Of a stretch of DNA of 64,000 bases, positions 1 to 64,000 are shown piece by piece. The number at the start of each line of letters is the position of its first letter. The first letter of the stretch is position 1. Location of the stretch: the NCBI RefSeq assembly GCF_021952865.1, contig NZ_CP040792.1, positions 2,728,001 to 2,792,000 of the forward strand, read 5' to 3'. Source of the DNA: Clavibacter californiensis (lineage in GTDB: Bacteria > Actinomycetota > Actinomycetes > Actinomycetales > Microbacteriaceae). The position numbers were made by a program, and so were the translations under genes. The notes beneath the pieces were generated by a model that had not been told where the DNA came from, did not search any database, and saw only the letters and a list, made by a program, of their open reading frames with translations.

Positions 1-164
1 GCGACGCGCTCGGCACCATGGACCGCGTCACCGCCAGGTTCTCCGGCGAGGTGTCGACGGGATCCGCCGCGACGCCGCGCGACTGGTGGCTGCGCAAGCT
101 CGGCGTGGTCCTCGTGGGCGTGGGCGCGCTGCGCTCCCCCGAGCCGGACGCGACCGACCCCTAG
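1..164 (+). CDS. C-terminal end of an unidentified protein (partial at left edge)
   Basis: An open frame enters from the left edge (first full codon at 3) and ends in TAG at 162-164, giving a 53-residue tail. The tail contains a short hydrophobic stretch (DWWLRKLGVVLVGVGAL) and an acidic, proline-rich end. The frame shows the GC-rich third positions typical of genes here, so it is probably real. It converges on the SGNH hydrolase gene, and the two 3' ends overlap by four bases. No family can be assigned from this fragment. Confidence 0.5.
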   Translation, partial: DALGTMDRVTARFSGEVSTGSAATPRDWWLRKLGVVLVGVGALRSPEPDATDP

Positions 165-769
165 GAGCGGGCCGGATCTACGGCCTCGGCCGTCGCGTCG
201 TCCGCCGACCCGTCCTCGCCGTCCCCGGCCGCGAGGACGGGCGCGAGCACCGCGCGGACCGCCTCGGCCCCGTCGTCGGTGAGGTGCAGCCGGTCGTCCG
301 TGAGCGTGGGGGCGAGCTCGCCGTCGCCGAAGCCGAGGGCGGGCCAGAGGTCCACGTGCTCGGCGCGGACCGCCGGCGCGTACTGGCGGATGTGCACGTT
401 GACGACGCGGATCCGCTCGGCGTGCTCGCGCCCGCGCGGCGGCACCGACAGGACGACGATGCGCGCCGCCGGGAGGTCGCGACGGAGGTGCGCGAGGATC
501 GTCTCCAGCGCGCGGACGGTCGCCTCCGGCCCGCGGCGCGCGGCGCCCAGGTCGTGCGTGCCGCAGGACACCACGACGATCGAGGGGTCGGCGGCCACCG
601 CGTCCGGCAGGAGCGCGAGCACGTCGTCGGTGGTCTGGCCGGCGCGCCCCAGGTCGACGACCCGCGTCTCCGCGTCCTCGCCGTCGGGACCGGGGACGAT
701 GCCGCCCCAGCCGCCGTCCCCCGTCAGGCTGTCGCCCAGGAGGACTGTCGTGCGCGTGCGCCGTGCCAT
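161..769 (-). CDS. SGNH/GDSL-family hydrolase
   Basis: A 202-residue cytoplasmic-looking protein without a signal peptide. The family hydrolyses ester or acyl bonds. Block I is present as LLGDSL with nucleophile Ser14; block V is DDRLHL, giving the Asp159/His162 pair. Block III, usually GxND, reads GTHD (residues 70-73), so the oxyanion-hole Asn is replaced by His. I chose the ATG at 769 over upstream in-frame ATGs (793, 796) because GAGAGG precedes it by about seven bases. The acidic Ala/Asp-rich tail is probably disordered. The substrate cannot be inferred from the neighbours. The fold assignment is solid; activity is less certain because of the block III change. Confidence 0.8.
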   Translation of the reverse strand: MARRTRTTVLLGDSLTGDGGWGGIVPGPDGEDAETRVVDLGRAGQTTDDVLALLPDAVAADPSIVVVSCGTHDLGAARRGPEATVRALETILAHLRRDLPAARIVVLSVPPRGREHAERIRVVNVHIRQYAPAVRAEHVDLWPALGFGDGELAPTLTDDRLHLTDDGAEAVRAVLAPVLAAGDGEDGSADDATAEAVDPARS

Positions 770-835
770 GGATCCGCCTCTCGTCGTGCCCATCATGGCC
801 CTGCGCCCGGGGAAGTCACCGGATCGGCGCCGGCC

Positions 836-1285
836 TCAGCCGTGCTGCCGGCGCGCCACCCGGCGCCACCAGAGACGTCGGCGCGGCGACAGCACGAGGA
901 CCGCGACGGCGATGAGGAGGGGGAGCGACAGGATCGCGGCGACGAGCGCGCCCGCCTGCCCGGGGTTCAGGGGGATGCCGAGCACGTCGATGGTGACGCG
1001 CGACGCGGCGCCGTCGGTGAGGTCGGTGATGTTGCGGTCGCCGGCCGCGTCCACGGGGACGGGCTTCCACGACTCGGAGGCCGCCGGGTCGGGCGTGCTC
1101 CCCGCCGGCGGCGTGCGCGCCGCGGCCGGTCCGTCACCCGAGATGATCGAGAGGTCGGCCCGCGCCTGCACGGGCGCGGACACGCTCATCGTCACCGCGG
1201 TCGCGAGGCCGGCCGACGCGAGGGCGATGCCCACCAGGGTCAGGAGGATCAGGCCGATGCGCGGGGCGCCGATCCGCCGGCTCAC
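836..1285 (-). CDS. Small membrane protein coupled to the SDR gene
   Basis: A 149-residue protein with an N-terminal hydrophobic segment (about residues 10-34), an extracytoplasmic region of some 75 residues rich in Pro/Ala/Asp, a second hydrophobic helix (about 111-132) and a very basic tail (RRRLWWRRVARR). Topology is therefore two helices with both ends inside. The GTG start at 1285 overlaps the TGA of the upstream SDR gene (GTGA), so translation is probably coupled and the two may work together. I do not recognise the family; no catalytic motif is visible. Longer in-frame starts were rejected because they lie inside the SDR gene. Confidence 0.75.
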   Translation of the reverse strand: MSRRIGAPRIGLILLTLVGIALASAGLATAVTMSVSAPVQARADLSIISGDGPAAARTPPAGSTPDPAASESWKPVPVDAAGDRNITDLTDGAASRVTIDVLGIPLNPGQAGALVAAILSLPLLIAVAVLVLSPRRRLWWRRVARRQHG

Positions 1286-2808
1286 CGCGCGGCCCCCTCG
1301 AGGGGACGCCCGGCCTCGCGGGACCGCGTCGCGGCGAGCGCCTTCGCGGTGATGCGGGTGGCCATCGACGTGAAGATGACGCCGTGGAACGGCAGGATCG
1401 AGAACCAGTAGAGCCGGCCGGCGAGGCCGGAGGGGAAGAAGATCGCGCGCTGCCGGTAGTCGCTGCCGCCGCCCTCGCGGGGCGTGGAGCTCAGCTCGAG
1501 CCAGGCCTCGCCGGGCAGCTTCATCTCGGCGCGCAGCCGCAGCGAGGATCCGCGCTCGATGTGCTCGACGCGCCAGAAGTCGAGCGCGTCGCCGGTCTGC
1601 AGCGTGGTCGCGCTGCGGCGTCCGCGGCGGAGGCCCACGCCGCCGACGAGCTTGTCCATCCAGCCGCGAGCGGCCCAGGCGACGGGCAGCGAGTACCAGC
1701 CGTTCTCTCCGCCGATCGACTCGATCACGGCCCACAGGTCCTCGGGCGCCGCGTCGGTCGAGCGCTCCTTGAGGTCGAGGTACACCGTGTGCCCCGACCA
1801 GTCGGGGTCGCTCGGCAGCAGGTCGCTGGGCGCGCCGACGACGGCGGAGTCCTTCCAGCTGGTCTCGACCACGCCGTCGCGCATCCGTCCGAGGGCGAGG
1901 CGCACGGAGCGCCGGTAGCCGGTGAGGCCGCCCTCGGGGTCGGGGATGTAGCTCGAGATGTCGTGCTCGCCCATGACGCAGTCGTACTGCAGCGACTCGA
2001 TGATCGGCACGGCCAGCGTCCGCGGGATGGGCGTGACGACGTTGACCCAGTGCGCGGCGAGGCGCGGGGCGAAGATCGGGATGGACGCGATGGGCCGCTG
2101 CGGCAGCCCGGCCTCGACCGCGTAGCCGTTCATCATCTGGCCGTAGCGGAGCACGTCGGGCCCGCCGATGTCGAAGGTGCGGTTGAGGTCGGCGGGCAGG
2201 TCGGCCGCGGCGACGAGGTAGTAGAGGACGTCGCGGATCGCGATGGGCTGGATGAAGTTGCGGACCCAGCCGGGCGCGGGCATGAAGGGCAGCACCTCGG
2301 TGAGGTGGCGGATCATCTCGAACGACGTGGAGCCGGATCCGATGACCACGCCCGCCTGCAGCGCGATGGTCGGGACGCCGCTCGCGAGGAGGACGTCGCC
2401 GACGGCCTTGCGGCTCGCGAGGTGCTTCGAGAGCTGCGGGGTGTCGGGGTGCAGCCCGCCGAGGTACACGATGCGGCCCACGCCCGCGGCCTTCGCGGCC
2501 GTCGCGACGTGCTCGGCGGAGGCGCGCTCCGACGACGCGAAGTCGCCCTTGGACCCCATGCCGTGCACGAGGTAGTAGAGGACGTCGACGCCGTCGACCG
2601 CGGGCCCGAGCGTCGCGGAGTCGGCGAGGTCGCCGCGCACCACCTCGACGTCGTCGCGCCAGGGCACGTCGGTGAGGCGACGGGGATCCCGCACGAGCAC
2701 GCGCACGCGGAAGCCGGCCTCGAGGAGACGGGGCACGAGCCGACCGCCGATGTAGCCCGTCGCTCCGGTCACGAGGGCGAGACGGGAGGCGGCGCTCGGC
2801 GATGTCAT
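1282..2808 (-). CDS. SDR-family NAD(P)-binding protein with C-terminal DUF2867 domain
   Basis: 508 residues. The N-terminal half is an atypical short-chain dehydrogenase/NAD(P)H-binding Rossmann domain: VTGATGYIGGRL near residue 14 is the dinucleotide-binding glycine motif, and sugar-epimerase-like features follow to about residue 300. The C-terminal part (about 330-495) matches the DUF2867 type, with aromatic-rich stretches such as LYWFSILPFHG near the end. Substrate unknown; the family is often called NAD-dependent epimerase/dehydratase-like. A TAGCGT hexamer ends six bases before the ATG, suggesting a leaderless message, although the spacer GAGGGA could also serve as a ribosome site. The stop overlaps the start of the small membrane-protein gene. 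Confidence 0.85.
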   Translation of the reverse strand: MTSPSAASRLALVTGATGYIGGRLVPRLLEAGFRVRVLVRDPRRLTDVPWRDDVEVVRGDLADSATLGPAVDGVDVLYYLVHGMGSKGDFASSERASAEHVATAAKAAGVGRIVYLGGLHPDTPQLSKHLASRKAVGDVLLASGVPTIALQAGVVIGSGSTSFEMIRHLTEVLPFMPAPGWVRNFIQPIAIRDVLYYLVAAADLPADLNRTFDIGGPDVLRYGQMMNGYAVEAGLPQRPIASIPIFAPRLAAHWVNVVTPIPRTLAVPIIESLQYDCVMGEHDISSYIPDPEGGLTGYRRSVRLALGRMRDGVVETSWKDSAVVGAPSDLLPSDPDWSGHTVYLDLKERSTDAAPEDLWAVIESIGGENGWYSLPVAWAARGWMDKLVGGVGLRRGRRSATTLQTGDALDFWRVEHIERGSSLRLRAEMKLPGEAWLELSSTPREGGGSDYRQRAIFFPSGLAGRLYWFSILPFHGVIFTSMATRITAKALAATRSREAGRPLEGAAR

Positions 2809-2820
2809 TCCCTCACGCTA
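2809..2820 (-). promoter_or_regulatory. Putative leaderless promoter of the SDR gene
   Basis: On the minus strand TAGCGT (2820-2815) is followed by six bases (GAGGGA) and the ATG at 2808. This is the recurrent -10/start geometry of the window. The spacer could alternatively be read as a Shine-Dalgarno sequence. Confidence 0.5.
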
Positions 2821-2838
2821 GGCAATCAGCCTGGCAAG

Positions 2839-2876
2839 CGGCTCCCAGGAGCCGGGACGGGCGGTGGACGCCGCCC
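2839..2876 (-). terminator. Two GC-rich hairpins after the SRPBCC gene
   Basis: CGGCTCC (2839-2845) pairs with GGAGCCG (2848-2854), and GGGCGG (2859-2864) pairs with CCGCCC (2871-2876). They lie just past the stop of the minus-strand SRPBCC gene and before the SDR promoter. No T-run follows, as is common for actinobacterial terminators. Confidence 0.45.
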
Positions 2877-2881
2877 GCGGA

Positions 2882-3643
2882 TCAGCCCTCGGCGGACTCG
2901 AGCTCGGCCAGGTACCGGCGCCAGGTGGGGCCGTGCTCGGCCTCGCATGTCGCCCAGTCCACCGGGCTGCCGTGCACGAGGTCCTCGAGCAGGTCGAGGT
3001 GCAGGCGCCAGCTGGCCTTCAGCACGTTCGCGATGCCGGCGGGGAGGAAGCCCGAGACCGTGACGCTGATCTCCGTCTGCCGGTCGCGCGGGCCGCCGGG
3101 CAGCTCGTGGAGGCGGATCAGGAAGCGGGCCGAGACCTCGCCTTCGTGCACGAACGTGTAGTCGATCGCCCGCCCCTCCTCGAAGCGCGTGACCGTGCCG
3201 CCGGACGCGGAGGCGAGGCTGCGGTCGGGCACCGTCATCCACTCGAACCAGAAGTCGCCGCCGTCCTCCTGCTCGATGGACGCCTCGGCGAGCCAGCCGG
3301 AGACCATGTCGGCGTCGGACACCGCGTCCCACACGATGAGCGGCGGCAGGGGGATGAGCCGGCGGAAGACGAACTCGTACGGCAGGAAGACGGTGGACTC
3401 GCGGGCCTCGGAGAGGAAGGCGCCGGGCAGGGCGGGGAAGCGCGCGCGGTCGTCGCCGCGGTCGTCCTCGAGGCCGGCGGAGGAGGGCATGCCCTCGTCG
3501 AGCTCGCGGGAGGCGAGGCGCGCCTCGGCGGCGTCGGTGTGCTCGAGGGCGGGGGCGCCGCCGCGCCGGGAGGGCATCGGGTTCTCGGCGCGCGGGTCGG
3601 ACGCCTCGCGCGGGGTCTGTCCGGGGGTGTGATCGGGATCCAC
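2882..3643 (-). CDS. SRPBCC (AHSA1/START-like) domain protein
   Basis: 253 residues. The first 75 or so are polar and probably disordered (Pro/Ala/Asp-rich). The rest forms a START-like lipid/ligand-binding fold: a strand and loop around FVFRRLIPLPPLIVWDAVSD, the WFEWMTV region, and a C-terminal helix beginning near LKASWRLHLDLLEDLV. The family binds hydrophobic ligands or assists other proteins; no specific role can be given. The GTG start at 3643 is preceded at exactly six bases by TAGGCT, indicating a leaderless transcript. It is divergent from the ROK kinase gene; two hairpins follow its stop. Confidence 0.8.
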   Translation of the reverse strand: MDPDHTPGQTPREASDPRAENPMPSRRGGAPALEHTDAAEARLASRELDEGMPSSAGLEDDRGDDRARFPALPGAFLSEARESTVFLPYEFVFRRLIPLPPLIVWDAVSDADMVSGWLAEASIEQEDGGDFWFEWMTVPDRSLASASGGTVTRFEEGRAIDYTFVHEGEVSARFLIRLHELPGGPRDRQTEISVTVSGFLPAGIANVLKASWRLHLDLLEDLVHGSPVDWATCEAEHGPTWRRYLAELESAEG

Positions 3644-3655
3644 GTGCCGAGCCTA
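3644..3655 (-). promoter_or_regulatory. Putative leaderless promoter of the SRPBCC gene
   Basis: On the minus strand TAGGCT (3655-3650) is separated by six bases (CGGCAC) from the GTG start at 3643. There is no purine-rich ribosome site in the spacer, which favours a leaderless reading. Confidence 0.6.
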
Positions 3656-3766
3656 GGTGCGGACCGCCGGTCCGGTCAGTGAATTCCTCACAGGTGTCAG
3701 GGCATGGTGCGCACGGGGATGCGGAGGGCGGGCCGCGCGCCCCGCGGGTGGGCCGCCCACCGCCCG

Positions 3767-3772
3767 TATCCT
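3767..3772 (+). promoter_or_regulatory. -10-like hexamer upstream of the ROK kinase gene
   Basis: TATCCT lies 44 bases before the ATG at 3817 in the 173-base divergent region. The leader contains ACAGGACGAAG next to the start, so this gene, unlike its divergent partner, appears to have an ordinary leader. Confidence 0.35.
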
Positions 3773-3816
3773 GGACGCCGGTCGACGGGCGGATCCGGGG
3801 CCGGGACAGGACGAAG

Positions 3817-4755
3817 ATGCCTCGCACGCTCGCGCTCGCCGTCGACTTCGGCGGCACCAAGGTCGAGTCCGCGCTCGTGGACGACGCGGGCCGCGTGCTC
3901 GAGGGCAGCCGGTTCCGCGGCCCCACCGGTCCCGAGCGCTCCGCCGACGAGCTGCTCGACGCCGTCCTCGGGGTCGCCCGGCAGGCGCTGGCCGCCCTGC
4001 CCGACGACGCCGAGCTCGTCGGCACGGGCCTCGCGGCGGCGGGCCCCGTCGACGTGCCGCACGGCCTCGTGTCTCCGCTCAACGTGCCCGCCTGGCGGGA
4101 CTACCCGCTGCGCGACCGCGTCGCCGAGCTCACGCCCGACGTGCCCACCACGCTGCAGATGGACGGCCTCGCGATCACGCTCGCCGAGCACTGGGTCGGC
4201 GCCGGCCGCGGCCACGACCACGTGATGGGGATGATCGTCTCCACCGGGATCGGCGGCGGGCTCGTGCTCGGCGGCCGCACCGCGGCGGGATCCACGGGCA
4301 ACGCCGGTCACATCGGGCACGTCGAGGTCGCCGGGTTCGACGACCCGTGCACCTGCGGCGGACAGGGATGCGTGGAGGCCATCGCGTCGGGGCCGAAGAG
4401 CGTCGCCTGGGCGCGCGCGCAGGGCTGGACGGGATCCACCGGCGAGGACCTGGCCGCCTCCTACCGGGACGGCGACGCGACGGCCGTCGCGGCTGTCCGG
4501 CGCGCGGGCCTCGCGATCGGCCGGGCCATCGCGTCCGCCAGCTCCCTCGTGGACCTCGACGTCGTCGCGATCGGCGGCGGGTTCAGCCGCGTCACGCCCG
4601 ACCTCTTCGACATGATCCGCGAGCCGATCGCGCTCCGCGAGCAGTTCGGCTTCGTCACCAAGACGCGCGTCGTGCCCTCCGGCCTCTCCTCCGACGGCCC
4701 GATCATCGGCGCGGGCGCGCTCGTGCACCGCCGGGAGATGGTCCCGAGCTTCTGA
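3817..4755 (+). CDS. ROK-family sugar kinase / glucokinase-like
   Basis: 312 residues, normal for a ROK kinase. DFGGTK (10-15) is the ATP phosphate-binding loop. STGIGGGLVLGG and GNAGHIGHVEV (about 161-170) contain the sugar-binding and catalytic region. CTCGGQGCVE starting at Cys178 is the zinc motif CxCGxxGCxE of the family. There is no N-terminal helix-turn-helix, so it is a kinase rather than a ROK repressor. The product is likely a cytoplasmic ATP:hexose kinase, possibly glucokinase; no transporter or catabolic partner is adjacent. I took the ATG at 3817, preceded by AGGACGAAG; earlier in-frame starts lack the kinase N-terminus. A hairpin follows 45 bases after the stop. Confidence 0.85.
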   Translation: MPRTLALAVDFGGTKVESALVDDAGRVLEGSRFRGPTGPERSADELLDAVLGVARQALAALPDDAELVGTGLAAAGPVDVPHGLVSPLNVPAWRDYPLRDRVAELTPDVPTTLQMDGLAITLAEHWVGAGRGHDHVMGMIVSTGIGGGLVLGGRTAAGSTGNAGHIGHVEVAGFDDPCTCGGQGCVEAIASGPKSVAWARAQGWTGSTGEDLAASYRDGDATAVAAVRRAGLAIGRAIASASSLVDLDVVAIGGGFSRVTPDLFDMIREPIALREQFGFVTKTRVVPSGLSSDGPIIGAGALVHRREMVPSF

Positions 4756-4906
4756 CGGCGGTCGCCCTCGCCTGGGACAGCTCGGCGTGGAGCGGGCTCG
4801 TGGAGGACCAGAGGTCCTCCCACGGGTCCGCGTCGCCCAGCACGTCGATGGCGGGGCCGGCCGGGTCGATCGCCGCTCCGGTCCGGAGCGAGCCCCTGCG
4901 GCTCAC
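4703..4906 (-). CDS. Possible small protein of 67 residues, unidentified
   Basis: A GTG at 4906 opens a 67-codon frame ending inside the 3' end of the ROK gene (53-base convergent overlap). Nearly every codon outside the overlap ends in G or C, and this bias disappears upstream of the GTG, which is what coding sequence looks like here. Visible residues include IDPAGPAIDVLG and DPWEDLWSS; no motif is recognised. Against it, there is no good ribosome site, no -10 at the usual distance, and a hairpin at 4800-4823 lies inside it. It could be a gene, a remnant of one, or chance. Confidence 0.3.
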   Translation of the reverse strand: MSRRGSLRTGAAIDPAGPAIDVLGDADPWEDLWSSTSPLHAELSQARATAVRSSGPSPGGARARPRR

Positions 4907-5058
4907 CGTCGTGCGTGCGTCGTTCGTCCTCCGTGTCCTCCGTGTCGCCGTGCCCGTGGATTCCCCACGGTGCCGAATCGATGCGACGGGCGATGGACCC
5001 CGTACGGGCGGCGGGCTGTCGGGAGGTGGACGGAGCACGCGACGCGATCCGCCGGGCG
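4756..5058. other. 303-base gap between ROK and MFS genes
   Basis: No confidently called gene lies here. The left part holds the hairpin at 4800-4823 and the low-confidence 67-residue frame on the minus strand. The right part (about 4910-5058) shows no promoter, repeat or coding bias that I can support; it would be downstream DNA for both flanking genes, which converge. Confidence 0.5.
4800..4823 (+). terminator. Hairpin downstream of the ROK kinase gene
   Basis: GGAGGACC (4802-4809) pairs with GGTCCTCC (4813-4820) around a three-base loop, extended by GT/AC with one bulged C. It sits 45 bases past the ROK stop, without a T-run. It could instead be coding DNA of the small minus-strand frame. 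Confidence 0.45.
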
Positions 5059-6321
5059 TCAGCCCTCGCGTGCGGCCTCGCGGGGCGCGCGGTCCCAAGT
5101 GTCCTCGAGCATCCGCGGCCGGGCGAGGTAGAAGCCCGACGCGGATGCGACCGCGACCATCACGAACAGCATGAGCAGCGGCACGGTCCAGCCGCCGGAC
5201 AGCTCGTGCAGCACGCCGAACAGCAGGGGTCCGATCGCGCCGATCGAGTAGCCGATGCCCTGGACGAAGCCGCTGAGCGCCACCACTCCCCCGTGCGTGC
5301 GGGTGCGCAGGTTGATGAGCACGAAGACCAGCGGGAACAGCAGCGGGCCGGATCCGGCGGCGGCGACCCAGAGGAGCGGCGCGGCGGCCGGCGCGACCAG
5401 CAGGCCGACGTAGCCGACGACGAAGAAGAGCACGCCGACCTGGATCAGGATGCCGACGTTCTTCATGCGCGCCGCGAGGATCGGCATGACGATGGCCGCC
5501 GGCAGCCCCATGAAGCCGAAGACGGCGAGGAGCGCGCCCGACGCGACGGGCGACTGCCCCGCGGTGTCCTGGAGGAGGGCGGGCAGCCACGCGAACATGG
5601 CGTACGCGTTGAACGACGAGGCGGACTGGATCCCCACGAGCGCCCACGCGACCGGCGAGCGGAACACGCGGCCCGTGACGGCGGCGGGCGCCTCCTCCAC
5701 CTGGTCCGCCCCGGCCGCGGCGGCGCGCTCGCGCCGGGTGTCGCGGCGGTGGTTCACCAGCAGCGCGATCCACGGCACGAGCGCCACGACCGCGATCGCC
5801 GCCCAGGCTCCGATCGCCACGCGCCAGCCCGCGCTGTCGGCCAGGGGCGCGGCGACCAGCGACGGGACACCCGTGCTGATCGACAGCATCACGGTGGTGA
5901 GCGAGGTGAGCGGCCCGATCCGGCCGGGGAAGTACTTCTTCACGAGCGGCGGCAGGAGCACGTTGCCGAGGCCCATGCCCGCGAGAGACAGGATCGTGCC
6001 GACGCCGAAGACGACCACGGTGTCGGATCCGGCGCGCAGCAGGTGCCCGACGACCATCGCGACGAGGCCCACCACCACGGTGAGCTCGAGGCCGAGTCGA
6101 CGCGAGATCGCGGGCGCCAGCAGGCCGAACAGCGCGAAGCAGACGGGCGGCAGGGCGCCGAGCGCGCCGATCGAGACGCTGTCGAGCGGCACGTCGCGGC
6201 CGATCTGGTCGACGATCGGCGAGAAGACGGCGACGGCCGTGCGGAGGTTGAGGGCGACCAGCACGATGCCGACCAGGGCGAGGAGCGCGCCCGCGCGGGG
6301 AGCTGCGGGAGTCGTCGTCAC
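5059..6321 (-). CDS. MFS transporter, CynX/NimT-like
   Basis: 420 residues with about 12 hydrophobic helices, no signal peptide and a central cytoplasmic loop (HRRDTRRERAAAAGADQ) between helices 6 and 7. Typical major-facilitator features include the first-helix NLRTAVAVFSPI segment and SRRLGLE in loop 2-3, which resemble the CynX/NimT (cyanate or 2-nitroimidazole) branch. Substrate cannot be fixed from sequence. Two adjacent GTG codons are possible starts (6324 and 6321); I chose 6321 because TAGAAT then falls exactly six bases upstream, matching other genes in the window. Divergent from the mycothiol-dependent enzyme gene, with only about 35 bases between them. Confidence 0.85.
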   Translation of the reverse strand: MTTTPAAPRAGALLALVGIVLVALNLRTAVAVFSPIVDQIGRDVPLDSVSIGALGALPPVCFALFGLLAPAISRRLGLELTVVVGLVAMVVGHLLRAGSDTVVVFGVGTILSLAGMGLGNVLLPPLVKKYFPGRIGPLTSLTTVMLSISTGVPSLVAAPLADSAGWRVAIGAWAAIAVVALVPWIALLVNHRRDTRRERAAAAGADQVEEAPAAVTGRVFRSPVAWALVGIQSASSFNAYAMFAWLPALLQDTAGQSPVASGALLAVFGFMGLPAAIVMPILAARMKNVGILIQVGVLFFVVGYVGLLVAPAAAPLLWVAAAGSGPLLFPLVFVLINLRTRTHGGVVALSGFVQGIGYSIGAIGPLLFGVLHELSGGWTVPLLMLFVMVAVASASGFYLARPRMLEDTWDRAPREAAREG

Positions 6322-6351
6322 CACCAGATTCTACGGCGGTCGGAATAGGCT
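6322..6351. promoter_or_regulatory. Compact back-to-back promoters (MFS gene / mycothiol-dependent enzyme)
   Basis: On the minus strand TAGAAT (6333-6328) ends six bases before the GTG at 6321. On the plus strand TAGGCT (6346-6351) ends seven bases before the ATG at 6359. Both genes may be leaderless, with their -10 elements only about a dozen bases apart, so polymerase binding at the two should interfere. Confidence 0.5.
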
Positions 6352-6358
6352 CTCGGCC

Positions 6359-7045
6359 ATGAGCGAGATCTCCCGGCACCTGCCCCTCAGCCAGCGCCCG
6401 TCCGAGCCCGAGGCGAAGGTGACCGGGATCTGGAGCGCGGAGATCGCGGACGTGCTGGACCGCACTGCCGACCTCCTCGCGTCCCTCGACGCGGACGGCT
6501 GGGAGGCGGCGAGCATGTGCGAGGGCTGGACCGTGCGCGACGTCGCCGGGCACATCGTCTGGCGGGTCGGCGCGAGCAACGCCGCCATGGTGCGCACGGC
6601 CGTGGGGTCGATGCGCCGCCGCCCGCACCTCAACCCCATGCACGTGATGGACGACCTCAGCGCCGACGAGGCCGCCCGCTCCCCCGAGGAGCTCGTCGCC
6701 CGGATCCGCGCCATCGCCGCCGAGAAGCGCGCCGGGAAGGGTCGCAAGCGCCTGCCGGAGCTGCTCGAGGTGGTCGTGCACGCCTTCGACATCGCGCACG
6801 CGCTGAAGGCGGATCTCGAGCTCGACCACCGCGCGACCGGCGCCGTCGCCGTCGCGCGCGCCGCGATCGCGCCCGCGCAGATCCGCGGGGTGCTGCGGGC
6901 GCGCACGCTGCGCGCCTCGGACGCCGGCTGGAGCGTGGGCCACGGCCCCGTGATCGAGGCGACCGCGTCGACGCTCGTCATGTACCTCTTCGGCCGCACG
7001 CCCCGCCCCGAGGGCGACGCGGCGCGGACAGCGGGCGAGGCCTAG
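6359..7045 (+). CDS. Mycothiol-dependent maleylpyruvate isomerase-family (DinB-like) protein
   Basis: 228 residues. The MCEGWTVRDVAGHIVWR segment is the N-terminal helix signature of the mycothiol-dependent maleylpyruvate isomerase/DinB_2 group, in which a conserved His helps bind a divalent metal; a second His-containing helix (VVVHAFDIAHAL) follows at about residue 140. Members use mycothiol as cofactor for isomerisation or detoxification, but most, like this one, have no known substrate. A mycothiol-pathway MshB-like gene near 54 kb is consistent with mycothiol use in this organism. The ATG at 6359 follows TAGGCT by seven bases, so the message may be leaderless. Confidence 0.8.
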   Translation: MSEISRHLPLSQRPSEPEAKVTGIWSAEIADVLDRTADLLASLDADGWEAASMCEGWTVRDVAGHIVWRVGASNAAMVRTAVGSMRRRPHLNPMHVMDDLSADEAARSPEELVARIRAIAAEKRAGKGRKRLPELLEVVVHAFDIAHALKADLELDHRATGAVAVARAAIAPAQIRGVLRARTLRASDAGWSVGHGPVIEATASTLVMYLFGRTPRPEGDAARTAGEA

Positions 7046-7974
7046 ATCCCGAGCACCCCGCGCGTGCGCATCACGTCGTCCGCCATCTGGGCGATGAGCG
7101 GCTCGCGCCCCTCGTAGGCGACCATTCCGCGGATGCGGGCGACGAACACCACCTCGACCTCGTGGTCGTAGAGGTCGAGCGTCTCGTCGAGCACGAACGC
7201 CTCGACGACGCGCGGCCGGACGCCCGCGAACGTCGGGTTGGTGCCGACCGAGATGGCGGACGGGTACGTGCGGTCGCCGTCGCGCAGCCAGCCCGCGTAG
7301 ACGCCGTCCGCGGGGATGAGGCCCTCGGCCTCCGGCGACAGGTTCGCGGTGGGGAAGCCGAGCTCGCGGCCGCGCTTCTCGCCGTGCACGACGACGCCCC
7401 GGACGGCGGGCGCCCGACCGAGCAGCTCGGCGGCGGCCTCGACGTCGCCGCGGTCCATGAGGTCGCGGATCCAGGTGGACGACACCTTGCGGCTGCCGTC
7501 GGGCATCACGTCGCCGACGACGACCGTGCGGAAGCCGTGGTTCTCGCCGAGGCGCGTGAGGGTCGCCGCGTCGCCCGCCCCCTGCGCGCCGAAGCGGAAG
7601 TCCTCGCCCACGAGCACGACGCGGGCACGGAGGGCGTCGACCAGCACCGTGCGCACGAACTCCTCCGGGCTGAGGCGCTGGAGGCGCTCGTCGAACGGGA
7701 GCATGAGGGTCGCGTCGACGCCGAGCTCCGCGAGCAGCTCGATCTTCTGCCGGTTGCTCACGAGGCTCTGCGGGCGCGCGGCGGGCGCGAGGAGCGCGGC
7801 GGGGTGGCGGTCGAAGGTGACGACGGCGGAGGCCAGGCCCTCGTCGGCCGCGATCCCGAGGAGGCGCCGGATCACCGCTCGGTGCCCCGCGTGCACGCCG
7901 TCGAACTTGCCGATGGTGACGGCGCTCGGCCCGAAGCCGCCCGGCACGTCAGCCGGGTCGTGGACGACGAGCAC
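7042..7974 (-). CDS. ribF: Bifunctional riboflavin kinase / FAD synthetase
   Basis: 310 residues, the usual length. The N-terminal FAD synthetase (FMN adenylyltransferase) domain starts with TIGKFDGVHAGH (20-31), the nucleotidyltransferase HxGH-type motif; the C-terminal riboflavin kinase domain carries GRELGFPTANL and later DLYDHEVEVVF. It converts riboflavin to FMN and then to FAD in the cytoplasm. I took GTG at 7974, two bases after the stop of the upstream membrane-protein gene, so the pair is probably cotranscribed. Its last four bases overlap the end of the convergent mycothiol-dependent gene. The usual truB-ribF neighbourhood is kept, with two small membrane-protein genes between. Confidence 0.93.
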   Translation of the reverse strand: MLVVHDPADVPGGFGPSAVTIGKFDGVHAGHRAVIRRLLGIAADEGLASAVVTFDRHPAALLAPAARPQSLVSNRQKIELLAELGVDATLMLPFDERLQRLSPEEFVRTVLVDALRARVVLVGEDFRFGAQGAGDAATLTRLGENHGFRTVVVGDVMPDGSRKVSSTWIRDLMDRGDVEAAAELLGRAPAVRGVVVHGEKRGRELGFPTANLSPEAEGLIPADGVYAGWLRDGDRTYPSAISVGTNPTFAGVRPRVVEAFVLDETLDLYDHEVEVVFVARIRGMVAYEGREPLIAQMADDVMRTRGVLGI

Positions 7975-7976
7975 GG

Positions 7977-8438
7977 TCAGCGGTCTCCGCGCACGGGGCG
8001 CTCGTCGACGGCGCTCACGCGCGAGCGTCCCCCGCTCCGGAGCCACCACAGGCCGAGGACCGGCAGCACGAGCGGGATGAACACGTAGCCGTAGCCGTAG
8101 ACCGACCACACGCTGTCGTGCGGGAAGAGCTGGGAGTCGACGAGGCTCAGGGTGCCCACGACGAGCACGCCCACGAGCTCGAACGCGATCGTGGCGAACG
8201 CGATCCGGTACCAGCGGCGCGCGGCCTCCTGCGTGCGCGCGGGCGCGACCAGGGCGACGGTCGCGACGATGTAGACCACGGCCGCGAGCGCGGAGAGCGC
8301 GTACGCGACGGGCGCCTCGTCGAACTTGGTGAGGATCTGCGTGACCGAGCGGCCCGTCGCGGCGAGGGCCAGCAGCCCGTAGAAGAAGACCAGGACCCGT
8401 CCGAGACCGGTCATGCGCGAGGTACGGGAGTCAGTCAT
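7977..8438 (-). CDS. Four-helix membrane protein upstream of ribF
   Basis: 153 residues with four predicted membrane helices (about 12-28, 43-65, 80-100 and 118-135), a polar N-terminus and a basic tail rich in Arg. No catalytic motif is visible and I do not recognise a named family, although small proteins of this shape are common in Actinobacteria. The stop lies two bases before the ribF GTG, suggesting cotranscription. On the minus strand GATAAT lies ten bases before the ATG, a likely -10 that gives a leaderless or nearly leaderless start. Confidence 0.75.
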   Translation of the reverse strand: MTDSRTSRMTGLGRVLVFFYGLLALAATGRSVTQILTKFDEAPVAYALSALAAVVYIVATVALVAPARTQEAARRWYRIAFATIAFELVGVLVVGTLSLVDSQLFPHDSVWSVYGYGYVFIPLVLPVLGLWWLRSGGRSRVSAVDERPVRGDR

Positions 8439-8476
8439 GGCACCTGCGATTATCCCCTACCCGAGGGAGAGGCCGG

Positions 8477-8845
8477 TCACGCGGACTGCACGTTCCAGAT
8501 GACGTCCATCCGGTAGACCATGATCGCGATGGCCAGGCACGACGCCCCCAGGATGATCGTGCTCCAGCGGGTGCGCTCGACCAGCGCCCAGAAGACCGCG
8601 AGCGGCGGGATCAGCAGGCCGCTCAGCAGGTAGGCGTAGAACTCGATCAGACTGCCCGACGGCGGGTTGCCGACCGCGGGCGCGACGATCGCCATGACGA
8701 GCTGCACCACGAGCAGCACCTCGACGAGCGCGGTGGGGAGCACCGTGAGGTCGCTCGGCTTCCGCCCGATGGCGCCGACGACGAGGCACAGGACACCCGC
8801 GACGACCGCGACGGCGACCTGCGCGACCGTGAACCAGCCGATCAC
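8477..8845 (-). CDS. Four-helix membrane protein coupled to truB
   Basis: 122 residues, nearly all membrane: helices at about 5-24, 36-56, 68-88 and 95-112, with short polar loops (GRKPSD, GNPPSG, ERTRW). No known motif. The GTG start overlaps the TGA of truB (GTGA), so it is translated behind truB. It resembles the next membrane protein (7977-8438) in size and position but not obviously in sequence. Function unknown. Confidence 0.72.
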   Translation of the reverse strand: MIGWFTVAQVAVAVVAGVLCLVVGAIGRKPSDLTVLPTALVEVLLVVQLVMAIVAPAVGNPPSGSLIEFYAYLLSGLLIPPLAVFWALVERTRWSTIILGASCLAIAIMVYRMDVIWNVQSA

Positions 8846-9801
8846 GACGCGCCCCGGTCGTCGGCCGGGAAGTTGACGATGGACGTGCCGGTGCGGCCGT
8901 GGAAGCCGACCAGCCCCACGAGCCGGCCGTCGGGCGCGACCGCGGCGAGCGGATCCCCCGTGGGCGCCTCGTCGGGCGTCGTGAGCTTCTTGCCGTGCCC
9001 GAGGTCGATCGCCTCCTGCTCGGTGAGGTGCAGCACGTCGAAGAGGCGCGCGGCGGCGTCGGCCGGCGGGATGAGGCGGTCGGCGACGACCATGTCGTCG
9101 ATCGGCACCGCGTCGTCGACGTGGAAGGGCCCGACGCGCGTGCGGCGGAGCGCGGTGAGGTGGCCGCCGACGCCGAGCGCGCGGCCGAGGTCGCGCGCGA
9201 GCGCCCGCACGTAGGTGCCGGACGAGCAGGTGATGCGGACGTCGAGGTCGAGCTGCGCGCCGTCCTCCTCGCCCTCCTCGGGCTCCACCGCGTCGAAGCG
9301 CAGCACGTCGAACGCGGAGACGGTGACCTCGCGCGCGGCGAGCTCGACGTCCTCACCGGCGCGGACGCGGGCGTACGCGCGCTTGCCGTCGACCTTGATG
9401 GCGCTCACGGCGCTCGGCACCTGCGAGATGGTGCCGCGGAGGTCCGCGATGGCCCGCTCCACGTCGGCGACGGCCAGGTCGCGGATCCGCCCGGGCTCGG
9501 CACGGGACACGACCTCGCCCTCGCGGTCGTCCGTCGTGGTGGCGCGACCGAGGCGGATGGTCGCCAGGTACTCCTTGTCGAGGCCGACGAGGTAGGTGAG
9601 CAGGCGCGTGGAGCTGTTGACGCCGAGGATCATGAGGCCCGTCGCCATCGGGTCGAGCGTGCCCGCGTGCCCGACCTTGCGGGTGCCGGCGAGGCGGCGC
9701 GTGCGGGCGACGAGGTCGTGGCTCGTCCACTCCCCGCGCTTGTCGATGAGGAGCAGGCCGCTCGCGGTGGAGGGCGCGGCGCGGGGGGTCGGGGTTTCCA
9801 T
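8842..9801 (-). CDS. truB: tRNA pseudouridine-55 synthase
   Basis: 319 residues. KVGHAGTLDPMATGL contains the catalytic Asp50 of the TruB family, in the expected place near the N-terminus; CSSGTYVRALARDLG near residue 200 is the second family signature, and a C-terminal PUA-like region follows (about 250-310). It converts U55 in the T-loop of tRNAs to pseudouridine. An acidic insert (EPEEGEEDGAQ) around residue 180 is a local expansion. In many Actinobacteria truB follows infB-rbfA directly; here it is about 2.7 kb away, separated by a ketopantoate-reductase-like gene, a degenerate kinase-like gene and mutY. Confidence 0.95.
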   Translation of the reverse strand: METPTPRAAPSTASGLLLIDKRGEWTSHDLVARTRRLAGTRKVGHAGTLDPMATGLMILGVNSSTRLLTYLVGLDKEYLATIRLGRATTTDDREGEVVSRAEPGRIRDLAVADVERAIADLRGTISQVPSAVSAIKVDGKRAYARVRAGEDVELAAREVTVSAFDVLRFDAVEPEEGEEDGAQLDLDVRITCSSGTYVRALARDLGRALGVGGHLTALRRTRVGPFHVDDAVPIDDMVVADRLIPPADAAARLFDVLHLTEQEAIDLGHGKKLTTPDEAPTGDPLAAVAPDGRLVGLVGFHGRTGTSIVNFPADDRGAS

Positions 9802-9887
9802 GGCCCCACCATCATGCCGTGCCCGGCGGTGCCCCCGGCTCCCTCGGATCCGCCCGGCCTAGGATCGATGGAGTCGGAGGAGGACGC

Positions 9888-10883
9888 GTGCGGATCGGTG
9901 TCGTGGGTGCTGGCGCGGTCGGCGGCACGCTCGCGGCGCTCCTCGAACGGGCCGGCCACGAGGTCGACGTCACCGCGCGCGGCCCGCATCTCCGGGCGAT
10001 CCAGGACCGCGGGCTGCGCCTCGCCGGCGGCTACGGAGACCACGTGGCGCGCGTCGCGGCGGCCGAGCGGTTGGGCCGCCCGCCCGAGCTCGCGATCGTC
10101 GCCACCAAGATCGCCGACGCCCGCGACGCCATGACGGAGAACGCGGGCTGGCTCCGCGGCATCCCCGTGCTCGTCGTGCAGAACGGCCTCTCCGCGATCA
10201 CGATGGGCGTCGAGTGCCTGCCGCGCTCCCAGGTCGTCGGCGGGCTCGCGCTCGCGGCGACGTCGCTCACCGAGCCCGGGCTCGTCACGGTCACGTCGCC
10301 CGCCGGCATGCAGATCGGCTCCGCGGACGGCCCTGGCGGTGCCGGGATCGCCCTGGTGCGCGAGGTGCTGGATCCCGTCATGCCGATCACGGTCGCCCCC
10401 GACTTCCGCGGCGCCCAGTGGACCAAGCTCGTCATCAACGGGATCAACGCGGTGCCGGCCGTCACCGGCCTCAGCGTGCAGGCCGTCATCGCCGAGCCCG
10501 TGCTCCGGCGCATCGTCACGCGCGCCATGCAGGAGACCGTGCGCACGGGGCTCGCGCGCGGGGTCACGTTCGGCCGGCTCGGCGGCCTCACCCACCGCCA
10601 CCTGCGGCTGTTCGCCTCGCTGCCGCTCCCCCTCGCCGAGCGCCTGCCGGTGTCGCTCGCCCGGAACATGGGGCAGGTGCCGAACCCCGGCTCGACGCTG
10701 CAGAGCATCCGCCGCAACCGCCTCACCGAGGTGGACCACCTCAACGGCGCGGTCTCGGCCCTCGCGCCCGGCGCCGGCCAGGACGCGCGCGTCAACGCCG
10801 CGCTGGTGCAGCTCGTGCACAGCGTGGAGGCCAGCGGCCGCCACATCTCCCCCGCGGACCTCGCCCGGCTCGTGCCGCGCTGA
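9888..10883 (+). CDS. Ketopantoate reductase-family protein (ApbA/PanE)
   Basis: 331 residues. The N-terminal Rossmann domain starts with RIGVVGAGAVGG, the NADPH-binding GxGxxG motif; a C-terminal helical domain carries the WTKLVINGINAVPAVTG region with the conserved Lys/Asn of this family. The family reduces 2-dehydropantoate to pantoate for coenzyme A synthesis, but paralogues act on other 2-oxo or 3-oxo acids and no pan genes are adjacent, so I leave the symbol blank. GTG at 9888 is preceded by GGAGGAGGA, a strong ribosome site, and a TAGGAT hexamer lies upstream near 9860. It is divergent from truB. Confidence 0.82.
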   Translation: MRIGVVGAGAVGGTLAALLERAGHEVDVTARGPHLRAIQDRGLRLAGGYGDHVARVAAAERLGRPPELAIVATKIADARDAMTENAGWLRGIPVLVVQNGLSAITMGVECLPRSQVVGGLALAATSLTEPGLVTVTSPAGMQIGSADGPGGAGIALVREVLDPVMPITVAPDFRGAQWTKLVINGINAVPAVTGLSVQAVIAEPVLRRIVTRAMQETVRTGLARGVTFGRLGGLTHRHLRLFASLPLPLAERLPVSLARNMGQVPNPGSTLQSIRRNRLTEVDHLNGAVSALAPGAGQDARVNAALVQLVHSVEASGRHISPADLARLVPR

Positions 10884-10901
10884 TCCCCGCTCCCGATCCG
10901 T

Positions 10902-10918
10902 CGGCGGGCGAGCCGCCG
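10902..10918. terminator. Short hairpin between convergent genes
   Basis: CGGCGG (10902-10907) pairs with CCGCCG (10913-10918) around a five-base loop, between two convergent stops at 10883 and 10932. The stem is only six pairs and has no T-run. Confidence 0.3.
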
Positions 10919-10931
10919 GACGCAGGACGCC

Positions 10932-11498
10932 TCAGCAGCTGTCGGCGAAGACGCGGCGCGGGAGCTCGGGATCGGTGACGTCCACGATCATGGTCGCCGC
11001 GCGTCGCGGATCCACCTGCCGGATGTAGCGGGCGTGAGCCTCCTGGGCCGCGGATCCGGCGTCGCCCCCCGAGGTCGCGAGCGGCTCGTCGGGCAGCAGC
11101 AGGTAGACGACCGCGTTCCAGAGGCCGCGGAGGTCCGGGGTCTGCAGGGCGTCCCCCGCGACGATCAGCACGGCGTCGTCGGGTGCGTCCGTCACGGCGT
11201 CCCCGTCGGGTCGCAGCGCGAACGCGCTGCCGGGCTTCCGGAACGGCCGCACGAGCCCGTCGCGGAGGGCGTCAGCCGCAGGAGCGCCGCCGCCGGAGGC
11301 GAAGTCCGCGGCCGCGACGGCGTACGCCCCGCGGCCGTCCGCGCGCAGCATGTCCGCGAGGTCGTGGGCGAACGCGCTCGGGTCCGCGAGCGGCCCGCCG
11401 TCGACCGCGAGGAACGCGCGTCCATGGCCGTAGTTGTGCAGGAACTCGTCGGCGAGCGAGGCGAGGACCTCGGCGCGGGAGGCGCGGTACAGGGGCAT
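10932..11498 (-). CDS. Uridine-kinase-like protein lacking the P-loop
   Basis: 188 residues. Overall it follows actinobacterial uridine/nucleoside-kinase-like proteins: an N-terminal helix, strand AFLAVDGG at about 29-36, a middle segment starting with RPFRKPGSAFALRPDGD, and a Walker-B-like strand DDAVLIVAGD. However, where the family has the phosphate loop GxxGxGK[ST], this protein reads GGPLADPSAF, with no Lys or following Ser/Thr in position. ATP binding in the usual way is therefore unlikely, and it may be a pseudokinase or regulator. The kinase relationship is my inference from pattern, not a search. TAGGCT lies six bases before the ATG, so it is probably leaderless. Confidence 0.6.
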   Translation of the reverse strand: MPLYRASRAEVLASLADEFLHNYGHGRAFLAVDGGPLADPSAFAHDLADMLRADGRGAYAVAAADFASGGGAPAADALRDGLVRPFRKPGSAFALRPDGDAVTDAPDDAVLIVAGDALQTPDLRGLWNAVVYLLLPDEPLATSGGDAGSAAQEAHARYIRQVDPRRAATMIVDVTDPELPRRVFADSC

Positions 11499-11536
11499 GC
11501 GCCGAGCCTAGGCTCATCGTCTCGTACGCTGGCCGG
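11499..11536. promoter_or_regulatory. Divergent leaderless promoters of the kinase-like gene and mutY
   Basis: The 38-base gap holds TAGGCT on the minus strand (11510-11505), six bases before the ATG at 11498, and TACGCT on the plus strand (11525-11530), six bases before the ATG at 11537. The palindrome GAGCCTAGGCTC covers the first element. Confidence 0.6.
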
Positions 11537-12415
11537 ATGCCGGAGACCGCCCTCGCCCGAGACGTGAACGCGTGGTTCCGGGAGAACGCCCGCGACCTGC
11601 CGTGGCGCCGCGAGGGCTTCGGATCCTGGGGGATCCTCGTCAGCGAGTTCATGCTGCAGCAGACGCCCGTGGTCCGCGTGATCCCGCGGCTCGAGGAGTG
11701 GCTCGCACGCTGGCCCGTGCCCGCTGCCCTCGCCTCGGCGCCCGCCAGCGAGGCCGTCCGCGCGTGGGGCCGCCTCGGCTACCCGCGGCGCGCGCTGAAC
11801 CTGCACGCGTGCGCGGTCGCGATCGTCGAGCGGCACGGTGGCGAGGTGCCGGAGGACGTGGATGCCCTGCTCGACCTGCCGGGCGTCGGCCCGTACACGG
11901 CGCGCGCGGTCGCGGCGTTCGCCTTCGGCCACCGCCATCCCGTGGTCGACATCAACGTGCGGCGGGTGCTCGCACGCGCGATCGCCGGCCAGGGCGACCC
12001 CGGACCGGCGCGCACGACCGTCGACCTCCAGGCGATGGAGGCGCAGCTGCCCGACGACGTCGCGGAGGCGCGCGTGTTCAACGCCGGCGCGATGGAACTC
12101 GGAGCGGTGATCTGCACGGCCCGCGCGCCACGCTGCGACGACTGCCCGGTGCGCGACCTGTGCGCATGGCGCGCCGCGGGGTACCCGGCCTACGACGGGC
12201 CGGCGCGCGTCATGCAGAAGCGGTTCGAGGGATCCGACCGCCAGGTGCGCGGCCTCCTGCTCGCCGAGCTGCGGTCGAGCCACTCCCCCGTGAGCGCGGC
12301 CGACCTCGCGACCGCGTGGCCGGAGCCCGTGCAGCGCGGGCGCGCGCTCGACGGCCTGCTCGCCGACGGGCTCGCCGTGCGCCAGCCCGACGGGACGTAC
12401 GCCCTGCCGAGCTGA
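11537..12415 (+). CDS. mutY: A/G-specific adenine DNA glycosylase
   Basis: 292 residues. MLQQTPVVRVIPR is the N-terminal MutY signature; LPGVGPYTARA (about residue 114) is the helix-hairpin-helix; VVDINV contains catalytic Asp138. The iron-sulfur cluster Cys are 193, 200, 203 and 209 (C-x6-C-x2-C-x5-C). It removes adenine mispaired with 8-oxoguanine. After the cluster only about 80 residues remain, so the C-terminal NUDIX-like 8-oxoG recognition domain of E. coli MutY is short or absent, as is common in Actinobacteria. TACGCT ends six bases before the ATG and no ribosome site is seen, suggesting a leaderless mRNA. It converges on rbfA. Confidence 0.92.
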   Translation: MPETALARDVNAWFRENARDLPWRREGFGSWGILVSEFMLQQTPVVRVIPRLEEWLARWPVPAALASAPASEAVRAWGRLGYPRRALNLHACAVAIVERHGGEVPEDVDALLDLPGVGPYTARAVAAFAFGHRHPVVDINVRRVLARAIAGQGDPGPARTTVDLQAMEAQLPDDVAEARVFNAGAMELGAVICTARAPRCDDCPVRDLCAWRAAGYPAYDGPARVMQKRFEGSDRQVRGLLLAELRSSHSPVSAADLATAWPEPVQRGRALDGLLADGLAVRQPDGTYALPS

Positions 12416-12423
12416 CGCGCGGC

Positions 12424-12451
12424 GGTCGACCGGCGCGGACGCCGGCCGACC
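12424..12451. terminator. Bidirectional hairpin between mutY and rbfA
   Basis: GGTCGACCGGCG (12424-12435) pairs with CGCCGGCCGACC (12440-12451) around a four-base loop. The single mismatch becomes a U-G pair in the minus-strand RNA, so the stem is best formed in the rbfA transcript. It lies exactly between two convergent stops. Confidence 0.6.
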
Positions 12452-12458
12452 GGATGGA

Positions 12459-12983
12459 TCAGTGCGCGGGCTCGTACCCGGGCGCCGAGCGGTCGGCGTC
12501 GTCGCCGTCCTCGCCGTCCTCGCCGTCCTCGTCGTCCTCGTCGTCCTCGTCGTCCTCCCCGATCACGCGGGGCTTGACGTACGGGTCCTCGTCGCCCGCG
12601 TAGACGCCGGCCTTCGCCTGCGCCTGCACGTCCGCGTCGCGCCGACGCGCCTCCTCCAGGAGGGCGTCGATCGCGGCCGCGTTCTCGGGCACGCCGTCGA
12701 GGATGAACTCGAGCGACGGCGTGAGGCGCGCGGTGATGTTCTTGCCCACCTCGCTGCGGAGCATGCCGGTGGCCGACTTGAGGGCGGCTGCCGTGTCGGC
12801 TCGCTCCTCGTCGGTGCCGTAGACCGTGTAGAAGATGCTGGCGTGCTGCAGGTCGCCCGTGACGCGCACGTCGGTGACGGTCACGAAGCCGAGCCGCGGG
12901 TCCTTGATGCCACGGTCGAGCTTGCGCGCGACGATCTCCTTGATGCGGTCGGCCATCTTCCTGGCCCTCGCGTGATCGACCAT
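12459..12983 (-). CDS. rbfA: Ribosome-binding factor A with acidic repeat tail
   Basis: 174 residues. The first 125 or so form the KH-like RbfA domain (MADRIKEIVARKLDRGIKDP near residue 10, then FVTVTDVRVTGDLQHASIFY), which helps mature the 5' end of 16S rRNA in the 30S subunit. The C-terminus is extended by an acidic run of EDDED and GED repeats encoded by near-perfect 9-base units (12500-12560). The ATG at 12983 is preceded by GGAAGGA. It is downstream of infB, as usual, but a very strong hairpin and a 17-base direct repeat lie between the two genes. Confidence 0.92.
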   Translation of the reverse strand: MVDHARARKMADRIKEIVARKLDRGIKDPRLGFVTVTDVRVTGDLQHASIFYTVYGTDEERADTAAALKSATGMLRSEVGKNITARLTPSLEFILDGVPENAAAIDALLEEARRRDADVQAQAKAGVYAGDEDPYVKPRVIGEDDEDDEDDEDGEDGEDGDDADRSAPGYEPAH

Positions 12984-13034
12984 GGTCGACGTCCTTCCGT
13001 GACGCTGCTCGCCGGGCGTGCTCGTCCGGCTGGA

Positions 13035-13102
13035 GTGCTGGTGCCCCGCGGGTGGCGGGTACCGCCGGACGCGAGCGCCCGGGTCGTGCTGGTGCCCCGC
13101 GG
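13035..13102. repeat. 17-base direct repeat between infB and rbfA
   Basis: The sequence GTGCTGGTGCCCCGCGG occurs at 13035-13051 and again at 13086-13102, 51 bases apart. It lies in the non-coding spacer upstream of rbfA, next to the hairpin at 13118-13149. Each copy is followed by a further partly self-complementary stretch. Confidence 0.75.
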
Positions 13103-13117
13103 ATCGCGGGACGGGGA

Positions 13118-13149
13118 GGGCCCCGCTCCCCTGGTGGGGAGCGGGGCCC
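13118..13149 (-). terminator. Perfect 14-bp hairpin after infB
   Basis: GGGCCCCGCTCCCC (13118-13131) and GGGGAGCGGGGCCC (13136-13149) are exact reverse complements with a four-base loop. In the minus-strand transcript it forms 13 bases past the infB stop. No T-run follows, so it may terminate, attenuate or simply protect the infB mRNA 3' end. Confidence 0.7.
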
Positions 13150-13162
13150 GGATCGGCCGGGG

Positions 13163-15997
<2,835 letters not shown>

Positions 15998-16093
15998 TGT
16001 TCTCCTGTCTGGGGGTCCTCTCCCAGGCAGGAGGGGACCGCTAGTGCTGGACGGATCTCATTTCGAGCCGCTCATTAGTTGTCCATGTGCCGT

Positions 16094-16387
16094 TCAGCCT
16101 GTTCTCTCGGATGCTCGCGCGCTCGGCTGGGCCGCGAGCCGCTCTCGTAGTCCCCCAAGAGCTGCGGGGTCGAGCGCCGCGTCGCTCCGCAGGGCCCGCC
16201 CGAAGGCACGCCGCGCGATCGCTCTGTCGATGCACTCGATGGTCGGATGGATCCACGCACCCCTGCCGGCCATCACCGCGCGCTCGTCGATGACGAGGGA
16301 GCTGGTGGGGGGATCGGCGACGATCCGCAGTAGCGCGGACCTCGGGGCACGCCGACGACAGCCGACGCACGTTCTTACCGGATCCAT
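16094..16387 (-). CDS. YlxR (DUF448) RNA-binding protein
   Basis: 97 residues. RTCVGCRRRAPRSALLRIV at the N-terminus is the signature of the YlxR family, and RGAWIHP near residue 42 and the following helix complete the fold. Members bind RNA and in Firmicutes modulate RNase P or transcription; the gene nearly always lies between nusA and infB, as here. The ATG at 16387 is preceded by GGAGGGGG at a short spacing. It starts 50 bases after the nusA stop and about 95 bases before infB. Identification is by motif and context. Confidence 0.9.
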   Translation of the reverse strand: MDPVRTCVGCRRRAPRSALLRIVADPPTSSLVIDERAVMAGRGAWIHPTIECIDRAIARRAFGRALRSDAALDPAALGGLRERLAAQPSARASERTG

Positions 16388-16437
16388 ACTACCCCCTCCG
16401 TCCGGCGGCGGGGAGGCCGGGTCGCGGCGGGCGGCGC

Positions 16438-17445
16438 TCAGTCGTCGCCCTCGAGGATCGAGTCGGGCTGGATGTCGATCTTCGCGCCCGTGAGCTTGGC
16501 GGCGAGGCGGGCGTTCTGGCCCTCCTTGCCGATGGCGAGCGACAGCTGGTAGTCCGGCACGAGGGCGCGGACGGCCTTGGTCGCCTGGTCGATGACGAAC
16601 GAGCTCGTGACGCGGGCGGGCGACAGCGCGTTGCCGACGAACACGGGCAGCGACTCGGAGTAGTCGACGATGTCGATCTTCTCGTCGTTGAGCTCCGCGG
16701 TGACGGCGCGGACGCGCTGCCCCAGCTCGCCGATGCAGGCGCCCTTGGCGTTGATGCCGGGCTCGGTCGCGCGCACCGCGATCTTCGTGCGGTGGCCGGC
16801 CTCGCGGGCGAGCGACACGATCTCGACGAGCCCCTGCGCGATCTCCGGAACCTCGAGCGCGAACAACTTCCGGACGAGGGACGGGTGCGTGCGCGAGACC
16901 GTGATCTGCGGGCCCTTCGCGCCGCGGGAGACGCTCGTGACGTAGACGCGCAGGCGGGAGCCGTGCACGTACTTCTCGCCGGGGACCTGCTCCTCGGGCG
17001 GGAGGATCGCCTCGATGGTGCCGAGGTCGACGTGGATCATGCGCGGGTTCGGGCCCTGCTGGATGACGCCCGCGACGATGTCGCCCTCGCGGCCCTTGAA
17101 CTCGCCGAGGATGCGGTCGTCGCCGATGTCACGCAGGCGCTGGTTGATGACCTGCTTCGCGGCGAAGGCGGCGATGCGGCCGAAGTCGCTCGGGCTGTCC
17201 TCGGACTCGCCGATGACGAGGCCGTCCTCGTCGAGCTCGGGGACGTGCACGGAGACGTGGCCGGTCTTGCGGTCCAGGTGCACGCGAGCGGGGGGCACGC
17301 CGTCGGCGACGGGCTTGGCGTCGGCCTGGTCGGTGTGCTTGAGGTAGGCGGTGAGGATGGCCTGCTCGATGATCGAGACGAGCTCCTCGAACGGGATCTC
17401 GCGCTCGCGCTCCATCAGGCGCAAGACGCTCAGGTCGATGTCCAC
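16438..17445 (-). CDS. nusA: Transcription termination/antitermination protein NusA
   Basis: 335 residues, the short form without C-terminal acidic repeats. N-terminal polymerase-binding domain (1-110), S1 domain ([19 protein letters not shown] onward, about 135-200), and two KH domains ([15 protein letters not shown] near 235 and [15 protein letters not shown] near 310). It controls pausing, termination and antitermination. The GTG start at 17445 is preceded by GAGGAG at eight bases. In many Actinobacteria rimP precedes nusA; here proS is upstream with a hairpin between, and no rimP is seen in the window. Confidence 0.96.
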
Positions 17446-17476
17446 GGTGCGACTCCTCTATTCGGTTGGAAACACT

Positions 17477-17512
17477 CGAGGCTACCCGACCGGGAGCGGT
17501 CGGGCAGCCTCG
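17477..17512 (-). terminator. Hairpin between proS and nusA
   Basis: A 15-base arm at 17477-17491 pairs with 17498-17512 with one mismatch and a six-base loop. On the minus strand it follows the proS stop by about 20 bases and is followed by AGTGTTTCC, a short U-containing tract. It is probably the proS terminator or an attenuator ahead of nusA. Confidence 0.6.
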
Positions 17513-17531
17513 GGCGGGGGCGCGGTGCGGA

Positions 17532-19304
17532 TCAGCGTCCGGCGGTGAGGGCGCCCACGACGTCGGCGAGGGCGACGGGCGTGCGCTCGTTCGTGCGGCG
17601 GTCCCAGAGCTCGGCCATGCCGTCGACGGCGCCGCGGCCGACGATGACGATGGTCGGCACCCCGATGAGCTCGGCGTCGCCGAACTTCACGCCGGGCGAG
17701 ACCTTGGGGCGGTCGTCGAAGAGCACGTCGAGGCCCGCGGCGTCGAGCGCGTCGACGAGCTCCTCGGATGCGGAGGCGATCTCGTCGCCCTTGCCGGTCA
17801 TGACTACGTGCACGTCGAACGGGCTGATGGACGCGGGCCAGAGGAGGCCGCGACCGTCCTGCGTGGCCTCGGCGACGAGCGCGAGGTTGCGCGTGATGCC
17901 GATGCCGTAGGACCCCATCGTGACGGTGACGAGCTTGCCGTTCTCGTCGAGCACCTTGAGGCCCAGGGCCTCCGCGTACATGCGGCCGAGCTCGAAGACG
18001 TGGCCGATCTCGGTGCCGCGCGCGGTGCTGATGGGACCGGATCCGTCGGGGGCGGGGTCGCCGTCGCGCACGTCGGCCGCCTCCACGACGCCGTCGGGCG
18101 TGAAGTCGCGGCCGGCGACGAGCGAGAGCACGTGCTTCCCGGCGACGTTGGCGCCCGTGATCCACGAGCTGCCGCCGACGACGCGGGGGTCGACGAGGTA
18201 GCGCACCTTCGTGCTGGACGTGGATCCGAGGACGGGTCCCTCGGCCGACCACGGGCCGATGTAGCCCTTCACGAGGCCGGGCTGCTTCGCGAGGTCGCCC
18301 TCCGTGGCGGGCTCGACCTCGGCGGGGAAGAAGGCCACCTCGGCGCGCTTGAGGTCGATGTCGCGGTCGCCGGGGATCCCCACGACGACGAGCTCGCGCG
18401 TGCCGTCGAGGTGGGTGAGCGCGAGCACGATGTTCTTCAGCGTGTCGGCGGCCGTCCAGGCGCGGCCGTCCTCGCGGGGCTCGCGGGCGTTCGCGAGGTC
18501 GACGAGGGTGGCGATGGTGGGGGTGTCGGGCGAGTCGAAGACGCGCGCGGCGGGCTGGCCATCGATGGGGATCGACTCGGGCACGAGCGTGGTGAATGCC
18601 TCGACGTTGGCCGCATAGCCGCCGGGGCTGCGCACGAACGTGTCCTCGCCGATGGGCGTGGGGTGCAGGAACTCCTCGCTCTTGGACCCGCCCATGGCGC
18701 CGGCGTCGGCGGCGACGATGACGTACTCGAGGCCGAGGCGCTGGAAGATCCGCTCGTAGGCGTCGCGCTGGGCCTGGTAGCTGACGGCGAGGCCGGCGTC
18801 GGTGTGGTCGAAGGAGTAGGCGTCCTTCATCGTGAACTCGCGCCCGCGGAGGATGCCGGCGCGGGGCCGGGCCTCGTCGCGGTACTTGTCCTGGATCTGG
18901 TAGATCGACAGGGGCAGGTCCTTGTACGACGAGTAGAGGTCCTTCACGAGCAGCGCGAAGAACTCCTCGTGCGTGGGCGCGAGCACCATGGGCGCGCGCT
19001 TGCGATCCTCGAGGCGGAACATCCCGGGGCCGTACTCGTCGTAGCGGCCGGTGGCCTGGTACGGCTCGGCGGGCAGGAGCGCGGGGAAGTGCACCTCCTG
19101 GGCGCCGATGCGCTCCATCTCCTCGCGGACGATGGCCTCCACCTTGTTCTTGACCCGGAGGCCGAGCGGCAGCCAGGCGAAGATGCCGGGAGCCTGGCGG
19201 CGGATGTAGCCGGCGCGCACGAGGAGGCGGTGGCTGGCGACCTCGGCGTCGACGGGGTCTTCCCTGAGGGTGCGGACGAAGAGCTTGGAGAGGCGTGTGG
19301 ACAC
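17532..19304 (-). CDS. proS: Prolyl-tRNA synthetase
   Basis: 590 residues, bacterial (type 1) class II synthetase. Motif 1 region near [15 protein letters not shown], motif 2 around [20 protein letters not shown], and motif 3 in [16 protein letters not shown] central insertion of about 150-200 residues corresponds to the editing (YbaK-like) domain that hydrolyses mischarged alanyl-tRNA(Pro), followed by the C-terminal anticodon-binding domain (DVHVVMTG onward). The GTG start at 19304 has TAGGCT exactly six bases upstream, indicating a leaderless transcript. Confidence 0.96.
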
Positions 19305-19316
19305 CGGTTCAGCCTA
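19305..19316 (-). promoter_or_regulatory. Putative leaderless promoter of proS
   Basis: On the minus strand TAGGCT (19316-19311), six bases GAACCG, then the GTG at 19304. No ribosome site is present. Confidence 0.6.
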
Positions 19317-19335
19317 GCGATCCGCCCGGGCCCGC

Positions 19336-20337
19336 TCAGCGCGCGGCGGCGTACGAGAGGCGGAGGCGCTCGAAGCCCTCGTCGAGGGAGACGGCCGGGG
19401 TCCAGCCGAGCGCGCGACGCGTCGCGCGCTGGTCGAACCAGTGCGCGGTGGAGAGCTGCTCGGCGAGGAAGCGGGTCATGGGCGGCTCGTCGGATCCGGG
19501 GCGCACGGCCCACACGCGCTCGACCGCTCCCCCGGCGGCACGGGCGAGGGCGGCGGGCACGCGGATCCGCGGTGCGGGCACCCCGGCCGCGCGGCACATG
19601 CCCGCGAGCAGCTCGGCGACGGGTCGCGGCTCGCCGTTGGTGACGACGTAGGCGCGGCCGTGCGCGGTGTCGGCTGCGTCGAGCGCGGCGACGACGGCGT
19701 CGGCGGCGTTGTCGCGGTAGACGGTGTCGATGAGCGCGGCGCCGTGGCCGAGGAGCGGGAGGCGTCCGCGGGCGGCCCGGTCGACGATGCGGGCGACCAG
19801 CTGCGTGTCGCCGGGGCCCCAGACGAGGTGCGGGCGGACGGCGAGGACGCGCATCGCGGGGTCGTCGGCGGCCAGCGCGATGAGCTCGCCCTCGGCCTTG
19901 GTGCGGGCGTACTCGCCGCGGGCGCGGACAGGATCCGCCGTGCCGGCGCCGTCGCCCGTGATGGAGAGACCCGTGTGCGCGACCGACGGCGAGGAGACGT
20001 GGACGAAGCGGGAGACGCCGGCCGCGCCCGCCGCCCGGAGGAGCGCGCGCGTGCCCTCGACGTTGACGGCGCGGAAGTCGGCCGGGTCGCCCGCGAGCGA
20101 GACCTTGGCGGCCAGGTGGATCACGGCGTCGACGCCGTCGACCGCCCGGACGACGGCGGCCGGGTCGGTGACGCTGCCGCGGAGGTCGACGACCGCTCCC
20201 GGCACGGGCGCGGTGCCGCTCGCCGCGAGGCCGGACGGCTGGCGCTGGAAGGTGCGGACGGCGTGGCCCGCGGCGGCGAGCCGCTCGGCGACGGATCGGC
20301 CCAGCATGCCGCTGGCGCCCGTGACGAGCACGATCAC
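19336..20337 (-). CDS. oleD: OleD: NAD(P)H-dependent 2-alkyl-3-ketoacid reductase
   Basis: 333 residues of the extended SDR/epimerase type: VTGASGMLG (5-13) binds the dinucleotide, and YARTK is the catalytic Tyr-x-x-x-Lys. In head-to-head olefin biosynthesis OleD reduces the beta-keto acid made by OleA to the beta-hydroxy acid, which OleC turns into a beta-lactone. The identification rests on its place directly behind oleBC and oleA. The GTG start overlaps the oleBC TGA (GTGA). Longer in-frame starts lie within oleBC and were rejected. Confidence 0.88.
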   Translation of the reverse strand: MIVLVTGASGMLGRSVAERLAAAGHAVRTFQRQPSGLAASGTAPVPGAVVDLRGSVTDPAAVVRAVDGVDAVIHLAAKVSLAGDPADFRAVNVEGTRALLRAAGAAGVSRFVHVSSPSVAHTGLSITGDGAGTADPVRARGEYARTKAEGELIALAADDPAMRVLAVRPHLVWGPGDTQLVARIVDRAARGRLPLLGHGAALIDTVYRDNAADAVVAALDAADTAHGRAYVVTNGEPRPVAELLAGMCRAAGVPAPRIRVPAALARAAGGAVERVWAVRPGSDEPPMTRFLAEQLSTAHWFDQRATRRALGWTPAVSLDEGFERLRLSYAAAR

Positions 20338-23006
20338 GGCGCGCTCACCCGGCCGCCCGCGAGGATCCCGGCCGCCCAGCGGCCGAGGCGGGCGCGGTCG
20401 ACCTTGGAGTTGTGGCGCACGTCGGTCGGCAGGACGGGGACGACGATCACGGCCGCGACGGGGATGCCGACCGCGGCGCGCACGGCGGCGGCGAGGTCCG
20501 CAGCCGCGAGGCCGACCCGGCGCGCGGCCGGCGCGCTCTCGACGACGAGGACGAGCTGCTGGACGCCAGCCGGACCGACGCCCACGGCGGCCGCGCGGCC
20601 GACGCCCGGCGCGGTCTCGGCGCGCTGCTCGGGGCCGACGGGCGTGAGCACGCCGTCGGCCGTCGTGATCACGTGCGGCAGCCGGCCCTCGATCCAGAGC
20701 GCGCCCGTGGCGTCGAGGTGGCCGACGTCGCCCGTGCGGTGGCGGCGGATCCCATCTGCCGAGTCGCGGCGGGCCGCGCGGTCGGTGACGTGCAGGCGGT
20801 CGTACCGCTCGTGCAGGTGCGGCGCGGACGCGACGATCTCGCCCGTGATGCCGGGCTCGTCGGTGAGCGCGCCCGTCGCGGCGCCGTCGGCGTCGAGGGG
20901 GCTGATGCGGATCGCGACGGGGTCGACGGGCTCGCCGACGCACACGCCGGCGTCGCCGCGGAGGGCGGCGGCGCGGATCCCCTCGAGGGTCACGTCGGTG
21001 AGCAGCAGCCCCTCCGTCATGCCGTAGGGCGTGTGCACCTCGGCGGCCGGCACGAGCGCGGCGGCGCGCGCGAGCAGCGCCTCCGAGAGCGGGGCGCCCG
21101 CGGAGAGCAGCGAGCGGACCCGGCCGAGCGCCTCCCGATCGGCGGCCGAGAGGGCGTCCGCCGTGGCGACCACGTTGGCGAGAGCGGCGGGCGACGCGAA
21201 GACGACCGTGGCGTCCGCGGCGCTGGCCGCGGCGGCGAGGGCGGACGCGGTGAGGTCGCGCGGGCGGGTCACGTCCATGTCGGGCGTGACGCTCGTGGCG
21301 CCGAGCGCGGGGCCGAGCAGCGCGAACGGGGCGAACCCGGCGACGAGGCCGGTGCCGACGCCCACGTCGAAGCGGGACCCGAGGGTGTCGCGGAGCGCCG
21401 CCAGCTGGCGGTTCGTGTAGACGACGCCCTTGGCGGGGCCGGTGGATCCGGAGGTGAAGAGGATCGCCGCGTCGTCGTCCGCGGCGGGCTCGGGCGGGAG
21501 GACCTGCGCGCGGCCGTCGCGGGCGATCTGCGGCAGGCTCGCGGCGACGCCGAGCGCGCGCGCGACGGGCGGCGCGAGGGTGGTGACGGAGATGCGCTCC
21601 CCCGGCCAGCCGAGTGCGCGCGCGAGGGCGAGGCCGGCGGGGATGCCGACGACCATGTCGGGGCGGGATCCCGCGACCGCGCGCCCGAGGCCCTTCACGC
21701 CGAGGCCCGCGTCGGCGACCACGACGACCGCGCCGATGCGCAGGCACGCGTAGAGGAGGGCCGTGAGGTCGGCGCCGGGCGGGACGAGGAGCGAGACGCG
21801 GTCGCCGGCGCGGAGGCCGCGCGCGTGCAGCCCCGCGGCGATCTCGCGGACGCGCCGCGAGAGCAGCCGCCAGGAGACGGTGCGCGGACCGCCGCCGCCG
21901 CCGCGCGGAGCCATCTCGACGAGGACGGGCGCGTCGCTGTCGCACAGCTCCTCGAGGAGGGCGCCGAGCAGGCGGACGGGCGGGGAGGCGACGGCCGCCG
22001 GAGCGGAGGCGGGCGCGGATCCCGGCGCGACCCGATCCGCGAGCCAGTCGAGCGCGGCGGATGCGTAGTCGTGGTCCTCGGCGACGAGGTGGCCGGCGCC
22101 CTCCACCCGGTGCACGTCGGCGTGCGGCAGGCGCTCGAGGAGGTCGGACAGGTAGACGTCGCTGAAGATCGGGTCGCGCGGTCCCCACACGAACAGGGCC
22201 GGCAGGTCGAGGTCGCGGAGCCCCTCCGCGATCGAGGTGAGCGTCGCGTGGCTCGGGTGCGCGGGGCCCACGGGGATGTCGGCGACGAAGCCGCGGATCC
22301 CGGCGCGGCGGTCGGCACCGCGGTACGGCGCCGCGAACGCGCGACGCACGGCGGGGTCGAGCGGGGGGTGCGCGAGCGCGAGCGTGGTGGCGAGGAAGCC
22401 GGGCGTGCCACGGGTGGCGGCGTCGTGGATCCCCGTGGCGAGCGCGAGCCGCAGCGGCCACGGGATGGGCACGCCCTCCTCCTGGTGCACCGCGGTGTTG
22501 AGGGCCATGACCCCGGCGAGCACGTCCCGGTTGCGCAGCGCCCAGCCGAGGCTGATCACTCCGCCCCAGTCGTGGCCGAGCGTGACGACGGGCGCGGTGA
22601 CGCCGGATCCCGAGAGCCCGAGCTCGTCGGTCAGCGCCTGGAGGTCGTCGAGCCGCATCGGCAGCGTGCGCGCCTCGCCCGTGCGCTCGGAGAAGCCCAT
22701 GTCGAGCTGGTCGACGGCGACGACGCGCCAGGCCGGCCGCGACGGATCCCGCTCGGCGCGCGCGAGCGACTCCGCCGCGATGCGCCGCCACAGGTACGAC
22801 CAGGTGGGGTTGCCGTGCACGCACAGGATCGTGCCCGCGACGGGCGCGCCCGTCGCCGCCAGTCGCTCCCCCGTGTCGAGCAGGTGCCAGCCGTGGCCGC
22901 CCGCGCGCTCGACGCGCGACCATGCGGGATCGAGCCCGGTCAGCGGCTGCCCGTCGGGACCTGCCGCGGGGACGGTCGCCGGGGCGACCGCGGCCGATGC
23001 GCTCAC
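20334..23006 (-). CDS. OleBC fusion: beta-lactone decarboxylase + beta-lactone synthetase
   Basis: 890 residues in two domains. Residues 1-330: an alpha/beta hydrolase of the haloalkane-dehalogenase type with HGNPTWS (64-70) and the nucleophile in GHDWGG (Asp146), matching OleB, which decarboxylates cis-beta-lactones to cis-alkenes. Residues about 345-890: an acyl-adenylate-forming domain with the phosphate-binding motif LFTSGSTGPAKG (about 515-526), YGMTEG and a C-terminal Lys region, matching OleC, which uses ATP to close the beta-lactone. OleB-OleC fusions are known from Gram-positive olefin producers such as Micrococcus. It starts eight bases after oleA and overlaps oleD. Confidence 0.9.
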   Translation of the reverse strand: MSASAAVAPATVPAAGPDGQPLTGLDPAWSRVERAGGHGWHLLDTGERLAATGAPVAGTILCVHGNPTWSYLWRRIAAESLARAERDPSRPAWRVVAVDQLDMGFSERTGEARTLPMRLDDLQALTDELGLSGSGVTAPVVTLGHDWGGVISLGWALRNRDVLAGVMALNTAVHQEEGVPIPWPLRLALATGIHDAATRGTPGFLATTLALAHPPLDPAVRRAFAAPYRGADRRAGIRGFVADIPVGPAHPSHATLTSIAEGLRDLDLPALFVWGPRDPIFSDVYLSDLLERLPHADVHRVEGAGHLVAEDHDYASAALDWLADRVAPGSAPASAPAAVASPPVRLLGALLEELCDSDAPVLVEMAPRGGGGGPRTVSWRLLSRRVREIAAGLHARGLRAGDRVSLLVPPGADLTALLYACLRIGAVVVVADAGLGVKGLGRAVAGSRPDMVVGIPAGLALARALGWPGERISVTTLAPPVARALGVAASLPQIARDGRAQVLPPEPAADDDAAILFTSGSTGPAKGVVYTNRQLAALRDTLGSRFDVGVGTGLVAGFAPFALLGPALGATSVTPDMDVTRPRDLTASALAAAASAADATVVFASPAALANVVATADALSAADREALGRVRSLLSAGAPLSEALLARAAALVPAAEVHTPYGMTEGLLLTDVTLEGIRAAALRGDAGVCVGEPVDPVAIRISPLDADGAATGALTDEPGITGEIVASAPHLHERYDRLHVTDRAARRDSADGIRRHRTGDVGHLDATGALWIEGRLPHVITTADGVLTPVGPEQRAETAPGVGRAAAVGVGPAGVQQLVLVVESAPAARRVGLAAADLAAAVRAAVGIPVAAVIVVPVLPTDVRHNSKVDRARLGRWAAGILAGGRVSAP

Positions 23007-23013
23007 GCCGCGG

Positions 23014-24045
23014 CTACCAGAGGATCTCGGTCATGGCCGTGTTGAGGCCCGAGCCCACGCCCATGCAGAGCACGCGGTCGCCGCGGCTCAGGCTGTCGGC
23101 CTGGTCGGCGAGCGTGATGGGGATGCTCGCGGGCCCGACGTTGCCGTAGCGCGGGTAGGTGAGCGGCACGCGCGACTTGTCGAGCTTCGCGGCCTTGACG
23201 ATGGCGTTCGTGTGCACGTCCGAGACCTGGTGGAGGATGTAGCGGTCCATGTCGGACCAGTCCCAGTCGTCCTGCGCGGCTTCCTTCCACGCGTCGACGA
23301 CGAGCTCCATGCCGCCGCGGAGCAGCTCCTTGGTGTCGGTGAACATGCCGTCCACGTCGCCGATGCAGAGCTCGTGGTGCTGGGTGGCCGCGCGCGTGAC
23401 GCCGCCGAGGATCCGGTGCCCCTCGGGGTGGTCGCTCGTGCGTCCGAGGACGGCGGCCGCGGCGCCCGCGCCGAGGGTGAGGCTGGGGAACTCGCTGAGG
23501 AAGTCGGCGCGCGTGGTCTCCGGCCGGAGCAGGCGCGCGACCGTGTTGTGGCGGATCTCGCCGGCGTCCTCGCCGTCGACGATCATCGCGTAGTCGATCT
23601 GGCCCGAGTCGATGAGGTGGCCGGCGAGCGTCATGGCGTTCACGAAGCCGAGGCACGCGTTGGCGATGTCGAAGTTGAGGGCGGACGACGGCAGACCGAG
23701 CCCGTTGTGGATGCTGACCGCGACGCTCGGTTCGAGGTGCGCGCGCGTGACGGACGTGTTGATGAGCAGCCCGATCTGCGACGCCTCGACGCCGGCCTGC
23801 GCGAGCGCCTTGCGTCCGGCCTCCGTTGCGGCCGCGTCGAACGACATGGACGTGTCCCAGTTGCGCCGCTCGAGCACGCCCGCGACGCGCTGCAGCAGAC
23901 CGGTGGGGAGGCGGAGCCGGGACAGCACGGGCTTCAGCCGGTCGTCGATCTCGACGGAGGTCACGGTGTGCGGGGCGAGGACGCTGGCGAGCCCCAGCAG
24001 GGAGGTGTTCCGATGCCGGAATGTGGCGTTACCGTTCAACAGCAT
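23014..24045 (-). CDS. oleA: OleA: thiolase-superfamily acyl-CoA condensing enzyme
   Basis: 343 residues. A ketoacyl-synthase-III-like fold with Cys131 in NACLGF as nucleophile and Glu105 in HLEPS, the residue that acts as base in characterised OleA; a conserved His is in the LHQVSD segment and an Asn in YGNVGP. It condenses two fatty acyl-CoAs head to head to a 2-alkyl-3-ketoacid. The cluster order oleA-oleBC-oleD supports this over FabH. The ATG at 24045 has almost no spacing from GAGG; a TTG two codons later would be better spaced and could be the true start. A TAGGCT hexamer lies about 40 bases upstream. Confidence 0.9.
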   Translation of the reverse strand: MLLNGNATFRHRNTSLLGLASVLAPHTVTSVEIDDRLKPVLSRLRLPTGLLQRVAGVLERRNWDTSMSFDAAATEAGRKALAQAGVEASQIGLLINTSVTRAHLEPSVAVSIHNGLGLPSSALNFDIANACLGFVNAMTLAGHLIDSGQIDYAMIVDGEDAGEIRHNTVARLLRPETTRADFLSEFPSLTLGAGAAAAVLGRTSDHPEGHRILGGVTRAATQHHELCIGDVDGMFTDTKELLRGGMELVVDAWKEAAQDDWDWSDMDRYILHQVSDVHTNAIVKAAKLDKSRVPLTYPRYGNVGPASIPITLADQADSLSRGDRVLCMGVGSGLNTAMTEILW

Positions 24046-24119
24046 CCTCAGTTCGTGGGGCGGTCCGCCGGGCGGACGACTAGCAGAGCCTACGCGCAGC
24101 CGGCGCGCGCGGACGCACG

Positions 24120-24135
24120 CCGCCCGCGCGGGCGG
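24120..24135 (-). terminator. Palindrome between ispG and oleA
   Basis: CCGCCCGCGCGGGCGG is a perfect 16-base palindrome starting 17 bases beyond the ispG stop in the direction of transcription. It probably ends the rseP/ispG transcript before the ole operon. No T-run follows. Confidence 0.45.
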
Positions 24136-24151
24136 GTGGGAGAGAAGGGGA

Positions 24152-25297
24152 CTAGACCAGGATCTCGGGGCTGCCGATGGATCCGGCGGGCATCTCCGCG
24201 GCGAGGCGGTTGGCCTCCTCGATGAGGGTCTGGACGATCTCGGCCTCGGGCACCGTCTTGATGACCTCGCCCTTGACGAAGATCTGCCCGCGGCCGTTGC
24301 CGGACGCCACGCCGAGCTCGGCCTCGCGGGCCTCGCCGGGACCGTTCACGACGCAGCCCATGACGGCCACGCGCAGCGGCACATTGACGTGCTTCAGGCC
24401 CTCGGTGACCTGCTCGGCGAGCGAGTAGACGTCGACCTGGGCGCGGCCGCAGCTCGGGCAGGAGACGATCTCGAGCTTGCGCTCGCGGAGGTTGAGCGAC
24501 TGCAGGATCTGCAGGCCCACCTTCACCTCCTCGGCCGGCGGCGCGGAGAGGGAGACGCGGATGGTGTCGCCGATGCCCTCGGAGAGCAGGATCCCGAACG
24601 CCGTGGCGCTCTTGATGGTGCCCTGGAACGCGGGTCCCGCCTCGGTGACGCCGAGGTGCAGCGGCCAGTCGCCGCGCTCGGCGAGCAGGCGGTACGCCTT
24701 CACCATGATGACCGGGTCGTTGTGCTTGACCGAGATCTTGAAGTCGTGGAAGTCGTGCTCCTCGAAGAGGCTGGCCTCCCAGACGGCGGACTCGACGAGC
24801 GCCTCGGGCGTGGCCTTGCCGTACTTCTGCAGCAGGCTCGGGTGCAGGGACCCGGCGTTGACGCCGATCCGGATGGACACGCCAGCGGCCTTGGCGGCCT
24901 TCGCGATGGCGCCGACCTGGTCGTCGAACTTGCGGATGTTGCCGGGGTTCACGCGCACCGCGCCGACGCCGGCGTCGATGGCGGTGAAGACGTAGCGGGG
25001 CTGGAAGTGGATGTCCGCGATGATCGGGATCTGGCTCTTCTTCGCGAGGATGTGCAGCACGTCCGCGTCGTCCTGGTGCGGCACCGCGACGCGCACGATG
25101 TCGCAGCCCGTGGCCGTGAGCTCGGCGATCTGCTGGAGCGTCGCGTTGATGTTGGTCGTCTGCGTCGTCGTCATCGACTGGACGCTCACCTGGGCGTTCC
25201 CGCCCACCTTCACCTTGCCGACGCTGATCTGACGGGTCTTGCGGCGGGGCGCGAGGACCTCAGGGACCTTCGGCATTCCGAGATTGACTGCTGGCAC
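24152..25297 (-). CDS. ispG: 4-hydroxy-3-methylbut-2-en-1-yl diphosphate synthase
   Basis: 381 residues. [17 protein letters not shown] at the N-terminal end is the TIM-barrel signature; the cluster-binding domain has CPSCGR and CVVNGPGE, giving the three Cys of the [4Fe-4S] cluster. It converts methylerythritol cyclodiphosphate to HMBPP in the MEP isoprenoid pathway. The start is GTG at 25297; TAGGCT lies exactly six bases before it, so ispG seems to have its own leaderless promoter although rseP is just upstream on the same strand. dxr of the same pathway is 3.6 kb away. Confidence 0.96.
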
Positions 25298-25309
25298 GGG
25301 AAGAGCCTA
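25298..25309 (-). promoter_or_regulatory. Putative leaderless promoter of ispG
   Basis: On the minus strand TAGGCT (25309-25304) plus six bases (CTTCCC) precede the GTG at 25297. This lies in the 77-base gap after rseP, so ispG need not depend on read-through. Confidence 0.6.
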
Positions 25310-25374
25310 CGTCCGATTCCTGCGCGCCCGGTGCGGCGGGGGCGCGGGGCGCTCCCGACCGGCGCCGCCCGGGA

Positions 25375-26799
25375 TCACGTCAGGCGGACGGGGTTCACCA
25401 GGTCGGCGAAGATCAGCAGCGCGCTCATCGCGCCGAAGACGATGACGACCACGAACGTCAGCGGCATGAGCTTCGCGACGTCGACCGGTCCGGGATCGCG
25501 CCGGCCGAAGGCCTTCGCGAGGAACCGTCGGACGCCCTCAACGATCGCGCCGAGCACGTGCCCGCCGTCGAGCGGCAGGAGCGGCAGCAGGTTGATCATG
25601 CCGAGCGCCACGTTGAGCGAGGCGACCAGGCCGATCATCGCGGAGGCACGCGAGGCGACCGGCGTCTCGTCGAGGCTCGCGATCTCGCCCGCGACGCGGC
25701 CGACGCCGACGACGCTCATCGGGCCGTTCGGGTCCCGCTCGCCGCCGCCGAACGCGGCGCGGCCGACGTCCACCAGGCGCTGCGGGAGGTTCAGGATGAG
25801 GTTGCCGACCGCGGCCATGTTCTCGCCCGTGGTGGTGAACGCGGCGGAGAGCGGCTGCTGCTGCACCGCCTGCGTCGGGCTGAAGCCGATGAGGCCCACC
25901 TCGCGCGTGACCGGGTTCCCCTGTTCGTCGACCTCGGGGGCGCCGCGCTGGCCGATGACGGCCTGCTGCGTCAGCACGGGCGTGATGGCGAGCGTCTGCC
26001 GCGCGCCGTCGCGCTCCACGACGACGTCGAGCTCCTTCCCGGCGGAGACCTGGACCGTGCTCGTGACCTGGTCCCATGCGGTGACCGGCGAGCCGTCGAT
26101 GCTGACGATCGTGTCGCCGGGCTGGAGGCCGGCCGCGGCGCCCGGCGCCTCGGGTGCGCCGGCGGGGCAGGTGGCGGCGTCGGCGGACGCGCTGGATCCG
26201 GCGGGCACGATGCACGCGTTCACCTGGCCGACCGTGGTGGTGGGCGTCGTGACGCCGAAGCCGCAGAGGACGATCGCGAACAGCACGATCGCCAGGATGA
26301 AGTTCATCGCCGGGCCGCCGAGCATGATCACCATGCGCTTGGGGACGGGCAGCTTGTAGAAGGCGCGGTCCTCCTCGTCGCCGACGCTCTCGGCGCTGGC
26401 CTGGCGGGCGTCCTGCACGAGGAGGTCGAAGAAGCCGCGACCGGCGCGGTCACCGGCGTCCGGGGTGGTCGTCGATCCGGCGTCGGCGGCGTCGCGGCGG
26501 GTGTCGGGCCCGACCAGCTGCGCGATCCCCGTGCTGCTCGTGCCGGCGCGGGAGCTCTGCGGCGGGAACATGCCGATCATGGAGATGTAGCCGCCGAGCG
26601 GGATGGCCTTCACGCCGTACTCGGTCTCGCCCTTGCGGCGGCTGAAGATGGTGGGCCCGAAGCCGATCATGTACTGCGTGACGCGCACGCCGAAGAGCTT
26701 CGCGGGCACCAGGTGACCGACCTCGTGGAGGCCGATGGACACGGCGACGCCGACCACGATGATGAGCACCCCGAGGATGTAGAGGAAGACGCCGTCCAT
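25375..26799 (-). CDS. Site-2 membrane metalloprotease (RseP/Rip1-like)
   Basis: 474 residues. The first helix carries HEVGH (His25, Glu26, His29), the zinc motif of S2P proteases. A PDZ domain lies at about 210-300 (PGAAAGLQPGDTIVSIDG), and the C-terminal NVALGMINLLPLLPLDGG segment holds the second active-site motif, followed by two more helices. A polar insert of about 70 residues lies between helices 1 and 2. The family cuts membrane-anchored anti-sigma factors and other proteins. The gene usually sits between dxr and ispG; here it still precedes ispG. I took ATG at 26799; the longer frame adds an Arg-rich leader without a membrane start. Confidence 0.93.
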   Translation of the reverse strand: MDGVFLYILGVLIIVVGVAVSIGLHEVGHLVPAKLFGVRVTQYMIGFGPTIFSRRKGETEYGVKAIPLGGYISMIGMFPPQSSRAGTSSTGIAQLVGPDTRRDAADAGSTTTPDAGDRAGRGFFDLLVQDARQASAESVGDEEDRAFYKLPVPKRMVIMLGGPAMNFILAIVLFAIVLCGFGVTTPTTTVGQVNACIVPAGSSASADAATCPAGAPEAPGAAAGLQPGDTIVSIDGSPVTAWDQVTSTVQVSAGKELDVVVERDGARQTLAITPVLTQQAVIGQRGAPEVDEQGNPVTREVGLIGFSPTQAVQQQPLSAAFTTTGENMAAVGNLILNLPQRLVDVGRAAFGGGERDPNGPMSVVGVGRVAGEIASLDETPVASRASAMIGLVASLNVALGMINLLPLLPLDGGHVLGAIVEGVRRFLAKAFGRRDPGPVDVAKLMPLTFVVVIVFGAMSALLIFADLVNPVRLT

Positions 26800-26936
26800 G
26801 GTGGGAGAGGCTACCTCCCGCACCCTGGGCGGACGCCGCCGTGGCGCGGATCCGCAGGCTGGCCGCCGACCGGGCCGGGCGGACTCCGCCCAGGAGCCCC
26901 GGGCTAGTCTGGGAGCCCGAGAGGAGAGGTGCGCCC

Positions 26937-28193
26937 ATGCCCGGAGAACGGCCCGACCCACTCGCCGGCACGCTGCTGGCCGGTCGCTACCGCATCAGCG
27001 GGCTGCTCGGACGCGGCGGCATGGCCACCGTGTACCGCGCCGCCGACGAGACGCTCGGCCGCGAGGTGGCCGTCAAGGTCTTCGCGACCGACTCCGCCGA
27101 TCCCGGCGAGGTCGAGCGCCAGGAGGGCGAGGTGCGCATGCTCGCGGGGCTCAGCCACCCCGGCCTCGTGACGCTCTTCGACGTGGGCGACGACGTCGTC
27201 GCCGACCGCGTGCTCGCCTTCATCGTGATGGAGATCGTCGACGGCTCGACGCTCGCCGACCGCATGAAGGAGGGGCCGCTGCCCGGGCCCGAGGTGGCGC
27301 GCATCGGCGGGATCCTCAGCGACGCGCTCGGCTACATCCACCGCCGCGGAGTCGTGCACCGCGACGTGAAGCCCGCCAACGTGCTGCTGGCGCGACCCGA
27401 GGACGACGACGAGCCGGCGGTCGCCAAGCTCACCGACTTCGGCATCGCCCGGCTCGTGGACGGCACGCGCCTCACGTCGACCGGATCCATCATCGGCACC
27501 GTCAGCTACCTCAGCCCCGAGCAGGCGCTCGGCGAGGAGGTGGGCGCGCCCACCGACGTCTACGCGCTCGGCCTCGTGCTCCTCGAGTGCCTCACCGGCC
27601 GCCGCACCTTCCCGGGCACGGCCGCGGAGTCGACCATGGCGCGCGTGGTGCGCGACCCGGAGATCCCCGCCCGGCTCGGCGCCTCGTGGGTGGACCTGCT
27701 CTCCCGCATGACCCGCCGCGATCCCGCGAGCCGGCCGACCGCGCGCGAGGTCGCCGCGGAGCTCCGCACCGGACGCGCGCCCGAGTCCGCGGTGGATGCG
27801 CCGACCGCCACCTCGACGCGGGTGATGCCCGCTGCGGCGGCTGCCGGGTTCGGCGCGGCCGGGGCCGGTGCGGCTGCTGCTGCTGCGCCGTCCGCGGATC
27901 CGGACGCCCGGACCGAGCGGTTCGCCGCCGCGCCGACGACGCCTCCCGCGCGCGGCGCGGACCCGACCGCCAGGACCTCCCGGGCCGCCGACGCGGATCG
28001 CACCCCGGCGAAGCGTCGCGGCAACCGGGCGCTCAGCATCGGCGTCGTGTCCGTGCTGATCGCCGCGGCCGCCGTCGTCGGAGTAGTGGGTGTCCAGGCG
28101 CTGCAGACCCGCGACACCTCGTACCCGTCCGTTCCCGGACCCCTCGGCGCGAGCCTCGAGGAGCTGCAGAAGAGCGTGGAGGACGCCCCGTGA
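26937..28193 (+). CDS. Membrane Ser/Thr protein kinase (PknB-like)
   Basis: 418 residues. Kinase domain 16-280: Gly-loop GRGGMATV (25-32), Lys47, HRDVKPAN (141-148) and DFG at 167-169, all catalytic residues intact; the activation loop has Thr and Ser residues before SPEQ. A Pro/Ala/Thr-rich linker (about 290-365) leads to one membrane helix (about 366-390) and a 28-residue external tail, too short for PASTA domains. ATG at 26937 has GAGGAGAGG upstream, and TAGTCT is a likely -10. Its last bases overlap the following lipoprotein gene (GTGA), so the two are coupled. This pair interrupts the dxr-rseP-ispG neighbourhood on the opposite strand. Confidence 0.92.
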   Translation: MPGERPDPLAGTLLAGRYRISGLLGRGGMATVYRAADETLGREVAVKVFATDSADPGEVERQEGEVRMLAGLSHPGLVTLFDVGDDVVADRVLAFIVMEIVDGSTLADRMKEGPLPGPEVARIGGILSDALGYIHRRGVVHRDVKPANVLLARPEDDDEPAVAKLTDFGIARLVDGTRLTSTGSIIGTVSYLSPEQALGEEVGAPTDVYALGLVLLECLTGRRTFPGTAAESTMARVVRDPEIPARLGASWVDLLSRMTRRDPASRPTAREVAAELRTGRAPESAVDAPTATSTRVMPAAAAAGFGAAGAGAAAAAAPSADPDARTERFAAAPTTPPARGADPTARTSRAADADRTPAKRRGNRALSIGVVSVLIAAAAVVGVVGVQALQTRDTSYPSVPGPLGASLEELQKSVEDAP

Positions 28194-28807
28194 TCCGCAC
28201 ATCGACCCGCCCGACCGACGGTCCCCGGCGGCGCTCCCTCCGCGGTCGTGCCGCCGTGGGCCTCGCGACCGCGACCACGACCGTGCTCCTCCTCGCCGGC
28301 TGCGCGGGCTCGTCGACGCCGGAGGACAGGGCGCTCGACGACCTGCAGCAGCGGACGCTCTCGGTGACCCAGTCATCGAAGGACGGCGACTACGCCAAGG
28401 CGCTCGCCCAGCTCGAGGAGCTCCGCACGGCGGTCGAGGCCGACCTCGCCGACGGATCCATCGACCAGGCGCGGCGCGACGAGGTCATCGCGCGGATCGA
28501 CGCGGTGCGCGCGCAGCTCGAGGCCGCCCGCGACGCGGCGGAGACGACCCCGACGACGTCCCCGTCGCCGTCCGCGAGCCCCTCGCCGTCACCGTCCCCC
28601 TCGCGGACGGCGTCGCCGTCGCCCTCGCCCAGCCCGAGCCCGAGCCGCACGACGACGCCGACTCCCGCGGCCACGCCGAGCCCGGCCCCGGGCGGCGGGA
28701 ACGGGAACGGTAACGGGAACGGGAACGGGAACGGCGGAGCCGGCAACGGCAACGGCGGTGGGAACGGCGGTGGCGGAGCGGGCGAGCCCGGGAACGGGGA
28801 CGGCTGA
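28190..28807 (+). CDS. Lipoprotein with Ser/Pro and Gly/Asn repeat tail
   Basis: 205 residues. An Arg-rich start and hydrophobic segment end in the lipobox LLAGC (Cys38). Residues 45-115 are predicted helical and polar (a possible coiled coil or kinase partner). The rest is low complexity: alternating Ser-Pro with Thr, then a Gly-Asn repeat to the end, suggesting a flexible, wall-spanning tail. GTG at 28190 overlaps the kinase stop (GTGA), so the lipoprotein is a likely partner or substrate of that kinase (inference). No known family recognised. Confidence 0.78.
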   Translation: MIRTSTRPTDGPRRRSLRGRAAVGLATATTTVLLLAGCAGSSTPEDRALDDLQQRTLSVTQSSKDGDYAKALAQLEELRTAVEADLADGSIDQARRDEVIARIDAVRAQLEAARDAAETTPTTSPSPSASPSPSPSPSRTASPSPSPSPSPSRTTTPTPAATPSPAPGGGNGNGNGNGNGNGGAGNGNGGGNGGGGAGEPGNGDG

Positions 28808-28892
28808 GCTGAGGGGCGGTTCCACGTCCGGCCGCCTCGGCAGGATGTCCGGGATCGCCGCGGTCGCCGCGTTCGACCTGGTCCCGACGGTC

Positions 28893-28910
28893 GAGGCGGT
28901 CGCCGCCCTC
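28893..28910. terminator. Weak hairpin between convergent genes
   Basis: GAGGCGG and CCGCCCTC pair around TCG with one bulged base, in the 125-base gap between the lipoprotein stop and the dxr stop. The gap otherwise shows nothing I can support. Confidence 0.3.
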
Positions 28911-28932
28911 GGTGACGGTCAGGCCCAGACGG

Positions 28933-30015
28933 TCAGACCCCGAGCACCCGGTCCGCCTCGGCGCGCGCCCAGCGCTCGGCCTCGGCCAGCGTCTCGCGCG
29001 TGAGGGGCCCGGATGCGGGCTCGTGGGCGTCGACGACACGGCCGATGGTGTCCACGATGTCGAGGAACCCCGCGCGCCCCGCGTGGAACGCCTGCACGGC
29101 CTGCTCGTTCGCCGCGTTGTAGACGGCCGGGTAGGTGGATCCCGCGGCACCGACCTGCTTGGCCAGCAGCACGGCGGGGAAGGCCTCGTCGTCCAGCGGC
29201 TCGAAGGTCCACGTCGCCGCGCGGGTCCAGTCGATGGGCACGCCGACGTCGTGCATGCGGTGCGGCCAGTTCAGCCCGAGCGCGATGGGCAGGCGCATGT
29301 CCGGCGGGGATGCCTGCGCGAGCGTCGACCCGTCGATGAACTCGACCATGGAGTGGATCATCGACTGCGGGTGCACGACCACGTCGATCCGCTCGTAGGG
29401 CACGTCGAACAGGAGGTGCGCCTCGATGACCTCGAGGCCCTTGTTCACGAGCGTCGACGAGTTCGTGGTGATGACGAGGCCCATGTCCCAGGTCGGGTGC
29501 GCGAGCGCCTCGCGCGGGGTGACGTGCTCGAGCTCGGAGCGCGTGCGGCCGCGGAACGGACCGCCGGACGCCGTGACGACGAGCCGCCTGACCTCCTCCG
29601 CCGTGCCGCCGCGGAGCGCCTGCGCGATGGCGGAGTGCTCCGAGTCGACGGGGACGAGCTGGCCCGGCGCCGCGAGACCGCGCACCAGCTCGCCGCCGAC
29701 GATGAGCGACTCCTTGTTCGCGAGGGCGAGTGTGCGGCCCTCCTCCAGCGCGGCGAGGGTGGGGCCGAGCCCCACGGATCCGGTGATGCCGTTGAGCACC
29801 ACGTCCGCGTCGACCGAGCGGATGAGCTGCTCCGCCTCGTCCGCGCCGAGGGCCGTGTGCTCGACGCCCGCGACGCGCGCCTGCTCGGCGAGCGCCTCGC
29901 GCTTGCTGCCGGCGCCGAGACCCACCACCTCGAACAGCTCCGGGTGCCGGGCGACGACCTCGAGGGCCTGCACGCCGATGGAGCCCGTGGATCCGAGGAT
30001 GATGACGCGGCGCAC
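28933..30015 (-). CDS. dxr: 1-deoxy-D-xylulose 5-phosphate reductoisomerase
   Basis: 360 residues. The N-terminal NADPH motif is GSTGSIG (8-14), and the metal/substrate region is [19 protein letters not shown] is the family's flexible-loop signature. It catalyses the first committed MEP-pathway step. The GTG start at 30015 is preceded by AGGAGGAG and lies eight bases after the stop of the FKBP gene, so the two are cotranscribed. Unlike the common dxr-rseP-ispG order, a two-gene kinase/lipoprotein cassette on the other strand follows dxr here. Confidence 0.96.
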
Positions 30016-30023
30016 GGCTCCTC

Positions 30024-31046
30024 CTACTGGGCCGGAGCGGACTGGGTGCCGAGGATGTCGACGACGAACACGATGGTGTCGGTGCCGCCGATGTCGGTGC
30101 CCTGGCCCTTGTCGCCGTAGCCGTCGGCGGGCGGGATGATCGCGATGACCTGCGAGCCGACCTTCTGGCCGACGAGCGCCTTCGTGAAGCCGGGGATGAC
30201 GCCGCTCGTCTGGAACGAGACCGGCTTGGCGCCCTTGTCCCAGCTCGAGTCGAAGACCTTCTTGGTGTTCCAGTTGATGCCCGTGTACTGCACCGTGACG
30301 TTGGCGCCGTCCGTGACCTCTGCGCCGTCACCGACCTTGAGGTTCGCGATCTTGGTCTCGGTGGGCGGCGCGGCGTCCGGGATGGTGATGGTGGGCGCCC
30401 CGTTGTCCGCGAGGGTGACCGTCGGGAAGCCCTCAGGTGCCGGCTGGTCCGCGCCGTCGGCGCGCGTGGGGACCTGGCTGAGCACGTCCACCACGATGAC
30501 GATGGGGTCGTCGGCGCCGAGGCCGAGGGTCGTCGCCTGCTCGGCGGCGAAGCCGTCCGCCGCGGGGACGACCGCGACGATGCGCGATCCGACCGTGGTG
30601 CACTCGACCGCACGGACGACGCCGGGGACGAGCGCGCTGTCGTCCAGGGTGGCCGGGAGCGGGGAGTCCGCGTTGTAGGCGAGCTGCGAGATGGCTTCGC
30701 CGGTCTTGCCGTTGTACGCGGCGAGCGCGATGTTCGCGGTGGCGCCGGCGGCGACCTCCGCGCCGTCGCCCTGCGTGACGACGGTGCGCTCGGTCGTGTC
30801 GACCGTGAGCGGACCGTCGACCGTGACCTCGGGGGCCTTGCCGAAGTCGCCGGAGACCTTGACGGACTTCGACGCGTCGCCCGACGGGGTGTCGATGCAG
30901 GACGCCCCCGCGGTGCGTGCGCCGGCCGTCGGGCTCGCGGACGGATCCGCGTTCGGCGTGCCGCTGCTGGAGCATGCGGACAGCGCCAGGACGGCGGCCG
31001 CGGCCAGGGTGAGGGGGATGCGTCGCTTCACGTGAGTCGCTTTCAT
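30024..31046 (-). CDS. FKBP-type peptidyl-prolyl isomerase lipoprotein
   Basis: 340 residues. A signal sequence ends in LSAC (Cys25), so the protein is a membrane-anchored lipoprotein outside the cytoplasm. Two FKBP-like modules follow: a divergent one at about 70-190 and a canonical C-terminal one ([42 protein letters not shown]). It should speed proline isomerisation in exported proteins. ATG at 31046 has no clear ribosome site; a GTG at 31031, five codons later and preceded by GAAAG, is an alternative giving a more typical signal peptide. On the minus strand the TACATAACT stretch about 17 bases upstream is a possible -10. Confidence 0.9.
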
Positions 31047-31141
31047 CGGCGCGCCGGACGCACCAGTTATGTAGGAGGGACTCGCACAGTCTGCCCGAAC
31101 CGGCCGGGGACCGGCTGACAGGGCGCGAGCAGAGAGCCGGG

Positions 31142-31654
31142 TCAGGCGCCCGCGGGGTCCGCCGGGTCCGCGGGGTCCGCGGGGTCCGCGAGCACCGTGC
31201 GCGGCTCGTGGTGGACGGGGAAGTTGACGGAGCTCGCGATGAAGCAGCGCTCCGAGGCGCCCTGGTGCAGCGACATCGCGAGCTCGACGTGCGCGGGATC
31301 CCGCACGGTGACGACGGGTCGCAGCGTGACCTCGACGAAGTGCCCGCCCCCGTCGTCCGTCTGCCGCATCGTGCCGGTGGGCTCGTCGCTGTAGCCCACG
31401 ACCACGACGCCCGCCATCGCGGCGGCGTGCAGGTAGCTGAGCAGGTGGCACTGCGCGAGCGCGGAGATGAGGGTCTCCTCCGGGTTCCAGCGATCGACGT
31501 CACCGCGGAACGGGCGGTCGGCGGATCCCAGGAGGTCGGGCTTCCCGGCCGCGCGGACGACGTGGTCGCGGCCGTAGGAGCGGTAGTCGGACGTGCCGGA
31601 TCCGCGGTCGCCCGTCCACTCGAGGGACAGGGCGTACCGGTGCTCGATCTGCAT
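31142..31654 (-). CDS. OsmC/Ohr-family protein
   Basis: 170 residues. The family's two redox Cys are seen in ALAQCHLLSYLH (about residue 69) and ASERCFIASSVNFPV (about 136), so peroxidase activity against organic hydroperoxides is plausible. The C-terminus ends in four Ala-Asp-Pro repeats encoded by 9-base units (31148-31190), an unusual extension. TAGCGT lies exactly six bases before the ATG, so the transcript is probably leaderless. Divergent from gabT, with which it shares a short intergenic region. Confidence 0.85.
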   Translation of the reverse strand: MQIEHRYALSLEWTGDRGSGTSDYRSYGRDHVVRAAGKPDLLGSADRPFRGDVDRWNPEETLISALAQCHLLSYLHAAAMAGVVVVGYSDEPTGTMRQTDDGGGHFVEVTLRPVVTVRDPAHVELAMSLHQGASERCFIASSVNFPVHHEPRTVLADPADPADPADPAGA

Positions 31655-31716
31655 GGGATCACGCTAGCGAACGGCGCCGCGGCCCTTCCGGATCCCGCTG
31701 CCCGCGCGGGTAAACT
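31655..31716. promoter_or_regulatory. Divergent promoters of the OsmC gene and gabT
   Basis: On the minus strand TAGCGT (31666-31661) ends six bases before the ATG at 31654. On the plus strand TAAACT (31711-31716) ends nine bases before the ATG at 31726. Neither spacer contains a convincing ribosome site. Confidence 0.55.
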
Positions 31717-31725
31717 CGCCGGATC

Positions 31726-33141
31726 ATGACAGACACCCTGGACTCCGCCCGCGTCGGCATCCCTGCCGGCTCCGCCTCCGACTCCCCCGCCGCGGCCGCC
31801 CGCGACGCGCGCCCGCAGGTGCCGCAGGAGCGACACATCGTGACGGAGATCCCCGGCCCGCTCTCGCGCGAGCTGCACGAGCGCCGCAAGCGCGTGGTGC
31901 CGCCCGGCGTCTCCTCCCTGCTCCCCGTCTACATCTCCCGCGCGCACGGCGCGATCGTGGAGGACGTGGACGGCAACCGCTTCATCGACCTCGGTGCCGG
32001 CATCGGCGTGACCACGGTCGGCCACACGCGCCAGGAGGTCGTGGACGCGGCGACCGCGCAGCTCGGCGACGTGATCCACACGCTCTTCACCGTGACGCCC
32101 TACGAGGAGTACGTGCGCGTGGCGGAGCTGCTCGCGGAGCACACGCCCGGCACGCACGAGAAGCGCACGGTGCTGGTGAACTCGGGCGCGGAGGCCGTGG
32201 AGAACGGCGTGAAGATCGCGCGCAAGCACACGGGTCGCCGCGCGGTGGCTGTGCTCGACCACGGCTACCACGGCCGCACCAACCTCACGATGGCGATGAA
32301 CTACAAGGCCTCGCCCTACGGCACCGGCTTCGGGCCCTTCGCCGGCGACGTCTACCACGCGCCGAGCTCGTACCCGTATCACGACGGCCTCTCGGGCGCC
32401 GAGGCCGCGGCCCGCACCATCTCGTACCTCGAGAAGCGGATCGGCGCGACCGACCTCGCGTGCGTCGTCGCGGAGCCGATCCAGGGCGAGGGCGGCTTCA
32501 TGGTGCCGGCCGACGGCTTCCTGCCCGCGCTCCAGGAGTGGTGCACGGCGAACGGCGTCGTGTTCATCGCGGACGAGATCCAGTCGGGCCTCGCGCGCAC
32601 CGGCCGCTTCTTCGCGAGCGAGCACCTCGGCCTCGTGCCCGACCTCGTGCTCACCGCCAAGGGCATCGCGGGCGGCCTGCCGCTCGCGGGCGTGACCGGA
32701 CGCGCCGAGATCATGGACTCCGCGCTCCCCGGCGGCCTGGGCGGCACGTTCGGCGGCAACCCGGTCGCAGCGGCCGCCGCGGTGGCCGTCTTCGAGGCGA
32801 TCGAGACGCACGGGCTGCTCGACGAGGCCACGCGCATCGGCGACCACCTGCACCACGCGCTCGCGGACCTGCAGGAGGAGCACGACATCATCGGCGACGT
32901 GCGCGGCATCGGCGCGATGGTCGCCATCGAGCTCGTGCAGCCGGGCACGGGATCCACCACGAAGGAGCCGAACGCGGACGCGGTCGCGGCCATCGCGGCG
33001 TACTGCCACGCGCACGGCGTGATCATCCTCACCGCGGGGACGTACGGCAACGTCCTCCGGTTCCTGCCGAGCCTCGCGATCTCCGAGGAGCTGCTCGACG
33101 ACGCGCTCGGCGTGATCGCCGACGCGTTCCGGGCGCTCTGA
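31726..33141 (+). CDS. gabT: 4-aminobutyrate aminotransferase
   Basis: 471 residues, class III PLP aminotransferase. The pyridoxal Lys is Lys312 in LTAKGIAGG; NSGAEAVENGVKIAR and EPIQGEGGF are family signatures, and FGGNPVAAAAA follows. The first 45 residues are an Ala/Pro-rich extension. It transfers the amino group of GABA to 2-oxoglutarate, giving succinate semialdehyde. Its stop overlaps the following asparaginase ATG by one base (TGATG), so the two are coupled. No succinate-semialdehyde dehydrogenase gene is adjacent; other omega-amino acids could be substrates. Confidence 0.9.
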   Translation: MTDTLDSARVGIPAGSASDSPAAAARDARPQVPQERHIVTEIPGPLSRELHERRKRVVPPGVSSLLPVYISRAHGAIVEDVDGNRFIDLGAGIGVTTVGHTRQEVVDAATAQLGDVIHTLFTVTPYEEYVRVAELLAEHTPGTHEKRTVLVNSGAEAVENGVKIARKHTGRRAVAVLDHGYHGRTNLTMAMNYKASPYGTGFGPFAGDVYHAPSSYPYHDGLSGAEAAARTISYLEKRIGATDLACVVAEPIQGEGGFMVPADGFLPALQEWCTANGVVFIADEIQSGLARTGRFFASEHLGLVPDLVLTAKGIAGGLPLAGVTGRAEIMDSALPGGLGGTFGGNPVAAAAAVAVFEAIETHGLLDEATRIGDHLHHALADLQEEHDIIGDVRGIGAMVAIELVQPGTGSTTKEPNADAVAAIAAYCHAHGVIILTAGTYGNVLRFLPSLAISEELLDDALGVIADAFRAL

Positions 33142-34151
33142 TGGCGGCGGCCGTCGAGACGATCCCCGTCCAGGGCGCCGTCGAGCTCGCGGTGCTCGAG
33201 CGGAGCGGCTTCGTGGAGTCGCGCCACATCGGCGCGGCCGTCGTGCTGTCGCCCGAGGGCGAGGTGCTGCGAGAGGTCGGGGACGCGACGACGCCCGTGT
33301 TCCCGCGCTCCAGCATGAAGCCGTTCCAGGCCCTCGCGGTGCTGGCGAGCGGCGCGGAGCTCACCGAGGAGGAGCACGTGCTCGCCACGGCGAGCCACGC
33401 GGCGACCGCGCGACACGTGGAGGTGGTGCGGGGGATCCTCGCGAAGGCCGGGCTCGACGAGTCCGCGCTGCGCTGCCCCGCCGACTGGCCGCTCGACCGG
33501 GCCGCGCGCGACGATCTCGTGCGCGCAGGGATCCCCGCCTCCCCCGTGTACATGAACTGCTCCGGCAAGCACGCCGCGATGCTGCTCGCCTGCGTGACGA
33601 ACGGCTGGTCGACCGACGACTACCTGCACCCGGACCACCCCCTGCAGGTGCGGATCCGCGACGTGGTCGAGCGCTTCACGGGAGAGCGGATCGCCACGAC
33701 GGGCATCGACGGGTGCGGTGCGCCCGTGCACGCGATGTCGCTGACGGCGCTCGCGCGCGGGATCCACCGCATCGCGACCTCCGCGCCCGGCTCGCCTTTC
33801 GCGCTGTACCGGCACGCGGCAGCCCTCACCGCTGCCGTGCGCGCCCACGGCTGGGCGATCGACGGGCCCGGCCGCGCGAACACCGTCGTGATCGAGCGGC
33901 TGGGCCTCTTCGCCAAGGGCGGGGCCGAGGGGATCATGATCATGACAGCCCCCGACGGCACGACGGTGGCCTCGAAGACGCTCGACGGGAGCCTCCGGGC
34001 GTCCACCATCGTGGCGCTCGAGCTGCTCGCCCAGGCGGGCGCGATCACGCGGGACGACGTGGAGCGCGTGCGCCCCGAGCTCGACCTCCAGGTGCTCGGC
34101 GGCGGCGTGCCGGTGGGCGGGATCCGGGTGTCGCCGACGCTCATCGGCTGA
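33141..34151 (+). CDS. Asparaginase (L-asparaginase II type)
   Basis: 336 residues, no signal peptide. The sequence follows the thermolabile L-asparaginase II family: RSGFVESRH near the start, FPRSSMKPFQALA, ASHAATARHV, and YMNCSGKHAAML with conserved Ser/Lys residues, then DGCGAPVHAM. It would hydrolyse asparagine to aspartate and ammonia in the cytoplasm. The ATG overlaps the gabT stop. With gabT it forms a small amino-acid nitrogen operon (inference). Its last 11 bases overlap the end of the convergent FtsK/SpoIIIE gene. Confidence 0.88.
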   Translation: MAAAVETIPVQGAVELAVLERSGFVESRHIGAAVVLSPEGEVLREVGDATTPVFPRSSMKPFQALAVLASGAELTEEEHVLATASHAATARHVEVVRGILAKAGLDESALRCPADWPLDRAARDDLVRAGIPASPVYMNCSGKHAAMLLACVTNGWSTDDYLHPDHPLQVRIRDVVERFTGERIATTGIDGCGAPVHAMSLTALARGIHRIATSAPGSPFALYRHAAALTAAVRAHGWAIDGPGRANTVVIERLGLFAKGGAEGIMIMTAPDGTTVASKTLDGSLRASTIVALELLAQAGAITRDDVERVRPELDLQVLGGGVPVGGIRVSPTLIG

Positions 34152-37100
34152 TCCCGGCAGGCTGCGCGCGACGCGGCGGGTCGGCGGGGAGCGCCGTGGG
34201 TGCCGCCGGCACCGTCGGTGCCGCGGGTGCCTCCCCGTAGACCGGCCCATCGGGCGGCCCCGCCGTCGCCGGCGGCCACGAGCAGCGGCGCACGTCGCCG
34301 TCGGGCGTGACGAGCCAGGCGCGCCCGGGGATCGGCGCGAGGGGCGGCGGCACCGCGCGGACGCGGAGCAGCGTGCGCGCGTCCCGCGGGGTGCAGCCCT
34401 CCAGCACGACGTCGCCGGCACGACGGAGGTCCGCGAGGAGCGGGCCGCGCATCAGCCAGGCGTCGGGATCCCCGACCACGACCCGGGGACGCGCTGCGCG
34501 GCCGCCAGCGTCGTGCACGCCGTGGCCGACGGCGGCTCGCGTCGAGATCCCGATCCCGTCCGCGGCCGGACCGGGGAACGGCTGATCCGCGCACCAGCCC
34601 GGCGGGACCCGCGCGGCCTCGACCGCGTCGACGCCCCGCTGGCGGAGTCGCGCGACCGCGGCGGCGGACGACGGCGTCACGAGCGCATGCACGGCGTCGC
34701 CCGAGAGGAACACGCGGGGCGCGGGGTCCGCTGGCTCCCGCGCACCGGACCCCTCCGCATGCTGGACGGACGCGCTCTCGACCTCGGGCGGAATGGCCAC
34801 CTGGATCCGCTCGCCGCGCCACTCCCCCGCTCCGGGCTTCGGGCGGGCATCGAAGAGGCGGCTCTCGCCGCCCGCCAGGACGTGCTCCTGCCGGGTCGGG
34901 AGCGGGAGGATCACGGGCGGTCCCGAGGCGGCCGTCACACCCTGGAGCGACCCGCCCGCCCGACGGCAGGCGACGGCGAGCGCCACCCCGGCGTGGGGCC
35001 CCTCGCGGACGATGGCGGTCAGCCCCTCGAGCAGGGCGGCCTGGTGCTCGGGTCCCAGGCGGGAGACGGCGACGTCGAGGTCGTCGGCCAGCACGACGAG
35101 CGGATCGCGCGGCCCGTGCGGGTCGCGGATGCGGGCGACGACGCCGGCGACCGCATCCCAGCAGCCCTCCGCGTCCGCGGGCACGTGGATCACCTCGGCG
35201 CCGGCCACGGCGGCGGACGCGGCGATGGTGCGCAGGCACGTGCTGCGGCCGGATCCCGGGCCGCCGACGACGAGCAGGTGGCCGTCCGTCGCCGGGCACC
35301 ACACGGCCGTCGCGCGCCGCTGCTCCGCGGGCAGGTCGACGAGGGCGAAGGGCATGGGGGACGCGCCGGATGCGAGGGCCGCGGATCCGCGCCTGGGGAG
35401 GGGCGGCACCGCGTCGAGGTCGGCGAACGGGATGGACGCGGGCAGCGGATCCAGCCACGGGCGCCGGACGGGGACGGGGGTCGCGCGGGCGGCGGCGACG
35501 CGGGCGAGGTCGCCAGCCGTCGTGACGGCCACCTGGAACGGGCGCGCCGGCGCGCCATGCGCCCCGACGAGGCATCGACCGGAGGGCGCGTCGGCGAGGC
35601 GGGCCGCGTCGACGGTGCCGAGGAGCGCCCGGCTGTCCGCCTCGTTGTTGACGCGGAGCGAGAGGCGGAGGTCGCAGTTGGCGAGCACCGCGTCGCGCAC
35701 GACGCCGGCGGGACGCTGGGTGCAGAGCACGAGGTGCATGCCGAGCGAGCGGCCCCGGGCGGCGATGTCGGCGACGACCTCGTGCAGGCCGTCCTGGTCG
35801 GCGAGGAGGGCGGCCAGCTCGTCGACGACGATGACGAGGCGCGGCAGCACGCCCGCCGCGGCGGGGTCGTCGACGTCGCGTGCGCCGGCGTCGCGGAGGA
35901 CGCGCTCGCGATGCCGGATCTCCGCGCGCAGGCTCTCGAGAGCGCGGCGCGCGCCCTGGCCGTCGAGGTCGGTGACCAGGCCGACGGCGTGCGGCAGGAC
36001 GAGCAGCGGGTCGAACGCCGCGCCGCCCTTGAAGTCGACGAGGAGAACGGTGACCTCCTCGGGCGGATGCGCCGCCGCGAGCGCCGCCATCCAGGTGACG
36101 AGGAGCTCGCTCTTGCCGCTCCCCGTGGTGCCGGCGACGACCGCGTGCGGGCCGTCCGCGACGAGGTCCACCGACACGGGACCGTCGTGCCCGACGCCGA
36201 TGACCGCCGCGAGCGTGCGCGGACGGCGGGGGCGCGTCAGGCGGTCCCGCTCGGTGCCGGATCCGTCGCCCGCCGCGAGCCCGGGAGCCGACGGGGCCGG
36301 GTCGCCCGCGGCCGGCTCGTCGACGGCCGGCGGCTCCGCGAAGGGCGGCTCGGCGGCCAGCAGGTCGGCAGCCAGCAGGTCGGCGAACGGCACGCGCGGC
36401 GGGAGGGGCGCCCGCGCCGCCGCGAGCCCGCGCCGCCGCGCGAGGTCGGCCAGCTCGTCCGCGAGGCGCTCCACCTCCGTGAGGGACACGAGGTCGGGAC
36501 GCACCAGGCCGGTGCGGGTGAGTCGCGGCACCGGGATGCCGTCGTCGTCGGGCGGGAGGACGTGCGCGGCGGGATCCGCGGAGGCGCCGGGGCCGAGGGC
36601 GGCCGGGGCGGCAGGCGCCGGGTCGGCCGCGAGGATCCGCGCCGTGCCGGGGCTCCGGACGTCGAGCACCGTGCGGCACGCGGCGGGGAGCGACTCGACC
36701 CGCGGCGCCGCGGCGAGCACGACCTCCCGCCCGCCGAGCGCGAGCCGGATCGCCCACGCGCCCGGCTCCCTTGGCGCGATGCGCTCCGCGGCCGGTCGGT
36801 CGGCGCCGGCCCGCTCCTCGCGGAGTCCGTCGGCCGCGTGCGGCAGCCGCTCGAGCCAGTCCCACTCGGGCCCGGCCGGGCGGGACGCGATGCGCAGGTC
36901 GTCCGGCGGGAGGGCGTGCACGAGCTGGACGACGACGCCCCGGAGCACGGGCGCGACCAGGGCGGGGGCGCCCCGCAGCCCGAGGCCGCCGGTGGCGGAG
37001 ACGAGGACGGGCGCGTCGGGGACCCAGCGGACGAGATCCGCCCACCGTGCCGGATCGTGGAGGGAGGCGCCGGACGCCGATCGCGCACCGGCGGAGACGC

Positions 37101-37629
37101 GACGGGTGCGCCGCCGCAGGGACCGCAGGAGCGGACGACGCAGGAGCATGCCGCGCCCGTCCCGCGCGTCGGCATCCGGCACCCGCGCGTCCGGATCGCC
37201 GCGCCAGACCATGCCGCTCGGCACCTCGCCCGTGCCGAGCGCCACCGGGAGCGGGCCGTCGCCGTCCGGATCCGCCCGCCAGAGGAGCGCGGGGTTGGCG
37301 CTCCCGTCGAGGATCTCGCGCGCGGACGGCGCCCGGGAATGCAGGGCGACGCGGGCGGCGGCGACGCGCGCCCGTACCTCGGCGTGCAGGCGCGCGACCG
37401 CGGCGCGGGACTCGCGTTCGACCCGGCGGGCGGAGCGCCGGCCGGAGATGCGCTGATCCGCGACGCCCGCGATCGCGACCACGGGCCCGAGCGCCGCGAA
37501 CAGCAGCGCGTACGGCGAGCGCGTGACGGCCCAGACGCCGACGCTGACGACGAGGGGCGCCGCGACGCCGAGCACGGGGAACGGGGGCGGCGGCGCGGGA
37601 GCGGGCGACGGGGGCGGGGAGATGTCCAC
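34141..37629 (-). CDS. FtsK/SpoIIIE ATPase, EssC/EccC-like
   Basis: 1162 residues. Two hydrophobic helices lie near the N-terminus (about 18-58), then a degenerate region, a first FtsK/SpoIIIE domain with intact P-loop GTTGSGKS (about 500) and Walker B LVIVVDELA (about 600), and a second domain with GGPGSGRS (about 791) and a weaker Walker B (LVVLADDLDV). A third partial domain seems to follow. This tandem, membrane-anchored arrangement resembles type VII secretion ATPases (EssC/EccC) rather than FtsK, which has four helices and a gamma domain. No N-terminal FHA domains. It is the last gene of the six-gene cluster; the GTG start has no clear ribosome site. Confidence 0.85.
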   Translation of the reverse strand: MDISPPPSPAPAPPPPFPVLGVAAPLVVSVGVWAVTRSPYALLFAALGPVVAIAGVADQRISGRRSARRVERESRAAVARLHAEVRARVAAARVALHSRAPSAREILDGSANPALLWRADPDGDGPLPVALGTGEVPSGMVWRGDPDARVPDADARDGRGMLLRRPLLRSLRRRTRRVSAGARSASGASLHDPARWADLVRWVPDAPVLVSATGGLGLRGAPALVAPVLRGVVVQLVHALPPDDLRIASRPAGPEWDWLERLPHAADGLREERAGADRPAAERIAPREPGAWAIRLALGGREVVLAAAPRVESLPAACRTVLDVRSPGTARILAADPAPAAPAALGPGASADPAAHVLPPDDDGIPVPRLTRTGLVRPDLVSLTEVERLADELADLARRRGLAAARAPLPPRVPFADLLAADLLAAEPPFAEPPAVDEPAAGDPAPSAPGLAAGDGSGTERDRLTRPRRPRTLAAVIGVGHDGPVSVDLVADGPHAVVAGTTGSGKSELLVTWMAALAAAHPPEEVTVLLVDFKGGAAFDPLLVLPHAVGLVTDLDGQGARRALESLRAEIRHRERVLRDAGARDVDDPAAAGVLPRLVIVVDELAALLADQDGLHEVVADIAARGRSLGMHLVLCTQRPAGVVRDAVLANCDLRLSLRVNNEADSRALLGTVDAARLADAPSGRCLVGAHGAPARPFQVAVTTAGDLARVAAARATPVPVRRPWLDPLPASIPFADLDAVPPLPRRGSAALASGASPMPFALVDLPAEQRRATAVWCPATDGHLLVVGGPGSGRSTCLRTIAASAAVAGAEVIHVPADAEGCWDAVAGVVARIRDPHGPRDPLVVLADDLDVAVSRLGPEHQAALLEGLTAIVREGPHAGVALAVACRRAGGSLQGVTAASGPPVILPLPTRQEHVLAGGESRLFDARPKPGAGEWRGERIQVAIPPEVESASVQHAEGSGAREPADPAPRVFLSGDAVHALVTPSSAAAVARLRQRGVDAVEAARVPPGWCADQPFPGPAADGIGISTRAAVGHGVHDAGGRAARPRVVVGDPDAWLMRGPLLADLRRAGDVVLEGCTPRDARTLLRVRAVPPPLAPIPGRAWLVTPDGDVRRCSWPPATAGPPDGPVYGEAPAAPTVPAAPTALPADPPRRAQPAGISR

Positions 37630-37719
37630 CGGGCGAGGACACCACGGTCGTCGTGCCCCGGCGGCGCGGTGCCCGCACCTCGTGGACGCCGCGCGCGACG
37701 GGATCCTGGGGAGGAGGCG

Positions 37720-40251
37720 TCAGGGGCGCGGGCGGCGCCGCCGGGCACGCGCTCCCGCGAACCGCGCGCGGCCGTCGCCGTCGCCGCCCGCGCCCCGCCC
37801 GCGCCGCAGCGACGCCAGCGACACCATCGCGCGGAGCCGCTGCCGCCGGGTCCGCCCCGCGTCCATGCGCGCCGCGAGCTCGTCGACGCGGCGCCAGGAG
37901 GCGTCGGCGAGCGGATCCGGCACATCGCCCGGCGCGAACGCCGACTCGTCGGCCACGTCGGCGAGCCCGCGCGCGCCGCCCACGCCCACGAGCCGCGCCA
38001 CCTCGCGCCGCGTGGCCTGCACGGGCGGCACGAGGCCGCGGTCGAGCGCGCCGTCGTGGAACTCGTCCCACGCGCCGCCGACCCGGTCGCGGGCCACCGC
38101 GGCCCGGCGCCTCCGCCGTCGGCGCGCGACCTTCGCGCCCACGACGGCGAGGGACGGCGACGCCGCGAGCCCCAGCCCGAGCAGCGACCAGCCGGCCACG
38201 CTCACGGCGGCGAGCACGGCCTGGAGCGCGGGATCCGTCTCCGGCCGGTCGTCGCGGCTCGCGTCCGGCGGCGTGCGGTCCTCGGGCTCGGCCTGCTCCT
38301 CGACGGGCGGCGGCAGCACGGTCTGCGGGCGGGCGACCTCGGTGGGCTCGTCGGGCAACGCGTCGGGCACGTCGCGGACCGGCGGGTTCGGATCGACGGC
38401 CACCCAGCCGGAGGACGCGGTGTCGACCTCGATCCAGGCGGTGACGTCGGATCCCTGGATCCGCACGGGCCCGCCGAGCGCGTCCCGCACGGCGGCCTCG
38501 CCGGGCGCGAAGCCCATCACGACGCGGACGGGGAAGCCGAGGTCGTCGGCCATGAGTGCGGCCGCGACCGCGTACTGCTCCGCGTCGCCCAGCATGGGGC
38601 GCGTCGTGAGGAGGTCGGCGATCCGCTCGGCCGAGTGGCCCGACCGGCTGAAGGGCGCGTCGCCGACGCCGTGGCTGACGTAGCCGTCGGCGCGGAGTGC
38701 CGAGATCGCGGCGACGAGCTGCGCGCCGGGCGACGCCGAGGTGCCGACGCCCGCGTCCGCGCCGCCCGCGGTCGCGCCGTCGGGGGCGGCGGTGGACGCC
38801 TCCACGCGCGCGGCGATCTCGTCGGGCACTCCCGTGGGGCGCGGGGCCACGGCGTCGCCCGGGCGCTCGTCGGCGAGCGCCTCCAGCGGCGGCGTCGACG
38901 CGACCACGGCCTCGATCTCGTACGCGTCGCCGGCGGTCAGCCCGCCGATCACGGCGCCGGTGGCGGTCGCGTCGTCGTAGTAGAAGGAGTCGGCGAGGCG
39001 TCCGCCGTCGTCGCCCGCGAAGGCGATGCGCTCGAGGCGGCCCGCGCCCGGCAGCCACACGCCGCGGTAGGCGTCGACGACGACGTCGAGGGTGACGTCG
39101 TCGCCCGCGACGCCCGTCTGGTCGAGCCGGTACGGCACGCGCGCGAAGGTGCCGGAGGCCTGCCCCGTGCGCGACGCGTCGACGCTGCCGCGCGCGCCGC
39201 CCGTGCCGTAGACGACGCCGTCGTAGGTGTCGAGGGCGGCGAGTCGCACCCGGCCGCCGACGGGCAGGCCCGCGACCGTGAGCAGCGTCTCGTCGGCCGT
39301 CGGCGTCTTCCAGTAGGTGCGGAAGGACGAGAGCGGGCTGACCTGCTCGCGCGGATCGAACGGCTGCTCGATCGTGGAGCGGAGGCCGGTCCGGGACGCG
39401 TCGGGCGGGGCCGCGCCCGTGGCGGCGACGCCCGCGGCCAGGGCGGCCGCGAGCACGACGACCGCGGAGACCCCGGCGCGGGCGCCCGAGCGGCGTCGGT
39501 CCGACGCGGACTCCACGGGGATCCCCGCCTGCCGGCCGAGGCGCCGGACCGCGCGGTGGCGTCGGCGCCAGCGGCAGCGCGCGATCCACAGCAGGGCCGC
39601 CGCGAGCCAGGCCAGCGCGACCGGGACGAGGAGGCCAGCGGCATCGGGCGCGTCCGGGCCCTGGCTGCGGTCGGGGCCGAGGGCGGCGGCGACGACGAGG
39701 ATCACGAGGGAGGGGATCACCGCGAGCTCGGGCCGCCGGGAGCGCAGGGCCACGGAGACGCCGATCACGGACCCCAGCAGCACGAGCGCGAACGCGGGCA
39801 CGAGGAGCGCCTGGTAGTCGCCGACCGGGAGCGCGATGGTCAGGAGCCGCACGATGCCGAGGGACGCGCCCTCGACGAGCTCGCCGAGGCCAGCGAGCGT
39901 GGGCAGCCAGCCGTCGACCGCGCCGGAGGGCACCGCGAGCGGCACGCCGAGCGCGAGGAACGCCACGAGGATCGCGGACGCCACCACCGCGCTCCCCCAG
40001 CGGAACCGGGCGCCCGCGACCGCGAGGAGCGTCCCGACGACCAGCGTGATCCCCGCCATCCGCACGAACGACGCGTCGCGGTAGACGGGCCAGAGGGCGG
40101 CCGCGGCGAGGCCGGTGAGCAGTGCGATCGCGACGGCCGGGACGAGCGTGCGGCCGGGGTCGCGGGATCCGGCGGGGACGCGGGGGCGGGCGGCGCGACC
40201 GGGAGCCGCGCGGCGGGCGACGCGGGCGCCGGCGGGACCCCGCGCGCTCAC
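37720..40251 (-). CDS. Polytopic transglutaminase-fold protein with replaced catalytic residues
   Basis: 843 residues. About seven N-terminal membrane helices (30-240), an extracytoplasmic region with the transglutaminase-like core (about 470-630), a Pro/Glu-rich linker, another helix near 680, and a basic Arg-rich cytoplasmic tail. This is the TgpA-like layout commonly seen next to MoxR and DUF58 genes. In the core, however, the usual Cys of the GxCEQ motif is Ala557 (GDAEQYAVAAALM) and the usual catalytic His before AW is Thr604 (SDVTAWIEV); only the Asp in DPNPP remains. The protein is therefore probably non-catalytic. GTG overlaps the DUF58 stop (GTGA). Confidence 0.88.
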   Translation of the reverse strand: MSARGPAGARVARRAAPGRAARPRVPAGSRDPGRTLVPAVAIALLTGLAAAALWPVYRDASFVRMAGITLVVGTLLAVAGARFRWGSAVVASAILVAFLALGVPLAVPSGAVDGWLPTLAGLGELVEGASLGIVRLLTIALPVGDYQALLVPAFALVLLGSVIGVSVALRSRRPELAVIPSLVILVVAAALGPDRSQGPDAPDAAGLLVPVALAWLAAALLWIARCRWRRRHRAVRRLGRQAGIPVESASDRRRSGARAGVSAVVVLAAALAAGVAATGAAPPDASRTGLRSTIEQPFDPREQVSPLSSFRTYWKTPTADETLLTVAGLPVGGRVRLAALDTYDGVVYGTGGARGSVDASRTGQASGTFARVPYRLDQTGVAGDDVTLDVVVDAYRGVWLPGAGRLERIAFAGDDGGRLADSFYYDDATATGAVIGGLTAGDAYEIEAVVASTPPLEALADERPGDAVAPRPTGVPDEIAARVEASTAAPDGATAGGADAGVGTSASPGAQLVAAISALRADGYVSHGVGDAPFSRSGHSAERIADLLTTRPMLGDAEQYAVAAALMADDLGFPVRVVMGFAPGEAAVRDALGGPVRIQGSDVTAWIEVDTASSGWVAVDPNPPVRDVPDALPDEPTEVARPQTVLPPPVEEQAEPEDRTPPDASRDDRPETDPALQAVLAAVSVAGWSLLGLGLAASPSLAVVGAKVARRRRRRRAAVARDRVGGAWDEFHDGALDRGLVPPVQATRREVARLVGVGGARGLADVADESAFAPGDVPDPLADASWRRVDELAARMDAGRTRRQRLRAMVSLASLRRGRGAGGDGDGRARFAGARARRRRPRP

Positions 40252-41708
40252 GTCGCGCTCCGCTGCAGGGCGCCGCGCAGGTCCTCGAGGTAGCCGATCG
40301 TGAGGACCGACAGGTCGCCGAGGCGGCGGAGCCCGGGCTCGACCTCGGGGTCGCAGACGACCGCGACCACCTGCACGCCGGGCGGGAAGCCGACGGCGGC
40401 CGCGCGGATCGCGGCGGGTGCCGCTCCCGTGCCGCAGACGAGGAAGACGACGGACACGCCCGCGACCTCGTCGGCGGCCGCGCGGGCGAGCTCGACGAGC
40501 GACGCCGCGCGGTCGGAGGCGCCGATCTCGGCGAGGTCGTCGAGGAGGCGGTCGCGCGTGACGGTGGCGAGCCGGCGGAGGCGGGCGGAGCGGGATCCGG
40601 GCGGACCCTGGCGCGCGACGGTGCGGGCGAGCCCGGGCAGCGTGGGCGCGGTCGGGGGGCGGCGCGCGCGTCGCGCCGCCCTGTCGGCGCTCGCGACGAC
40701 CTGCAGGGTCCGCGCGTCGACGATGGCGCGCGCGCCCAGGGATCCGACGACGCTCACGGCCAGCTCGAACTCGGCGTCGGCGCTGGATCCGGCGAGCGCG
40801 CCCGCGGCATGCCCCGCCGCGACCGTGGTGCCGCCCGCCGGGATCGCCGTCGCGTCCTCCACCGGGCTGGCAGCGCCGTCCCCGTAGTCGCCCGCGTGCA
40901 GCGACAGCGCCACCATGATGTGGCTCCGCCGGGTCTCCTCGAAGCGCCGCACCATGTGCACGCCGGTCTTCGCGGTCGAGCGCCAGTGGATGTGCCGCAC
41001 CGGGTCGCCCGGCACGTACTCGCGGAGCGACTGGAACGACACGTCGCTGTCGGTGAGGTCGCGCGTGGCGCGGCCCTCGAGGTCGCGGACGAAGCCCGTG
41101 CTCGTGCTGGGCATCGCGAGCGTGCGCGGGTGCACGAGCAGGCGGGTCGCGGCGGCCTCGGCGGACTCGCGGCGCACCAGGCCGATCGGGTCGCCGCGGA
41201 CGATGCGCGCGGGGCCGAGCGCGATCACGCCGCGGCGCGAGGTCGGCACGACGAACACGTCCTCGTGGGAGTGGCCGTGCGCGAGGGAGGGGACGTGGAC
41301 CTCGGCGAGACCGGATCCGACCGGCACCTCCACCGTGAGGCCGACCGCGCGGCGGCGCAGCGGGTTCCGCACGGCGACGGTCGCGGGCGCGCGCTCCCCC
41401 GCGACCACGCGGTCGCGCGGCAGGCGCAGCGACACCTCGACCCCGGAGGATCCGACGAGGTGCAGCAGCGCGATGACCCAGAGGGCGGCGGCGGTCCAGG
41501 CGACCGCGACCAGCTCGCGCCAGCCGAGCGCGTACCCGACGGCGCCCGTGACGACCGCGGCCAGCGCGACGACGCGGCCGAGCGGCGTGACGACCGCGAC
41601 GAGGCGCGCGAGGGCGTGGCGCCGCGGGGCGGCGGCGGGATCGAGCGGGGACGCGACGGCGGCGGGATCCGGTGCGGCGGCCGCGCCGCGCATCCCGACC
41701 GCGCTCAT
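40248..41708 (-). CDS. DUF58 domain protein
   Basis: 486 residues. Two membrane helices near residues 38-80, then a beta-rich region (GERAPATVAVRNPLRRR, SRRGVIALGPARI) and the DUF58 signature YVPGDPVRHIHWRSTAKTG (about 235), followed by a vWA-like C-terminal domain interrupted by Ala/Gly-rich inserts. DUF58 proteins almost always accompany MoxR ATPases and are thought to present targets to them or to bind metals. ATG at 41708 overlaps the MoxR TGA (ATGA), and its own stop overlaps the transglutaminase-fold gene, so three genes are translated in tandem. Confidence 0.9.
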   Translation of the reverse strand: MSAVGMRGAAAAPDPAAVASPLDPAAAPRRHALARLVAVVTPLGRVVALAAVVTGAVGYALGWRELVAVAWTAAALWVIALLHLVGSSGVEVSLRLPRDRVVAGERAPATVAVRNPLRRRAVGLTVEVPVGSGLAEVHVPSLAHGHSHEDVFVVPTSRRGVIALGPARIVRGDPIGLVRRESAEAAATRLLVHPRTLAMPSTSTGFVRDLEGRATRDLTDSDVSFQSLREYVPGDPVRHIHWRSTAKTGVHMVRRFEETRRSHIMVALSLHAGDYGDGAASPVEDATAIPAGGTTVAAGHAAGALAGSSADAEFELAVSVVGSLGARAIVDARTLQVVASADRAARRARRPPTAPTLPGLARTVARQGPPGSRSARLRRLATVTRDRLLDDLAEIGASDRAASLVELARAAADEVAGVSVVFLVCGTGAAPAAIRAAAVGFPPGVQVVAVVCDPEVEPGLRRLGDLSVLTIGYLEDLRGALQRSAT

Positions 41709-42826
41709 CCGCCCGACCGCGCGCCGGCGGCGGAGGCGCCCGAAGCGGAGGGCCCCGCGACGTGCGACCCCGTGGCGGCCCGACCGCCCGACGCCCCGGC
41801 GTGCCCGTCGCGCGGCGGCGCGGTCTCGATGAGGATCTGCGACAGCACGCTCGTGGGCGTCACGCCGTCGAACTCGGCCTCGGGATCCAGCAGCAGGCGG
41901 TGCGCGAGCACGGGCTCGGCGAGGGCCTTCACGTCGTCGGGCACGACGTAGTGCCGGCCGTCCGCGGCGGCCCAGGTGCGGGACGCGCGCACGAGCGCGA
42001 GGGCACCGCGCACGCTCGCGCCCAGCCGCACCTCGGGCGCGGTGCGGGTCGCGTCGACCAGGCGCACCACGTAGTCGGCGACCGCGGGATCCACGTGCAC
42101 GGTCCCCGCGCGCTCCTGCAGCGCCCGCACGGCGGCGGCCGACGCGACGGGCGCGAGCGTCACGTCGTGCGCGCTCACGGACGCGCCCTGCAGGATCCGC
42201 AGCATCGACTCGTGGTCGGGGTACCCGATGGAGGTGCGCAGCAGGAACCGGTCGAGCTGCGCCTCGGGCAGCGCGTAGGTGCCGGCCTGCTCGATCGGGT
42301 TCTGGGTCGCGATGACCATGAACGGGTGGCCGACGTCGTACGGGGTTCCGTCGACCGTGACGCGGCCCTCCTCCATCACCTCGAGGAGCGCGGACTGGGT
42401 CTTCGGGCTCGCGCGGTTGATCTCGTCGGCCAGCACGATGCTCGCGAACACCGGCCCGCGGTGGAACTCGAACTCGCCCGTGCGCTGGTCGTAGACGCTG
42501 ACGCCCGTGATGTCGCCGGGCAGCACGTCGGGCGTGAACTGCACGCGGCTGTGCGTGCCGTCGACGGTCTGCGCCATGGCGCGCGCGAGCGAGGTCTTGC
42601 CGGTGCCGGGCACGTCCTCGAGCAGCAGGTGCCCGCCCGTGACCATGGCCGTGAAGGCGAGGCGCACGACGTGCGACTTGCCGAGGAGCACCTGCTCCAC
42701 GTTGCGCACGAGCCGCGCGAACTCGTCCTGGAAGGCGCGGGCCTCGTCGGCGGTCATCGTCATGGGTGCGTGCCTCTCGGGTACGGCCGCGTCGTCCGGC
42801 GTGAGGGCCGCGGGTTCGGCCGTCAT
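41705..42826 (-). CDS. MoxR-family AAA+ ATPase
   Basis: 373 residues. Walker A is EDVPGTGKT, Walker B VLADEINRASPKTQ, sensor 1 ATQNPIEQAGTYALPEAQLDRF, and the C-terminal lid holds the arginine/sensor 2 region. MoxR ATPases are chaperone-like and work with DUF58/vWA partners, here the next gene. The last 30 residues are Gly/Ala/Ser-rich. The ATG at 42826 overlaps the stop of the giant Ig-like gene; a second in-frame ATG 26 codons later (MTMTADEA) is a less likely start. Confidence 0.92.
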   Translation of the reverse strand: MTAEPAALTPDDAAVPERHAPMTMTADEARAFQDEFARLVRNVEQVLLGKSHVVRLAFTAMVTGGHLLLEDVPGTGKTSLARAMAQTVDGTHSRVQFTPDVLPGDITGVSVYDQRTGEFEFHRGPVFASIVLADEINRASPKTQSALLEVMEEGRVTVDGTPYDVGHPFMVIATQNPIEQAGTYALPEAQLDRFLLRTSIGYPDHESMLRILQGASVSAHDVTLAPVASAAAVRALQERAGTVHVDPAVADYVVRLVDATRTAPEVRLGASVRGALALVRASRTWAAADGRHYVVPDDVKALAEPVLAHRLLLDPEAEFDGVTPTSVLSQILIETAPPRDGHAGASGGRAATGSHVAGPSASGASAAGARSGG

Positions 42827-45800
42827 CCGCGGTGGGCGTACGTGTACAGGGTGCCCGAGTTCGCGGTGACGCGCACCTCGAGGATCCGCTCGCCGCCGGC
42901 CGGGACCGCGCAGGATCCGGCCGCGCCCGACGACGCGTCGGTCCACGCGCCCTGGCCGCCGCAGCGCCACTCGCTGCGCGCGTACCCGCCGGCGTCCGAG
43001 ACGCGCGCGCCGCGTCCGGCGGCCGGCGGCATCGAGGTCCACGAGAACGTCGTGACTCCCGCATCGTCGGTGGCGGACCGCACGTCGCCCGCGCGCGCGT
43101 CCACGGCGGTGCCGGCGGGGACGGGATCCGACCAGCCGCTCGACCGCGGTCGCCCGTCGCCCGAGTCCTCGACGACGCGCACCTGGATCGAGGCGCCGAC
43201 GCCCGTGCGCGGCAGCGTGAGCGCCTGGCCGACGCCGATCGGCACGCCGTCGCCCTGCCCGTCGACCCGGTACAGCAGCTGGGCGGACGCGGACGCGCTG
43301 CCGGGCCGGTAGCGGGCGTCGGCGAGGACCGCGCGGAAGACGCCGTCGGCGGACCGGTCCGGGCTCGGCAGGTCGACGCGGACGACGGGCGTGGACGGCG
43401 CCGTGCGCGGGGTGAGCTGCCCGGCCTCGACGACCGTGCAGCCCTGGCTGTTGGCGGCGAGCACGGCGAACGCGACGGGCTGGTCGGTGGCGAGGCCCGT
43501 GAAGACGTGGCTGGTCGCGCCGCCCACCTCGACCGCGGGACCGTGCTGGGCCGACCACGGCGACACGCCCTCGGTGGGCACCGTGCAGCCGGGCGCGGAT
43601 CCCGGGGCGTACGCGGCGACGAGGTAGCGGATCCCGTCGACTCCCTGGCCCTGGAACGCCGGCCACGAGACGGTCACGCGCGTCTCGTCGGTCGCGTCGG
43701 CGACCGCGGTGGGCGCGCCGGTGGCGGTCGGGGCGCCGCGCGGCGTGCCCGTCGCGGTGGCGGTGAGCCACGCGGTCCCGTCCTGCACCTGCGCGCTGTT
43801 GCGCGCGGCCACCGAGACGGCGACGGGCACCTCGGCGACGAGCGACGGATCCCGCACCTCGACGCTCGTGGCGTCGGCCGGGACCTGCCGGGTGAGGCCG
43901 CCCACCCCCACGACGTACTGCGTGACGGGGCTCGACGACGACGGCACGGCCGACGGCTGCCACGAGAGGCGCAGCCCGTCGACGAGCGGCTCGACGGCGA
44001 GGCCCGCGGGCGCGGGCGGGAGCACGTCCGACCAGAGGCCCGCGATCGAGACGGGGTCGGAGGTGCCCACGCCGTTCACGGCGGAGACCTCCACCTGCAC
44101 CGAGTTGGCGGGCCCGTTGCCGGGGGTCGGCACGGTGCAGGTCGTCGACGGGCAGGTGACGGTCGCGGTCGCCGTGCCGCCGCGGAGCACGCGCAGCTGG
44201 TAGCCCGTGATGGCGGATCCGTTGAATGCGCCCGGCTCGAACGCGACGGTGAGCGAGCGGTCCGCGAAGCCGGAGGCCCGCAGGGCCGTGACGGGTCCCG
44301 GGCGGTCCTGCACGTGGATCACGACGGTGCCGAACGCTGCCCGGCCGGCGTCGCCCGTGGCGTCGCGCACCTCGTACTGCACGCGCACGTCGCCGGGCTC
44401 GGCGTCGGCTGATGCGCTCACGGAGAGCGTCGCGCGGTCAGCCGACGGCGTCACGGTCACGCCCGCGGGGAGGCTCGCGCCGTCGGCGCCGCGGATGGAC
44501 GCGACCGTGAGCGGCGTGCCCGGGAAGGGGTTGCCTGCCTGGTCGTTGGCGAGCACGTCGACGGTGGTGGAGGATCCGCGGGTCACGGTGCCCTCGTCCG
44601 TCGCGGGCTGCGCGAGCGGGCGCGTCGACGGCACGACGCGGAGGTCGATGCGGCCCGCGCGCCCGGTCTGCGTGGCGTCGCGGACGCTCACCGGGAACGA
44701 CGCGGCCTGCCCCGTCGCGACGCCCTCGTCGGCGGAGATGCGGAGCGTGCCGCCGTCGACGGACGCGCGGAACCCGGCGGCGACGGATCCCTCCAGCGCG
44801 AAGGCGAGCTGCCCGCGGTCGTCCTGGTACGGATAGGTGGTGAGGCGGCCGAGGTCGACGTCCTTGGACTGCCCGGGCTCGAGGTCGATGACCGCGCCCG
44901 TGAACACGGGCGGCTGGTTCTCGGTGGGCGTCACGGTGATCGGCAGCACGAGCGCGGCCGTGCGCCCGCCCGCGCCCGACCCGTCGGTCACGGTGAAGGA
45001 GATCGCCGCCGGCCCGAAGTACCCGGGCTCGCTCTGGTACGCGATGGTGTCCTCGTCCACGAGCTCGACGGGCCCGGCGGCGTGCGTCGCCGACAGCGAG
45101 TTCGGATCCGCGATGCGCACGGCCCGGCCGCCCGCCGCGACCACCTGCTCGTCGAGGTCGACCACGAGCCGCTCGCCGCTCGGCACGGTCGGCCGCGGCT
45201 CGCCCACGCGCAGCTGCGGCAGGGTGTCCTCGAAGCCGGGCACCCAGACGAAGGCCGTCGTGGAGATGGTCGGGTCGTCGGGCTGCGTCACCGTGAACGG
45301 GACGATGCGGCGCTCGTCGCCGACCTCGACGCGGATCCGGCCGTCGTCCGTCACCCGCGCGACGTCCTCGTAGCCGGCGCCGACGGCGAGCACGAGCGAC
45401 GACGCGTCGCCCTCCGCGGAGAACACGTTGCGCATGACGTCGACGTCGACGGACGAGCGGTCGAGCACGTCGGAGAGCTGGAGCACCGTGTCGCGCGCGA
45501 CCGGGCGGGTGGGCGGCGCGGCGGGATCCACGATCACGGTGAGGAACGCCTCGTCGCTGCCGCCGCGCGCGTTGCGCACGCCGTACACGAAGCCGTAGCG
45601 GCCGGCGGCCTCGGGCGCGACGACGCGCACGGTGTCGCCGTCGAGCCCCGCGACGACGCCCTCCGCCTGCGGCTGCACCGAGACGAGCGAGAGCGCGCCG
45701 CCGTCCGGATCCGTGTCGTTGGCCAGCACCTGCACGCGGAGCACGCGGCCCGGCCGCACGGTCACGGTGTCGGCGGTGGCGACGGGGTTCCTCGCGCCCT

Positions 45801-48800
45801 CGACGCGCGGGCTGATGCCCACGCGGATCGTGCCGGTCGCCCGCGCGCCCAGCCCGTCGACCACGGCGTACGCGAACGCGTCGGTGCCGGTGGAGTAGTC
45901 GCCCGCCTGGTAGTCGATCCAGTCCGGCCCCACCTCGACGACCTGGCCCTTCTCGGGCCCGGTGTCCTGCCCGAGGAGCCGCACCGAGTCGCCGTCGGGG
46001 TCGATGCCGGTGAGCGGCACGGGGATCCGCACGGTCTCCCCCGCGAGCACGCGCGCCGTGAGCGGGCGCGGCACGGGCTCGGCGTTGGTCGCGACGTCGG
46101 CCTCGCGCACGGAGACGGTGAGCGTCGCGGTCGCCCACTGCCCGTCGGGCGCGACGGCGCGGTAGACGGCGGTGTAGTCGCCCGTGCGGCCGGGCGCGAG
46201 GTAGCGGAGGCGGTCCTCGCTCGCGAAGAGGAGGCCGGCGCCGTCGGGCAGCGGATCCACGAGCACGGGGTCGAGGCGGAGCCGGTCGCCGTCGGGCTGC
46301 TGGTCGTTGGCGAGCACGGGGATGTCCACCGCGTCGCCCACGCGCACAGCCACGCGGTCGTCGGTCGCGACGGGCGGCTGGCGCACGGCCGGCTCGGGCA
46401 CCTCGATCACGGTGATCACGCCGGTCGCCTCGGCCACGCCGTTGCTCACGCGGTACTCCACGTCCACCGGACCGTCGAGCGGCCGGGTGAGGCTGATCCG
46501 CACGAGCCGCTGCCCGACGACCTCGGCGCGCACGCCCACGGCGTCGCCGGGCGAGACGGCGTCGGTGATCACGAGCACCCCGCCCGCGGGGTCGAAGTCG
46601 GTCTGGAGCACGTCCACGTCCTGCGCCTGGAGCGCGCGCACGAACACGGTGTGCGGCACGGTCACGGGCCGGCCGTCCGACGCGGGCGCGCCGCGCACCT
46701 CGACGCGCACGACGCCCGTGGCCGTCGTCCGCCCGTCGGTCACCGTGTACTCGAGCAGGTGCGTGCCCGCCTGGCCGCCCTGGAGGCGGAAGGTGCCGGC
46801 CTCGAGGTCGGGCGTGATCTGCACGCCGGCCCGCGCGGGCACGGCCGCCAGCCGGATCGCGCCGCTCCCGCCGCGCGCGTGCGTCAGCGGCTCGACCGTG
46901 ATCTCGCGCCCGATCGCCGCCTGCACGACGAAGGCCTCGGCCACGAGCGGCACGTCCCCGGCGCGGCGCACGGTGACGACCAGCTCGCCCGCCCCCTCCT
47001 CGCGCCCGTCGGACACCTGCAGCGCGACGGTCCGCGTGTCGCCGCCCGCCCCGGCGTCCGTGTAGACGACGCGCCCCTCGGGCTTCCAGCTGACGGCGTC
47101 GGGCGCGGGGACGCTCGCGCGCGTGAGGTACATCGGATCCCCGTCGGGGTCGTACCAGCCGCCCAGCACGTCGGTCTGCAGCCGGTCGCCCTCCGCGACC
47201 GTGCCCGTCGCGGGCCGCGACTGCTCGGGCGGCGAGTTCTCGTCGGCCCCCCGCACGGCGACGCGCACGTCGGCCGTCGCGGTGCCGCCGCGCCCGTCGC
47301 TCACGACGTAGGAGAACCGCACGGTGCCGGACGCGCCCGCGGCGAGCGCGAGCTGGAGGCCCTGGCCCTCGTCCACGATGACGACCGCGCCGACCGCCGC
47401 GTCCACGGGCGTGACGGAGTCGATCACGAGCACGTCGCCGTTCGGGTCGTGGTCGTTGAGGAGAACGGGCAGCGCGGTGGTGCGGCCGGGGCGCGCGCCG
47501 AGGTCGTCGTCGACCGCGACGGGCGGCTGCTGCACGCGGTCGGTCTCGGGCGGGGTGTCCGCGGTGTTCTGCTCGACGACCGTGTCGGAGCGGTCGCGGT
47601 CGATGAGGTCGGCCCAGTTGTCGATGAGTCCCGCGTCGCCCTGCACGGCCCACGCGGCGCCGCCGCGGGTGTCGTTGAGCACCACGCGCGATCCGTCGAC
47701 CACGAAGCGCAGGGCGGCCTGCTGCGGCATGGATCCGATGCCGCTCGTGGCGCCCGCCGCCGTGCGCCGGGCGTCCTGGTCGCCGTCGCCCCCACCCGCG
47801 AGGGTCGCGGGCGCGAGGCAGCGCTGCCACGCGGATCCATCGGTCCAGCCCGCGAACTCGCAGCCGGCCACGCGGACGGGACGCGCGGGGTCGCCGCGCA
47901 CGTCGCCTGTCACGACGACCGGATCCCCGCCCGCGACGGGCACCTCGACGAGCCCGCCCGAGTGCGCGACCAGGACGCCGCTGCCGTCCGACGACGCGCG
48001 CTGGAGGGCGACGCGCGCGTCCGCGGCCACGGATCCGGCGAGGTCGACCGTCCGCCCGTCGACGAGGAGGGCGCGCGCGTCGGCGTCGTACAGCGCCCAG
48101 TGGCCGTCGATGGACGTGAGCGCGAGGCGCTGGCCGGCGGGCCGGCCGGCATCCCCGGCCTGGACGGTCTCGCCCGCGAGGGCCGCCGCGGGATCGGCGG
48201 GGGCGTCGGCCGCCGCGGCCACGGGCGCGCCGACGGGCCCGACGTCGACCGTCTCCCGCACGGTGTCCTCGGTCGCGGCCTGGATGCGCGACAGCGTCCC
48301 CGTCGCGGCCGAGTACACGAGCAGCGTGCCGTCGTCACCCATGGACGCGACGGCGTCGGCCCCGAGGATGAGCGTGGGCGCGCTCGCGGCGTCGAACGCG
48401 GAGAGGCCGGCGACCGGCACGAGCCACAGCTGGCCCGTCGCCGGCACGAGGATCGCGGCGCGCGATCCCGCGAGCATGACCTCGGCGCCCGCGGGCAGCG
48501 GTGCGGTGTCGACCACCTCGCTCGTCGCGTCGTCGACCACGTCGAGCCGCGAGCTGCCGCGGTCGGCGAGCAGCACGGTGGATCCGGCCTGCAGCACGTC
48601 GATGTCCTCGCTGCGGGACTCGACGACGCTGTCGAGCTCGAGCACGGCCGTGTTGGCGCGGCCGATCGCCTGCTGCGCGGAGTTGACGACCCACACGGAT
48701 CCGTCGTCGAGGTCGACGCGCTGCGCCTGGTAGCCGTCCGAGACGAGCGCGAAGCCCGTGAGGAGGGCGAGCACGACGGCCCCGCCGGTGACGGTCGCAG

Positions 48801-48837
48801 CGGCCTGGCGGTGGCGGCGGATCCACTCGCGGATCAT
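42823..48837 (-). CDS. Giant membrane-anchored surface protein with Ig/cadherin-like and Fn3 repeats
   Basis: 2004 residues. A basic N-terminus (IREWIRRHR) and one helix (about 12-33) anchor it with the rest outside. Residues 40-400 are beta-rich and may form a propeller-like domain. From about 435 to 1500 there are many cadherin/VCBS-like modules marked by VLxND(x)DPDGD-type motifs (near 450, 830, 1025 and 1430). Fn3-like modules lie at about 1516, 1609 and 1706, and several more beta domains reach the C-terminus; no LPxTG or second helix is seen. It probably forms a long fibre or adhesin. ATG at 48837 overlaps the kinase TGA (ATGA). The longest frame begins inside the kinase gene and is a shadow there. 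Confidence 0.88.
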   Translation of the reverse strand: MIREWIRRHRQAAATVTGGAVVLALLTGFALVSDGYQAQRVDLDDGSVWVVNSAQQAIGRANTAVLELDSVVESRSEDIDVLQAGSTVLLADRGSSRLDVVDDATSEVVDTAPLPAGAEVMLAGSRAAILVPATGQLWLVPVAGLSAFDAASAPTLILGADAVASMGDDGTLLVYSAATGTLSRIQAATEDTVRETVDVGPVGAPVAAAADAPADPAAALAGETVQAGDAGRPAGQRLALTSIDGHWALYDADARALLVDGRTVDLAGSVAADARVALQRASSDGSGVLVAHSGGLVEVPVAGGDPVVVTGDVRGDPARPVRVAGCEFAGWTDGSAWQRCLAPATLAGGGDGDQDARRTAAGATSGIGSMPQQAALRFVVDGSRVVLNDTRGGAAWAVQGDAGLIDNWADLIDRDRSDTVVEQNTADTPPETDRVQQPPVAVDDDLGARPGRTTALPVLLNDHDPNGDVLVIDSVTPVDAAVGAVVIVDEGQGLQLALAAGASGTVRFSYVVSDGRGGTATADVRVAVRGADENSPPEQSRPATGTVAEGDRLQTDVLGGWYDPDGDPMYLTRASVPAPDAVSWKPEGRVVYTDAGAGGDTRTVALQVSDGREEGAGELVVTVRRAGDVPLVAEAFVVQAAIGREITVEPLTHARGGSGAIRLAAVPARAGVQITPDLEAGTFRLQGGQAGTHLLEYTVTDGRTTATGVVRVEVRGAPASDGRPVTVPHTVFVRALQAQDVDVLQTDFDPAGGVLVITDAVSPGDAVGVRAEVVGQRLVRISLTRPLDGPVDVEYRVSNGVAEATGVITVIEVPEPAVRQPPVATDDRVAVRVGDAVDIPVLANDQQPDGDRLRLDPVLVDPLPDGAGLLFASEDRLRYLAPGRTGDYTAVYRAVAPDGQWATATLTVSVREADVATNAEPVPRPLTARVLAGETVRIPVPLTGIDPDGDSVRLLGQDTGPEKGQVVEVGPDWIDYQAGDYSTGTDAFAYAVVDGLGARATGTIRVGISPRVEGARNPVATADTVTVRPGRVLRVQVLANDTDPDGGALSLVSVQPQAEGVVAGLDGDTVRVVAPEAAGRYGFVYGVRNARGGSDEAFLTVIVDPAAPPTRPVARDTVLQLSDVLDRSSVDVDVMRNVFSAEGDASSLVLAVGAGYEDVARVTDDGRIRVEVGDERRIVPFTVTQPDDPTISTTAFVWVPGFEDTLPQLRVGEPRPTVPSGERLVVDLDEQVVAAGGRAVRIADPNSLSATHAAGPVELVDEDTIAYQSEPGYFGPAAISFTVTDGSGAGGRTAALVLPITVTPTENQPPVFTGAVIDLEPGQSKDVDLGRLTTYPYQDDRGQLAFALEGSVAAGFRASVDGGTLRISADEGVATGQAASFPVSVRDATQTGRAGRIDLRVVPSTRPLAQPATDEGTVTRGSSTTVDVLANDQAGNPFPGTPLTVASIRGADGASLPAGVTVTPSADRATLSVSASADAEPGDVRVQYEVRDATGDAGRAAFGTVVIHVQDRPGPVTALRASGFADRSLTVAFEPGAFNGSAITGYQLRVLRGGTATATVTCPSTTCTVPTPGNGPANSVQVEVSAVNGVGTSDPVSIAGLWSDVLPPAPAGLAVEPLVDGLRLSWQPSAVPSSSSPVTQYVVGVGGLTRQVPADATSVEVRDPSLVAEVPVAVSVAARNSAQVQDGTAWLTATATGTPRGAPTATGAPTAVADATDETRVTVSWPAFQGQGVDGIRYLVAAYAPGSAPGCTVPTEGVSPWSAQHGPAVEVGGATSHVFTGLATDQPVAFAVLAANSQGCTVVEAGQLTPRTAPSTPVVRVDLPSPDRSADGVFRAVLADARYRPGSASASAQLLYRVDGQGDGVPIGVGQALTLPRTGVGASIQVRVVEDSGDGRPRSSGWSDPVPAGTAVDARAGDVRSATDDAGVTTFSWTSMPPAAGRGARVSDAGGYARSEWRCGGQGAWTDASSGAAGSCAVPAGGERILEVRVTANSGTLYTYAHRG

Positions 48838-50396
48838 CGCGGGAGCTCCGCGCACTTCTCCGTCGACGTCTTCCCGGCGATGCCGTCGCGCGTGACGGTG
48901 ACGCGGATGCAGGCGCGGTCGCCCGTGCCGGCGCCCGCGGTGCCGCCCGAGCCGGACGTCACCCGGAAGGTCGTGTCGCGCTGCGTGCTCGGCAGCCCGC
49001 CGTCGCGCACCACCTGGTACGCGTCGCCGGCGCCGAGGCCGGGGTCGCTCCAGGAGAACAGCACGCCGTCGGCTGCGGCTGAGGCCTGGATCTCGCCCAC
49101 CACCGGGATGTCGCGCGTCGCGTTCCCGCCGCCCGACCCGCCGAGGAGCACGCCCACGGCCACGCTCGCGACGATCGCGCCGGCCGCGGCCGCCGCGAAC
49201 GCCACGCGGTGCCGCGCGAGGAACGCGCGCCGGCCGGGGAGGGTGGTCCGGACCGGGGCGGAGAGTCCGACGGGCCCGGAACCGGACCGGCCGAGGGAGG
49301 TGGACGCGGATCCCGCCCGGACCTGCTCGGACGCGGTCGCCGGGACGCCGGGACGCGCCGCGCCGCCCGTCTGCCGCGCCACCGCGGGCGCCGGCTTCCG
49401 CCGCGCGCGCCGGATGCCCGCCGCGCCGCCCGGCCCGGTCGTCCCCGGATCCACCTGCGCGATGCCGCGCACGCGCGTCGGGTCGTCCTCCTCGTCGACG
49501 CCCGCCGCGACGGCCGACGCCCACTCCTCGCTCGCGACCTCGAGCGGCGTCTGCGCCAACCGGAGCTCCGCCTCCACCGCCTGCAGCTCGCGCACGAAGG
49601 CGAGCGCCGACTCCGGCCGGGCGTCCGGCTGCCGCGACATCGCGCGGCGGAGCACCAGCTCGAGCCGCTCGGGCACGTCGGCGCGTCCCGTCGGCAGGGG
49701 CCGCGCCCGCTGGATCCGCGCCACGAGGTCCGCGGGCGCGTTCTGCCCGCCGGGCAGCTCGAAGGGGCTGCGCCCGGCGAGCAGCGAGTACACGGTCGCG
49801 GCGAGCGACCACACCTCGCTCCGCACGGTGCCGGGGCTCTCGTCGGCGAGCACCTCGGGCGCCGACCACGGGATCGAGAGGCCCACCGCGTCGGTCGCGG
49901 CGGCGTCCTCGAGCGTCGAGGCGATGCCGAAGTCGCTGAGCACGGGGTGGCCGAACGCGGTCGTCAGGATGTTGGCGGGCTTGATGTCGCGGTGCAGCAC
50001 GCCCGCGCGGTGGGCGGTCTCCACGGCGCTGGCGATGCGGATCCCCACGCGCAGCACCTCCGCGACGCCGAGCGGCTCGCGCCGGTACCGGTCGCTGAGG
50101 CTCGACGAGCACAGCTCCATGACGAGGTACGGGCGGCCGTCGGCGGCGACGGACGCCTGGTGCACGGTGAGCACCGACGGGTGCGCGCTCAGCTGCGCCA
50201 TGAGGTCGGCCTCGGCGCGGAACATGGCGCGGAGGCGCTCGGTCACGATCTCCGCGAGCATCACCTTCACGGCGACCTGGCGGCGCGGCATGTCCTGCTC
50301 GTAGAGGAACACGTCGGCGAAGCCGCCGGAACCGAGGACCGTCACGTAGGTGAACCCCGGCAGCACCGGCGGGGCGGACGGCAGGCGTCTGGCCAT
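48834..50396 (-). CDS. Membrane Ser/Thr protein kinase with Fn3-like extracytoplasmic tail
   Basis: 520 residues. Kinase domain 14-280 with Gly-loop GSGGFADV (22-29), Lys44, HRDIKPAN from 135 and DFG at 155-157; all key residues are present. A long polar linker (about 290-395) precedes one helix (about 397-420), and the outer 100 residues look like an Fn3 module (VLFSWSDPGLGAGDAYQVVRDG). The outer module resembles those of the giant protein encoded next, so the two may interact or share ligands (inference). ATG at 50396 is preceded by GAAGAGGGGG. It is the first gene of the six-gene cluster and presumably phosphorylates cluster components. Confidence 0.9.
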   Translation of the reverse strand: MARRLPSAPPVLPGFTYVTVLGSGGFADVFLYEQDMPRRQVAVKVMLAEIVTERLRAMFRAEADLMAQLSAHPSVLTVHQASVAADGRPYLVMELCSSSLSDRYRREPLGVAEVLRVGIRIASAVETAHRAGVLHRDIKPANILTTAFGHPVLSDFGIASTLEDAAATDAVGLSIPWSAPEVLADESPGTVRSEVWSLAATVYSLLAGRSPFELPGGQNAPADLVARIQRARPLPTGRADVPERLELVLRRAMSRQPDARPESALAFVRELQAVEAELRLAQTPLEVASEEWASAVAAGVDEEDDPTRVRGIAQVDPGTTGPGGAAGIRRARRKPAPAVARQTGGAARPGVPATASEQVRAGSASTSLGRSGSGPVGLSAPVRTTLPGRRAFLARHRVAFAAAAAGAIVASVAVGVLLGGSGGGNATRDIPVVGEIQASAAADGVLFSWSDPGLGAGDAYQVVRDGGLPSTQRDTTFRVTSGSGGTAGAGTGDRACIRVTVTRDGIAGKTSTEKCAELPR

Positions 50397-50397
50397 G

Positions 50398-50531
50398 GCC
50401 CCCTCTTCGGGTCGGGACCGACGGCAGGGGCTCTTGCGGGCGGCGGATGGATCTCTCGCTGTGAGACGAGTCTAGGTCGCTGATCCGCGCGGGTACACGG
50501 ATCAGCGGCCTCCTGACGCCCCCTCTTCGGG
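50398..50531. repeat. 14-base direct repeat flanking the kinase upstream region
   Basis: GCCCCCTCTTCGGG occurs at 50398-50411 and 50518-50531. The first copy is, on the minus strand, the ribosome site of the kinase gene; the second lies beyond the hairpin, near the gltA end. The two copies bracket the hairpin at 50474-50511. Confidence 0.65.
50474..50511 (-). terminator. 14-bp hairpin between gltA and the kinase cluster
   Basis: CGCTGATCCG (50478-50487) and CGGATCAGCG (50498-50507) are exact complements with a ten-base loop; the stem extends by AGG/CCT across one mismatch. On the minus strand it lies about 40-80 bases after the gltA stop, so it probably ends gltA transcription before the six-gene cluster. 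No T-run. Confidence 0.6.
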
Positions 50532-50552
50532 AGCGACGATGTGCGGGCCGGG

Positions 50553-51908
50553 CTAGTCGCGCGGCGGCAGGTCGCGCGCGGGCTGGCCGATGTAGAGCTG
50601 CTGCGGGCGGCCGATCTTGGTGGCCTGGTCCTCGTTCATCTCGCGCCAGTGAGCGATCCAGCCGGGCAGGCGCCCGATGGTGAACAGCGCCGTGAACATG
50701 CGCGTCGGGAAGCCCATGGCCTTGTAGATCACGCCCGTGTAGAAGTCCACGTTCGGGTAGAGCTTCCGCTCGATGAAGTAGTCGTCCGCGAGGGCGACCT
50801 GCTCGAGCTCCTTGGCGATGTCGAGCAGCGGGTCCTGGATGCCGAGGGCCGCGAGCACCTCGTCGGCGCTCTCCTTCACGAGGCGGGCGCGCGGGTCGAA
50901 GTTCTTGTAGACGCGGTGCCCGAAGCCCATGAGGCGGACACCGTCCTCCTTGTTCTTCACGCGCTCCACGTAGCGGTCGACGCCCTCACCGGAGTCGCGG
51001 ATGCGGCCGAGCATCGAGAGCACGGCCTCGTTCGCGCCGCCGTGCAGCGGCCCGAAGAGCGCGCCGATGCCCGCGGAGACGGAGGAGAACATGTTCGCCT
51101 CGGTGGATCCGACGAGCCGCACGGTCGACGTCGACGCGTTCTGCTCGTGGTCCTCGTGCAGGATCAGCAGGCGCTCGAGCGCGCGGCTGACGACGGGATC
51201 CACCTCGTAGCGTTCGGCGTTGTTGCCGAAGTTCAGGCGCAGGAAGTTGTCGACGAAGCTCAGCGAGTTGTCCGGGTAGAGGAACGCCTGGCCGAGGCTC
51301 TTCTTGTGCGCGTACGCCGCGATGACCGGCAGCTTGGCCAGCAGGCGCAGCGTCGAGATCTCGACCTGCTCGGGGTCGTGGACGCTCAGCGAGTCCTCGT
51401 AGTAGGTGGAGAGCGCGGACACCGCGCTGGACAGCACCGACATGGGGTGCGCGTTGGTCGGGAGCGCGCGGAAGAGGCCCTTGAAGTCCTCGTGCAGGAG
51501 CGTGTGGCGGCGGATGTCGTCCTCGAACCGCGCGAGCTCGTCGCTCGTCGGTAGCTCGCCGTGGATGAGGAGCCACGCCACCTCGAGGTAGCTCGACTGG
51601 CGCGCGAGCTGCTCGATCGGGTAGCCCCGGTAGCGGAGGATCCCCTGCTCACCGTCGATGTAGGTGATGGCCGAGCGGGTCGACGCGGTGTTCACGAAGC
51701 CGTTGTCGAGCGTCGTGAGGCCCGTCTTCTTCGTGAGCGCCGAGATGTCGATGCTGGACGCGCCCTCGACCGCGGGGAGGATGGGGAACTCCACCCGTCC
51801 GCCCGGGTACGTCAGGGTCGCCGTGGGCTTCTGCTCCGCCTGGGGCTCGTCCGCCTGGGGCTCGTCCGCCTTCGGCCGGTCGTCCGCCTGCTGCCCGCCA
51901 TCGGTCAC
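50553..51908 (-). CDS. gltA: Citrate synthase
   Basis: 451 residues, type II citrate synthase. NASTSTVRLVGSTEANMFS, PLHGGANEAV and GFGHRVYKNFDPRA contain the catalytic His residues, and the Asp lies near PNVDFYTG. It condenses acetyl-CoA and oxaloacetate in the TCA cycle. GTG at 51908 was chosen because AGGAGG lies about five bases upstream; the longer ATG start lacks one. The N-terminal 30 residues are polar and contain a repeated ADEPQ unit from 15-base repeats (near 51850), a probable disordered extension. A -10-like TAGGCT lies at 52003-51998 on the minus strand, about 90 bases upstream. Confidence 0.95.
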   Translation of the reverse strand: MTDGGQQADDRPKADEPQADEPQAEQKPTATLTYPGGRVEFPILPAVEGASSIDISALTKKTGLTTLDNGFVNTASTRSAITYIDGEQGILRYRGYPIEQLARQSSYLEVAWLLIHGELPTSDELARFEDDIRRHTLLHEDFKGLFRALPTNAHPMSVLSSAVSALSTYYEDSLSVHDPEQVEISTLRLLAKLPVIAAYAHKKSLGQAFLYPDNSLSFVDNFLRLNFGNNAERYEVDPVVSRALERLLILHEDHEQNASTSTVRLVGSTEANMFSSVSAGIGALFGPLHGGANEAVLSMLGRIRDSGEGVDRYVERVKNKEDGVRLMGFGHRVYKNFDPRARLVKESADEVLAALGIQDPLLDIAKELEQVALADDYFIERKLYPNVDFYTGVIYKAMGFPTRMFTALFTIGRLPGWIAHWREMNEDQATKIGRPQQLYIGQPARDLPPRD

Positions 51909-51997
51909 GGCGCCTCCTCGAGTCTGGGTGGATGGCCGGGGGATGCGCCGCGGGGCGCCCATGGCGCCGTCGCGGCGTCGGACTCCGAGCCGACTAC

Positions 51998-52003
51998 AGC
52001 CTA
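51998..52003 (-). promoter_or_regulatory. -10-like hexamer upstream of gltA
   Basis: TAGGCT on the minus strand, about 90 bases before the GTG, in the 156-base gap between dapC and gltA. Unlike many genes here gltA has a leader and a strong ribosome site. Confidence 0.35.
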
Positions 52004-52037
52004 AAGGGCTGACAGGGACACTGTCGCCTCCGCCAGC

Positions 52038-52049
52038 ATCCGGCCGGAT
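52038..52049 (-). terminator. Palindrome after dapC
   Basis: ATCCGGCCGGAT is a perfect 12-base palindrome 15 bases past the dapC stop on the minus strand, ahead of the gltA promoter. Short and without a T-run, so only a candidate. Confidence 0.35.
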
Positions 52050-52064
52050 CCGTTGGAGGACGTG

Positions 52065-53189
52065 CTACGCGGAGCGGGGCGCTGCGCCGGCGGCGCGGAG
52101 CCGGGCCGCCGCCTGCGCGATCCGCTCGTCCGTCGCCGTGAGCGACAGGCGCACGTGCTCGGGAGAGGCGTCGCCGTAGAACGGGCCGGGGCCCGCGAGG
52201 ATCCCGAGGTCGGCGAGCTCCGCGATCCCCTCCCAGGCGTCCCGGCCGCGGGTCGCCCAGAGGTAGAGGCCGGCCTCGCTCGAGTCGATGCGCCAGCCGG
52301 CGTCCTCGAGCGCGGGGCGCAGCACGTCGCGGCGGGCGCGGTACAGCTCGCGCTGGGCGCGCACGTGGGAGTCATCGCCGAGCGCCACGGTCATGGCGTG
52401 CTGGAGCGGCGCGGGCGGGAGGAGCCCCGCGTGCTTGCGCACGCGGATCAGCCGGGCGATGAGCTCCCGGTCGCCCGCGACGAGCGCGGCCCGGTACCCG
52501 GCGAGGTTCGACTGCTTGCTCAGCGAGTAGAGCGCGAGCACGCCCGCGTGGTCGTCGCCGACGACGCGCGCGTCGAGGATCGAGGGCGTCGGACCGTCGG
52601 CCCACTCCCCCTCCCAGCCGAGCTCGGCGTAGCACTCGTCGCTCGCGATCACGGCGCCGAGCTCCCGGGCGCGGGCCACGGCGGCGCGCAGCTCGTCGAC
52701 GCCGAGGACGCGGCCGTCCGGGTTGCCGGGCGAGTTCAGCCAGACGAGGCGCGTGTGCGCGGGCCAGTCGGCGGGGTCGTCCGCGGGGACCGACTCGGCG
52801 CCCGCGAGGGCCGCGCCGATCTCGTAGGTCGGGTACGCGACGCGCGGGCGCACGACCGCGTCGCCCTCGCCGAGGCCCAGCATGAACGGCAGCCAGGCCA
52901 CCATCTCCTTCGACCCGATGGTCGGCAGCACCTGGTCGGTGCCGAGCGTCGCGTTCCGGCGACGCGCGTGCCACTCGACCATCGCCTGCCGCAGCTCGGG
53001 CGTGCCCACGGTGGTGGGGTACGCGTGCGCGTCGGTCGCCCAGGCGAGGGCGTCGCGGATGAGCGTCGGGGTCGGATCCACGGGCGACCCGATGCTGAGG
53101 TCGACGATGCCGTCGGGGTGCCGACCGGCCCGCTCGGCGTACGGGGCCATCTGGTCCCAGGGGTAGTCAGGGAGCTCGCCGAGGGCCAC
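52065..53189 (-). CDS. dapC: Succinyldiaminopimelate (N-succinyl-LL-DAP) aminotransferase
   Basis: 374 residues, class I/II PLP aminotransferase. VDLSIGSPVDPTP near the start, NSPGNPDGRVLG, SDECYAELGW and SLSKQSNLAGYR (pyridoxal Lys in SLSK) are the usual signatures. The immediate fdxA-dapC pairing is typical of actinobacterial lysine/diaminopimelate genes, hence DapC rather than another aminotransferase. It makes succinyl-LL-diaminopimelate for lysine and cell wall. GTG at 53189 lies five bases after the ferredoxin stop, so the genes are cotranscribed. The specific function is context-based. Confidence 0.87.
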   Translation of the reverse strand: MALGELPDYPWDQMAPYAERAGRHPDGIVDLSIGSPVDPTPTLIRDALAWATDAHAYPTTVGTPELRQAMVEWHARRRNATLGTDQVLPTIGSKEMVAWLPFMLGLGEGDAVVRPRVAYPTYEIGAALAGAESVPADDPADWPAHTRLVWLNSPGNPDGRVLGVDELRAAVARARELGAVIASDECYAELGWEGEWADGPTPSILDARVVGDDHAGVLALYSLSKQSNLAGYRAALVAGDRELIARLIRVRKHAGLLPPAPLQHAMTVALGDDSHVRAQRELYRARRDVLRPALEDAGWRIDSSEAGLYLWATRGRDAWEGIAELADLGILAGPGPFYGDASPEHVRLSLTATDERIAQAAARLRAAGAAPRSA

Positions 53190-53194
53190 GCGCG

Positions 53195-53515
53195 TCAGCC
53201 GTTCTGGATGGGGAGCGCGGCGATGACGGGGTGGTCGCCCGCGGTGACGCCGACCTTGGTCGCGCCGCCCGGGGATCCCATCTCGGCGAAGAACTCGACG
53301 TTGGCGGTGTAGTAGTCCGACCACTTCTCGGGCAGGTCGTCCTCGTAGTAGATCGCCTCGACCGGGCAGACCGGCTCGCACGCACCGCAGTCCACGCACT
53401 CGTCCGGGTGGATGTAGAGGCTCCGCTCGCCCTCGTAGATGCAGTCGACCGGGCACTCGTCGATGCAGGCGCGGTCCTTGACGTCGACACAGGGCAGGGC
53501 GATGACGTAGGTCAC
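53195..53515 (-). CDS. fdxA: 7Fe ferredoxin
   Basis: 106 residues with eight Cys at 9, 17, 21, 25, 40, 43, 46 and 50. The pattern [11 protein letters not shown] and [12 protein letters not shown] is that of FdxA-type ferredoxins carrying [3Fe-4S] and [4Fe-4S] clusters. A C-terminal helix follows (NVEFFAEMG). It is a soluble low-potential electron carrier. GTG at 53515 is preceded by GGAAGGA; the longer frame adds an Arg/Pro-rich leader and was rejected. Upstream of dapC in an operon. Confidence 0.93.
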
Positions 53516-53555
53516 TTCGGGCGGGTCCTTCCGGGAGCGGTGCGGCCCGACGAGT

Positions 53556-54914
53556 CTACGCGGCGCGCGGACCGGTCCCGGCCGGGGCCGGGGCGTCGGA
53601 TCCCGCGACGGCGGCGGCATCCGGGCGGGCATCCGCGCCCGGCGCGCGCGTCGAGAACCGCGGCCACACGACCACGGCGGCGACGAGGATCGCGGGCGCG
53701 ATCGCCCACACCTGGCTCAGGCCGTCGTCGGGGAACAGCACGGATCCGCTCGGCCCGCGCGTGCCGAGGACCGCGACCGCCGCGATCACGCCGAGCCCGA
53801 GGCAGAGCGCGTGCAGGCGGTCGACGAGGAGCAGGCGGAACGCGACCAGCAGGCACGCGAGCGTCGCGAGCGCGAGCACGAGGCCGACCGGCAGCGCGAT
53901 CCCGCCCACCGGCAGGGTCGCCCGGTGCGCGGCAGTGGCGACCGCGCCCACGAGCAGGCCGAGCACGAGCGACGCGACCGCCGTGCCGATCCGCTGCGCA
54001 CCGCGCGGGGGACGCGGGCTCCCGTCGTCCTCGGCGGCGCCGGCCGGCCGGTGCAGCCGGAAGAGCTCGACGGGCGCGATGGGCGCCCCGATGCCGTGGG
54101 AGAGGGCGAACTGGTCGCCGTCGACGACGGTCTGCGTGCGGTGCGCGGCGATCGCGCGGATCTTCGCGTCGAGCACCTCGGACGCGTCCACGGCGAGGTC
54201 GACCCGGTCGTCCGCCAGCACGAGCGTCCCGGCCGGATGCGCGTCGGGCGCGGGGAAGCGCCCCCGCGCGGCCACGAGCTCGTGCGCCTCGCGCGCCGAG
54301 GACCCGGTCGTGGTGATGAGGTACGCGGGGATCCCCGCCTCCTCGGCCGCCCAGGTCGCGATGACGTGCGTGCGCACGTGGTCGGGGTGGCCGTAGCCGC
54401 CGTGGTCGTCGTAGGTGATGACGCAAGTGGCGTCCACGTCGGCGATGACGGCGAGCACGTCGCGCGCCTCGTCGGCCTCGTCGCCCGCGCACAGCGAGTC
54501 GGGATCGAGCGGCCGCAGCGCCACGGGCACGCCGTCGTCGCCCCACTCCATGCCCGAGTCGACGTAGCGGCGGGGATCGAGGCCCTTCCAGCGGGCATCC
54601 GGATCCCCGAGGAAGCGGTGGTCGGCGACGCCGAGCGCGGCCATCGCGTCGGCCAGCTCGGTCTCCCGGTGGTCGGCGAGCGCGCGCAGGTCGCCCTCCA
54701 GGTGGCGGAGCTCGTCGGGGATCACGTCGCCGCGCTCCCCGCGCGTGCACGTGAGGACGGTGACGGGCACGCCGTCGCGCACGAGCCTCGCGATGGTGCC
54801 GCCCGTGACGATGCTCTCGTCGTCGGGGTGGGCGTGCACGAAGAGGACGTGCTCGCGCGCGGGACGGGCGGTGCGGGCGGCCCGATCGGGGCGTCGGGAC
54901 GTGCCGGATGTCAT
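53556..54914 (-). CDS. MshB-like PIG-L deacetylase fused to a membrane domain
   Basis: 452 residues. Residues 20-300 are a PIG-L/LmbE deacetylase with zinc motif AHPDDE (28-33) and the third ligand region GHPDH (175-179). The best-known actinobacterial member, MshB, deacetylates GlcNAc-inositol in mycothiol synthesis, and the [15 protein letters not shown] region fits MshB-like enzymes. After about residue 310 come some 110 residues with four hydrophobic helices and a Pro/Ala tail, which typical MshB lacks. The catalytic part has no signal peptide, so it probably faces the cytoplasm. TAGGAT ends six bases before the ATG (leaderless). It could also act on another GlcNAc conjugate. Confidence 0.82.
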
Positions 54915-54926
54915 CCGGCGATCCTA
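54915..54926 (-). promoter_or_regulatory. Putative leaderless promoter of the MshB-like gene
   Basis: On the minus strand TAGGAT (54926-54921), six bases CGCCGG, then the ATG at 54914. Confidence 0.6.
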
Positions 54927-55006
54927 GCCGCGGGCCGCGCGCCGCTCCCTGGGCGCCCGCCCGGGACGGGCGACTGGACGCGATCCCGCCCCCGCGCTAC
55001 TGTTCA

Positions 55007-55025
55007 CGAGGTAAGGCTAGCCTCA
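55007..55025 (+). promoter_or_regulatory. DtxR/IdeR-type iron box upstream of efeU
   Basis: The 19 bases match the DtxR/IdeR consensus (TTAGGTTAGGCTAACCTAA) at 14 of 19 positions, including the AGGT and GGCTA cores, and the site is nearly palindromic. It overlaps a -10-like TAGCCT and lies about 65 bases before the efeU start, so iron-loaded DtxR would block transcription and iron starvation would induce efeUOB. Confidence 0.75.
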
Positions 55026-55091
55026 CCTACTTTTCCCCACACCAGCAATAGGACGCGTCCCGTCGCGTCCGCCGCCCGGAGAGGCGCACGC

Positions 55092-56021
55092 GTGTTCGCG
55101 AACTACCTGATCGGCCTGCGCGAGGGCCTCGAGGCCGCGCTGGTCGTCACCATCCTCATCGCCTACGTCGTCAAGATCGGCCGCCGCGACGTGCTCGGCC
55201 GGCTCTGGCTCGGCGTCGGGCTCGCGGTCCTCCTCGCCCTGTCCGTCGGCGCGCTCCTCACCTACGGCGCCTACGGCCTCACGTTCGAGGCGCAGGAGGC
55301 CATCGGCGGATCCCTCTCCATCGTCGCGACGGGCCTCGTCACCTGGATGGTGTTCTGGATGCTGCGCACCGCGAAGGACATGCGCTCCGAGCTGCAGGGC
55401 GCCGTCGACCGGGCCATCGCCGGCGCGGCGTGGGGCCTCGTCGCCGTCGCCTTCCTCGCCGTCGGCCGCGAGGGGATCGAGACGGCCCTGTTCCTCTGGT
55501 CGGCCGTGCAGGCCACGGGCGCCACCACCGTGCCGCTCGTCGGCGCGGCCCTCGGGCTCGTCACCGCGGTCGCGCTCGGCTGGCTCGTCTACCGCGGCGT
55601 GCTCCGCATCGACCTCGCGCGCTTCTTCACCTGGACCGGCGCGCTCCTCATCGTCGTGGCCGGCGGCGTGCTCGCATACGGCGTGCACGACCTGCAGGAG
55701 GCGGGCATCCTCCCCGGTCTCGGCGCGCTCGCGTTCGACGTCTCCGGCGCCGTCCCGCCCGGATCCTGGTACGGCACGCTCCTCAAGGGCACCGTCAACT
55801 TCTCCCCCGCCACCACCTGGCTCGAGGCGGTCACATGGGTGCTGTACGTCGTGCCCACGCTCACCGTGTACCTCCGGCTCGCGCGGCGGGGACGCCGGGC
55901 GCGCCCGGCGACGTCCGTCGCGGCGCCGTCCGCGTCGGCGCCCGACGCCGCTCCCGCGCCCGCTCCGGAGCCCGTTGACGGCGACCCGGCCCGCGTCGCG
56001 GACGCGCCCGCCGCCCGCTGA
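55092..56021 (+). CDS. efeU: Ferrous iron permease EfeU (FTR1 family)
   Basis: 309 residues with about seven membrane helices. The two iron-transport motifs of the FTR1 family are both present: REGLE at 10-14 in helix 1 and REGIE at 126-130 in helix 4. The last 45 residues are an Ala/Pro-rich cytoplasmic tail. It moves iron across the membrane with EfeO and EfeB. GTG at 55092 is preceded by GGAGAGG at eight bases. It is the first gene of the operon, controlled by the iron box upstream. Confidence 0.94.
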   Translation: MFANYLIGLREGLEAALVVTILIAYVVKIGRRDVLGRLWLGVGLAVLLALSVGALLTYGAYGLTFEAQEAIGGSLSIVATGLVTWMVFWMLRTAKDMRSELQGAVDRAIAGAAWGLVAVAFLAVGREGIETALFLWSAVQATGATTVPLVGAALGLVTAVALGWLVYRGVLRIDLARFFTWTGALLIVVAGGVLAYGVHDLQEAGILPGLGALAFDVSGAVPPGSWYGTLLKGTVNFSPATTWLEAVTWVLYVVPTLTVYLRLARRGRRARPATSVAAPSASAPDAAPAPAPEPVDGDPARVADAPAAR

Positions 56022-56106
56022 CCCGTCGGCTCCCCGCAGCTCCCCGCACCTCCCGCTCTCCTCCCCATCCACCGCCGGCACCGCCGGCCCGCTCCCCCGA
56101 GGACAC

Positions 56107-57324
56107 ATGAAGCGCTCGACCCTCGCCGCCGCCGCCCTGCTCGCCGGGGCCGCCCTCGCCCTCTCCGGCTGCGTCGCGAACACCCCGACGGGATCCGCCG
56201 ACGCCGGTGCGGGTGCCGCGGGCGCCGACTCCGGCGTCACGCAGCTCACGGTCGACAGCTCCGCCGACGCGTGCGCCGTGTCCGCCGCGACCGCGCCCAG
56301 CGGCACGGTCTCGTTCCACGTCACCAACTCCACCGACCAGGTGACCGAGTTCTACCTGCTCGCGGACGACGGCCTGCGCATCGTCGGCGAGGTCGAGAAC
56401 GTGAGCCCCGGGATCGAGCGCGACCTCGTGCTCACCGCCCAGCCCGGCAGCTACTACACCGTGTGCAAGCCCGGCATGGTCGGCGACGGCGTCGGCCGCG
56501 CGCCCTTCACGGTCACGGGCGACCAGGTCGCGCTCGCGGGCGACGCGGAGCAGCAGGGCCAGGACGCGGCCGCCGCCTACCTCGCCTACGTCAAGGACCA
56601 GGTCGGCCGCCTCCTCCCGGCCACGCAGGAATTCGCGGACGCGTACCTCGCGGGCGACGACGACAGGGCGCGCACGCTCTACCCCACCGCCCGCGCGTAC
56701 TACGAGCGCGTCGAGCCGGTCGCGGAGTCCTTCGGCGACCTCGACCCGGAAATCGACTTCCGCGAGGCCGACGTCGAGCCCGGCACCGAGTGGACCGGGT
56801 GGCACCGCATCGAGAAGGACCTCTGGCAGCCATCGCCCGACGCGAACGGCGGCGACGTCTACACGTCGCTCGGCGCCGCGGATCGCGCGCACTTCGCCCA
56901 GGAGCTGACCGCGGACACGCAGAAGCTCTACGACGCGGTGCACGCGGACGGCTTCTCGGTCGACATCTCCACGGTCTCCAACGGCGCCGTAGGGCTGATG
57001 GACGAGGTCGCCTCCGGCAAGATCACCGGCGAGGAGGAGATCTGGTCGCACACCGACCTCTGGGACTTCCAGGCGAACCTCGAGGGCGCGCGCGTCGCGT
57101 ACGAGGGCGTCCGCGACATCGTCGAGCCCAAGGACCCGCAGCTCGTGGCCACGCTCGACGCGCAGTTCGCGTCGCTCGAGAAGGAGCTCGCCGCGTACGG
57201 ATCCCTCGACGAGGGCTTCACCACCTACGACAAGCTGACCACCGAGCAGGTCAAGGGCCTCGCGGACGGCGTCAACGCGCTGGCCGAGCCGCTGTCGAAG
57301 CTCACCGGCGCGCTCGTCGGCTGA
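56107..57324 (+). CDS. efeO: Iron-uptake lipoprotein EfeO
   Basis: 405 residues. A signal sequence ends in LSGC (Cys22), a lipoprotein. A cupredoxin-like domain (about 45-140: TVSFHVTNSTDQVTEFYLL) is followed by an imelysin/M75 domain with the HxxE motif (His233-Glu236 in WHRIEKDLW). Such two-domain EfeO proteins bind iron outside the membrane and pass it to EfeU. ATG at 56107 was taken; the longer frame adds a Pro-rich leader without signal. The efeB ATG overlaps its stop by one base. Confidence 0.94.
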   Translation: MKRSTLAAAALLAGAALALSGCVANTPTGSADAGAGAAGADSGVTQLTVDSSADACAVSAATAPSGTVSFHVTNSTDQVTEFYLLADDGLRIVGEVENVSPGIERDLVLTAQPGSYYTVCKPGMVGDGVGRAPFTVTGDQVALAGDAEQQGQDAAAAYLAYVKDQVGRLLPATQEFADAYLAGDDDRARTLYPTARAYYERVEPVAESFGDLDPEIDFREADVEPGTEWTGWHRIEKDLWQPSPDANGGDVYTSLGAADRAHFAQELTADTQKLYDAVHADGFSVDISTVSNGAVGLMDEVASGKITGEEEIWSHTDLWDFQANLEGARVAYEGVRDIVEPKDPQLVATLDAQFASLEKELAAYGSLDEGFTTYDKLTTEQVKGLADGVNALAEPLSKLTGALVG

Positions 57325-58646
57325 TGACGGATCACGAGACCACGGCGGCCGCCGACGCCCCCACGACCCCGGCGTCCGCCGGCATCTCCCGCCGCGGGAT
57401 CCTCGGCATCCTCGGCGCGGGCGCGCTCGGCGGCGGCCTGGTCGGCTCCGCGGGCGGCGTCATGGCCGATCGCGCCTTCGCGGGCGCGCGCCAGGCCGCG
57501 GGCGGCGCCACGTACGCGTTCCACGGCGCGCACCAGGCCGGGATCACGACGCCCGCCCAGGACCGCCTGCACTTCGCCGCGTTCGACGTCGCCGACATCG
57601 ATCGTGCGGGCCTGATCTCGCTCCTGCAGGACTGGAGCGCCGCGGCCGCGCGCATGACGGCAGGCGGATCCGCGGGCGCGCTCGGCGCGGTCGACGGGCC
57701 GTACGACTCCCCGCCCGACGACACGGGCGAGGCGCTCGACCTGCCGCCCGCCGGCCTCACCATCACGTTCGGCTTCGGCCCGTCGCTGTTCACGACCGCC
57801 GACGGCGTCGACCGCTTCGGCATCGCCGACCGCCGGCCCGCCGCGCTCGTCGACCTGCCGCGCTTCCCCGGCGAGGCCCTCGTGCCGCAGGCCACGGGCG
57901 GCGACCTCTGCGTCCAGGCCTGCAGCGACGACCCGCAGGTGGCCGTGCACGCGATCCGCAACCTCTCCCGCATCGCGTTCGGCCGCGCGTCCATCCGGTG
58001 GTCGCAGCTCGGCTTCGGCCGCACCTCGTCGACGAGCCGCGCCCAGGTCACGCCGCGGAACCTGTTCGGCTTCAAGGACGGTACCGCGAACGTGAAGTCC
58101 GAGGACACGCGTCAGGTCGAGGACCACGTCTGGGCCGACACGGGATCCGCCCCCGCCGAGGCGTGGATGCAGGGCGGCTCCTACCTCGTCGCGCGCCGGA
58201 TCCGCATGACGATCGAGACCTGGGACCGCTCCTCCCTCCGCGAGCAGGAGCGCGTGGTCGGTCGCACGAAGGGATCCGGCGCACCCCTCAGCGGCGGCAC
58301 CGAGATGACCGCGCCCGACTTCCACGCAACCGGACGCGGCGACGCACCGCTCATCGACCCCGCCTCGCACGTGCGCCTCGCGCACCCGGACGCGAACGAC
58401 GGCGCGGTGCTGCTCCGCCGCGGCTACAACTTCGTCGACGGCAACGACGACCTCGGCCGCCTCAACGCTGGCCTGTTCTTCCTGGCGTTCCAGCGGGATC
58501 CGCGCACGCAGTTCATCCCCATCCAGCGGAGCCTCTCCCGCGATGCGATGAACGAGTACCTGCGGCACGTGGGCAGCGGGATCTGGGCGGTGCCGCCGGG
58601 CGCCTCGCGCGACGGCTACGTCGGGGAGACGCTCTTCGCGTCCTGA
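57324..58646 (+). CDS. efeB: Deferrochelatase/peroxidase EfeB (DyP type)
   Basis: 440 residues. A twin-arginine signal (SRRGILGIL, residues 22-30) sends it folded across the membrane. The DyP-type haem peroxidase domain has GFKDGTAN (249-256; the GxxDG motif with catalytic Asp) and the proximal His region around SHVRLAHPDAND, then FLAFQRDPRTQF near the end. In the Efe system it oxidises ferrous iron or removes iron from haem. The ATG at 57324 overlaps the efeO TGA (TGATG). Last gene of the operon; a hairpin follows. Confidence 0.95.
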   Translation: MTDHETTAAADAPTTPASAGISRRGILGILGAGALGGGLVGSAGGVMADRAFAGARQAAGGATYAFHGAHQAGITTPAQDRLHFAAFDVADIDRAGLISLLQDWSAAAARMTAGGSAGALGAVDGPYDSPPDDTGEALDLPPAGLTITFGFGPSLFTTADGVDRFGIADRRPAALVDLPRFPGEALVPQATGGDLCVQACSDDPQVAVHAIRNLSRIAFGRASIRWSQLGFGRTSSTSRAQVTPRNLFGFKDGTANVKSEDTRQVEDHVWADTGSAPAEAWMQGGSYLVARRIRMTIETWDRSSLREQERVVGRTKGSGAPLSGGTEMTAPDFHATGRGDAPLIDPASHVRLAHPDANDGAVLLRRGYNFVDGNDDLGRLNAGLFFLAFQRDPRTQFIPIQRSLSRDAMNEYLRHVGSGIWAVPPGASRDGYVGETLFAS

Positions 58647-58664
58647 TCCGGCGCGCGCCGCCGG

Positions 58665-58681
58665 GCGGGCCCGAGGGCCGC
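58665..58681. terminator. Hairpin between efeB and the lipoprotein gene
   Basis: GCGGGCCC and GGGCCGC pair with one bulged G and a two-base loop, between the convergent stops at 58646 and 58687. The short loop makes it a weak candidate. Confidence 0.35.
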
Positions 58682-58686
58682 GGGTC

Positions 58687-59196
58687 TCAGCCCGCGGGCA
58701 TCACCACGTACGTGGCGACCGGGGATCCGGGGTCGGCTGAGACCGTGACGATGACGGAGTACGCGTCGGTCGTGAACCGCCCGTAGCCGCTCTGCGCGTC
58801 GGTCGCCACGTCGCTCGACGCGTAGCCCGCGGCCTCGAGGCGCGCCCGGGCATCGGCGAACCCGCCCTCGACGTCCGGCACGGCGACCTGCGCCACCCAG
58901 CCGGCGTCCTCGGGGGCCGCTCCCCCGCCGAGCAGCTCGCCCTCGGCGAAGGGCACGGCGTCCGTCGGGAACGAGGGCGGCACATGGCCGTCCGTCGACA
59001 CCTGGACCTTGCCGAGCGTGTCGCCGATGACGTCCTCGACGCTGTGGCGCACCTGCTTCGCGCCCTCGTGGGCGGCGTCGCGGACGACCTCGCCCACCTG
59101 GCTGCACCCGGTGAGGGCGAGGGCGGGGACGAGGACGAGCCCGGCCGCGAGCCCCCTCCTGCGGAGGGACCTGGCGGACGGGCTCGTCGGGGTCAT
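58687..59196 (-). CDS. Small lipoprotein downstream of typA
   Basis: 169 residues. Basic start, hydrophobic core and lipobox ALTGC (Cys31). An amphipathic stretch (about 35-62) precedes a beta-rich C-terminal domain (VAQVAVPDVEGGFADARARL; GRFTTDAYSVIVTVSADPG) that shows no known motif. It starts seven bases after the typA stop and is probably cotranscribed with it, but no functional link is known. Exported and membrane-anchored; function unknown. Confidence 0.82.
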   Translation of the reverse strand: MTPTSPSARSLRRRGLAAGLVLVPALALTGCSQVGEVVRDAAHEGAKQVRHSVEDVIGDTLGKVQVSTDGHVPPSFPTDAVPFAEGELLGGGAAPEDAGWVAQVAVPDVEGGFADARARLEAAGYASSDVATDAQSGYGRFTTDAYSVIVTVSADPGSPVATYVVMPAG

Positions 59197-59202
59197 GCTG
59201 CG

Positions 59203-61110
<1,908 letters not shown>

Positions 61111-61223
61111 AGTGCTGTCCTTCAGTGGAGAGGGTGCCGGCCTTGTCATCAAGGGAGGAGGGCGAAGAGCCGCCGTCTGCTATTCCCAGCGATCACCAGC
61201 CTACCGTGCCGATGCAAACCGGG

Positions 61224-63077
61224 TCAGGGAGCGTCGCGTGACAGCGTCCAGCGCCACGCGTCGTCGAGGATCCCGGCCTGGTGCGGCGACACCTGGACCC
61301 CGCCGATGCCGTCGCGCGCTGCTGCGAGCGCGGGCAGCTGGTAGAGCGGCAGGCCGGCGCGGTCGCCGTACATGCGGCGGTCCAGGCGGAGGAGGAGCTC
61401 GTCGCGCGCATCGGCGTCCTCGGTGCGGCTGAGCGACGCGAAGAGGGACGCGACGTCGGGGTCGGCCGTCGCCTGCCCGTCGCGGGCGTCGGCGCGGGCC
61501 TCGTGCGCGGCGCGGATCCCGGCGACGGACGGGTACGCGTCCCGGGAGGAGAGGAGCGCGACGTCGTAGGCGCCGGGCTGGTCGAGCACGCTCTCCCACT
61601 GCGGGGTCGAGCAGTCGGTCACGACGAAGCCGGCCTTCTCGGCGGAGTCGCGGATGGCGTCGAACGCGGCCACGCGGCGGGGGTCGGCGGGGTCGTAGAG
61701 CACGCAGACCTCGGGCGCCGAGCGGCCGACCGACGCGAGCAGCTGCCGCGCCTCGTCGATGTCGACGTCGTCGAAGCGGCTGGACCCGTTGGCGCGCACC
61801 TGGTCGTCGTAGCCGTCGGATCCGGGAGCGAGCACGAAGGAGTCGCGCGTCGTGGCGTCGGGATCCGCCGGCAGCGCGGCCTGGCGGACGATCGCGTCAC
61901 GCGGGACGGTGGACAGGAACGCGGTGCGGACCGCGACGTCCGACATGGCCGGGTCGCGCGCGCCGAGGGTCTGCAGGTCGAGCCGCTCCCACGAGTCGGA
62001 GGATCCGCGCACGACCTGCACGCCGGCGATCCCGGACAGCGCGTCGGACACCTCCGCGTCCGCCTCGGGCGCGATGACGTCGACCTCGCCCGCCTGGAGC
62101 GCGGCGACGGCGGCGCCGGGATCCTCGATCGTGGACACGACGATGCGCTCGACCGACGGGCGGTGCAGGCCCGTGTAGAAGCGGTTGGCGCGCAGCGTGA
62201 TGGAGGTCCCCGGGTCGATCGACTCGATGGCGTACGGGCCGGAGCCCACGGCGCGATCCGGGTGCGCGGCGATCTCCGCCACGCCGAACCCGCGGTTCCA
62301 CGCGTCGGAGATGGGCGAGAGGAGCTCGGGCGCGCGATCCTGCACGGCGTCCACGAGCGTCTGCTTCGCGCGGCCGGGGCTCGACATGTCGAGCGCGAGC
62401 TGCGCCACGCTGTGCGCGGGCAGGCCCACCTCGAAGGCGAGCCGCCAGTCGGGCGCGTACTCGTCGAAGACCATGGTGATCGACCGGCCGCCGTCCCCGA
62501 TCTCGGGCGTGCGGGTGACGTGCGAGAGCGTCTCGTCCGCGGCCGCGTCGAAGTAGACGGTCTGCTCCGGCAGCGGACCCGTGTAGCCGCCCGTCGTCTC
62601 GTCCACGTAGCCGGACGGGTCGAACCCGGGGGTGTCGAGCGCGCCGGATCCGGCGGCCCAGGCCAGCAGGAGGTCCGCCGCGTCGACGGGCTCGCCGTCG
62701 GACCAGCGGACGCCCTCGGCGACGGTGTACTCGACCGTGAACGGATCGCGCGAGACGACCTTCGCGGTCCCGTAGCCCGGGTCGGCGGCGACGCTGCCGT
62801 CCGCGGCGACCTCGGAGAACCGCGAGTTCGTCGCGTGCACGATCTCCCGGTTGCCCTCGGTGCCACCCGTGCGCGACGCCGCGTTGTAGGAGGTGAAGGA
62901 GGTGGGGACCGCGGCGCGGATCTCGGTGTCGGCCACCATCCCGGTGGTCGGCGAGCAGGCGGCGAGGCCGGCGACGAGCGCCAGCGCGACGGCGGCGGAT
63001 GCGCCCCGGACGGCCCGGCGGATCCCTCGCGGGCGCCGGGCTCTGGCGGCCCCGGGGCCTCGCGTGTCGCTGTCCAT
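61224..63077 (-). CDS. ABC-transporter substrate-binding lipoprotein, family 5 (peptide type)
   Basis: 617 residues. An Arg-rich start, a hydrophobic segment and lipobox GLAAC (Cys41). The family 5 solute-binding fold follows, with VEYTVAEGVRWSDGEPVDAADLL near residue 115 as its usual signature and GSGPYAIESIDPG near 285. It would capture oligopeptides, nickel chelates or similar solutes. TAGGAT lies eight bases before the ATG. The ATPase gene upstream belongs to the same transporter class; no permease gene is inside the window. Confidence 0.88.
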   Translation of the reverse strand: MDSDTRGPGAARARRPRGIRRAVRGASAAVALALVAGLAACSPTTGMVADTEIRAAVPTSFTSYNAASRTGGTEGNREIVHATNSRFSEVAADGSVAADPGYGTAKVVSRDPFTVEYTVAEGVRWSDGEPVDAADLLLAWAAGSGALDTPGFDPSGYVDETTGGYTGPLPEQTVYFDAAADETLSHVTRTPEIGDGGRSITMVFDEYAPDWRLAFEVGLPAHSVAQLALDMSSPGRAKQTLVDAVQDRAPELLSPISDAWNRGFGVAEIAAHPDRAVGSGPYAIESIDPGTSITLRANRFYTGLHRPSVERIVVSTIEDPGAAVAALQAGEVDVIAPEADAEVSDALSGIAGVQVVRGSSDSWERLDLQTLGARDPAMSDVAVRTAFLSTVPRDAIVRQAALPADPDATTRDSFVLAPGSDGYDDQVRANGSSRFDDVDIDEARQLLASVGRSAPEVCVLYDPADPRRVAAFDAIRDSAEKAGFVVTDCSTPQWESVLDQPGAYDVALLSSRDAYPSVAGIRAAHEARADARDGQATADPDVASLFASLSRTEDADARDELLLRLDRRMYGDRAGLPLYQLPALAAARDGIGGVQVSPHQAGILDDAWRWTLSRDAP

Positions 63078-63173
63078 CGCCGTCGATCCTACGCGAGCGG
63101 CACGACGAGGCCCGCCGCCCGAGCGCCCCCGCGAGGGGGTGCGTCGGACGGCGGGCCGGGTCGTGCGGGCGGA

Positions 63174-64000
63174 TCAGGCCGCGGGCGGCTGCTGGTCCCG
63201 CAGCGCCTCGCGGAGCTCGCGGCGCTCCTGCTGCTGGTCGGGATCCGGCAGCGGGACCGCGGCGATGAGCTTCTGCGTGTACGGGTGCTGCGGGTTCCGG
63301 AGGATCGACTCGGTCGGCCCCTGCTCCACGATCTTGCCGTGGTTCATCACGACGATGCGGTCGGCGAGCAGGTCGACCACCGCGAGGTCGTGGCTCACGA
63401 AGAGGCACGCGAACTGGAGCTCCTTCTGGATCTCCTGCAGCAGCGCGAGCACGCGGGCCTGCACCGACACGTCGAGCGCCGAGGTGGGCTCGTCGGCCAC
63501 GAGCACCTTGGGCCGGAGCGCGAGCGCGCGTGCGATGCCGACGCGCTGTCGCTGGCCGCCGGAGAGCTCGTTCGGGTAGCGGTTGCGGAAGCTGCGGGGC
63601 AGCTCGACCTGCTCGAGGAGCTCCTCGACGCGGTCGCTCTGCTGCTTCTTCGAGAACTGCCCCGAGAGCTCGAGCGGCTCGCCGATGCTCTGGCCGATGG
63701 GCCAGCGCGGGTTGAGCGAGGAGCCCGGGTCCTGGAACACGATGCCGATCTCGCGGCGCACGGCACGGAGGTCCTTCTGCGAGATGCCCGTCATGCGGCG
63801 TCCGGCGACGACGAGCTCGCCGCCCGCGACGGGCAGGAGGCCGACCGCGGCGCGCGCGATGGTGGTCTTGCCGGATCCCGACTCGCCCACGACGCCGACG
63901 ACCTCACCGGGGTGGATGTCGAAGGACGCGCCGGTGACCGCCCGGAACGCCGGCACGCGGCCGAGCTTCGGGTAGTCGATGTCCACCTCCTTGAGGGAGA
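63174..64000 (-). CDS. Peptide/nickel ABC transporter ATPase, C-terminal part (runs off right edge)
   Basis: At least 275 residues, open to the right edge. Walker A GESGSGKTT, LSGGQRQRVGIARAL signature, Walker B VLVADEPTSALDV and H-loop FVSHDLAVV are all present, and the Dpp/Opp-type C-terminal sequence (NPQHPYTQKLIAAVP) follows. The reading frame continues upstream of the GTG at 63986 without a stop (SLKE precedes VDIDYPKLG), so this is probably the second ATPase half of a fused DppD-DppF-like protein, or the body of a single ATPase whose start lies outside. The GTG is not a convincing start. Confidence 0.88.
   Translation of the reverse strand, partial: SLKEVDIDYPKLGRVPAFRAVTGASFDIHPGEVVGVVGESGSGKTTIARAAVGLLPVAGGELVVAGRRMTGISQKDLRAVRREIGIVFQDPGSSLNPRWPIGQSIGEPLELSGQFSKKQQSDRVEELLEQVELPRSFRNRYPNELSGGQRQRVGIARALALRPKVLVADEPTSALDVSVQARVLALLQEIQKELQFACLFVSHDLAVVDLLADRIVVMNHGKIVEQGPTESILRNPQHPYTQKLIAAVPLPDPDQQQERRELREALRDQQPPAA

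Follow-up and report, generated by a model that had tools for sequence, protein, structure and literature searches.

An EccC-family ATPase gene adjoining a PFNA-type gene set in Clavibacter californiensis

The window analyzed here, 64,000 nucleotides of the Clavibacter californiensis genome, holds six adjoining genes on the minus strand (34141–50396), and they raise the question of whether the ATPase encoded by the last of them belongs to one system with the products of the other five. The cluster joins a PFNA-type operon, known from bifidobacteria, to a motor of the type VII secretion kind. An initial annotation described six one-strand genes, the first five connected by 4-base overlaps, and the coordinates agree: there are four such overlaps (three ATGA, one GTGA), and the ATPase gene lies 90 bp beyond the fifth stop (gap, 37630–37719). 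We found no terminator-like site, promoter or RNA element in 37500–37900, the gap itself has no unusual RNA fold (z −0.42), and Rfam has no match anywhere in the window. Compared to one same-genus relative (L034), all six genes show dN/dS of 0.20–0.32, and the six open reading frames can therefore be taken as genes under constraint. The highest value is that of the ATPase, 0.32 versus 0.20–0.26 for the other five.

Products of the six genes

The Ser/Thr protein kinase (48834–50396, 520 aa; Pfam Pkinase, 128 bits) has VAVK, HRD and DFG motifs and a single hydrophobic segment at 396–423 with a C-terminal part beyond it. The giant surface protein (42823–48837, 2004 aa) begins with a signal anchor, hydrophobic residues 12–34, followed by a beta-propeller at about 45–405 and then by tandem Big_9 Ig domains (seven stretches, 230 bits); it has no C-terminal hydrophobic segment. 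An N-terminal hydrophobic anchor is also present, by eye, in 14 aligned giant rows, and because of this anchor the giant should use Sec. Pfam finds Big_9 and cadherin-like domains in the giant. Its C-terminal part is Fn3-like as read from sequence only; Pfam does not call fn3 in the window protein at E 0.01 and does call it in a paralogue, a qualification of the earlier Ig/Fn3 description.

The MoxR-type AAA+ ATPase (41705–42826, 373 aa; Pfam AAA_3, 208 bits) has both Walker A and Walker B, and the DUF58 protein (40248–41708, 486 aa; Pfam DUF58, 36 bits) has two N-terminal hydrophobic segments. The fifth gene encodes a polytopic TgpA-like transglutaminase-fold protein (TG; 37720–40251, 843 aa; TgpA_N 34 bits, Transglut_core 41 bits). 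Transglutaminases use a Cys-His-Asp catalytic triad. The window TG protein has one Cys in all, residue 226, which lies inside a membrane segment and leaves the transglutaminase core without any. At what we take, from its motif, to be the nucleophile place, none of the 39 aligned rows, that of the window among them, has a Cys, and in the alignment the His of the triad is also absent at its place in the window protein. The window TG protein is a predicted pseudoenzyme, and the name pseudo-transglutaminase given to it initially was right.

The EccC/EssC-family ATPase (34141–37629, 1162 aa, GTG start; Pfam FtsK_SpoIIIE, 127 bits) has two transmembrane helices, an N-terminal domain and an intact D1 motor (about 470–715). 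Its hydrophobic segments start at residue 16, and the Pfam scan shows no FHA domain. The Walker A motif and DE box of D1 are invariant across 20 aligned rows (L050 was left out of this alignment). By eye, D2 (about 760–946) looks degenerate in the alignment, with a P-loop that varies, and the C-terminal domain is short with no P-loop seen. The apparent degeneracy of D2 qualifies the earlier description of a tandem FtsK/SpoIIIE ATPase. The best profile match is EccC 4nh0 (321 bits versus 114 for FtsK), and the best fold match is the same Thermomonospora curvata protein (E 8e-32). The ATPase misses the NCBIfam cut-offs (TIGR03928, 240 of 778 bits; TIGR03924, 214 of 509), and in a D1 tree a branch (100/99) sets 25 short ATPases, the window's included, apart from the long EssC of the family. 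The sixth gene is, on its profile match, predicted fold and D1 tree, an EccC-family ATPase with one intact motor domain and in a clade of its own.

Linkage within and outside the family

We sampled 120 genomes of the Microbacteriaceae, scoring up to six candidates per genome; all ATPase, EssC and TG counts are among the matches listed, and where a match was split, its second piece was excluded from the ATPase and TG listings. Score and open-frame length guided a manual sorting into short ATPases (78 genomes) and EssC (68 places in 62 genomes); one place with a 1132-aa frame (G009) was put to EssC and a 398-aa frame (G078) was excluded, neither of which affects genome counts. The short ATPase is carried by 78 of the 120 genomes among the matches listed, and in 46 of these the TG gene lies upstream, on the same strand and within 12 kb, with a spacing of 0.1–5.4 kb between matches. 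In the remaining 32 the ATPase is not beside TG: among the matches listed, 7 have it far away on the same contig, 16 have it on another contig and 9 have no TG match. Some of the assemblies with ATPase and TG on separate contigs are fragmented. The initial annotation let its single-system idea depend on co-occurrence of this kind, which is common but not universal.

From the 78 genomes we chose 20 stretches of 20 kb. The order giant-MoxR-DUF58-TG-ATPase is found in 15, of which 14 have the kinase in view; PFNA genes are absent in the other five (L037, L041, L048, L049, L050), and rows away from PFNA genes read PP2C-FHA-ATPase (L037, L048), FHA-PP2C-ATPase (L049) and PP2C-ATPase (L041). A zinc-ribbon/FHA gene, absent at the window locus, sits between TG and ATPase in 12 of the 15 related linked loci, and 12 of the 14 stretches reaching that far have PP2C as the immediate upstream neighbor of the kinase. 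The fullest form seen, in Agromyces cerinus DSM 8595 (L210), has nine genes in a row: FHA-PP2C-kinase-giant-MoxR-DUF58-TG-zinc-ribbon/FHA-ATPase. These PP2C and FHA genes support the phosphorylation theme already proposed for the cluster. Five further loci (L101–L105) have giant, MoxR and TG, with DUF58 called in three, and no short ATPase in the fetched stretch.

With PFNA-type genomes defined by the 59 best-scoring TG places (at least 420 bits), 57 of the 59 carry the short ATPase or a listed EssC. The short ATPase itself is absent from 12 of the 59 among the matches listed; its presence in 47 of 59, versus 31 of 61 other genomes, is a moderate association (Fisher p 0.001, kinship ignored). 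A paralogous set of giant, MoxR, DUF58 and TG, in some cases with FHA, PP2C and kinase, is joined to full-length EssC, and some of these loci also have WXG100 genes. Eight of ten stretches with both EssC and TG are colinear, with the kinase called in five of the eight; by Pfam of its parts, one locus (L089) reads giant-MoxR-DUF58-TG-FHA-PP2C-FHA-kinase, one unassigned gene, EssC and WXG100-like. The single-system idea, and with it the earlier claim grouping the ATPase with the first five genes, gains support from the upstream TG in 46 of 78 genomes and from this paralogous set.

Spread outside the family was judged from 80 named loci, and a TG match occurs with the ATPase in eight: Demequina L110, Pseudoclavibacter L111, Microbacterium L112 and L114, Pseudarthrobacter L120, Agromyces L139 and bins L107 and L108. 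Cryobacterium L106 has PP2C-FHA-ATPase. Only ATPase and kinase matches are found in Atopobiaceae L161, and only ATPase matches in Bifidobacterium L150 and L152 (frames of 691 and 642 aa) and in Bifidobacteriaceae bin L109. Since the flanks of these last four loci have no further PFNA matches, PFNA genes and ATPase are unlinked there, which goes against our reading.

The statement that no WXG100, FHA or PP2C gene is visible holds for the locus but not for the genome, which has one WXG100, four FHA and three PP2C places elsewhere. An FHA-PP2C pair lies at C1:1624–1626 kb, 1.1 Mb from the locus, and its PP2C shares 58% identity with its counterpart in the PP2C-FHA-ATPase row of L037; the window genome gave no zinc-ribbon/FHA match. 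The idea of a reduced system was therefore about half correct: PP2C and one FHA gene have moved elsewhere rather than been lost, while the zinc-ribbon/FHA match was not found. A genome-wide search for WXG100 genes and other EccC homologues, which the initial annotation had suggested, gave a distant ATPase match (40 bits, 1439-aa frame) and a sole WXG100 gene, about 0.3 Mb off, beside groEL and unlinked to the ATPase; no WXG100 encoded with the ATPase was found at the window locus. The groEL-side gene persists in 7 of 8 genomes whose ATPase match is absent or weaker than 1e-18, and in 4 of 5 such genomes at least 97% complete (both among the matches listed). The order histidine kinase-WXG100-groEL is found in 14 of 14 examined genomes with a single WXG100 plus PFNA and ATPase genes (L195–L208) and also in all four relatives examined whose ATPase matches are only FtsK-level (G013, G066, G081, G095). 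Being equally present in the latter, it is unlikely to be a dedicated cargo.

A proposed machine and other readings

On balance, we favor the reading that the six genes, a PFNA-type operon that ends in an EccC-family motor, encode the central parts of a single envelope-spanning machine gated by phosphorylation. The kinase would sense the envelope and phosphorylate partners, PP2C (unlinked in the window genome) would reverse this, and FHA proteins could recognize phospho-threonines, linking kinase and motor. Its own signal anchor would insert the giant in the membrane, with the propeller on the outer face; the Ig/Fn3 mast may span the wall, serving as scaffold, conduit or sensor. A membrane platform made up of MoxR, DUF58 and the dead transglutaminase-fold protein might assemble or remodel the giant, and the ATPase, anchored by two helices and with D1 as its sole intact motor domain, would drive cargo or an assembly step.

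It is rather less probable, though worth serious thought, that there are two neighboring modules: five PFNA genes forming a surface sensor or adhesin, and a PP2C/FHA-ATPase unit, an independent EccC-like translocase, that settled alongside in an ancestor shared by many of these bacteria. The PP2C/FHA-ATPase rows away from PFNA genes fit such a history, as do the nine of 78 genomes with ATPase and no TG match (among the matches listed), the PFNA genes without ATPase in L101–L105, and the absence of the word FtsK from both PFNA papers (PMC8430577, PMC6803598). Yet a second, paralogous locus type couples this gene set to full EssC, at least one EccC/EssC-like ATPase is found in 57 of 59 PFNA-type genomes, and both halves come with PP2C and FHA genes.

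The other readings seem improbable. A decaying type VII locus, one that has lost WXG100 and full ATPase domains and whose leftover ATPase does little, would account for the varying D2 P-loop and the C-terminal domain without one (both by eye), the missing zinc-ribbon/FHA gene and the ATPase being the fastest-changing of the six; however, the D1 motifs are invariant in 20 rows, dN/dS is well below 1, and 78 of 120 genomes (among the matches listed) keep the gene. We give slightly less credence still to the initial proposal, in which export or assembly of the giant fiber falls to the ATPase, with MoxR, DUF58 and TG as maturation platform. The genes do adjoin, but the giant's anchor, computed for the window protein and seen by eye in 14 rows, should direct it to Sec, and L101–L105 keep the giant without the ATPase. 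Known EccC cargo are helical WXG100-type proteins, which also counts against export of the giant. A DNA translocase of FtsK/SpoIIIE type with no part in protein traffic is suggested by the Pfam name and is very improbable: EccC/EssC outrank FtsK in profile and fold searches, a ranking on which we ruled it out, and the other match in the genome is distant.

The machine we propose has relatives in the type VII secretion loci that these bacteria carry, yet no WXG100 gene is linked to it. A natural EccC motor of this kind raises the question of what such motors move besides WXG100 proteins. More speculatively, it is possible that PFNA operons were originally parts of an actinobacterial type VII-like machine, not host-sensing adhesin clusters, that MoxR, DUF58 and dead transglutaminase are an unrecognized EccC/EssC assembly platform, and that the window's short-ATPase branch is kinase-gated and has given up WXG100 for another cargo.

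Comparison with known systems

The ATPase resembles EccC/EssC proteins (T. curvata EccC 4nh0, YukB, EccC5) in its two membrane helices, a D1 with Walker A and B, and its best profile and fold matches. It differs in its short C-terminal domain with no P-loop seen, in scoring below NCBIfam cut-offs and in grouping apart from the family's long EssC. The window has the EccC/EssC-family membrane ATPase that is a general feature of type VII systems, at scores that do not reach those cut-offs.

In the parts of the source papers available, the Bifidobacterium PFNA operon comprises pkb2, fn3, aaa-atp, duf58, tgm, an optional prpC, a hypothetical gene and fha, and is thought to sense the host as a host-communication cluster (PMC8430577, PMC6803598). 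Compared by kind and order with that account, the window's five genes are the same kinds in the same order and direction on one strand, and relatives of the window likewise have PP2C and FHA companions. In contrast, FtsK is named nowhere in either text, PP2C lies upstream of the kinase in the window's relatives whereas prpC follows tgm in bifidobacteria, and the window giant is 2004 aa long with a propeller. Cytokine-receptor motifs mark the two Fn3 domains of the bifidobacterial giant; in the window giant, Pfam at E 0.01 reports Big_9 and cadherin-like domains and no fn3.

The T7SSd of Actinomycetota, as described in the available part of its paper, has five parts, TsdA, TsdC, TsdD, TsdH and TsdI (PMC11217815); TsdH has a single transmembrane helix and a short cytoplasmic part. 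The window shares with T7SSd a membrane Ser/Thr kinase (TsdD there), a giant protein with Ig domains and an N-terminal signal, and an EccC/EssC ATPase. However, TsdC has N-terminal FHA domains and the window ATPase has none, TsdI has a C-terminal transmembrane helix that the giant lacks, and WXG100 is a core part there and is not linked here; we rejected assignment to T7SSd on these three features. That text names neither MoxR, DUF58 nor transglutaminase. The two literatures cover pieces without naming each other's genes, PFNA as host communication and T7SSd as a five-part secretion system. If PFNA and T7SSd are branches of one machine, the functions of MoxR/DUF58/transglutaminase clusters, and those of the giant Ig/Fn3 protein, can be tested as roles in secretion or assembly.

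Among the open-licence matches listed, no title or abstract describes a single locus that combines type VII secretion with MoxR or DUF58. In the mycobacterial moxR operon, MoxR adjoins DUF58 as it does here; a vWA gene follows DUF58, and the available part of the review names no EccC gene in the operon (PMC12067865). That review already remarks on the operon's likeness to PFNA.

Gene content of the locus across the family

The same-strand row of six genes described in the initial annotation is borne out (34141–50396, minus strand), as are the four 4-base overlaps linking the genes for the kinase, giant protein, MoxR, DUF58 and transglutaminase-like (TG) protein. The TG gene is spaced 90 bp from the ATPase gene (34141–37629). 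A gene whose translation reads as citrate synthase lies upstream (50553–51962), and an asparaginase II gene (33141–34151) converges on the ATPase gene, sharing 11 bases with its end. Compared with one same-genus relative, the six have dN/dS values of 0.20–0.32, indicating that all are under constraint. A second Ser/Thr protein kinase gene (26841–28193, plus strand; 157 bits to Pkinase) lies outside the operon. OsmC-like, class III aminotransferase and asparaginase II genes occupy 31142–34151, and genes resembling them in the sequence adjoin the PFNA genes (the bifidobacterial set kinase-giant-MoxR-DUF58-TG) in loci L102 and L103; given these similar-looking flanks, the wider neighbourhood may also be conserved.

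Our survey covered 80 named loci and one family, sampled as 120 genomes including the window's own. This family appears to be the Microbacteriaceae, because named loci fall among its members in a tree of ATPase domain D1. Counts of short ATPases (the window's ATPase and its relatives), TG proteins and long EssC proteins are approximate and drawn from the matches listed. The short ATPase occurs in at least 78 of the 120 genomes. Among the matches listed for these 78, a TG gene lies within 12 kb upstream on the same strand in 46, is distant on the same contig in 7, lies on another contig in 16 and has no match in 9.

Of 20 ATPase-containing stretches of 20 kb, 15 have giant, MoxR, DUF58 and TG genes upstream of the ATPase; these genes were not found in the stretches L037, L041, L048, L049 and L050, four of which carry PP2C, with or without FHA, beside the ATPase. 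The kinase is present in 14 of the 15, the fifteenth (L040) stopping short of it. Twelve of the 15 have a zinc-ribbon/FHA gene between TG and ATPase, which was not found in the two same-genus stretches or in L043. PP2C is directly upstream of the kinase in 12/14, with a second FHA match ahead of it in seven (the other five stretches stop at or inside PP2C), and neither gene is upstream of the kinase in the two same-genus stretches. Agromyces cerinus has all nine genes in a single row. In L040 (genome G064), sugar-ABC-transporter-like genes, read from sequence as binding protein, ATPase and permease, separate the FHA gene from the locus ATPase (5352–9031), apparently as an insertion. Two bifidobacterial stretches, L150 (Bifidobacterium subtile) and L152 (B. 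tsurumiense), carry a solitary EccC-like ATPase (open frames of 691 and 642 aa) near a small cysteine-rich reading frame that looks WhiB-like, and PFNA genes were not found in its 10-kb flanks.

The initial annotation saw no FHA or PP2C gene, which holds at the locus but not for the genome: an overlapping FHA-PP2C pair lies at 1624–1626 kb of the genome's contig C1. This PP2C shares 58% identity with its counterpart in L037 and 56% with the Agromyces one, and the FHA protein is 35% identical to its Agromyces counterpart over 359 residues, so the PP2C and one FHA gene missing from the locus are displaced. Searching this genome for a zinc-ribbon/FHA gene gave no match: none of its four FHA places is at the locus, and with two zinc-ribbon/FHA queries the only hit was the FHA domain in the displaced pair.

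The motor, a paralogous locus and candidate cargo

A profile search of solved structures placed the ATPase (1162 aa) closest to Thermomonospora EccC (321 bits), then YukB and EccC5, with FtsK far lower (114 bits). A fold search with the predicted model (mean pLDDT 77.7, pTM 0.60) gave the same ranking (EccC, E 8e-32; EssC; then FtsK, E 5e-16). Two computed hydrophobic segments at residues 16–59 form the membrane anchor. Across 20 aligned rows, the D1 Walker A and DE box are invariant and the D2 P-loop is variable; the C-terminal folded part is short in the model (~980–1117), and no P-loop was seen there. In the D1 tree, in which several rows have long branches, a branch (100/99) separates 25 short ATPases from 22 long EssC proteins.

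These long EssC proteins (~1500 aa; 538–550 bits to the EssC model in the three scanned, below its cut-off of 778) also occur in many of the sampled genomes. At least 68 EssC places yield at least 21 EssC-TG pairs within 25 kb. Eight of ten such stretches (L086–L095) are colinear, five of these with a called kinase, and L094 and L095 have EssC on the opposite strand. The row in L089 reads giant-MoxR-DUF58-TG-FHA-PP2C-FHA-kinase-(one gene)-EssC-WXG100-like. In L089 and L086, Pfam finds MoxR, DUF58 and a giant with Big_9 and fn3 domains; in L120 (Pseudarthrobacter) it finds PP2C, kinase, zinc-ribbon and FHA, along with an EssC that carries an N-terminal FHA of its own. It is chiefly because this paralogous locus unites the same gene set with long EssC that we read the six genes as one machine. 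Loci of this type, with giant, MoxR, DUF58, TG and long EssC, several adding FHA, PP2C and kinase, are L086–L093, L110, L111 and L120. Some carry WXG100 genes, above cut-off in L088 (76 bits), L091 (71 bits) and L110 (58 bits) and WXG100-like below it in L089 (24 bits) and L092 (26.5 bits). In these bacteria, the type may represent a kind of type VII locus not described before.

One motor could stand in for the other. The short ATPase occurs in 47 of the 59 genomes whose PFNA-type TG scores high (420 bits or more), and, among the matches listed, long EssC is found in 10/12 of those lacking it versus 22/47 of those having it (Fisher p 0.03, genomes counted as independent of kinship). Either motor is present in 57/59 among the matches listed, and all five PFNA loci examined that lack the short ATPase (L101–L105) have an FHA-domain match behind the TG gene. 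This fits a requirement of PFNA loci for some EccC/EssC motor, though the statistics are weak.

The window's genome has one WXG100 gene (70.8 bits), ~0.3 Mb from the locus between a histidine kinase and groEL, and this trio recurs in 14/14 examined relatives with a single WXG100 and both PFNA and ATPase genes. Among the matches listed, the best ATPase match is weaker than 1e-18 or absent in 8/120 genomes; WXG100 is present in seven of these eight. Three of the eight genomes are incomplete (66–83%); of the other five, four have it. Since the trio persists without a good ATPase match (4/4 examined), the groEL-side WXG100 is probably not a dedicated cargo of the short ATPase. The orphan gene has this position in every examined relative with a groEL match (L001:1471–1782; L189–L192). 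These relatives include genomes with a best match to the ATPase that is only FtsK-level, one of them 2.9 Mb in size and the others 1.1–1.7 Mb.

Envelope components and proposed working

The kinase retains the catalytic motifs and contains a single hydrophobic segment. Hydrophobic segment computation gives the giant an N-terminal signal anchor (residues 12–34) and found no hydrophobic segment at its C-terminal end. Residues ~45–405 are predicted to form an all-beta domain (mean pLDDT 73.6) whose best fold matches are beta-propellers (archaeal surface-layer YVTN propeller, E 3e-12; BamB, E 3.5e-10), followed by tandem Big_9 domains in Pfam. Several hydrophobic segments occur in the TG protein, whose TG core lacks Cys. 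At the presumed nucleophile position, placed by the transglutaminase motif, Cys is missing in 39/39 aligned rows. The His of the motif is missing in 24/24 PFNA-type rows and retained in 7/15 EssC-linked rows (L087, L089–L093, L120).

What the analysis establishes is a row of genes that is conserved, a motor of the EccC family in which one motor domain is intact, a TG fold lacking its nucleophile, a giant with signal anchor, predicted propeller and Ig mast, and companion phosphatase and FHA genes. In the working we propose, kinase and PP2C would set the phosphorylation state, FHA proteins would gate the motor, and MoxR, DUF58 and the pseudo-transglutaminase would build or remodel a membrane part. 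The giant could span the wall, serving as scaffold, conduit or sensor, and the motor would move a cargo; that the ATPase exports the giant itself, as first proposed, is the weakest element of the earlier reading.

Comparison with known systems

Among the titles and abstracts of open-licence papers listed in our literature searches, none unites these parts as one locus. The five-gene part shares content and order with the bifidobacterial PFNA operon, as described in PMC8430577 and PMC6803598, and the word FtsK is absent from those texts. A review likens the mycobacterial moxR operon to PFNA (PMC12067865). T7SSd, the five-part type VII secretion system of Actinomycetota (TsdA, TsdC, TsdD, TsdH, TsdI), combines a kinase, a giant Ig protein and EssC according to PMC11217815, whose text nowhere mentions MoxR, DUF58 or transglutaminase. 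We rejected assignment of the locus to T7SSd because three of its features, FHA on the ATPase, a WXG100 gene in the locus and a C-terminal helix of the giant, are all missing. The window's locus may nevertheless work like T7SSd.
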